32,678 nt of DNA from contig JAIUPL010000043.1 of assembly GCA_020160935.1 (NCBI GenBank), positions 1 to 32,678 of the forward strand, given 5' to 3'. The notes below the pieces were generated by a model. It was not told the origin of the DNA and did not search any database. It was given only the letters and a program-made list of their open reading frames with translations. Positions 1-32,678 of the stretch are shown piece by piece. Made by a program: the position numbers and the translations under genes. Position 1 is the first letter of the stretch. Every line of letters starts with the position of its first letter. This stretch comes from Bacteroidota bacterium. Its GTDB lineage: Bacteria > Bacteroidota > Bacteroidia > Chitinophagales > Saprospiraceae.

Positions 1-79
1 TCCGAACAGAGTCGTTAAGCCCATCAGCGCTGATGGTACTGAGGTTGATGCCTCGGGAGAGTAAGTCGGTGCCAACTCA
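1..79 (+). rRNA. rrf: 5S ribosomal RNA, 3' part (truncated by window start)
   Basis: The first bases match the 5S rRNA loop C to helix I region: CCGAACAGAG, then GTTAAGCCC, a paired CATCAGCGCTGATGG, the helix IV/V segment with TGCCTCGGGAGAGTA, and a GGTGCCAACT 3' end. About the first 30-40 nt of the gene lie outside the window. This implies that an rRNA operon lies immediately upstream on the same strand. The exact mature 3' end is estimated. Confidence 0.9.
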
Positions 80-86
80 AACTATC

Positions 87-121
87 AGAGCCTTGTTCCT
101 CTCGGAACAGGGCTCTTTTTG
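87..121 (+). terminator. Intrinsic terminator of the rRNA operon
   Basis: A 13-bp stem runs from AGAGCCTTGTTCC (87-99) to GGAACAGGGCTCT (104-116), with two G-T wobble pairs and a TCTC tetraloop. A run of Ts follows (116-121). It sits eight bases after the 5S gene, where an rRNA operon terminator is expected. Confidence 0.9.
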
Positions 122-223
122 TTGGTAGCTGTCAGGCTTCTATATTCGTGTCGTTTTTCAGGGGTGCCCAACATACCTTCAGTATTTTTTCAGACTTTTG
201 GGCCAACAACGCCACTATTGCAC

Positions 224-2305
<2,082 letters not shown>

Positions 2306-2309
2306 AAAA

Positions 2310-2720
2310 ATGTACTCCTACGACACACAAATTCGCGTTCGTTACGGCGAAACTGACCAGATGGGCTACCTGTACTATGGCAACTATGCCGAATACTACG
2401 AGGTGGGGCGTGTGGAAACAATTCGCTCGCTGGGTTTGTCGTATAAGGAACTAGAAGAAGTGCATGGCATTTGGTTGCCGGTGGTGAGCCTGGAAATGCG
2501 GTTTGTGCGTCCTGCCTATTATGATGACTTGCTGACCGTTCACTCGGAGATCCGCAAACTACCTGATGAACACATCACGTTTCATGTGGAGGTTTTTAAT
2601 GAGAAAAAGAAATTGGTGAACGCCGGTACGGTCAGACTTTGTTTCTTTGATGCCAAAACGCGCAAAGTCGTGCATGCCCCCGAATATCTGCTTGAAAGAA
2701 TGAGACCTTTCTTCCTGTAA
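2310..2720 (+). CDS. Acyl-CoA thioesterase, 4-hydroxybenzoyl-CoA thioesterase (YbgC-like) family
   Basis: A 136-residue single hotdog domain, the usual length for YbgC/FadM-type thioesterases, which hydrolyse acyl-CoA esters in the cytoplasm. The N-terminal signature RYGETDQMGYLYYGNY (residues 11-26) holds the catalytic Asp16 and the family G-x-x-Y-x-x-NY pattern. The start is ATG 2310 (MYSYDTQIRV). An in-frame extension to 2169 would translate the heptamer repeats and is rejected. The next gene starts 29 bp downstream on the same strand, so cotranscription is plausible. Substrate preference is unknown. Confidence 0.88.
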   Translation: MYSYDTQIRVRYGETDQMGYLYYGNYAEYYEVGRVETIRSLGLSYKELEEVHGIWLPVVSLEMRFVRPAYYDDLLTVHSEIRKLPDEHITFHVEVFNEKKKLVNAGTVRLCFFDAKTRKVVHAPEYLLERMRPFFL

Positions 2721-2749
2721 ACAGCAGTCCGTGCACGAGTATAAGTACC

Positions 2750-3721
2750 ATGAAAAGAACTGATTACATTGCCCGCATTATCCGCTATTTCAGGTATCAT
2801 CCGCTCTGGTTGCGGTTGCTGGCGTGGACGAAAGCACATTCTTTACCGGGATTGAATCGTATACCGATTTATAACCTGCTTACTTTTATCGATAAGGAAA
2901 CCCGGGAAGACGCTATCGTGACACGTGCCAATAGTATGGCGTTCAGTTTTTTTATGGCCATTTTTCCGGCCATTATCGTGTTGTTTACCCTGCTCGCTTA
3001 TACGCCGCTATATGAAAATTTTGACGATGTGCTGCGCGATTCCATTCACGAGGTGATGCCAGGTAGCGCAGGTAAACTGATTTTTAAAACCGTTGAAGAC
3101 ATTGCCACGATCCCACGCAGCGGATTGTTGTCGTTCGGTTTTTTCCTCTCTATCTGGTTTGCTTCCAATGGTATGCTTTCCATGATGCGGGGGCTGGAAA
3201 AAGACTATTCCGCAACTTTCAAACGCCGTACGGGTTTTGAAAAACGCATCATTGCCATTCAACTCACCTTTCTGGTGGCCTTTGTACTCGTGGCATCCGT
3301 GGTGCTGGTCATCATGGGCAATACCATCCTGCGCTTTGTTTTTCAATACATCAGGGCCGACGCCTTGACGCGCATGAGCGTGTTTACATTCAGGTGGGTA
3401 GTGGTGTTGCTACTGTTTTATACCACATTTTCCACGATTTATCGCTACGGTTCCTCCACCCGCCGCCTGATCCCGTTTTTCAACCCGGGGGCCATGCTGG
3501 CTACGCTGTTGTCTATTTTCATTTCCTGGGGTTTCTCCTTTTATGTCGATAATTTCGGCAACTACAACAAGGTGTACGGCTCCATCGGCACCCTGATTGT
3601 GCTGATGATCTGGATACAACTCAATTGTATGATTCTGTTGATTGGTTTCGAACTCAACGCAGGTATTGCCGTATTGCACGACCTCCGACAACTGGAAGGG
3701 TCGCGGACGCATGTTAAATAG
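2750..3721 (+). CDS. YihY/BrkB-family inner membrane protein
   Basis: A 323-residue polytopic membrane protein. About six hydrophobic segments are visible near residues 62-84, 125-145, 166-190, 213-230, 246-266 and 280-304. The last one carries the conserved YihY ending (YGSIGTLIVLMIWIQLN, then GFELNA). The family was once called ribonuclease BN or BrkB, but its biochemical role is not established. The length is normal and no break is seen. It follows the thioesterase after 29 bp, and the convergent APC permease gene ends 29 bp downstream. Confidence 0.9.
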   Translation: MKRTDYIARIIRYFRYHPLWLRLLAWTKAHSLPGLNRIPIYNLLTFIDKETREDAIVTRANSMAFSFFMAIFPAIIVLFTLLAYTPLYENFDDVLRDSIHEVMPGSAGKLIFKTVEDIATIPRSGLLSFGFFLSIWFASNGMLSMMRGLEKDYSATFKRRTGFEKRIIAIQLTFLVAFVLVASVVLVIMGNTILRFVFQYIRADALTRMSVFTFRWVVVLLLFYTTFSTIYRYGSSTRRLIPFFNPGAMLATLLSIFISWGFSFYVDNFGNYNKVYGSIGTLIVLMIWIQLNCMILLIGFELNAGIAVLHDLRQLEGSRTHVK

Positions 3722-3750
3722 TGCAACACGGATGGCGCAGATGATCCGCG

Positions 3751-5157
3751 TTATCCGCGTTTCCGGTTCCAATAAAAATAAAAGGGCAAGCCTGACAGCA
3801 TCAGCACGATGCCGATCGATGCCTCACGCGGGTGGTTGATGCAGGTGATAATGATGAGCGCTACACAAAACAGCACGAACAAGGCTGGCACCACAGGGTA
3901 CCCCCACACCTTGTAAGGGCGTTCGGCATTGGGTTCGCGCCGACGCAGCACAAACACACCGAAAGCCGTGGCGCCGTAAAAAAAGAACGCCGCAAAAATC
4001 AGCATATCAGTCAACTGGTCGAAACTGCCCGACAACACCAGCAGAGAGGCCCATATGCCCTGCATCCACAATGCCGGATTGGGGGTGTGGTACTTGGGGT
4101 GAATTTCGGCCGCGCGTGGGAAAAACAAGCCGTCTTTGGCCATGGCGTAGTACACCCGCGGCGGCATCAAAATGGTGCTATTGGTACAACCCAGCGTAGT
4201 AATGAGAATGATCACGGAGATCAGCAGCGCACCGAAGTCGCCGGCAAAGTGCCGTACCACAGCCACCGCAGCGATATCGTTGTGTGCCTTGTGCACATCG
4301 ATAATACTGTCGATAGGCAAAACGTACAGGTAGGTAAAATTCACCAGCAAATACGCCCCCATGATGATCAGCATACCGCTGAAAAGCGCCAGAGGCAGGT
4401 TGCGATTCGGATTTTTGATTTCACCGCCGATAAAACCCACTGTATTCCAGCCCTCATACCCCCAAAAAGCAGCCAGCAGTGCCGCAAACATGGCTTTGAT
4501 GAGCGAAAAATCGGTCCAGTCGCGCGGAACATAATTCACCGATGGCGTGCTGAAATTGGAAAAACTGCCGCCTCCCCATACCATTCCTGACACCACAATA
4601 CCCAGCAGGCCGACAATGACCAGCCGGGTAATCCAGGTACTGAGCGCTGCCGCATTTTTCAGTCCACGGGTATTTAAAAAAGTGAGTACCAGAATCAACA
4701 GAATGGTAAGCCCTTTTACCCCGGCGCTCTCAAAAGGTTTGAACACCCCGATTTCAATGTTTTCAATCGATTCCGGCAAGTGCGGCAAGGGGAAAATGGC
4801 ATTGAACGACTGCGAAAAAACGTAGGCAATAGACGATACTGCTGCCGTTTTGATCACCGCAAAGGTGCTCCAGCCCCACAAAAAAGCCATAAAACGCCCA
4901 TAAATACGACGGAAATACACGAATTCCCCACCCGAGTCGGCCATCATACCTGCTATTTCGGCATTGCTCAATGCGCCGAACAGGCTGATGATGCCCGCCA
5001 ACAACCAGGCCCATAACACGAGAGAAGGTGAAAGCAATTCGGCCGACATGGGCGCTACTTTTTTGTACACGCCCGATCCGATCACAGAACTGACGACCAG
5101 CATGACGGCGGCGGCCAGTGTAATACTGCGCACCAGTTGTCCTTGTTGTTTTTCCAT
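3751..5157 (-). CDS. APC-superfamily amino acid permease (LAT-like)
   Basis: A 468-residue membrane transporter with about 12 helices. TM1 carries the substrate-binding SVIGSGVY motif (residues 24-31). The TM2-loop-3 region NAEIAGMMADSGGEFVY (65-81) and the TM6 stretch WGYEGWNTVGFIGGEIKNP (222-240) match the L-type amino acid transporter branch, which exchanges or imports amino acids across the inner membrane. The substrate is not predictable. ATG 5157 lies five bases after a -7 box (5163-5170, minus), so the transcript may be leaderless. The gene diverges from the DUF1295 gene. Confidence 0.9.
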   Translation of the reverse strand: MEKQQGQLVRSITLAAAVMLVVSSVIGSGVYKKVAPMSAELLSPSLVLWAWLLAGIISLFGALSNAEIAGMMADSGGEFVYFRRIYGRFMAFLWGWSTFAVIKTAAVSSIAYVFSQSFNAIFPLPHLPESIENIEIGVFKPFESAGVKGLTILLILVLTFLNTRGLKNAAALSTWITRLVIVGLLGIVVSGMVWGGGSFSNFSTPSVNYVPRDWTDFSLIKAMFAALLAAFWGYEGWNTVGFIGGEIKNPNRNLPLALFSGMLIIMGAYLLVNFTYLYVLPIDSIIDVHKAHNDIAAVAVVRHFAGDFGALLISVIILITTLGCTNSTILMPPRVYYAMAKDGLFFPRAAEIHPKYHTPNPALWMQGIWASLLVLSGSFDQLTDMLIFAAFFFYGATAFGVFVLRRREPNAERPYKVWGYPVVPALFVLFCVALIIITCINHPREASIGIVLMLSGLPFYFYWNRKRG

Positions 5158-5162
5158 GTAGG

Positions 5163-5170
5163 CAAACGTA
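5163..5170 (-). promoter_or_regulatory. -7 promoter box of the APC permease gene
   Basis: Read on the minus strand this is TACGTTTG, a match to the Bacteroidota TAnnTTTG element. The permease ATG begins only six bases beyond it, which implies a leaderless or nearly leaderless mRNA. No clear -33 element was identified. Confidence 0.55.
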
Positions 5171-5200
5171 GGAAGAATTTCGGGTTTTGATGCTACGATT

Positions 5201-5208
5201 TATTTTTG
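5201..5208 (+). promoter_or_regulatory. -7 promoter box of the DUF1295 gene
   Basis: TATTTTTG matches TAnnTTTG and lies 19 bases before the ATG at 5228. With the opposing box at 5163-5170 it forms a compact divergent promoter region. Confidence 0.55.
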
Positions 5209-5227
5209 CCACTCAAAAACGAAACCT

Positions 5228-6135
5228 ATGCTGCGTACTGCCCTCTTTCTGGTAGCCACCCTGATTGCCCTTACTGTTGCGGTATTTTACACCGATCAGT
5301 CACTGTCCCCCGAACACTGGGCCGCTTTAACAACCCTGTTCAAGGCCATGCTTGCTGTGGCACTCACCTGTTTTGTTATCAGCGAAATTACTCGCAATTA
5401 CAGCCAGGTCGACAAACTCTGGAGCCTGCTGCCCATCGGCTACACCTGGTTTGTAGCCTTCAAAGCAGGGTTCGACGCACGCACGGTGCTCATGGCCAGC
5501 CTAGCCACCCTGTGGGGACTGCGCCTGACTTACAACTTTAGCAGGCGCGGCGGTTACCACTGGATTCCCTGGCGCGGCGAGGAGGACTACCGCTGGGCGG
5601 AATTGCGCCGTCAGCAGCCCGCTCTGAACAGCCGCCCGGTATGGATGGCTTTCAATCTGTTTTTTATATCCCTGTATCAAAATACGCTGATCCTGCTTTT
5701 CACCCTGCCTATCGTGGTGGCGTGGCAAGGCCAGAACCGGCCCTTGAACGCGCTCGATGCAGTGGCAGCCCTGTTGATGCTGGGCTTTATCGTACTGGAA
5801 ACCGTCGCCGATCAACAACAATGGAATTTCCAGCAGGAAAATACCGCCGTATCCAGGCAGGCGAACCGCTCGATGGAGAATATGCGCAGGGCTTTTGCGC
5901 CAGCGGACTTTGGGCGCGTGTTCGGCACCCCAACTACGCTTCCGAACAAGCCATTTGGCTCAGTTTTTACCTGTTTGGCGTAGCCGCCACCGGACATTGG
6001 CTCAACTGGTCGCTGGCAGGCGCCATTCTGCTCATGCTGCTGTTTTTGGGCAGTTCGGATTTCAGCGAAAAAATATCGGCCGGGAAATACCCTGGTTATG
6101 CGGAGTATCAGCGGAAGGTTCCGAGGTTTTTTTAG
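5228..6135 (+). pseudogene. DUF1295 (steroid 5-alpha-reductase-like) membrane protein, interrupted by a -1 frameshift
   Basis: The first frame (5228 to about 5841) encodes a membrane protein with DUF1295 features: TM helices, SQVDKLWSLLPI, LWGLRLTYNFSRRGGY and ETVADQQQWNFQQE. The rest continues in another frame as KYRRIQAGEPLDGEYAQG, then the family signature GLWARVRHPNYASEQ and two more TM segments, to the stop at 6135. The frames join if one A is added to the A4 run at 5838-5841 (GAAAATAC instead of GAAAAATAC). Restored, the protein would be about 302 residues, normal for the family, which resembles steroid reductases and isoprenylcysteine methyltransferases. Both halves look well conserved, so a sequencing error in the homopolymer or a very recent mutation is likely. 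Confidence 0.85.
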
Positions 6136-6525
6136 TTATTGGTTATCAGTTATCAGGGTGGGTAAGGGGTGATGGGTTTTTCAGGCTGGCCACTCGGGAA
6201 GGTTGAGAAGTTGAGGGGTTGAGAAGTTGAGGGGTTGAGAAGTTGAGGGGTTGAGATGTTGAGAAGGTTGAGAGGTTGAGAGAGCATAGTAATGCATCCA
6301 ATCCGCCCTCAACATCTCAACCCCTCAACATCTCAACCCCTCAACATCTCAACTTCTCAACATCTCAACCCCTCAACATCTCAACCCCTCAACCTTCTCA
6401 ACCCCTCAACCCCTCAACTCCTCAACTTCTCATCCCCTCAATCCTTCCACCTTCCCGAGCCGCCCAGCCTGAAATCCAATAATCCCTTACCTACCCTGAT
6501 AACCAATAACCAATAACCAATAACT
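6134..6525. repeat. Long imperfect palindrome with octamer tandem-repeat arms
   Basis: The whole gap between the DUF1295 gene and the next gene folds on itself. The left side reads AGTTATTGGTTATCAG, then TCAGGCTGG and GGGAAGG, then about ten 8-bp units of the type TTGAGAAG/TTGAGGGG (6202-6282). The right side mirrors this with units CTCAACAT/CTCAACCC (about 6308-6440), CTTCCCGAGC, CAGCCTGA and finally AACCAATAACCAATAACT. The centre lies near 6283-6307. No gene is seen here; short open frames in it are translations of the repeat. Confidence 0.85.
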
Positions 6526-7315
6526 ACCCCCCCAAAGCCACCGACAATCCATTAAAATACTGCGCGGTGGTTTCTTTCAGGTAAATGCCCAGCCGCAGGG
6601 CCAATTTATCGAGCGCATTCAGGTCGAAAAAAGAGTAGTCGAACTGGTGGATTTTGCCGCTGGTGAGTTCGGCGCGATTTTGCTGGAGGAGGTGGAACTC
6701 GGCTGCTGACAGGTTGTTGATACTACCTGCATCGATCCATTGTTTCAATCGCTGTTCGGTGGCTTGCAGGGCATCTTCCAGGATGTTCAGGTCGCGGGTG
6801 GCTTCGCCCAGGATGCGGCGTTGCATGGTGATCTGATCTACCACGAATTCGATTTCCTTTTTTACCTGGAAGTCCGTTTTTTCAATCGAGTAATACTGTT
6901 TGCCGATGTCGTTGTTGAAATGCCGTACGATGTCGAGATGGAGTTGGGCCAGTTCTTTCATCTGGTCCATGATGTTGCGGAATTTCTGTTGCAGCAAATT
7001 GTAATGTGCCTTTTCTGCTGCCAGGCTGCTTTTTTCATGGCCGTCATCGGACACCAGAAACAGAGAGAGCAGGGAGTTGGCCGTATGGGCTTCATCGCGA
7101 TGGTCGACGGCGCGCGTTTTGCTCAAAAAAACAGAAAAAGCCTCCCCTTTGAGCAAGAAAGCATCAATTTTTTGTAAAATACGATCCAGCGGCTCTACGA
7201 GATCCTCTGGAGCAGGTGGCTGCGCGTCGAACAGGCCATCAGCCGGGACAGCCGGTTTTTTCGATTCCTGCCGGTCGTCGTCGTCAAAAATATCCGTGTA
7301 GGGATTGGGCGTCAT
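6524..7315 (-). CDS. Hypothetical protein, acidic N-terminus and long helical region
   Basis: A 263-residue soluble protein that I do not recognise. It starts MTPNPYTDIFDDDDRQE, has a proline-rich acidic linker to about residue 45, then is almost all predicted helix with coiled-coil-like stretches (roughly residues 100-215, including QQKFRNIMDQMKEL and ATRDLNILEDALQATEQRL). There is no signal peptide or TM segment. The ATG at 7315 is chosen because a minus-strand -7 box (7333-7340) lies 17 bases upstream. An extension to 7384 would run through that box and a terminator stem. The stop codon overlaps the edge of the octamer palindrome. Confidence 0.75.
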   Translation of the reverse strand: MTPNPYTDIFDDDDRQESKKPAVPADGLFDAQPPAPEDLVEPLDRILQKIDAFLLKGEAFSVFLSKTRAVDHRDEAHTANSLLSLFLVSDDGHEKSSLAAEKAHYNLLQQKFRNIMDQMKELAQLHLDIVRHFNNDIGKQYYSIEKTDFQVKKEIEFVVDQITMQRRILGEATRDLNILEDALQATEQRLKQWIDAGSINNLSAAEFHLLQQNRAELTSGKIHQFDYSFFDLNALDKLALRLGIYLKETTAQYFNGLSVALGG

Positions 7316-7332
7316 ATGGGTTGAACAGGCAG

Positions 7333-7340
7333 CAAAAATA
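7333..7340 (-). promoter_or_regulatory. -7 promoter box of the hypothetical gene ending at 6524
   Basis: The minus-strand reading is TATTTTTG, an exact TAnnTTTG match, 17 bases upstream of the ATG at 7315. It supports the shorter start. Confidence 0.5.
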
Positions 7341-7366
7341 ACATTTTCCGGCTGAAACGCATATAC

Positions 7367-7401
7367 AAAACGCCCCGGCGGCATTGCTGCTCACCGGGGC
7401 G
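7367..7401 (-). terminator. Intrinsic terminator on the minus strand, after the tRNA-like sequence
   Basis: A perfect 8-bp GC stem CGCCCCGG (7371-7378) / CCGGGGCG (7394-7401) with a 15-base loop. On the minus strand it is followed by TTTTG. It lies 17 bases downstream of the tRNA-like element at 7419-7477 and implies that a short minus-strand RNA ends here. Confidence 0.6.
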
Positions 7402-7418
7402 ACCCAATCAAAATGTAG

Positions 7419-7477
7419 TCCGGGCAGCCGGAGTCGAACCGGCTCGGATAAAAGGGCTTTCCTGCTAGCCCGCCCGA
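7419..7477 (-). ncRNA. tRNA-like sequence lacking a normal anticodon arm
   Basis: Read on the minus strand there is an acceptor-like strand TCGGGCG, then a D-arm-like GCTAGCAGGAAAGC with the conserved GG in the loop, then only about 12 nt (CCTTTTATCCGA). A textbook T-arm follows (GCCGG TTCGACT CCGGC), then TGCCCGG plus A, which pairs with the 5' strand using wobbles at both ends. The element is about 59 nt instead of at least 72, and the space for an anticodon arm plus variable loop is about 10 nt too short. A terminator follows. It could be a tRNA remnant with an internal deletion or a tRNA mimic. I cannot assign an amino acid. The flanks up to 7678 hold no other feature beyond a possible sigma-gene promoter. 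Confidence 0.4.
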
Positions 7478-7678
7478 TCAATTGCAGCATGTTGTATGTA
7501 AATTCTGCAACCTACTCCTTAACTATATGCGAAGCATTCCAGTTCCGGAACAGGCCTGATTTTTCTATTCGCCTTTTTAAGCAGTTCATCCTTTCAAAAC
7601 AGCAATTCAGCATATTTCCTGTATGGGCATCAGGGTAAGTGGGGCACTTTTGTGTCACTAAATAAAAAATGAAACGCC

Positions 7679-8248
7679 ATGTACGCACGTTCGGGCTCCG
7701 CCTACGCACAGTTGACCGATGAAAAACTGATCACACTGGTTACCATGAACCAGCAATTGGCATTTACGACGCTCATGCACCGGTATGAACGCCTCGTGGC
7801 ATCGGTCGTTCAGCGCTATCTAAGCGATCCGGAAGCCGTAAAAGAGGTGGTGCAAGACACCTTCCTGCGCGCCTACCGCGCACTGCCTGATTTTCAGGGG
7901 AAAAGTAAATTCAGCACATGGTTGTATAAAATTGCTATTTCGGCTGCCATCAGCCGTATGCGCACCCGTCGCTACGCCGCCTGGCAACCCATCGAGGAGG
8001 CTATGGAATATCATTCGTATGATCAGACCGATCATGCCCTCCATTTCGAAAAACAGGATACCTATTTCCATTTAAAAAATGCCATGCGCCGCCTCGACCA
8101 GCACGATGCCATCGCCCTGGAATTGTTTTACCTGCGCGAACAAAGTCTGGAAGAAATCGTGCAACTCACCGGCTGGACCACCAGTAAAACCAAAAGCCGG
8201 CTTTGCCGCGCACGGACGAAGTTGAGGGAAGTCCTGTCTGAAGCCTGA
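7679..8248 (+). CDS. RNA polymerase sigma factor, sigma-70 family (ECF type)
   Basis: A 189-residue ECF-like sigma factor that directs core RNA polymerase to alternative promoters. Region 2 spans about residues 25-95: it includes FTTLMHRYERLV, then the core-binding and -10-recognition stretch EVVQDTFLRAYRALPDFQGKSKFSTWLYKIA. Region 4 lies in the last 60 residues with a helix-turn-helix (LEEIVQLTGWTTSKTKSRLCRARTKLREVL). A CACTTTTG box at 7645-7652 is a plausible promoter. No anti-sigma gene follows directly; the next element is a heptamer hairpin and then nagA. The target regulon is unknown. Confidence 0.92.
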   Translation: MYARSGSAYAQLTDEKLITLVTMNQQLAFTTLMHRYERLVASVVQRYLSDPEAVKEVVQDTFLRAYRALPDFQGKSKFSTWLYKIAISAAISRMRTRRYAAWQPIEEAMEYHSYDQTDHALHFEKQDTYFHLKNAMRRLDQHDAIALELFYLREQSLEEIVQLTGWTTSKTKSRLCRARTKLREVLSEA

Positions 8249-8253
8249 ATTGA

Positions 8254-8390
8254 AAGTCCTAAGTCCTGAGTCGTAAGTCCTGAGTCCGTAGAGTACACCT
8301 TTGTACGCTTGGCATACACCGGTAGGTGGCCAAGTGTATCTTTGTGTACTCTACAGACTCAGGACTCAGGACTTACGACTCAGGACTCAA
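8254..8390. repeat. Heptamer-armed hairpin, copy 1 (divergent core)
   Basis: The left arm is AGTCCTA/AGTCCTG/AGTCGTA heptamers (8256-8287) followed by GTAGAGTACACC. The right arm is GTGTACTCTAC followed by the complementary heptamers, ending at 8390, one base before the nagA ATG. The order of variants (GTCGTAAG opposite CTTACGAC) is mirrored with about one heptamer of slippage. The core differs from the other five copies (GCTTGGC...GCCAAG inner stem). Confidence 0.9.
8337..8344 (+). promoter_or_regulatory. Possible -7 box of nagA inside the hairpin core
   Basis: TATCTTTG matches TAnnTTTG and lies 46 bases upstream of the nagA ATG, at the start of the hairpin's right arm. If it is used, the hairpin's right arm becomes the mRNA leader. 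No -33 element is clear. Confidence 0.35.
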
Positions 8391-9515
8391 ATGATTCACT
8401 ATCTCAATGCCCGCATCTACACTGGCCAGGAAATACTGGGAAAGGCCCATGTAAGCGTCGAAAACGGCCACATACAGGCCATTACTACCGGCCCGGCACC
8501 TGCCGAAGGCGAAAAAATTGATTTATCAGGCCGATCGCTGGCGCCTGCTCTCATCGACCTGCAGGTGTATGGAGGGCAGGGCAAATTGTTCAACAACGAG
8601 CCCAATGTAGACACCATCCGTGCAACCCGAGCCGCTACCCTGGCTGGTGGCGCCGCATATTTCCAGATTACGCTGTCGTGTTCGCCGTTGGAAACCATGT
8701 GGAAAGCCATCGATGCCTGCCGGGAATACCTGCAATCGGGCGGACAGGGTTTGTTAGGCCTGCATCTCGAAGGGCCATATTTCAACCCGGAAAAAAGGGG
8801 CGCGCACCCGCTGCAACACATCAGAACGCCCCACCCGGACGAAGTGGCTGAATTGATCGAACGCGGCAAGGGCATCGTGCGCTATATGACCCTTGCACCT
8901 GAACGTGTCGACGATGCCTCGCTCGATCTGCTGCTGCAAAGCGGCATTTGCCTTTCCGCAGGGCATTCCAACGCTACATTTGAAGAGGCTATGCACGGTT
9001 TCCGTAAGGGTATCAGCCGCACTACCCACCTGTTCAATGCCATGAGTCAGATGCAAAGCCGGGCGCCTGGTCTGGTGGGCGCCACTTACCTGCACAAACC
9101 CTGGACGAGTATCATAGCCGATGGTATTCACTGCGATTACAACTGTTTGAATATCAGCAAACAGTTGCTGGGCGAGCGCCTGTTTCTCATTTCCGATGCT
9201 GTGACGGACAGCAAAAGCGGCGATTACCGGTTCCATTTTGCAGGAGACCGATACACCGACGATGCGGGCGTGCTGGCGGGATCGTCGCTGACCATGTGGC
9301 AGGCAGTGAAAAATGCAGTACAGCATGCTGGTATTCCGCTCGACGAGGCCCTGCGCATGGCTTCTACCTATCCGGCGCATGTAGTGGGTGTAGGCGAAAA
9401 ACTGGGCAAAATTGCGCCGGGGTACGAGGCGTCCATGATCGTTTGGAGGGAAAATGAAACGCCCGAAGTTATTAGACTTTATACCCAATTAGTTTCGTAT
9501 GCCGGGAATGGCTAA
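8391..9515 (+). CDS. nagA: N-acetylglucosamine-6-phosphate deacetylase
   Basis: A 374-residue amidohydrolase that removes the acetyl group from GlcNAc-6-phosphate in amino-sugar and cell-wall recycling. The metal ligand Glu127 is in LHLEGPYF, His192 in AGHSNATFEE, His213 in THLFNAMS, and the catalytic Asp269 in ISDAVTDS; the substrate loop ADGIHCDYN is present. The ATG at 8391 directly follows the hairpin. An in-frame extension to 8301 would translate the hairpin and is rejected. Codons from 9473 onward (LYTQLVSYAGNG) lie in the left arm of another inverted repeat, so the extreme C-terminus may be acquired sequence. No nagB lies next to it. Confidence 0.93.
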   Translation: MIHYLNARIYTGQEILGKAHVSVENGHIQAITTGPAPAEGEKIDLSGRSLAPALIDLQVYGGQGKLFNNEPNVDTIRATRAATLAGGAAYFQITLSCSPLETMWKAIDACREYLQSGGQGLLGLHLEGPYFNPEKRGAHPLQHIRTPHPDEVAELIERGKGIVRYMTLAPERVDDASLDLLLQSGICLSAGHSNATFEEAMHGFRKGISRTTHLFNAMSQMQSRAPGLVGATYLHKPWTSIIADGIHCDYNCLNISKQLLGERLFLISDAVTDSKSGDYRFHFAGDRYTDDAGVLAGSSLTMWQAVKNAVQHAGIPLDEALRMASTYPAHVVGVGEKLGKIAPGYEASMIVWRENETPEVIRLYTQLVSYAGNG

Positions 9516-9637
9516 TTTTTCCCAAATCTTCGTTAAATTTTTCGCCGAAAATCTCCCATTTCGACTGCAAAATTTGCCTTGATTTGGAAAAAATTTTCTC
9601 ATTCCAGCATTACGAAACTAATTCGGTATAAAGTCTA
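9473..9637. repeat. Inverted repeat, arms about 56 bp, overlapping the nagA 3' end
   Basis: The left arm (9473-9528) begins TAGACTTTATACC, continues AATTAGTTTCGTA and ends CCCAAATC. The right arm (9581-9637) begins GATTTGG, continues TACGAAACTAATT and ends GGTATAAAGTCTA. Several internal mismatches separate perfect blocks of 7-13 bp. The 52-bp centre is AT-rich. The nagA stop (9513-9515) is inside the left arm, and the right arm ends 29 bp before the Crp/Fnr gene. It is not built from the heptamer unit. It could be a MITE-like remnant or a terminator-type palindrome. Confidence 0.8.
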
Positions 9638-9666
9638 TTTCATAAACCGACGTTATTCCTGGAAAT

Positions 9667-10260
9667 ATGTTCGATCTGATACTTCAAAACGTGGCGCGGC
9701 ACATCCAACTCGATGCGGAGGAGCAACGCTGTTTTACCGATATGCTGCTTCCGACAACCTATAAATCCAGGCAAATGGTGTTGCAGGAAGGGGATGTTTG
9801 TCGGCATACCATTTTTGTGCGCGAAGGCTGCCTGCGTATGTTCAACACCGATAAAAACGGCTATGAACACGTGCTGCAATTTGCGCCGCCCGGCTGGTGG
9901 GTGGCCGATTTATACAGCCTGATCAGTCAACGCCCGGGCACCCTGTACGTGCAGGCGCTGGAAAAAACAGCGGCTTTGTTGCTGCCCAAAACAAGCCAGG
10001 AACAGTTGTATCGCGATGTGCCGAAATTCGAACGCTTTTTTCGCATCCTGGCAGAAAACTCCCTGGTCAACAACCAACAACGCCTGCTCGATCGCCTCAG
10101 CCTGACAGCAGAAGAACGCTACGACCTGTTTTGCAAAAAATATCCTTCCCTGATTCAGTGTGTGCCGCAAAAACAAATTGCTTCCTACATCGGGGTGACG
10201 CCGGAGTTTTTTAGCAAAATGCGGGCACTCAGATCAACTCATGCACATGCGCCTCAATAG
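9667..10260 (+). CDS. Crp/Fnr-family transcriptional regulator
   Basis: A 197-residue regulator with an N-terminal cyclic-nucleotide-binding-type beta-barrel (about residues 15-120; MVLQEGDVCRHTIFVREGCLRMF) and a C-terminal winged helix (about 140-197; VPQKQIASYIGVTPEFFSKMR). No FNR-type cysteine cluster is present, so a [4Fe-4S] oxygen sensor is unlikely. The ligand is unknown. The last 32 bp overlap the convergent bestrophin gene, so the tail ALRSTHAHAPQ is antisense to that gene's C-terminal codons. Confidence 0.9.
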   Translation: MFDLILQNVARHIQLDAEEQRCFTDMLLPTTYKSRQMVLQEGDVCRHTIFVREGCLRMFNTDKNGYEHVLQFAPPGWWVADLYSLISQRPGTLYVQALEKTAALLLPKTSQEQLYRDVPKFERFFRILAENSLVNNQQRLLDRLSLTAEERYDLFCKKYPSLIQCVPQKQIASYIGVTPEFFSKMRALRSTHAHAPQ

Positions 10261-11107
10261 AACGCGTCATACGACTGAGCGGCAGGTCGTTCTCATCGGC
10301 GCCGAATGGCTCTTCAATTTCTTCGGCGATGACTTCCAGGCTGGCCAGTACATAAAAGATAAACCCGACGATCGGCACTACCCAGTAGCCAAGGGTAAAA
10401 ACAAACCCGAAAGGCAGCGTTGCCACATAAATCAGCAGAAATTTTTTGATAAAAACGCTGTACGAATAAGGAATCGGCGTGTTTTTGATGCGTTCGCAGG
10501 CGCCACAGATGTCGGTAAACGACTGGATTTCATTGTTGATAAACAGCATTTGATAACCATCCAGCACCTGTTCATGGCGCATGTCCTGTACATGCCGAAT
10601 CATAAATGCTGCGATCTGGTTGGGCAAATGCTTTTCCAGGTCAATTTTTTTGATGACCGTCTCCGGCAGGTTGTCGAACAATTCAATACGCGTTTCTTCG
10701 CTGCGCAGATGACTTTTGAGGGCATTGGCGTACAAGGGAATGATTTTCCTGAAAAACGCGCGGTGTCGGCTGTCTTCCGGCAAAGCGGCGGCCAGTTTCA
10801 TGGCGAGGTTGCGGCTGTTGTTGACCAACTGGCCCCATAATTTGCGGCCTTCCCACCAGCGTTCGTAGGCCGTATTCGTACGGAAAACGAGCAAAAAAGA
10901 TATAACAAATCCCAACAGCGTGTGCATCACCGTGATGTTGCGCAAGTGGCTGTCGGGGCCGATTTTCCAGTACTCCATTTCCACCCAGGCCACAATGCCG
11001 GCGTAACAGCACACCACAGTAATCCACGGAAACAGGCGCCGCAGCGTATCAGAACGATGAAAACGAAAAGGTGGCGAAAGCCAGGATTTAGGATCGTGGG
11101 CAATCAT
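10229..11107 (-). CDS. Bestrophin-like (UPF0187) anion channel family protein
   Basis: A 292-residue membrane protein of the bestrophin/YneE family, pentameric ion channels of the inner membrane. Hydrophobic segments lie near residues 22-42, 60-78, 215-235 and 238-260. The conserved stretches FRTNTAYERWWEGRKLWG and EEIEEPFGADENDLPL (the C-terminal family hallmark) are present. ATG 11107 is chosen because a -7 box sits at 11135-11142; an upstream TTG at 11137 falls inside that box. The 3' end overlaps the convergent Crp/Fnr gene by 32 bp. Confidence 0.9.
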   Translation of the reverse strand: MIAHDPKSWLSPPFRFHRSDTLRRLFPWITVVCCYAGIVAWVEMEYWKIGPDSHLRNITVMHTLLGFVISFLLVFRTNTAYERWWEGRKLWGQLVNNSRNLAMKLAAALPEDSRHRAFFRKIIPLYANALKSHLRSEETRIELFDNLPETVIKKIDLEKHLPNQIAAFMIRHVQDMRHEQVLDGYQMLFINNEIQSFTDICGACERIKNTPIPYSYSVFIKKFLLIYVATLPFGFVFTLGYWVVPIVGFIFYVLASLEVIAEEIEEPFGADENDLPLSRMTRSIEAHVHELI

Positions 11108-11134
11108 GGATGGAGTGTTTTTTGCTGTAGCGTG

Positions 11135-11142
11135 CAAAAGTA
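11135..11142 (-). promoter_or_regulatory. -7 promoter box of the bestrophin gene
   Basis: The minus-strand reading is TACTTTTG, an exact TAnnTTTG match, 27 bases upstream of the ATG at 11107. Confidence 0.55.
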
Positions 11143-11178
11143 CGACCTGCCGCTATTTGCTGCGTGCTTCCCTTACGC

Positions 11179-11186
11179 TACTTTTG
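11179..11186 (+). promoter_or_regulatory. -7 promoter box of the second Crp/Fnr gene
   Basis: TACTTTTG, followed after four bases by the ATG at 11191. Transcription would start at or very near the start codon, which implies a leaderless mRNA. Confidence 0.55.
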
Positions 11187-11190
11187 TAGG

Positions 11191-11787
11191 ATGCTGCCAG
11201 GTTCTTCTTCCGATTGGGCGCACCTGCAAACAACGGTGCGCCAGTTTGCGCCCCTTACCGAGACGGAATGGGCGGACTTTGCCGACATCTGGCAACCTTT
11301 CGAGGCGCCGCGCAAGGCTGTGCTGACGGCCGAAGGCGACGTGGAAAAGTACATTTATTTCGTGCTGGATGGCGTGCAAAGGGCTTATGCTGTGGGAGAG
11401 GACGGCCGCGAGTCGACACTCGTTTTCACTTACCCGTACTCCTTTTCGGGCGTAGCCGATTCGCTGTTGTTGCAACAACCCTCGAGGTATTTTTTTGAAA
11501 CGCTCACGCCCAGCCGTTTTTTGCGCAGCACTTTTCGCCAACTCGATGCCCTGATGCTGCGCCAACACGGCATCGAACGCATGATTCGCCTGGCAGTGAG
11601 CCATACGCTGGCAGGTGTGCTGGTTCGTCAAATAGAATTGCAATCGCTGAGTGCAGAACAACGTTTCCGAAAATTGCTCGCCCGCAGTCCGCACTTGCTC
11701 CAGTTGGTACCACACAAATACCTGGCGAATTACCTGGGCATGGACCCTACGAATTTCAGCAAGTTGATGGGTACGGTGCGCATTTGA
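11191..11787 (+). CDS. Crp/Fnr-family transcriptional regulator
   Basis: A 198-residue regulator with a cNMP-barrel domain (about residues 20-120; KAVLTAEGDVEKYIYFVLDGVQRAY) and a C-terminal winged helix (LLQLVPHKYLANYLGMDPTNFSKLM). It has the same architecture as the regulator at 9667, but the sequences are clearly different, so they are paralogues rather than a recent duplication. The ATG at 11191 is supported by the box at 11179-11186; a GTG at 11164 lies upstream of the promoter. It diverges from the bestrophin gene and could regulate it, which is inference only. Confidence 0.88.
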   Translation: MLPGSSSDWAHLQTTVRQFAPLTETEWADFADIWQPFEAPRKAVLTAEGDVEKYIYFVLDGVQRAYAVGEDGRESTLVFTYPYSFSGVADSLLLQQPSRYFFETLTPSRFLRSTFRQLDALMLRQHGIERMIRLAVSHTLAGVLVRQIELQSLSAEQRFRKLLARSPHLLQLVPHKYLANYLGMDPTNFSKLMGTVRI

Positions 11788-11791
11788 AGAG

Positions 11792-11813
11792 AATCTTGGT
11801 TTTTACCAAGATT
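11792..11813. promoter_or_regulatory. Perfect 9-bp dyad, operator or terminator, between the Crp/Fnr and DinB genes
   Basis: AATCTTGGT, four Ts, then ACCAAGATT. It begins five bases after the stop of the Crp/Fnr gene, so it could be a weak terminator, but it has no T-tract after the stem. It ends 19 bases before a CACTTTTG box (11832-11839) of the next gene, so it covers the expected -33 region, as an operator would. Confidence 0.45.
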
Positions 11814-11858
11814 TACCTCTTTTGCTGCCCGCACTTTTGTGCCATAAATCAATAAAAA

Positions 11859-12440
11859 ATGGAACTACTCGATCAACTGCACGAACGCACCGAACACATC
11901 CTGCAAAAAGCCGTCAGCGAATGGCAAATGCTCCCTTCCGAACAATGGGCCTTTCAACCCGCGCCGAACGCCTGGAGCGCGGCTCAATGCCTCGAACACC
12001 TGAATATTTACGGGCGACATTATTTGCCGGCTATTGAAAAAGCGATTCAGACAGGTAAGTCACAGGGCAGCACTCCGGCCAGGGTATTCCGCTCCGGCTG
12101 GCTGGGCGCTTATTTTACCCGGCTGATGCAACCCCGCCCGGACGGTTCTTTGCCCGGAAAAATGAATGCCCCGAAAAATGCCATACCCGCCCCACAACCC
12201 GACGCGCGGGCCATGCTGGCTGAATTTATCGATCAACAGGAAACCATGCTCCGCCTGCTTCGCCTGGCCGAAGCCGTCAACCTGAATACCTTGCGCGTGC
12301 CCATTTCGCTGACGCCCTGGATACGGCTGAAACTCGGCGATACCTTCGGATTTGTGATTGCACACATGGAACGCCACGTGCTGCAGGCCGAACGGGCCAT
12401 ACAACAAGCGTCTGCCGCCCAACAGCATGCCAGGATTTGA
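11859..12440 (+). CDS. DinB-superfamily protein
   Basis: A 193-residue four-helix-bundle protein of the DinB/YfiT fold, often metal-dependent thiol or small-molecule transferases. The three expected metal-ligand histidines are visible: His47 (SAAQCLEHLNIY) and His169/His173 (IAHMERHVLQAE). Length is slightly above the family's usual 150-180. A CACTTTTG box at 11832-11839 and the dyad at 11792-11813 lie upstream. The actual reaction is unknown; DinB-like genes are often stress-induced, but no such site is recognised here. The following permease gene starts 47 bp downstream. Confidence 0.82.
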   Translation: MELLDQLHERTEHILQKAVSEWQMLPSEQWAFQPAPNAWSAAQCLEHLNIYGRHYLPAIEKAIQTGKSQGSTPARVFRSGWLGAYFTRLMQPRPDGSLPGKMNAPKNAIPAPQPDARAMLAEFIDQQETMLRLLRLAEAVNLNTLRVPISLTPWIRLKLGDTFGFVIAHMERHVLQAERAIQQASAAQQHARI

Positions 12441-12463
12441 CGCGGCGAGTCCGCAGCATTGCA

Positions 12464-12471
12464 TACTTTTG
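12464..12471 (+). promoter_or_regulatory. -7 promoter box of the LolC/E-like gene
   Basis: TACTTTTG, an exact TAnnTTTG match, 16 bases upstream of the proposed TTG start at 12488. It argues against a start at 12437. Confidence 0.5.
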
Positions 12472-12487
12472 CAGGAAAAAAACGCTC

Positions 12488-13705
12488 TTGAATTTTTCAT
12501 TTTATATAGCCCGCCGCTATCTCTTTGCCCGGCGCAGCGCCAATGCTATCAATATTATCACAGGCATTTCTGTGCTCGGGGTAGCCATTGGCACCGCTGC
12601 ACTGATTCTGGTACTGTCGGTTTTTAACGGTTTTGAGGATTTGCTTTCGGGCTTGTTCGGCCATTTCAACCCGCAGGTGAAAGTGACGCCTGCCAAGGGT
12701 AAGACTTTTGAAGCCGACAGCCTGCTGCTTACCAAAGTGCGCGCTTTGCCCGGTGTGCTGTATGCCAGTGAAACGTTGGAGGAAATCGCTTTTTTTGAAT
12801 ACGAAGGTTCCCAGAATTTTGGAGTATTGAAGGGTGTCGACAGCCTTTTTGCGCGTGTCAACAACATCGACTCCACTATTCAGGAAGGGGAATACAAATT
12901 GAAAATATCGGAACGCAATTGCGTCGTTGCCGGCGCCGGGATGCGCAACAAACTCGGCATAGATGTGCGCAATCCGCTGGCCTTGCTCACGATTTACATG
13001 CCCGAACAGCAAAGCAATTTGATGGATCAACCTTTCAAAACCCGCAATGTGTATCCGGTAGGCACCTTTGCCATTCAGCAGGATTTTGACAATCAGTATG
13101 TGTTGACCAACCTCGACTTCATGCGCGAAATACTGGAATCCTCTCCGACGACGGTTTCTGCCATCGAAATCAGGGGCAGGCCGGGAATCAGACTTTCGGA
13201 ACTCAAAAGCCAGGTGGCGCAGGTGTTTGGCAACGACTATTCCATCCGCGACGAATACGAGCAAAACGAGGCATTTTTCAAGGTCATGCGCCTGGAAAAA
13301 TGGATGGGTTTTGCCATCACCAGCCTGATGCTGATATTGATGGCGTTCAATACTGTTGGCGCTTTGTGGATGATCGTACTCGACAAACAAAAGGACATCA
13401 GCATTCTGAAAAGCATGGGCGCCACGGATCGTTTGATTCACCGCATTTTTCTGCTGGAAGGCCTCCTGCTTACCCTTCTGGGTATGGGTATCGGCATTGT
13501 GCTGGCTTGCGGGCTCTATCTGATTCAAAAGACCTATGGCATCATTTCCATTCCACAAGGGTTTCTGGTGGAAAGTTATCCGATTTCCATGCGCGCCAGC
13601 GATTTTATCCCTGTCGTGCTCACCGTTATTGGCATTGGCTTGCTCGCCTCGCTCGCGCCGGCGCGGAGGGCAGTGCAGGTGCCAACTTTTTTGAGGGAAG
13701 AGTGA
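12488..13705 (+). CDS. ABC transporter permease, LolC/LolE (FtsX/MacB) family
   Basis: A 405-residue permease with a TM helix near residues 22-47, a long periplasmic domain (about 48-270) and three C-terminal helices (about 275-390). This is the type VII ABC (MacB/LolCE) layout, which extracts lipoproteins from the inner membrane. The opening NFSFYIARRYLFARRSANAINIITGISVLGVAIG is typical of Bacteroidota LolE homologues. The coupling stretch DISILKSMGATDRLI is present. The start is taken as TTG 12488, because the family motif begins there and a -7 box lies at 12464; no ATG is available in this frame near it. The ATPase partner is not in the window. Confidence 0.87.
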   Translation: MNFSFYIARRYLFARRSANAINIITGISVLGVAIGTAALILVLSVFNGFEDLLSGLFGHFNPQVKVTPAKGKTFEADSLLLTKVRALPGVLYASETLEEIAFFEYEGSQNFGVLKGVDSLFARVNNIDSTIQEGEYKLKISERNCVVAGAGMRNKLGIDVRNPLALLTIYMPEQQSNLMDQPFKTRNVYPVGTFAIQQDFDNQYVLTNLDFMREILESSPTTVSAIEIRGRPGIRLSELKSQVAQVFGNDYSIRDEYEQNEAFFKVMRLEKWMGFAITSLMLILMAFNTVGALWMIVLDKQKDISILKSMGATDRLIHRIFLLEGLLLTLLGMGIGIVLACGLYLIQKTYGIISIPQGFLVESYPISMRASDFIPVVLTVIGIGLLASLAPARRAVQVPTFLREE

Positions 13706-13707
13706 GG

Positions 13708-13872
13708 ATAGTTGACAGTCAACAGTCTACAGTCATCAGTCGACAGTCCGTAGGATGCGCTTGGGGCTTTGTTAGTTAGGCCCTCAACATTGGCTAAAGG
13801 GCGTTGAGCGGAACGGTACACTCTACGAACTCTCACTCTCTCACTCTCTCACTCTCTCACTTCTCTCACCTC
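13708..13872. repeat. Degenerate heptamer and octamer tandem repeats between the LolC/E-like gene and pyrG
   Basis: 13711-13748 carries five heptamers of the ACAGTCA/ACAGTCT type. 13830-13872 carries octamers TCTCACTC. Between them are CTCAACATTGG...GCGTTGAG (a short inverted pair) and GGTACACTCTACG, which resembles the core edge of the heptamer hairpins. The two arms are not complementary to each other, so this may be a decayed hairpin locus. Confidence 0.6.
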
Positions 13873-13875
13873 TTT

Positions 13876-15516
<1,641 letters not shown>

Positions 15517-15600
15517 TTACTTCAGCAACCCTTCCTGCTCTGCCGTTTTTTCTTTCGATCTTTGTGGGGAACAAGCCTTCATCATTTCTGTTGTAAGGAC

Positions 15601-16314
15601 ATGCAAACGGTACAATTTCAGGATCTGGGCCGAATGGACTATCAGGCAGCATGGGATTTTCAAACATCCCTTCATCGCAGTCTGGTAGATAAAAAACTGA
15701 ACAACAAACAGTTGCAACCAGGGTCTTACGAGCAGGATCATCGCCTGCTGTTGGTGGAGCACCCTCCTGTGTACACCCTGGGCAAAAGCGGCTCGATAGA
15801 TCACCTGCTGTTGTCGGAGGCTGAAATGGCCGAACGGGGCATACAATTTTTCCCTATCAACCGCGGCGGCGACATCACTTTTCACGGCCCGGGACAAATC
15901 GTGGGCTATCCGATTCTCGATCTGGATTGTTTTTTTACCGATGTGCATCGCTATGTGCGCAGCATCGAGGAAGTAATGATTCGTACCCTCGCGGAATACG
16001 GTATCGAAGGCCGGCGTATCAAGGAATATACCGGCGTATGGATTGCCAATGAAGAGGAAACGGCCTTTCGGAAAATTTGCGCCATCGGTGTGCACCTCAG
16101 CCGCTGGGTGACGCTGCACGGCTGGGCTTTTAATGCAAATACCCCGCTGGAATACTTCGATTACATTGTACCTTGCGGGATCGACGATGCAGACAAGTCT
16201 GTCACCTCGCTGGCCCGCGAACTCGGCCACCCGGTAGACATGCAGGCGGTAAAAGACAAGATGAAACGACATTTCGCCGATATTTTTGAATGCACGCTCC
16301 ACGACATCGCCTGA
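15601..16314 (+). CDS. lipB: Lipoyl(octanoyl) transferase
   Basis: A 237-residue enzyme that transfers octanoyl from acyl carrier protein to lipoyl domains, the first step of lipoate synthesis. The family signature RGGDITFHGPGQ (residues 88-99) is intact. The thioester Cys192 (IVPCGI) and the catalytic Lys158 (RKICAIGVH) are present. ATG 15601 gives the normal start (MQTVQFQDLG); a GATCTTTG sequence at 15557-15564 is a near match to a -7 box. No lipA is in the window. Confidence 0.95.
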   Translation: MQTVQFQDLGRMDYQAAWDFQTSLHRSLVDKKLNNKQLQPGSYEQDHRLLLVEHPPVYTLGKSGSIDHLLLSEAEMAERGIQFFPINRGGDITFHGPGQIVGYPILDLDCFFTDVHRYVRSIEEVMIRTLAEYGIEGRRIKEYTGVWIANEEETAFRKICAIGVHLSRWVTLHGWAFNANTPLEYFDYIVPCGIDDADKSVTSLARELGHPVDMQAVKDKMKRHFADIFECTLHDIA

Positions 16315-16318
16315 CCGC

Positions 16319-16376
16319 CCTCAACTCTTCAACCCTCCACCCTTCAACCCTCATCAACTTTTATCAACCACTCAAC
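16319..16376. repeat. Short degenerate CTTCAACCC/CATCAAC tandem repeat
   Basis: The 63-bp gap between lipB and the next gene consists of imperfect units such as CTCAACTCTTCAACCCTCCACCC. It is related to the CTCAACCC units of the 6134-6525 palindrome, but here no complementary arm is present. Confidence 0.6.
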
Positions 16377-16377
16377 C

Positions 16378-16788
16378 ATGATCAAAGACATTCCCATCCA
16401 AAAAGTTGAAGACCTTGCCATTGCGATCGTTCCGCGCCTGCCACACGAAGAGGACTGGGAAGATTTTTGGGATGCCTACCTGATCAACCTGAAAATAGAA
16501 CCTATCCGTTCGGTGCTGGTCAATTCCACCGGTTATGGTGAAATTGATGGCGAAAAGCGCCGTACCAGTACCCTCCGCTATTTCTGGGACAGCATCGGAC
16601 CGCTGGATATCGTGAAGATAGAGCCTGTGCAAAAACAGGTGTTCGAACTAGCCAGTGAGTATTGGGTCAGTTTTTCCTATAACGACTACCTGTACGACAA
16701 AAAATATGTGTTTGTTGCGGGCAGCCTCGATGAGATCAATTTTACGGAAATCCCGTTTCTCGATCGGAAAGGGGTCATGATCAGATAA
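16378..16788 (+). CDS. Hypothetical protein (136 residues)
   Basis: A small acidic soluble protein that I do not recognise. It begins MIKDIPIQKVEDLAIAIVPR and has a WEDFWDAYLINL stretch, a TLRYFWDSI stretch and a C-terminal YLYDKKYVFVAGSLDE strand pattern, which suggest an alpha/beta fold. There is no signal peptide or TM helix. Coding is supported by a continuous frame with no competing gene on the other strand. It starts 63 bp after lipB and lies 35 bp before a small membrane protein gene, so the three may be cotranscribed. Confidence 0.7.
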   Translation: MIKDIPIQKVEDLAIAIVPRLPHEEDWEDFWDAYLINLKIEPIRSVLVNSTGYGEIDGEKRRTSTLRYFWDSIGPLDIVKIEPVQKQVFELASEYWVSFSYNDYLYDKKYVFVAGSLDEINFTEIPFLDRKGVMIR

Positions 16789-16823
16789 ACCATTTTCCTT
16801 TTTCACCGCTCATTTCTTCCGCC

Positions 16824-17273
16824 ATGCGCATCCGCGATTTGTTCGACAAATACATTTTTTTTCCGCCGTTTCAGGCGGCGCTCATTTTTGTTGCAGGGCT
16901 GCTGCTTATGCTCATCGGCTGGCTGCTGGCACTGAGCGGTATGAAATCTGTAGACCAATTGTTTGCCTGGTCGGTGGCCTCCGCGTTTGCCTTGTTGTTT
17001 GCCATTTTCAACAGCCTCATGAGTCTGCGCGCCACCCATGCCGGAAAATACTGGGGCGCGTCGGTGTACAGTTTTTTGGGCCTCGTGCTGTGTAACAGCA
17101 CTGCCGCCTGGCTGTTCAGCGGTATCCCGCTCCGTGATGCCGGCACCTACCGCTGGATTTTTATCGTCGTTACCTTCGGCTTCCTGGTGTTTTTGTCGAT
17201 GGTGAATTTTATGAAAAAAATCGTGCAGTTTGCGGAAAGGGAGGAGTGGAATCAGCCAAGGAAAAAGTCCTGA
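16824..17273 (+). CDS. Small integral membrane protein, unknown function
   Basis: A 149-residue protein with four clear hydrophobic helices (about residues 15-38, 46-66, 80-102 and 108-128) and a charged C-terminal tail. I recognise no family. The last two residues and the stop (AAG TCC TGA, Lys-Ser-stop) are supplied by the first heptamer of the following hairpin, so the original C-terminus may have been different. It lies 35 bp after the hypothetical gene at 16378. Confidence 0.72.
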   Translation: MRIRDLFDKYIFFPPFQAALIFVAGLLLMLIGWLLALSGMKSVDQLFAWSVASAFALLFAIFNSLMSLRATHAGKYWGASVYSFLGLVLCNSTAAWLFSGIPLRDAGTYRWIFIVVTFGFLVFLSMVNFMKKIVQFAEREEWNQPRKKS

Positions 17274-17392
17274 GTCGTGAGTCCTGAGTCCTAAGTCTGT
17301 AGAGTACACCATGTACCCTCGGTATTTGTTATAAATAATGCTAAGGGTACATGGTGTACTCTACAGACTTAGGACTCAGGACTCAGGACTTA
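17267..17392. repeat. Heptamer-armed hairpin, copy 2
   Basis: The left arm of GTCCTGA-type heptamers runs from 17267 to about 17299, then GTAGAGTACACCATGTACCC. The loop holds CTCGGTATTTGTTATAAATAATGCTAAG. The right arm is GGGTACATGGTGTACTCTAC plus complementary heptamers. The variant TCTGTAG (other copies TCCGTAG) is matched by CTACAGA on the right, so the change is compensated. It overlaps the end of the membrane protein gene. Confidence 0.92.
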
Positions 17393-17412
17393 ACTAATCA
17401 AAACTACGCTTT

Positions 17413-17766
17413 ATGAAAATCTCTCAATTTGAAGACATTGTTGCCTGGCAAAAGGCACAAGACCTTGCTGTGGCTATTCATCAGCAATTTGGTAAATCAG
17501 GTGATTCGGGTTTCAAAAACCAGATTTGCAGAGCCGCCGTTTCCATATCGAATAACATCGCGGAAGGTTTTGACCGGCAAACGGATAAACAATTTTCCAG
17601 TTTTCTTTTCATTGCCCTGGGTTCAAATTCAGAGGTTCAGTCAATGCTTCATCTGGCCGTGAGGCTAAACTGGATTTCAGAATCTGTACACCATGAACTA
17701 ATTCAACAAACCAAAGAAATCAGTCGAATTATCTTTGGGTTCATTCAGTATCTAAATAAGTCCTGA
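17413..17766 (+). CDS. Four-helix bundle protein (S23/23S rRNA intervening-sequence family)
   Basis: A 117-residue protein with the family opening FEDIVAWQKAQDLAVAIH, then FKNQICRAAVSISNNIAEGF, a middle helix with FLFIALGSNSEVQSML and a C-terminal helix. Homologues were first found in 23S rRNA intervening sequences, and related folds (Avd) assist reverse transcription in diversity-generating retroelements; a function for free-standing copies is not known. It lies alone between two heptamer hairpins (copies 2 and 3). Its last two codons and stop (AAG TCC TGA) come from the first heptamer of copy 3. Confidence 0.9.
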   Translation: MKISQFEDIVAWQKAQDLAVAIHQQFGKSGDSGFKNQICRAAVSISNNIAEGFDRQTDKQFSSFLFIALGSNSEVQSMLHLAVRLNWISESVHHELIQQTKEISRIIFGFIQYLNKS

Positions 17767-17937
17767 GTCCTAAGTCCTGAGTCCTAAGTCCGTAGAGTAC
17801 ACATTGTACCCTTAGCATCTTTAATAACAAATCCCGAGGGTATATGGTGTACTCTACGGACTTAGGACTCAGGACTTAGGACTCAGGACTTAGGACTCAG
17901 GACTCAGGACTCGGAACTCACGACTTAGGACTCAGGA
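17759..17937. repeat. Heptamer-armed hairpin, copy 3 (core inverted relative to copy 2, extended right arm)
   Basis: The left arm has about four to five heptamers, then GTAGAGTACACATTGTACCC. The loop reads TTAGCATCTTTAATAACAAATCCCGAGGG, the inverse orientation of the copy 2 loop. The right arm is long (about 17851-17937, roughly eleven heptamers) and abuts the gldN stop codon. The unequal arm lengths show that heptamer number changes readily. Confidence 0.92.
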
Positions 17938-18801
17938 CTACCAATTCCAAAGGTCATGTTCCCGATTAAACATCTCCGCCTCAATCTGCTCGCCATGCAT
18001 CACCATATCGGCGCCGGAAAACATATCCTGCAAACGTAAATCGTTGACATTGTTTTCTTTAGTGACGCAGGAGGCGAAATGCCGCATTTCAAAAATATCT
18101 TCCCAGGTGGTAGTAGCCGCATAATTGCCGCCATGTGTAACGGCTTTGCAGTGTGCCAGCAGTGGGCGAGCGGAAGGGTAGTGTACCCAGAAAAGCGGCA
18201 TTTCAAATTTGAAATCGCCGTTTTCGTCGGTCACATCCATGAGCGGCGCGATACCGAGAATGCGCACCTGCAAGGTGGCTGTTTTGGAATCGAAATACCA
18301 GGCTTCTTTGATGCGGAAACGCTTCACACTCTCCCAGTCGCGCTCGTTTTGCACCACCACCATTTCGTCGATACCCGTGTCGATGTTGACACGGAAAATA
18401 GTGTCCGTGCGGAACAGCATGGCACGGACGGATTCTGCGCTGAGGGGTTTGGAAAAATGATCGTCCTGTGTGCTGTACACCTGTAAATCGCCGGACATAG
18501 CCGCTTCAGACAGGATTTTAAACAATGGCGACTCGGGAGCGACGAACGGCTGGTTCATTTTTTCGCGCACATCGATGATGCGCCAAAGCCGTTTTTCCCA
18601 TAAAATATCGGCTTCCCGAACGGGCTGGTGCGCCAGTACCTGATGATCCTGGACCACTTCGCGTTCGGTAAAGTCGTCGAGCGGCGTGGCAGAAGAGAGG
18701 GGTGACGGATCTGTTTGAGCGAAAGAAAGTTGGGTGGCGAGCAAGGCTCCGCCAAGGCAGGCCCATACACGGACCGCCTTCATGGACAACAGTTTTGTCA
18801 T
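17938..18801 (-). CDS. gldN: GldN/PorN-like gliding motility and type IX secretion protein
   Basis: A 287-residue exported protein resembling GldN, a periplasmic partner of GldK/PorK in the T9SS ring. A signal peptide is visible (MKAVRVWACLGGALLATQLSFAQ from the second ATG, 18783; the first ATG is 18801). The conserved part begins at DILWEKRLWRIIDVREKMNQPF and includes FRIKEAWYFDSKTATLQVRILGIAPL and a C-terminal TWEDIFEMRHFASCVTKENN. gldK, gldL and gldM, which normally precede it, are absent, so this is a separate or additional copy. The stop is directly at the hairpin copy 3 edge. Confidence 0.85.
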   Translation of the reverse strand: MTKLLSMKAVRVWACLGGALLATQLSFAQTDPSPLSSATPLDDFTEREVVQDHQVLAHQPVREADILWEKRLWRIIDVREKMNQPFVAPESPLFKILSEAAMSGDLQVYSTQDDHFSKPLSAESVRAMLFRTDTIFRVNIDTGIDEMVVVQNERDWESVKRFRIKEAWYFDSKTATLQVRILGIAPLMDVTDENGDFKFEMPLFWVHYPSARPLLAHCKAVTHGGNYAATTTWEDIFEMRHFASCVTKENNVNDLRLQDMFSGADMVMHGEQIEAEMFNREHDLWNW

Positions 18802-19107
18802 GATGGAAAAAAGTGTTTAGTAACGTAATAAAATGCCTGAAGTGAAACAGCCGGACAGGAAGAACACCCTGTTGCCGAGACGTGCGTCACTGCAAACCAT
18901 ACCCTGATAACCCATCCCCTGGTGCATACAGTGGAATAGGTAATTTAATTATTACCCGAATGTTAATGTAAACGAAAACCGGTAGGGATAAAATAATGTG
19001 TGGCACAGCAGGAGTTATCCGATACATGTGCCACACGAAATTGAACACTTTTCGAAAACGGGCAGGAAGGGGATAGATTTTAAAAGTTAAAAATTTTAAC
19101 ACACGGG
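18802..19107. other. Gene-free stretch with a 10-bp dyad
   Basis: No coding frame is convincing here. It probably holds the gldN promoter, but no clean -7 box was found. A 10-bp inverted repeat GTGTGGCACA (18998-19007) / TGTGCCACAC (19027-19036) with a 19-base loop is the only distinct element; it could be an operator or terminator. Confidence 0.5.
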
Positions 19108-19221
19108 CAACACAGATGCAACACGGATTACACAGATTAAATACGGATTGCACGGATTATCTACTGCTGTAATCCGTTCAATCCGTATTTAATCTGTGTA
19201 ATCCGTGTTGCATCCGTGTTG
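19108..19221. repeat. Near-perfect inverted repeat, 52-bp arms built from ACACGGATT-like units
   Basis: The left arm (19108-19159) and right arm (19170-19221) are complementary except at two positions, with a 10-bp loop TCTACTGCTG. Each arm is a run of roughly 10-bp units (CAACACGGAT, TACACAGATT, AATACGGATT). The right arm contains the stop codon and about the last 14 codons of the GmhB-like gene. Confidence 0.9.
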
Positions 19222-19744
19222 CAAACTCCGCCAGCGAATCAAACCGATAATCCACCGCCATATCTTTCAGCAATTCGGCTTCTTCAACTTTCCCATGAAT
19301 AAGCACCGTTGTCATGCCCAGCCGCAATCCGAGTTCCATATCGGAAATGGAATCACCCACCATCCACGATTGTGTAAAGTCAATGTCGGGAAACGCTACC
19401 TTTGCGCGCAAGGCCATCCCTGTGGCGGGTTTGCGGCAATCGCAGCCTTCATCGCGGCGATGTGGACAGTGGTAAATGGCATCGATGCGGCCGCCGGCAG
19501 CATGAATCAGGTCGAGCATTTTCTGGTGCACGGCCTCCAGATCGGCTTCGGTCATAAAGCCTCTGCCGATACCGGCCTGGTTGGTGACGACGATGATATG
19601 GCCGAATGCGCCGGAAAGTTGCTGCATCGAAGTCTCAAGCCCGGGCACAGGTATCCATTCATCCGGCGTTTTTACGTAGTCGTCGGGCGTGCGTACATTC
19701 AGTACACCGTCCCGGTCTAAAAACAATGTTGGCAAATTTTTCAT
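19178..19744 (-). CDS. gmhB: HAD-IIIA phosphatase, D-glycero-beta-D-manno-heptose-1,7-bisphosphate 7-phosphatase-like
   Basis: A 188-residue cytosolic HAD hydrolase. The nucleophile motif LFLDRDGVLN has Asp10/Asp12, motif II is VTNQAGIGRG, and motif IV is WMVGDSISDM with Asp131. The zinc loop typical of GmhB is present: Cys93, His95, Cys101 and Cys103 (CPHRRDEGCDC). GmhB acts in ADP-heptose synthesis for lipopolysaccharide; the close relative histidinol-phosphatase is less likely because HisB next door already has that domain. The C-terminal 14 residues (ATRMQHGLHRLNTD) are read from the inverted repeat and look non-native. Confidence 0.82.
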   Translation of the reverse strand: MKNLPTLFLDRDGVLNVRTPDDYVKTPDEWIPVPGLETSMQQLSGAFGHIIVVTNQAGIGRGFMTEADLEAVHQKMLDLIHAAGGRIDAIYHCPHRRDEGCDCRKPATGMALRAKVAFPDIDFTQSWMVGDSISDMELGLRLGMTTVLIHGKVEEAELLKDMAVDYRFDSLAEFATRMQHGLHRLNTD

Positions 19745-19763
19745 TTACTGAATTTTTAACTCA

Positions 19764-19830
19764 TCTCACTCTCTCACTCTCTCACCCTCTCACTCTCTCA
19801 CTCTCTCACCCTCTCACTCTCTCACTCTCT
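19764..19830. repeat. Octamer tandem repeat CTCTCACT in the hisB leader
   Basis: About eight copies of CTCTCACT/CTCTCACC fill the gap between the divergent GmhB-like and hisB genes and end six bases before the hisB ATG. The same octamer occurs at 13830-13872. No complementary arm is present. It leaves little room for a hisB promoter or ribosome binding site other than the repeat. Confidence 0.85.
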
Positions 19831-19835
19831 GTTTT

Positions 19836-21005
19836 ATGCGTCGTATCCTTTTCCTCGACCGCGACGGTTGCATCATCGCAGAACCGCAGCCCGATCAGCA
19901 GGTAGATTCGCTGGAAAAACTCGAATTCATCCCGGGTGTCATTTATGCATTGGCGCGACTGGTGCGCGAGCAGGATTTCGACCTCGTGATGGTGACCAAT
20001 CAGGATGGCCTCGGTACCGATTCTTTCCCCGAACCCACGTTCTGGCCGGCGCACAACAAGATGATTAAAACCCTGGAAGGGGAAGGGATTGTGTTTAAAA
20101 CCATACACATCGACCGTTCGTTCAAACATGAAAACCTGCCGACACGCAAGCCCGGTACGGCCATGTTGAATGCCTATATGAACAGCCATGTCGATATGAA
20201 AAACTCTTTCGTCATCGGCGACCGGCTGACCGATATGCAATTGGCCCAAAACCTCGGGGCCAAAGGTATTCTCTTGCGCAACGATTCCGGCATCGAAGCC
20301 GAAAATACACCTGGCACAACGCTCCAACACCACAGTGGTGTGGAATACAATCCGGAAGGCCAGGCTGTACCCATCGAACTCGTGGCCGATTCCTGGGAAC
20401 AAATTTACCAGTACCTCCGGCTGCCGCAACGACGCATCCAACACCGGCGCAGCACCCGCGAAACGGATATTTCCATCGATCTCAACCTCGACGGAAAAGG
20501 GAAAAGCGACATTCATACCGGACTGGGCTTTTTCGACCACATGCTCGACCAACTGGCGCGGCATGGCGGCCTCGATCTGACGCTCGAAGCCAAAGGCGAC
20601 CTGCACATCGACGAACACCATACCATCGAAGACACGGCCCTGGCACTGGGTGAGGCATTTGCCCTGGCGCTGGGCGACAAACGCGGCATCGAACGCTACG
20701 GATTTTGCCTGCCTATGGACGACGTGCTGGCACAAGTAGCCCTCGATTTCGGCGGCCGCCCCTGGTTGGTGTGGGATGCCACTTTCACCCGCGAAAAAAT
20801 TGGCGACATGCCGACCGAGATGTTTTACCATTTTTTTAAGTCCTTTACCGACGCTTCCCGCTGCAACCTGAACATCCGCGTGGAAGGCCAGAACGAACAC
20901 CACAAGATCGAAGCCATTTTCAAGGCATTTGCCAAAGCCGTCAAAATAGCCGTGCGCCGCGATGCCACAAACATGGAATTACCCTCTACCAAAGGCGTGC
21001 TGTAA
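19836..21005 (+). CDS. hisB: Bifunctional histidinol-phosphatase / imidazoleglycerol-phosphate dehydratase
   Basis: A 389-residue fusion for steps 6 and 8 of histidine synthesis. The N-terminal HAD phosphatase (about 1-165) has FLDRDGCI (Asp8/Asp10), [10 protein letters not shown] and [11 protein letters not shown]. The C-terminal dehydratase (about 195-389) has [16 protein letters not shown], the metal-binding [14 protein letters not shown] (His261/His262) and the final [10 protein letters not shown]. The length matches the enterobacterial-type fusion. It heads hisB-hisH-hisA-hisF, with 23 bp to hisH. The leader is the CTCTCACT repeat. Confidence 0.96.
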
Positions 21006-21028
21006 AACAACCTCCAACACCACCTCGC

Positions 21029-21613
21029 ATGATAGCAGTGCTCAAATACAACGCCGGCAATGTACAATCTGTGCTGTTCGCCCTCGAACGCCTGGGCGTG
21101 GAGGCCGTATGGACCGACGACCCCGCGACCCTGCAAGCCGCCGATAAAGTGATTTTTCCGGGACAAGGTGAAGCGTCCTCGGCCATGCGCTACCTGCGCG
21201 AACGGGGGCTCGACGAAGTTCTTCGCTCTTTGCAGCAGCCGGTACTTGGAATTTGTATCGGATTGCAGTTGTTTTGCCGGCACTCTGAGGAAAACGACAC
21301 GCGCTGCCTGGGCATTTTCGATGTGGAAGTGCGCAAATTCAGCGGCGTCGGAGGACTAAAAGTGCCACAAATGGGCTGGAACCAGTTGATTGCACCGCAA
21401 GGGCCTTTGTTCGTGGGGGTTCCGGAAGGAAGTTTTGTCTATTTTGTACACAGTTATTTTGCCGAGCAACATCCGGCGGCCACTGCCCTGACGGATTATG
21501 GCGAACGGTTCAGCGCCGCCCTGCAACACGACAACTTTCACGCCGTGCAATTTCACCCTGAAAAATCAGGCGCAGTCGGTCAACGAATCTTACAGAATTT
21601 TCTAAATATTTGA
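21029..21613 (+). CDS. hisH: Imidazole glycerol phosphate synthase, glutamine amidotransferase subunit
   Basis: A 194-residue class I glutaminase that delivers ammonia to HisF. It starts MIAVLKYNAGNVQSV, has PGQGEASSAM, the nucleophile Cys76 in GICIGLQLF, MGWNQL, VYFVHSYF, and His176/Glu178 in QFHPEKSG. All catalytic residues are intact and the length is normal. It lies 23 bp after hisB and 15 bp before hisA in one operon. Confidence 0.96.
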   Translation: MIAVLKYNAGNVQSVLFALERLGVEAVWTDDPATLQAADKVIFPGQGEASSAMRYLRERGLDEVLRSLQQPVLGICIGLQLFCRHSEENDTRCLGIFDVEVRKFSGVGGLKVPQMGWNQLIAPQGPLFVGVPEGSFVYFVHSYFAEQHPAATALTDYGERFSAALQHDNFHAVQFHPEKSGAVGQRILQNFLNI

Positions 21614-21628
21614 TTTTCAACAACTCAC

Positions 21629-22351
21629 ATGGAAATAATCCCTTCCTTCGATCTTCTGGATGGCAAATTAGTAAGGCTACGACAGGGCGATTTTGAGCAA
21701 AAAACGGAATACCCTGCCGATCCGCTCGAACTGGCGCTTCGCCTCGAAGCCGCCGGTATTCGCCGCCTGCATATGGTTGATCTCGACGGCGCGCGCTCGG
21801 GCCGACCTGCCAATCTGCATATCCTGGCCTCCGTCGCTTCCCGCACCCGACTGAAAATTGATTACGGCGGCGGCCTGCGCTCTATTCCCGCCCTCAAGCA
21901 GGTGTGGGATGCCGGCGCTATGCTGTTTTCGGTAGGAAGCGTGGCAGTTCTTGCGCAGGACGAATTCAGCGCCTGGGTAGAAAAATTCGGCCCTGAAAAG
22001 TTTCTGATTGGCGCCGATGTGCGCGATCGCCTGATTGCGGTACACGGCTGGAAAGAAACGACAGAAACCTCCTTGTTCGATTTTATCCGGAAAATGGAAT
22101 CGCTTGGGGTGCACCAGATTTCCGTGACCGATATTGCCCGCGACGGCGAACTATCCGGTCCGGCAGTCGACCTGTACCGTGAAGTGCTCGACACATTCCC
22201 GGATATTCAACTTGTGGCCAGCGGCGGCGTCAGCGATGTGTCCGATCTGGAAGAACTCACTGCGATCGGTTGTGCTGGCGCTATCGTCGGCAAGGCCTTT
22301 TTTGAAGGGAAAATACCGATTGATTATTTCAGGATTCATTCTAAAACGTAA
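21629..22351 (+). CDS. hisA: Phosphoribosylformimino-5-aminoimidazole carboxamide ribotide isomerase
   Basis: A 240-residue TIM barrel for the Amadori rearrangement of ProFAR to PRFAR. It starts MEIIPSFDLLDGKLVRLRQGDF with the catalytic Asp8, has DYGGGLRS, the second acid in SVTDIARDGELSGP, and the phosphate-binding ASGGVSD and GAIVGKAFFEG. It diverges mildly from the common IPAIDxxDGKCVRLxQGD text, but all key residues are kept. A heptamer hairpin begins three bases after its stop and separates it from hisF. Confidence 0.95.
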   Translation: MEIIPSFDLLDGKLVRLRQGDFEQKTEYPADPLELALRLEAAGIRRLHMVDLDGARSGRPANLHILASVASRTRLKIDYGGGLRSIPALKQVWDAGAMLFSVGSVAVLAQDEFSAWVEKFGPEKFLIGADVRDRLIAVHGWKETTETSLFDFIRKMESLGVHQISVTDIARDGELSGPAVDLYREVLDTFPDIQLVASGGVSDVSDLEELTAIGCAGAIVGKAFFEGKIPIDYFRIHSKT

Positions 22352-22353
22352 TA

Positions 22354-22488
22354 AAGTCCTGAGTCGTAAGTCCTGAGTCCTGAGTCCGTAGAGTAGACCA
22401 TGTACCTTCGGTATTTGTTGTTAAAGACACTAAGGGTATATGGTCTACTCTACGGACTCAGGACTCAGGACTTACGACTCAGGACTCT
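22354..22488. repeat. Heptamer-armed hairpin, copy 4, between hisA and hisF
   Basis: The arms mirror each other exactly in variant order: GTCCTGA, GTCGTAA, GTCCTGA, GTCCTGA, GTCCGTAGAGTAGACC on the left, and the exact reverse complement on the right. GAGTAGACC / GGTCTACTC replaces the GAGTACACC / GGTGTACTC of copies 2 and 6, again on both arms. The loop reads TTCGGTATTTGTTGTTAAAGACACTAAGGG. It fills the whole 143-bp gap inside the his operon. Confidence 0.93.
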
Positions 22489-22494
22489 AAAGCC

Positions 22495-23262
22495 ATGTTA
22501 TCCAAACGCATCATCCCCTGCCTCGACATCAAAGACGGCCAGACCGTCAAGGGCATACAGTTTGAAAACCTGCGCTCGGCCGGCGACCCGGTCGAACTGG
22601 CGCGGGCATATGCCGCACAGGGCGCCGACGAACTGGTGTTTCTGGATATTACCGCTACGCACGAAGGCAGAACCACTTTTGTGGAACTGGTGCGGCGCAT
22701 TGCGCATGTGCTCGATATTCCTTTTACGGTAGGCGGCGGCATCAGTTCGGTGGAGCAGGTGCGGGCCCTGTTGCAAGCGGGAGCGGATAAAGTGAGCATC
22801 AATTCAGCCGCTGTGCGCCGCCCTGAACTCATCAACGAACTGGCGCAAACATTTGGAAGTCAATGCGTTGTAGTGGCGATCGATGCCCGCCTGCACGACG
22901 ATGGCGTGTGGTATGTGTACCTCAATGGTGGGCGTATCCCTACAGAACTCCGTGCACTGGATTGGGCCAAAGAAGTCGCCCTCCGTGGTGCAGGAGAAAT
23001 CCTGCTCACTTCCATGAACCACGACGGTATGAAAACAGGTTTTGCGCTGGATATTACCAGAGAAATCTCCACTTCCATACCAATTCCTGTCATTGCTTCC
23101 GGTGGCGCTGGCGCAAAAGAACATTTCAAGGAAGTGTTCGACGCCGGAAAAGCCGACGCCGCCCTGGCCGCCAGTATTTTTCACTTCGGTGAAATTCCTG
23201 TACCTGAGTTGAAGGGGTATTTGAAGGAAGAGGGAGTAGTTGTTAGAAGTCCTGAGTCGTAA
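22495..23262 (+). CDS. hisF: Imidazole glycerol phosphate synthase, cyclase subunit
   Basis: A 255-residue TIM barrel that closes the imidazole ring from PRFAR and HisH-derived ammonia. It starts [20 protein letters not shown] with the catalytic Asp11, has the second acid at about Asp130 in [23 protein letters not shown], and the phosphate-binding ASGGAGA. ATG 22495 follows hairpin copy 4. The final residues RSPES and the TAA stop are translated from heptamers of copy 5, so the normal C-terminus was probably altered. The core enzyme is intact. Confidence 0.96.
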
Positions 23263-23393
23263 GTCCTGAGTCCTAAGTCCGTAGAGTAGACCATGTACCC
23301 TTAGTATCTTTAACAACAAATACCGAAGGTAAATGGTCTACTCTACGGACTTAGGACTCAGGACTTAGGACTCAGGACTTAGGACTCAGGACT
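23248..23393. repeat. Heptamer-armed hairpin, copy 5 (core inverted relative to copy 4)
   Basis: The left arm starts inside hisF (AGTCCTGAGTCGTAAGTCC). The core has GAGTAGACCATGTACCC, then TTAGTATCTTTAACAACAAATACCGAAGG, which is the reverse complement of the copy 4 loop with few changes. The right arm has about seven heptamers and ends at the stop codon of the convergent GNAT gene. It separates two convergent genes, where a bidirectional terminator would be useful. Confidence 0.93.
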
Positions 23394-23834
23394 TTATACG
23401 ATGTATTTATATCTCGGCCCAATCAGCATAAACCCTTCCCGCTCATAAAAGCGCAGCGTGCGCTCGTACTCATCGCCGGGTGTAGTCACTTCCAGCCGCA
23501 CCCAGCCGCGTTCTTCGGCCAGGTTTTTGGCAGCATCCAGCAGGATTTTTCCGACACCTGCCGAGCGATATTCGGGTACAACATACAATTCATTGACCAC
23601 ACCAATATAGCCGCCCGCATACAGAGACAGGGTTTCTGCCAGCGTAATGACACCTACGGCCTCCTCGTCGTCCATTGCCAGCAAAGTGGAATGGCGGTCG
23701 TCGGTATCGATGTCGTTAAAAATAGCCGAAATGGCGTCGTAATCGGGCGAATGGCCCACTTCTTCAAACAGGGCAGCCAACATGGACGCTACTTCGTGGT
23801 TGTGCGTTTCGTCGGCAACGATGAGGTGTAACAT
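23394..23834 (-). CDS. GNAT-family N-acetyltransferase
   Basis: A 146-residue single GNAT domain. Motif A (VNELYVVPEYRSAGVGKILLDAAKNLA, about residues 80-106) has the acetyl-CoA pyrophosphate loop R-S-A-G-V-G-K, a good fit to Q/RxxGxG/A. The C-terminal motif B is ERTLRFYEREGFMLIGPRY. It transfers acetyl from acetyl-CoA to an unknown amine. A -7 box lies at 23854-23861. The gene lies between hairpin copies 5 and 6, with its stop at the edge of copy 5. Confidence 0.9.
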   Translation of the reverse strand: MLHLIVADETHNHEVASMLAALFEEVGHSPDYDAISAIFNDIDTDDRHSTLLAMDDEEAVGVITLAETLSLYAGGYIGVVNELYVVPEYRSAGVGKILLDAAKNLAEERGWVRLEVTTPGDEYERTLRFYEREGFMLIGPRYKYIV

Positions 23835-23853
23835 GGATAGGTGGATTTTGGGA

Positions 23854-23861
23854 CAAAAGTA
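23854..23861 (-). promoter_or_regulatory. -7 promoter box of the GNAT gene
   Basis: The minus-strand reading is TACTTTTG, an exact TAnnTTTG match, 19 bases upstream of the ATG at 23834. It lies nine bases outside hairpin copy 6. Confidence 0.5.
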
Positions 23862-23870
23862 ATAAGTAAA

Positions 23871-24007
23871 GTCCTGAGTCCTATGTCCTGAGTCCTAAGT
23901 CCGTAGAGTACACCATGTACGTTCGGTATTTATTGTTAAAGATACTAAGGGTACATGGTGTACTCTACGGACTTAGGACTCAGGACATAGGACTCAGGAC
24001 TCAAGAC
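23871..24007. repeat. Heptamer-armed hairpin, copy 6
   Basis: The left arm GTCCTGA, GTCCTAT, GTCCTGA, GTCCTAA, GTCCGTAG is mirrored perfectly on the right, including the rare GTCCTAT unit answered by ATAGGAC. The core GAGTACACCATGTAC...GTACATGGTGTACTC and loop TTCGGTATTTATTGTTAAAGATACTAAGG have the orientation of copies 2 and 4. Its right end overlaps the stop of the T9SS cargo gene. Confidence 0.93.
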
Positions 24008-26439
24008 TTCACCATCTTCCTCACCCCGCACGCATCCTTCGTCCGAACCTGATAATACAACACCCCTGAAGGGACGCCTGTCAAATCGACGCGCAGGGTT
24101 TGCAAGCCCTTTTTCCCTTGCCCCGCAGTGGAATACACAGTTCGGCCGGCAGCATCGAGGAGGGTAAGCGAATATTCCGAATCATATGGCAAAGCGAACG
24201 GAATATCCGTAAATCCGCCCGCCGGATTGGGCTGGTTCTGGAACACCTGAAATTCGTCGGAAGCGGGGACAAAGCGCAGGGCTACGCGGGCCGTTTCCAT
24301 GCCAGCGTCGGCTGACAAATAAGCCTCAGCGTGTGTAATATTGCTGTTGAGATGCAACATGTTTTGTAGCGAACCACTTCGGCGACTTTTTATGCGCAGC
24401 GCGAAACTGGAACGACCGCGCGTTTCACAGGCTACTGTGAGGGCATTTTTGGCAGGGAAAAGCGCAAACTGTTCGGTACGCATACCCGCGCCGGGCAGCA
24501 CTTCCTGAATATCCAGTTCGTCGGATTGTAGGGTAAACTGAAAACCCTCCGCAGGCATATCGGCGCTCAGGGTGGCGATAAATTCCTCGCCTTCCTGCAC
24601 CTGTTTATCCGGCACTTCAAAAGAAAGTGTACGCAGGTCGCGCTCGTCGATGGTGGTCAGGTTGAGCGGATCGGCCGTGTTGTTCACATCGCCGATTTTG
24701 ATGCCAATGAGTTCTACAGGCACCAGCAACGGAGTGGAATACGTAGGCAAAGTCAAGGGCCCCTGGAATGGGTTGGAAGGGTTCGGAAAAACAAGGTCGG
24801 CGGGAAAAAAGCGCCAGGAGGTGTTGTTGGGGAAAGAATCTACAATTCCCAAAATGAGGCTGCGCAGCGTCACGATGTCGAACGTGGTGATGCTACCGCT
24901 GCGATTGGCATCTGCAGCAATCAATTTATATGGCGAGCCCAGGGGTTCGATTCCCAGAATGTGCCTGGAAATGATAATAATATCGGCTGTAGTGACGCCG
25001 TTGGCATGTTCATTGTTTTTGATACCGCCCACACTAAAGGTAATACCGTCGTCCAGCGGCCCGAACAGCACTGTTCCGGTTTCATCGGTCGTTTGTGTCA
25101 GGTTGAGCGGTATTGCGGGAGCAGACAGGCTTATTTCAGCTTCATCGATAGGCTGGAAAATTTCCGTTCGAGCCAATACCACTGCATTCGAGGTCGTGTT
25201 GTCGCAAACGTTGGTGGTATCATTTATATTCAACTGAAAACTACAGGTTCCGCTGTTGCCGCAGGCGTCGGTCACCTGGTACCAAACCGTATTGGCGCCG
25301 ATGGGGAAAGACAGCAAAGAGTCGAGCGTTATAATGGGCGACATGCCTCCCGAAAGCACATTGGAAGGCGTCAGCAGGCTTGTCGTTACACTATCCGGCC
25401 CATCCGTCCAGAATGCCAGGGCCGATGTGATGGCAGAGCAAGGTTGTTCTACTTCAAAATCGGGCAAGGGTACCAACCCGTGACAGGTATTATCGGCAGC
25501 CGTTTCGACGGTAACAACAGCAGGGCAATTCAAAACGGAGGCCTGCGGATTGGAAACGCTCACTTGCTGCGTGTGTTCCACAATCAGGTTTTTGCACCAG
25601 TCCAGGATGTACCATTTCCGATACAAAAACGATCCGCAACTTTGATCCAGCGAATCGACATGCCAGATGCCCAGGCGCGAACCAAACGCATTTTGCGAAG
25701 AAATAACCCTGTTATGCACGACCACATAGGGCAAACCGGTAATGCCAGGCGCCACGCCATTGCCCGGGCAGGAACCCACAGTATCTGTCGGAAAAAATAC
25801 ATCTTCCACCTGCGGATCCAGCAAGTGAATGGTTTGAACGCAGGAAGCCGTATTGCCACTCATGTCGGTTGCACGCCAGGTGCGGGAAATAATTCCTTTG
25901 TACAAGGAATCACAAGCCAGCGCTTGATAAAAAGTAGTATTGGTGATATTCACTTGTCCCCCACAAGCATCTATGGCGGTAGCAAACATATTGTTGATGC
26001 CCAGGCTGTCGCGCAGAAAAGATGGAGTAGGGAAATCAAACAAACTCGACACGGTTACATCGTCGGCGCAGGTAACCACTGGTGCCAGTCCGTCGCGAAT
26101 GCGCACCTGCCCGTTACATACCAGTTGGCCTGCGCCATCCAGCACCCTGTAGCCATGCAGGTTGAGCACATCGGAAGGCCCGAAAACAGGCGGCTCCCAG
26201 GGGCCGTTCCCGTGCGGAAGTGTTCTGTCTACCTGCACCGTCCAGTCGGCAGGAACGGGCGATTGGGTGAGGAAAGCCGAAATGTCGATGGTGGCGCTGC
26301 AATTTTCAGCGAGGCTGACATTCACCAGTGCAATGCAACTGGCAGGAGGATCGATGGCTTTAGCGGGCCCATTGGCAAACGTGTGGCCCGTGCATAAAAG
26401 AACTAGAAAGAGCGAAAGAAAGACAACTGGTTTTTTCAT
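24001..26439 (-). CDS. Large secreted protein with dockerin-like segment and T9SS type A sorting domain
   Basis: An 812-residue exported protein. A signal peptide (MKKPVVFLSLFLVLLCTGHTFA) sets the start at ATG 26439. Residues about 30-430 hold repeated HYR/Ig-like segments with paired cysteines and the 'D.CGN' pattern (VTDACGNSGTCSF). A dockerin/calcium-loop-like segment (ADANRSGSITTFDIVTLRSLILGI) lies near 520-545. The C-terminal about 80 residues form a type A sorting domain (VFQNQPNPAGGFTDIPFALP ... GVLYYQVRTKDACGVRKMVKS), recognised by the type IX secretion system. The last two codons and stop (AAG TCT TGA) are heptamer-derived. It is probably a surface or extracellular adhesin-like protein; ligand unknown. 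Confidence 0.88.
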   Translation of the reverse strand: MKKPVVFLSLFLVLLCTGHTFANGPAKAIDPPASCIALVNVSLAENCSATIDISAFLTQSPVPADWTVQVDRTLPHGNGPWEPPVFGPSDVLNLHGYRVLDGAGQLVCNGQVRIRDGLAPVVTCADDVTVSSLFDFPTPSFLRDSLGINNMFATAIDACGGQVNITNTTFYQALACDSLYKGIISRTWRATDMSGNTASCVQTIHLLDPQVEDVFFPTDTVGSCPGNGVAPGITGLPYVVVHNRVISSQNAFGSRLGIWHVDSLDQSCGSFLYRKWYILDWCKNLIVEHTQQVSVSNPQASVLNCPAVVTVETAADNTCHGLVPLPDFEVEQPCSAITSALAFWTDGPDSVTTSLLTPSNVLSGGMSPIITLDSLLSFPIGANTVWYQVTDACGNSGTCSFQLNINDTTNVCDNTTSNAVVLARTEIFQPIDEAEISLSAPAIPLNLTQTTDETGTVLFGPLDDGITFSVGGIKNNEHANGVTTADIIIISRHILGIEPLGSPYKLIAADANRSGSITTFDIVTLRSLILGIVDSFPNNTSWRFFPADLVFPNPSNPFQGPLTLPTYSTPLLVPVELIGIKIGDVNNTADPLNLTTIDERDLRTLSFEVPDKQVQEGEEFIATLSADMPAEGFQFTLQSDELDIQEVLPGAGMRTEQFALFPAKNALTVACETRGRSSFALRIKSRRSGSLQNMLHLNSNITHAEAYLSADAGMETARVALRFVPASDEFQVFQNQPNPAGGFTDIPFALPYDSEYSLTLLDAAGRTVYSTAGQGKKGLQTLRVDLTGVPSGVLYYQVRTKDACGVRKMVKS

Positions 26440-26639
26440 AAAATGAGGCAGGCGAAGATGAAAGACTGTGTTTGATTTGGTACAGAGCAACGGCGTGGGC
26501 GCAGTGCTGTGGTAAAACGGAGGCGCCAAAATCCTTGCCATGCCGGGCTAATTGCCGTTTATCTGGCAATAATTCATGGGGTGTTTTGTGTTTTGAGGAG
26601 GAAGGAACAAATGGGGAGGAGGGTGTTTTTGGGGAGGGC
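26440..26639. other. Gene-free upstream region of the T9SS cargo gene
   Basis: No convincing gene. It should hold the promoter of the minus-strand secreted protein gene, but I see no clean TAnnTTTG box. A 6-bp dyad ATTGCC (26551-26556) / GGCAAT (26565-26570) and a G-rich stretch (about 26595-26638) are the only distinct elements. Confidence 0.5.
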
Positions 26640-26931
26640 TGCAATCCTGCCTGAATCTGGATGCATTTCTATGACGTAGGGTAGAGACAAGGCATGCCTT
26701 GTCTCCAAATGGTAACAGAGACAAGGCACGCCTTGTCTCTACCTACAACGTCGGCAGGGTTTGGGTACCCTGCCGACGTTGTGTTGTATCCTGCGTGGAA
26801 ATGGATGCGTTTTCCGACAACGAAACGTAGAGACAAGGCATGCCTTGTCTCTACCCTGCGTTTCGCAATCCTACCTGAAAAAGGATGCCTTTTCGACCAA
26901 AATGCGTGATCGAAACTCAGCGCATGGTGCG
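26640..26931 (-). CRISPR. Decayed trailer end of the CRISPR array (three degenerate repeats)
   Basis: Three repeat-like sequences with increasing decay: 26862-26897 (TTCGCAATCCTACCTG... ending CTTTTCGAC, followed by a normal 34-bp spacer), 26783-26818 (GTTGTATCCTGCG... ending TTTTCCGAC, exactly 36 bp) and about 26640-26675 (TGCAATCCTGCCTG... ending CTATGAC). Decay increases away from 26932, as expected at the leader-distal end. The gaps between them hold palindromic insertions rather than ordinary spacers. Confidence 0.75.
26684..26854. repeat. Palindromic elements inside the CRISPR trailer
   Basis: Three copies of a GAGACAAGGC[A]TGCCTTGTCTC-type palindrome occur at 26684-26705, 26717-26740 (one changed centre base) and 26827-26854 (a perfect 28-bp palindrome with GTAG/CTAC ends). 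Between the second and third lies another inverted repeat with perfect 16-bp arms, ACAACGTCGGCAGGGT (26745-26760) / ACCCTGCCGACGTTGT (26767-26782). Confidence 0.9.
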
Positions 26932-29766
26932 GTCGCAATCCTACCTAAAACTGGATGCCTTTCCGACTGAAATGATTAACACAGAGTGGGGTATCAAACA
27001 GTCGCAATCCTACCTAAAACTGGATGCCTTTCCGACAATCTGGTGACTCAGCCTGACCGTGCTGCGGGCTGTCGCAATCCTACCTAAAACTGGATGCCTT
27101 TCCGACCCGCCGACCCTATCACCCTAACACCCATGCCACGAGTCGCAATCCTACCTAAAACTGGATGCCTTTCCGACATCAACCCAAGAAACAGTTTGGG
27201 GTACCTGTGGTCGCAATCCTACCTAAAACTGGATGCCTTTCCGACTGGCCGTTGCTGTGGATAGCGTTGATTTGCTTCGTCGCAATCCTACCTAAAAATG
27301 GATGCCTTTCCGACGAATAAATCTTCGCTCCTCGTGTTCTCATGCGGTCGCAATCCTACCTAAAAATGGATGCCTTTCCGACAACAGGTGCGCGCCGTAT
27401 CCAATGGGAACGGGAGTCGCAATCCTACCTAAAAATGGATGCCTTTCCGACTTACTGTCACGGCCGTGCCTCCAGTGGATGAAGCAGCCGATAACGGTCG
27501 CAATCCTACCTAAAAATGGATGCCTTTCCGACTTCAAATGATAAGTTGGTCAAGAACGAGGTTAGAGTCGCAATCCTACCTAAAAATGGATGCCTTTCCG
27601 ACTCTTTCCAAGCCTCAGCCCAATATGCCGGATATGTCGCAATCCTACCTAAAAATGGATGCCTTTCCGATCCTAGGGGTTTCCCTCGTCATCACGCTCA
27701 CCAAGTCGCAATCCTACCTAAAAATGGATGCCTTTCCGACAAGACTGATACCTTCAGGCTTGTTGAGTATAAAGTCGCAATCCTACCTAAAAATGGATGC
27801 CTTTCCGACTACATTCACTGTTCCGTCCGCAGGATCGTTTGATTTCGAAAGGTCGCAATCCTACCTAAAAATGGATGCCTTTCCGACAATCTCCAAAAGA
27901 TGGGTCATAACCATCGTTGGTCGCAATCCTACCTAAAAATGGATGCCTTTCCGACACCCGCCGGTGGCGCAGGTGGACACCGCCATGGTCGCAATCCTAC
28001 CTAAAAATGGATGCCTTTCCGACGCGGCTTTTATTGCCGCACTTTTCGCCGTTTTGTCGCAATCCTACCTAAAAATGGATGCCTTTCCGACAAAATGTGG
28101 ACGAAATTTCATGTTCAAATGACTGTCGCAATCCTACCTAAAAATGGATGCCTTTCCGACAAGCAGTCGGGTGCGACAGCATCCTGGCAATCATGGTCGC
28201 AATCCTACCTAAAAATGGATGCCTTTCCGACAGGAAGCAATCAATCCTTTCCTCCGCCGCTTCGGTCGCAATCCTACCTAAAAATGGATGCCTTTCCGAC
28301 CCGAACTTTTTTACCTTGGCACTGGTCGTTTCGTCGCAATCCTACCTAAAAATGGATGCCTTTCCGACCGAATTAAGTTGGATAAAATCAATCCGGAACT
28401 GTCGCAATCCTACCTAAAAATGGATGCCTTTCCGACTGGGCAGGAAGGCAGGAGAAAAAGGAAGGGAATGTCGCAATCCTACCTAAAAATGGATGCCTTT
28501 CCGACTTTTCAATTCTTGCTGGTTGCTATTTTATCCGGCGCGGTCGCAATCCTACCTAAAAATGGATGCCTTTCCGACGTCTTCTGGCATTAATTTTCGC
28601 GGGTTCACATGGTCGCAATCCTACCTAAAAATGGATGCCTTTCCGACCAACTCCAACGGCCGCCTGGCCGCCAAGGGAGCGTCGCAATCCTACCTAAAAA
28701 TGGATGCCTTTCCGACAGGGCGACGAGCCCGCCGCCGATCAGGACGACGGTCGCAATCCTACCTAAAAATGGATGCCTTTCCGACTTCGCAAACTCACAA
28801 TCCTGGTCAAACTATTGTTGTCGCAATCCTACCTAAAAATGGATGCCTTTCCGACTTGCCAATCTGATTCCGGCTTGCTGCACAGGAGGTCGCAATCCTA
28901 CCTAAAAATGGATGCCTTTCCGACATCATCAACACTTTCGGCAGCCCCCACTTCAAGTCGCAATCCTACCTAAAAATGGATGCCTTTCCGACACACGGGG
29001 ATTTCTGCCCGAGTACCACATTTACCTGTCGCAATCCTACCTAAAAATGGATGCCTTTCCGACCAACCGTATTTTTTATCTTTTTTGCTACCGTATTGTC
29101 GCAATCCTACCTAAAAATGGATGCCTTTCCGACCAATCTTGCGTACTCGTTCGTACCGCCTCTACTGTCGCAATCCTACCTAAAAATGGATGCCTTTCCG
29201 ACCGATGATGCTCATCGCCGCCGCCAACCTGGCCGGTCGCAATCCTACCTAAAAATGGATGCCTTTCCGACCCTTAGCGCTCTTCGCCTGTCACAAAGGC
29301 CCCAATTTGTCGCAATCCTACCTAAAAATGGATGCCTTTCCGACCGTTCTGCGGTTGCTTTCCGTTATTACAAAAATGGTCGCAATCCTACCTAAAAATG
29401 GATGCCTTTCCGACTGCCCCAAACTGGGGCGAACGACGGTGCCGTTCTTTTGTCGCAATCCTACCTAAAAATGGATGCCTTTCCGACCTGGCCATCAGCC
29501 GCGAAAACCGCTTGCTGTCGGTCGCAATCCTACCTAAAAATGGATGCCTTTCCGACGTGCTTTTGTTCGTGCTGCTGTGTGCCGCCGCCGGTCGCAATCC
29601 TACCTAAAAATGGATGCCTTTCCGACCACATTCCCAATGAGGCCTTGGTAGTCGTATTTCGTCGCAATCCTACCTAAAAATGGATGCCTTTCCGACCAAC
29701 GACGACACGATGTGACAGCATTCCACAAACGTCGCAATCCTACCTAAAAATGGATGCCTTTCCGAC
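26932..29766 (-). CRISPR. CRISPR array, 41 repeats of 36 bp and 40 spacers
   Basis: The repeat starts GTCGCAATCCTACCTAAAAA and ends TGGATGCCTTTCCGAC on the plus strand. The minus-strand form ends ATTGCGAC, which fits the 8-nt crRNA handle of type III and many type I systems (ATTGAAAC-like). Repeat starts run from 26932 to 29731. The five repeats from 26932 to 27245 have AAAACTGG, the other 36 have AAAAATGG; the repeat at 27636 ends CGAT. Spacers are mostly 32-37 bp, with outliers of 45 bp (27452-27496) and 42 bp (27810-27851). Decay at the low-coordinate end and cas genes at the other place the leader at 29767. Open frames reading VAILPKNGCLSD are repeat translations, not genes. Confidence 0.98.
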
Positions 29767-29884
29767 CCTTCATTTTTCAACTCCTTGATAATCAATCAAT
29801 AAAAAGTTAAAATGGGGTGGAGAATTGTCAGAATTGTGCAGCGCACTATTTTTCGACGAAAATTTTAACATATACGGAAAGTGT
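29767..29884 (-). promoter_or_regulatory. CRISPR leader
   Basis: 118 bp of AT-rich DNA between cas2 and the leader-proximal repeat. It has A/T runs (AATCAATCAATAAAAAGTTAAAAT, read in parts) and a direct repeat of GAATTGT (about 29823-29839). The position and composition are those of a leader, which carries the array promoter and integration signals. The exact promoter is not identified. Confidence 0.7.
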
Positions 29885-30187
29885 TTATACAAACAAAGTA
29901 TTGGGTGGATCCACCAATGCATTCCAGTCATCCGGAGGAGCAGGCAGGAAGGAAAAATTTGCTGCCTGACCGCTGGACAAAGGCAAATATAACAATTTAT
30001 CGTCGGGTACAAAACGGGGTACTACTTCTTTTTGCATCCATCTTAGCAAAGCCTTCCAGCGGGTGTCGGAAACCGAACCGGCGAAGACCGACAATTGCAG
30101 TCGGATGAAGCCGTACTCCAGCATTTTATTCGCTGTCCGGAGTCGCAGGCGGTCGTCGGCGATGTCGTAACTGATCAAGATCGTCAT
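29885..30187 (-). CDS. cas2: CRISPR-associated endonuclease Cas2
   Basis: A 100-residue Cas2, which forms the integrase complex with Cas1 for spacer insertion. It opens with the family strand MTILISYDIADDRLRLR, with the conserved Asp8 after the first strand, then YGFIRLQLSVFAG and VPDDKLLYLPLS. The start is ATG 30187, which overlaps the end of cas1 by 62 bp in a different frame; translational coupling is likely. The C-terminal tail after about residue 80 (PAPPDDWNALVDPP) is proline-rich. It is the last cas gene before the leader. Confidence 0.92.
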   Translation of the reverse strand: MTILISYDIADDRLRLRTANKMLEYGFIRLQLSVFAGSVSDTRWKALLRWMQKEVVPRFVPDDKLLYLPLSSGQAANFSFLPAPPDDWNALVDPPNTLFV

Positions 30188-31166
30188 GTTGCCAGAAAAG
30201 TTTGAGCCGGTGTGCGAGTGCGCCGGCGTACGTGAACAAATGGTTGCGCAGGGAAGTGCTGCGGCCCTGAAAAACGGTGTCTTCCTTTAGCCAGTCGTTG
30301 AACGCCGCAATCAAAATCCGGCGCCCTTCCCGGTTCAGTCCGATGCCCGTTTGCCAGGGTTCGAAATGCCGGGCATCGAGCGCTCCATCATACAGAAGGC
30401 GCATCAGCAACGCATCGGCTAAGGGTCTGAACGGCTCGATGAGATCAAACACGAGTGTGGGCGCGCCAAATTCATCGGCATGGATGATGCCAAACATCGG
30501 GTCCATCCCCACCCCCAGCACGGCGCTTTCCACCGCATTGTACAGCATGCCGTACAGGTAATTCAGAGCAGCATTGTGCGCATCCTGCGCCGGGCGACGC
30601 GATCGTTTGTCGAACTGGAATCCTGCCGGAGCCGCCTTCCCCCAGGCAGGCCAGTAGTGCCTTGCTACAGCGCCTTCCACGCCCATGAGGGCTATAAAGG
30701 GCTCCCGGTCGGCGGCTTTTGTATCGAGTTGTTGTATCAGCGCCCTGATGTTGTCGGCGGCTCGTTCGAGTGCGCTGCTTAGTCCCGGCAGGTTGCGTTC
30801 TTCCCTGATGCGGAGCAGGTTAGACAACTGCCCTTCCGATTTGAGCCGGAACACCTCGGCCGCCCACAGCGCCGCCTCATCGCTCAGGCTGAAAAGCGCC
30901 TGCGCTCGCCGCAGTTCGGCCTGGTTGCCGAAGTGTACGCTCCACAACTGCGCCTCCGGCTCGCCGCTGTGATCAAAAAATATGATGGGTATTTTGTGTT
31001 CCACCGCCAGCAGCACGGCCGCAGAAGTGAGCGTGCAGGGGCTGATGACAGCGATGCTGCTGATCTTGTGCGGACTGATCATGCGGCGTTCTTTACCCGC
31101 CGAAATGTAAAAACTGCGATTGCGCTGCCGCAATGCCACGTTGTGGGTATCCAGTACCAGTTGCAT
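30126..31166 (-). CDS. cas1: CRISPR-associated endonuclease/integrase Cas1
   Basis: A 346-residue Cas1. The metal-binding residues are all visible: Glu154 (LMGVEGAVARHYW), His219 (GIIHADEFG) and Glu234 (LVFDLIEPFRP). The N-terminal beta domain holds ISSIAVISPCTLTSAAVLLAVEHKIPIIFFD. ATG 31166 (MQLVLDTHNV) is the family-like start; an in-frame start at 31205 would extend into the RT gene. It lies 14 bp after the RT stop and overlaps cas2 by 62 bp. It is a stand-alone Cas1 and not fused to the RT. The basic tail HRRRPPATPDSE is encoded across the cas2 start. Confidence 0.95.
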   Translation of the reverse strand: MQLVLDTHNVALRQRNRSFYISAGKERRMISPHKISSIAVISPCTLTSAAVLLAVEHKIPIIFFDHSGEPEAQLWSVHFGNQAELRRAQALFSLSDEAALWAAEVFRLKSEGQLSNLLRIREERNLPGLSSALERAADNIRALIQQLDTKAADREPFIALMGVEGAVARHYWPAWGKAAPAGFQFDKRSRRPAQDAHNAALNYLYGMLYNAVESAVLGVGMDPMFGIIHADEFGAPTLVFDLIEPFRPLADALLMRLLYDGALDARHFEPWQTGIGLNREGRRILIAAFNDWLKEDTVFQGRSTSLRNHLFTYAGALAHRLKLFWQHDDLDQLRHRRRPPATPDSE

Positions 31167-31180
31167 ATCAGAAAAGGGGT

Positions 31181-32233
31181 TTAATGATAAGGAAAATCGA
31201 GCCACGACACCGCGCCGTAGTCTTTGGGCCCGTGTTGGGCTTTACCCAGCGCCTTTTCGGCTTTTACCACCCGGGCGTCGCTTTCTCCCAGCACATGTGC
31301 CGCAAAAGAGATCATACCCTGTATCTTTTCGGCGTAGTCGTCTACCCAATCCATGAGGGTAATACCGAGGCGACCTTTTACACCTGCTATTTCGGACAAT
31401 TTGCCGATTTCGGAATCCAGGTCTTCGAAAAACTCCGGCAGCAAATCCAGCCGGTTTTCCAGTAGTACAATGCCTGTTACGGTGTGTACATCTTTCGGGC
31501 CCATGAGTTTGGTTTTCTTTTCATTGGCCTCAAAACTGTGTGCGCGGTAGTAGTCGCGCAGCAGTTGTACATCGTCTTCGGTAATTTCCTGCCTGCTGCT
31601 GATCGTCATATCATCGGCATAGCGGGTGTACAGCCACTGCTTTGACCGGGCCAGCAACTCCAGATCGGTGTCGAGCAGCCGGGCGGCAAAGTTGCTCAGA
31701 ATGGGCGAGGTAGGCGCTCCCATGGGCAAGCGCCCTTTGTAGATACACAGGCGCATGAGGAGGTTGGTCAGTTCGGTGTCGAAGGAAAAAGGCTTGTTGA
31801 GAAAAACCCAGGCTACCCGGTCGGCAAGGATGGCGTGAAAAAAATCCTCCACATCCATGTTCAGCATCCAGGGGCGGCCGAGGTGCTGCCGGGCATTGGC
31901 CACAATACCCCTATGCGCCCATGGCGGGTCGTCGGAGCAGGCCGAGAGAAAACCGTAGGCCGCCGACGAACGGTGAAAATGATACACTGCCTGCAGGCAA
32001 TCGTTGAGTTTGCGCTGGATGCGTTTGAGCGGCGGCGAAGGGTTTTCGATCAGGCGCTGCTCGCCGTTTCTCTTTTGCACGAAAAATGCCTCGTAGTTGT
32101 CTTCTTTAAGGGCCAATGCCGAGAGTTCCAGCATGTCTTCGGCTAATAAACTGCACAGATCGGCAGGTGTTCGGATGGCTAAAAAGGCGTCTTTCAAGGC
32201 GCGCAATTCCAGCCGGGAAGGATGGTTGGCCAT
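31181..32233 (-). CDS. CRISPR-linked reverse transcriptase with retron-type motifs
   Basis: A 350-residue reverse transcriptase with all core motifs: RT1 around QRLIENPSPPLKRIQRKL (59-76), AAYGF (91-95), RT3 NMDVEDFF with Asp127, RT4 LPMGAPTSPILSN (169-181) and RT5 YTRYADDMTIS with Asp207/Asp208. Two further motifs, NAxxH (NARQH, 113-117) before RT3 and VTG (252-254) after RT5, are hallmarks of retron RTs. There is no maturase or Cas1 domain. As the first gene of RT-cas1-cas2 it probably supports spacer acquisition, possibly from RNA. A stand-alone retron RT lying next to cas genes by chance is the alternative. Confidence 0.93.
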   Translation of the reverse strand: MANHPSRLELRALKDAFLAIRTPADLCSLLAEDMLELSALALKEDNYEAFFVQKRNGEQRLIENPSPPLKRIQRKLNDCLQAVYHFHRSSAAYGFLSACSDDPPWAHRGIVANARQHLGRPWMLNMDVEDFFHAILADRVAWVFLNKPFSFDTELTNLLMRLCIYKGRLPMGAPTSPILSNFAARLLDTDLELLARSKQWLYTRYADDMTISSRQEITEDDVQLLRDYYRAHSFEANEKKTKLMGPKDVHTVTGIVLLENRLDLLPEFFEDLDSEIGKLSEIAGVKGRLGITLMDWVDDYAEKIQGMISFAAHVLGESDARVVKAEKALGKAQHGPKDYGAVSWLDFPYH

Positions 32234-32678
32234 TGTATGGCGGGGTTTGGCGCATACTGGCGGATGTATGCTTTTTGAGGATGATCGGTGAATATGACTG
32301 AAGCGGGGAAATGGATGATGAAAAAGATGTGGTACTTCTCTGTTTTTTGCACCTCAATGAAGAGGGTTTAGGCCTCTTCCCGGCATTGGAGACCTCACCC
32401 CCCGGCCCCCTCTCCAACGGAGAGGGGGAGCGGATACCCTCGGCATTTCCTGTAAAATATCGGGAATGTGTGTTTCGAAAAGTGTGGCAATTTGATATAT
32501 CTGTGTGGCAATAAAAACGAATATTTTGACTCGCTAACTAGCAAATGCCGAGGGTATCCGCTCCCCCTCTCCGTTGGAGGTGAGGTTAACCCATAAGTCA
32601 GGGGGATTTGAAAAAAGTTATAGTTCTTTGACAGACTGAAACCATCTAAAGTTGTTAAGCAATGATTTTAGAACCAAT
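32234..32678. other. Gene-free region upstream of the RT gene
   Basis: No convincing gene is seen on either strand. Besides the long inverted repeat at 32392-32586, the last 70 bases are AT-rich and include AGTTCTTTGACAG (32621-32633), a promoter-like or leader-like sequence of unknown role at the window edge. Confidence 0.5.
32392..32586. repeat. Inverted repeat upstream of the RT gene, about 44-bp arms
   Basis: The left arm (32392-32448) starts ACCTCACC and ends CCTCGGCATTT. The right arm (32543-32586) is its reverse complement, except that the right arm lacks 13 nt (a CCCCGGCCCCCTC-type block). Both contain the nested CTCCAACGGAG stem. The 94-bp AT-rich loop holds two GTGTGGCAAT-like copies (about 32482-32492 and 32503-32513). 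No gene is seen. Confidence 0.85.

Follow-up and report, generated by a model that had tools for sequence, protein, structure and literature searches.

Giant repeat-armed hairpins abut stop codons in a Saprospiraceae lineage and differ in sequence between relatives

Six near-perfect hairpins in a 32,678-nt stretch of DNA from an uncultured Saprospiraceae bacterium (the whole stretch analyzed, hereafter the window) belong to a family of giant hairpins, present in high copy number, that lie directly at stop codons. This heptamer-armed family is one of several interchangeable types of repeat-armed hairpin in one Saprospiraceae lineage. Our preferred reading, to which we assign a probability of about 0.4, is that the arms are homogenized by DNA-level copying and that the sites would be kept for a sequence-independent role at gene 3' ends; neutral or selfish spread is a strong rival to such a role.

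Six heptamer-armed hairpins belong to a large family at gene ends

All six elements are about 130 bp long and combine heptamer arms with a GTAGAGT core, and each copy reported in the preliminary description was found again (Table 1). The window contains 48 instances of the word GTCCTRA, compared to 5.1 expected from shuffles (shuffle maximum, 10), and the core is inverted in copies 3 and 5 with respect to copies 2, 4, and 6. The arm variants described as matched within copies were recovered for GTCCTAT/ATAGGAC in copy 6 as well as for GAGTAGACC/GGTCTACTC in copies 4 and 5. TCTGTAG/CTACAGA indeed forms a matched pair in copy 2, but it is not exclusive to that copy as first proposed: CTACAGA is also found in the right arm of copy 1, where the left arm carries an unmatched GTCCGTAG, and genome-wide the variant is not rare (U-A in 19/38 and C-G in 15/38 copies at that pair). 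The original characterization of the elements as intergenic does not hold strictly, since many of them overlap a stop codon. Giant hairpins of other kinds are present in the window as well (Table 1), and the six heptamer-armed elements represent just one family within this wider set of giant repeat-armed hairpins.

Table 1. Giant hairpins in the window. Positions are those of the window; genes marked minus lie on the minus strand. MAG-362 is a related Saprospiraceae MAG used for comparison.
Feature	Position	Make-up	Context
Copy 1	8254-8388		Between ECF sigma factor gene (7679-8248) and nagA-like gene (from 8391)
Copy 2	17265-17390		First heptamer supplies stop codon of ORF 16824-17273; orthologous MAG-362 position also holds a hairpin
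Copy 3	17758-17938	Extended heptamer array on the right	Flanked by four-helix-bundle ORF 17413-17766 and convergent gldN (17938-18801, minus)
Copy 4	22352-22489		Between hisA (21629-22351) and hisF (22495-23262); judged by its extended ends, starts at hisA stop and ends 5 nt before hisF start
Copy 5	23247-23392		At hisF stop; convergent with GNAT gene (23394-23834, minus)
Copy 6	23869-24007 (recovered at 23869-24001)	Unique GTCCTAT/ATAGGAC pair	Downstream of gene 24001-26439 (minus; weak T9SS-tail match)
Decayed or chimeric relative of heptamer hairpin	13716-13877	ACAGTC heptamers in left arm, core end GTCCGTAG, CTCTCACT octamers in right arm	Flanked by convergent stops
Giant hairpin, other kind	2121-2308	TGAATGA arms
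Giant composite hairpin	6129-6523	Outer arms GTTATCAG, inner arms GTTGAGGG	Ends at stop of gene 6524-7384 (minus)
Giant hairpin, other kind	19107-19222	ACACGGATT words	Related hairpin at orthologous MAG-362 site

The genome-wide core search proposed in the preliminary description revealed a large family, with 188 matches to the core pattern in the own genome (reversed control, 0) and 139 in MAG-362. Family hairpins have stems of about 60 bp, fold energies of about -90 to -147 kcal/mol for the own copies, and a core that is found with differing arm types. Stop codons are 25 nt or less away in 84 of 97 stop-side distances (median 1); on the start side, 12 of 37 distances are 34 nt or less, and between some co-oriented genes the hairpin leaves almost no gap.

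Among 68 detected hairpins, 34 lie between convergent, 29 between tandem, and 4 between divergent genes, with 1 at an edge (background gene pairs 49/122/51 for convergent/tandem/divergent; convergent versus divergent, p = 1e-5). In these counts, copy 2 appears among the convergent cases although it is tandem, because the simple codon-usage script used for gene calling missed ORF 17413-17766. The 68 hairpins include one non-member (window 26680-26743), and copy 1 was overlooked by the detector. When random stretches were surveyed together with the window, giant hairpins were present in 7/13 convergent, 3/22 divergent, and only 11/56 tandem gaps, so that most tandem junctions do without one. With family hairpins overlooked by the detector (e.g., copy 1) set aside, giant hairpins outside the family occupy 5/9 convergent, 21/68 tandem, and 5/44 divergent gaps in the own genome and 10/17, 18/91, and 5/41, respectively, in MAG-362.

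Hairpin sites are shared between relatives while their sequences turn over

At all 27 family sites for which a fetched locus from a relative includes both flanks (23 of them in MAG-362), the relative has a hairpin, although this occupancy is inflated because the loci were chosen for a core motif within up to 8 kb. The comparison of further sites between the own genome and MAG-362 gave 13/13 and 12/14 in its two directions. Most sites recur in both directions, the 14 adding only two to the 13, which makes 15 distinct sites, 13 shared and 2 unshared. Both unshared sites bear a hairpin in MAG-362, whereas here one is empty (L129/L045) and the other has a short stem (L120/L071). Five of the 13 shared sites correspond to heptamer-type hairpins that the detector had overlooked, and hairpins of unrelated sequence were found at 5 of the 13 (L051:4125, L059:1255, L059:3341, L076:1182, and L081:3150).

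This turnover extends to the rpsL-rpsG junction, where the hairpin is swapped for an unrelated repeat-armed one between flanks that are 97-98% identical. Between hisA and hisF, the hairpins of G306, MAG-362, and the own genome differ in heptamers or cores, and five relatives have no hairpin there, with gaps of 0, 1, 4, 55, and 55 nt. Orthologous cores share an identity of 0.631 (20 pairs), with MAG-362 flanks averaging 88%; within the genome, core identity is 0.631 +/- 0.067 for distant pairs (n = 1,994) and 0.755 for neighboring pairs (n = 22). Neighboring copies are partly homogenized. An assembly artifact was rejected in view of the presence of same-place hairpins in the separate assembly of MAG-362 and of a hisA-hisF hairpin in G306.

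That most compared sites still carry a hairpin while its sequence turns over suggests that a hairpin of some kind is needed at these places. It is nevertheless quite conceivable, if short of even odds, that these are selfish or neutral palindromes that spread by conversion or transposition, with their arms kept alike by template switching; their accumulation behind stop codons would then, with comparable plausibility, merely reflect that promoters and coding sequences do not tolerate palindromes. Conversion alone can produce arm identity without function, as has been argued for mitochondrial palindromes of nematomorphs (PMC6649704), and such spread would fit the near-identical cores of L060 and L068 (0.977) though these loci are distant, the association of the core with different arm types, and the 2 of 15 sites that carry a hairpin in MAG-362 and not here. 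It is harder to reconcile with 13 of 15 sites being occupied in both species, with hairpin ends that coincide with the stop codon instead of being scattered over the permissive gap, and with swaps that put in another hairpin instead of leaving none.

Arm matching and probable copying at the DNA level

The arms match within copies also in 38 further copies of equal length, which were used for the covariation analysis suggested earlier. Two-sided changes amount to 158 cells, compared to 69.2 +/- 7.7 after shuffling (0 of 500 shuffles reach 158), and the inner octamers are identical between arms in 21 of 38 copies (shuffle mean 1.7). Independently varying arms, which the preliminary description had named as the observation that would speak against it, were found only at the outermost heptamer rung (22/38 matched versus 19.7 by chance, p about 0.14), while the inner three rungs are matched above chance.

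Strong two-sided change of this kind is what classical compensatory evolution predicts, i.e., selection on every base pair of an RNA stem with G-U intermediates. However, in tandem-gene contexts, G-U mismatches on the mRNA strand are no commoner than A-C mismatches (80 versus 92, p = 0.40; own genome 31 versus 47, MAG-362 36 versus 29, other MAGs 13 versus 16), and entire hairpins get replaced, which makes this explanation improbable. The absence of a G-U excess could also reflect a lack of RNA function. The preliminary description had offered pairing selection or intra-hairpin template correction as alternatives; this proved to be the right question, and for arm identity the evidence leans toward correction at the DNA level, because G-U does not exceed A-C and cores of neighboring copies are more alike than those of distant or orthologous ones. 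Multi-base matched changes in both arms, a feature of hairpins maintained by template switching, are present as well; hairpins made and kept by this process are described in PMC8794818. An analysis of loop inversion, a mark of template switching, in 20 orthologous cores yielded 2 that lean toward inverted, 1 toward direct, and 17 that are undecided.

Comparison with terminators and known repeat families

The placement at the ends of genes and in convergent gaps would suit bidirectional intrinsic terminators, with which the convergent copies are consistent, and a parallel exists in Escherichia coli, where inverted repeats just past stop codons are mostly parts of terminators according to PMC6060812. 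Yet a U-tract (at least 5 T in the 8 nt past the stem) follows only 6/68 convergent and 3/28 tandem exits, with 4/28 on the entry side, and on this basis the canonical terminator was rejected. Furthermore, the hisA-hisF and rpsL-rpsG hairpins are separated from the following start by 5 and 3 nt, respectively; provided that the genes on either side are co-transcribed, these hairpins would not lie at a transcription-unit end. Bidirectional intrinsic terminators are very unlikely to account for the family. A role in the DNA itself, by cruciform extrusion or as a protein-binding site between genes, would agree with the similar G-U and A-C counts expected of strand-symmetric DNA, but replaced hairpins share no sequence that a protein could read, and we consider such a role more doubtful still.

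The hairpins share a palindromic structure and an intergenic location between convergent or tandem genes, near stops, with REP/REPIN elements, which are moved by RAYT (Y1_Tnp) transposases and often supply the TAG (PMC3733652), and the core contains GTAG. REPs are, however, defined in the same source as 20-40 bp long with stems of 5-13 bp and a GTAG or CGTC tag at one hairpin end, whereas the stems here measure about 60 bp and GTAG is internal, 33 nt into the stem (134-column alignment), rather than terminal. Since no paired family core was found within about 1.5 kb of either of the two PF01797 genes in the genome (L169, the locus of one of them, holds a lone ACGCTAC half motif), a RAYT/REP origin was rejected and retains only a minimal probability.

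The earlier statement that no named family has this structure holds as far as the searches reach: Rfam yielded 0 matches in the window at gathering score, and literature searches on hairpins and repeats yielded no description of such a family. Close kin in kind exist in REP elements and in the heptamer-repeat (STRR) hairpins of cyanobacteria, which share tandem heptanucleotides in intergenic DNA with the elements described here. Unlike STRR hairpins, the copies here abut stops, share a non-repeat core, and get replaced between species, and they fold far more stably (-10.2 kcal/mol for the STRR example at hoxW versus about -90 to -147 kcal/mol). In the P6b hairpin of the Nostoc tRNA-Leu intron, degenerate heptamers pair in the stem at one intron site, in contrast to the many gene ends bearing hairpins here.

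Arrays of the heptamer TAACTGA in Beggiatoaceae, cyanobacteria, and five Bacteroidetes are intergenic and provide stops in all three frames (PMC4679880), and the same word occurs in the right arm of a GTTATCAG hairpin (L059:3341-3533); those repeats are described there as direct and mostly upstream of start codons, while here inverted arms stand behind stops. The nematomorph palindromes (PMC6649704) likewise have identical arms while their sequence differs between species, but they lie inside mitochondrial coding genes and not behind bacterial stop codons. Similarly, template switching is described for RNA genes in PMC8794818 as creating and repairing an RNA hairpin stem in one event, in contrast to the giant gene-end hairpins considered here. 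A phage or plasmid origin was rejected, as copy 4 is without match in plasmid and phage collections; nor did viral_contigs contain any of the exact 24-26 nt central stretches taken from four inserts of MAG-362 hairpins.

A possible sequence-independent role at gene 3' ends

We return to our preferred reading, in which arm identity would arise mainly from DNA-level copying, i.e., fold-back template switching inside a hairpin together with conversion between hairpins, rather than from selection acting pair by pair on the RNA stem. A long stretch of double-stranded RNA past the stop codon may be useful by shielding the upstream mRNA at its 3' end, and the hairpins could split transcripts of several genes into stable separate units. 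They might do so, for instance, as RNase III substrates that are cut regardless of sequence, in which case any long hairpin would suffice.

A more specific reading, which we regard as tentative and on balance unlikely, is that the hairpins are exchangeable cassettes at many gene 3' ends, where a long hairpin of any sequence is kept at the stop codon and can be replaced at the exact site by an unrelated one. With the same reserve, such replacement may extend even to ribosomal-protein gene junctions. If it is true, the hairpins would constitute an element of genome organization with structure but without sequence, beyond the reach of homology searches. The dozens of sites in two genomes provide a natural test bed for separating selection on RNA pairing from DNA template correction. 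If the sites are indeed kept while their letters are exchanged, covariation, commonly taken as proof of RNA function, would here stem largely from the mutation process, and conserved elements would exist that are invisible to sequence homology.

Structure and abundance of the hairpin family

All six intergenic elements of the window reported in the preliminary description, hairpins with GTCCTGA/GTCCTAA heptamer arms around a shared core, were confirmed. Each is approximately 130 bp long, with arms of three to four heptamers (AGTCCTG, AGTCCTA, AGTCGTA) followed by GTC[CT]GTAGAGT, inward of which lie a short stem (ACACC or AGACC in most copies of the window), an inner stem varying from copy to copy, and a loop of approximately 14 nt; the successive starts of copies 4 to 6 are separated by 893 and 622 bp. 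The genome-wide pattern search for GTAGAGT-N35..62-ACTCTAC yielded 188 matches (reversed pattern, 0), while all others of 298 Saprospiraceae genomes, an even draw from a larger group, had 0 to 8 (reversed control, up to 5). Among the genomes listed by a core-motif scan of genome_contigs, in which records close to this genome may be absent, four were counted for the core pattern: the Saprospiraceae MAG-362 (JAEUUT, 139 matches), JALHMA (46), JAKQJD (17), and JADLCC (17). The longer pattern GTAGAGT-N118..134-ACTCTAC, which also takes in other kinds of hairpins and four insert-bearing ones, matched 17 times in this genome and 26 times in MAG-362; in G298 and G000 it captures the same core on arms of CCCGCAGA/CGCAGATTT words. 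In JALHMA, family hairpins were found with one arm amplified in 51-nt units.

Coordinates of features in the window and in compared loci (L numbers).
Feature	Sequence	Position	Strand	Remark
Heptamers containing TGA or TAA	window	8254-24007		GTCCTGA, GTCCTAA/GTCGTAA
Palindromes and nested inverted repeat	window	26674-26861		three palindromes, AGAGACAAGGCATGCCTTGTCTC type; directly before CRISPR array
CRISPR array	window	about 26854-29800		36-nt repeat unit, 41 copies or more
Cas1 gene	window	30126-31166	minus	beside CRISPR array
Reverse transcriptase gene	window	31181-32233	minus	beside CRISPR array
TGAATGA hairpin	L081	3150-3249		between rpsL and rpsG
Insert-bearing family hairpin	L099 (MAG-362)	163-303		
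Insert-bearing family hairpin	L102 (MAG-362)	5013-5154		
Insert-bearing family hairpin	L143 (MAG-362)	3056-3197		
Insert-bearing family hairpin	L201 (MAG-362)	near 2573		
Amplified-arm hairpin	L144 (JALHMA)	1099-1306		
Amplified-arm hairpin	L146 (JALHMA)	180-480		
Amplified-arm hairpin	L118 (JALHMA)	5170-5460		

Hairpins abut stop codons

The 68 hairpins detected in this genome, a set including one non-member and lacking copy 1, occupy 34 convergent, 29 tandem, and 4 divergent gaps (1 at an edge), compared to 49 convergent, 122 tandem, and 51 divergent background gene pairs, with genes called by a codon-usage-trained script that missed at least one ORF. Stop-side distances were at most 25 nt in 84 of 97 cases, and the 70 hairpins detected in relatives' loci were distributed as 32 convergent, 28 tandem, 3 divergent, and 7 edge. 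Because the unit is 7 nt, tandem heptamers give a stop in every frame, and those of copies 2 and 5, for example, provide the stop codon of the preceding gene. Copy 4 sits between hisA and hisF.

Giant hairpins built from other repeat words are frequent as well. Among 20-800-nt gaps of the window and of seven further stretches, each 20 kb long, giant hairpins occupied 7/13 convergent, 11/56 tandem, and 3/22 divergent gaps (convergent versus divergent, p = 0.02); with family gaps excluded, the values were 5/9, 21/68, and 5/44 in this genome and 10/17, 18/91, and 5/41 in MAG-362. Five genomes of the same genus, each sampled once over 5.7-20 kb, contained 1 such hairpin in total. Samples of G114, G299, G301, and G122 contained 6, 3, 3, and 1, and those of G085, G042, G262, and G001 none.

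Hairpins are replaced at conserved sites

At 27 family sites with both flanks in the compared locus (23 in MAG-362, 4 in other MAGs), the relative also carries a hairpin, an occupancy biased upward since relatives' loci were picked for carrying the core motif; the hairpins of L056, L058, and L067 were identified in the core comparison, and that of L054/L092 by its folding energy alone. Flank identity at the 23 MAG-362 sites averaged 88% (range 79-97). MAG-362 had a giant hairpin at all 13 further sites. The reverse comparison covered 14 MAG-362 sites: 9 identical to sites among these 13, 3 already among the 27, and 2 new ones, both devoid of a giant hairpin in this genome; thus, 13 of 15 distinct sites are common to both. 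Five shared sites are heptamer-type and eight of other types, and at five of these eight the hairpin sequence is wholly different. Replacement between well-aligned flanks was found at L081/L117 (flanks 97-98%), L076/L099, L059/L096 (two sites), and L051/L102 (locus of this genome/relative), as well as at the octamer-armed family site L041/L137.

Between hisA and hisF, this genome and MAG-362 each have one hairpin with differing cores, the G306 hairpin has other heptamers, and five relatives have none (gaps of 0, 1, 4, 55, and 55 nt). Four further genomes gave a hisF match for which no neighboring hisA was found; two of them have stems upstream of hisF (scores 15.5 and 27.5).

Cyanobacterial STRR hairpins (PMC2670836), TAACTGA repeats (PMC4679880), REPs (PMC3733652), and nematomorph palindromes (PMC6649704) have part of this picture in common; a description of stop-codon-abutting giant hairpins replaced between orthologous sites was not found in literature searches on hairpins and repeats.

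Arm similarity and putative DNA-level copying

The proposal that arms vary in a compensated manner within copies held for 38 equal-length copies: pairing cells amounted to 92.7%, and two-sided changes affected 158 cells compared to 69.2 +/- 7.7 after shuffling. The inner octamer, with 25 distinct left versions, was identical on both arms in 21/38 copies (shuffle mean 1.7, maximum 7). From inside to outside, left and right heptamer rungs agreed in 32, 28, 20, and 22 of 38 copies, the outermost not above chance.

Selection on RNA pairing is expected to favor G-U mismatches. In tandem contexts, used since the transcribed strand is known there, G-U versus A-C counts, which include the loosely paired apex, were 31 versus 47 in this genome, 36 versus 29 in MAG-362, and 13 versus 16 in other MAGs, without G-U excess in the pooled data (80 versus 92, p = 0.40); convergent contexts gave 45 versus 44 and 49 versus 47 in this genome and MAG-362, respectively. 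Core identity was 0.755 for neighbors less than 10 kb apart (22 pairs), 0.631 +/- 0.067 for distant pairs (1994 pairs), and 0.631 for orthologues (20 pairs). Window copies 2-6 are mutually alike, and so are the MAG-362 copies at 22354, 23247, and 23869 (0.82-0.91), which do not resemble their orthologues in this genome. Both mismatch spectrum and core likeness fit a putative DNA-level copying within and between hairpins. Template switching is a route for making and keeping stems, according to PMC8794818.

CRISPR-like inserts

At the apex of four MAG-362 family hairpins, a unique 36-37-nt insert is bordered on both sides by a direct duplication of 37-38 nt, which is exact in two of the hairpins and has one mismatch in the other two; this is the geometry of one CRISPR spacer integration. 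The genome of the window has a CRISPR array whose repeats measure 37 nt and whose spacers measure 35-38 nt, cas1 was not found in MAG-362, and a search of viral_contigs with central stretches of the four inserts gave no exact match.

Possible role of the hairpins

A functional role of the hairpins competes chiefly with the view that they arose in a purely selfish or neutral manner. A U-tract was not found after the stems. Moreover, hisA-hisF and rpsL-rpsG are usually co-transcribed and, if this applies here, transcription must cross their hairpins. On these two grounds, we favor a sequence-blind role at the 3' end, in which a long stretch of double-stranded RNA downstream of the stop codon would serve 3'-end protection or processing, while template switching and conversion would hold the arms alike.
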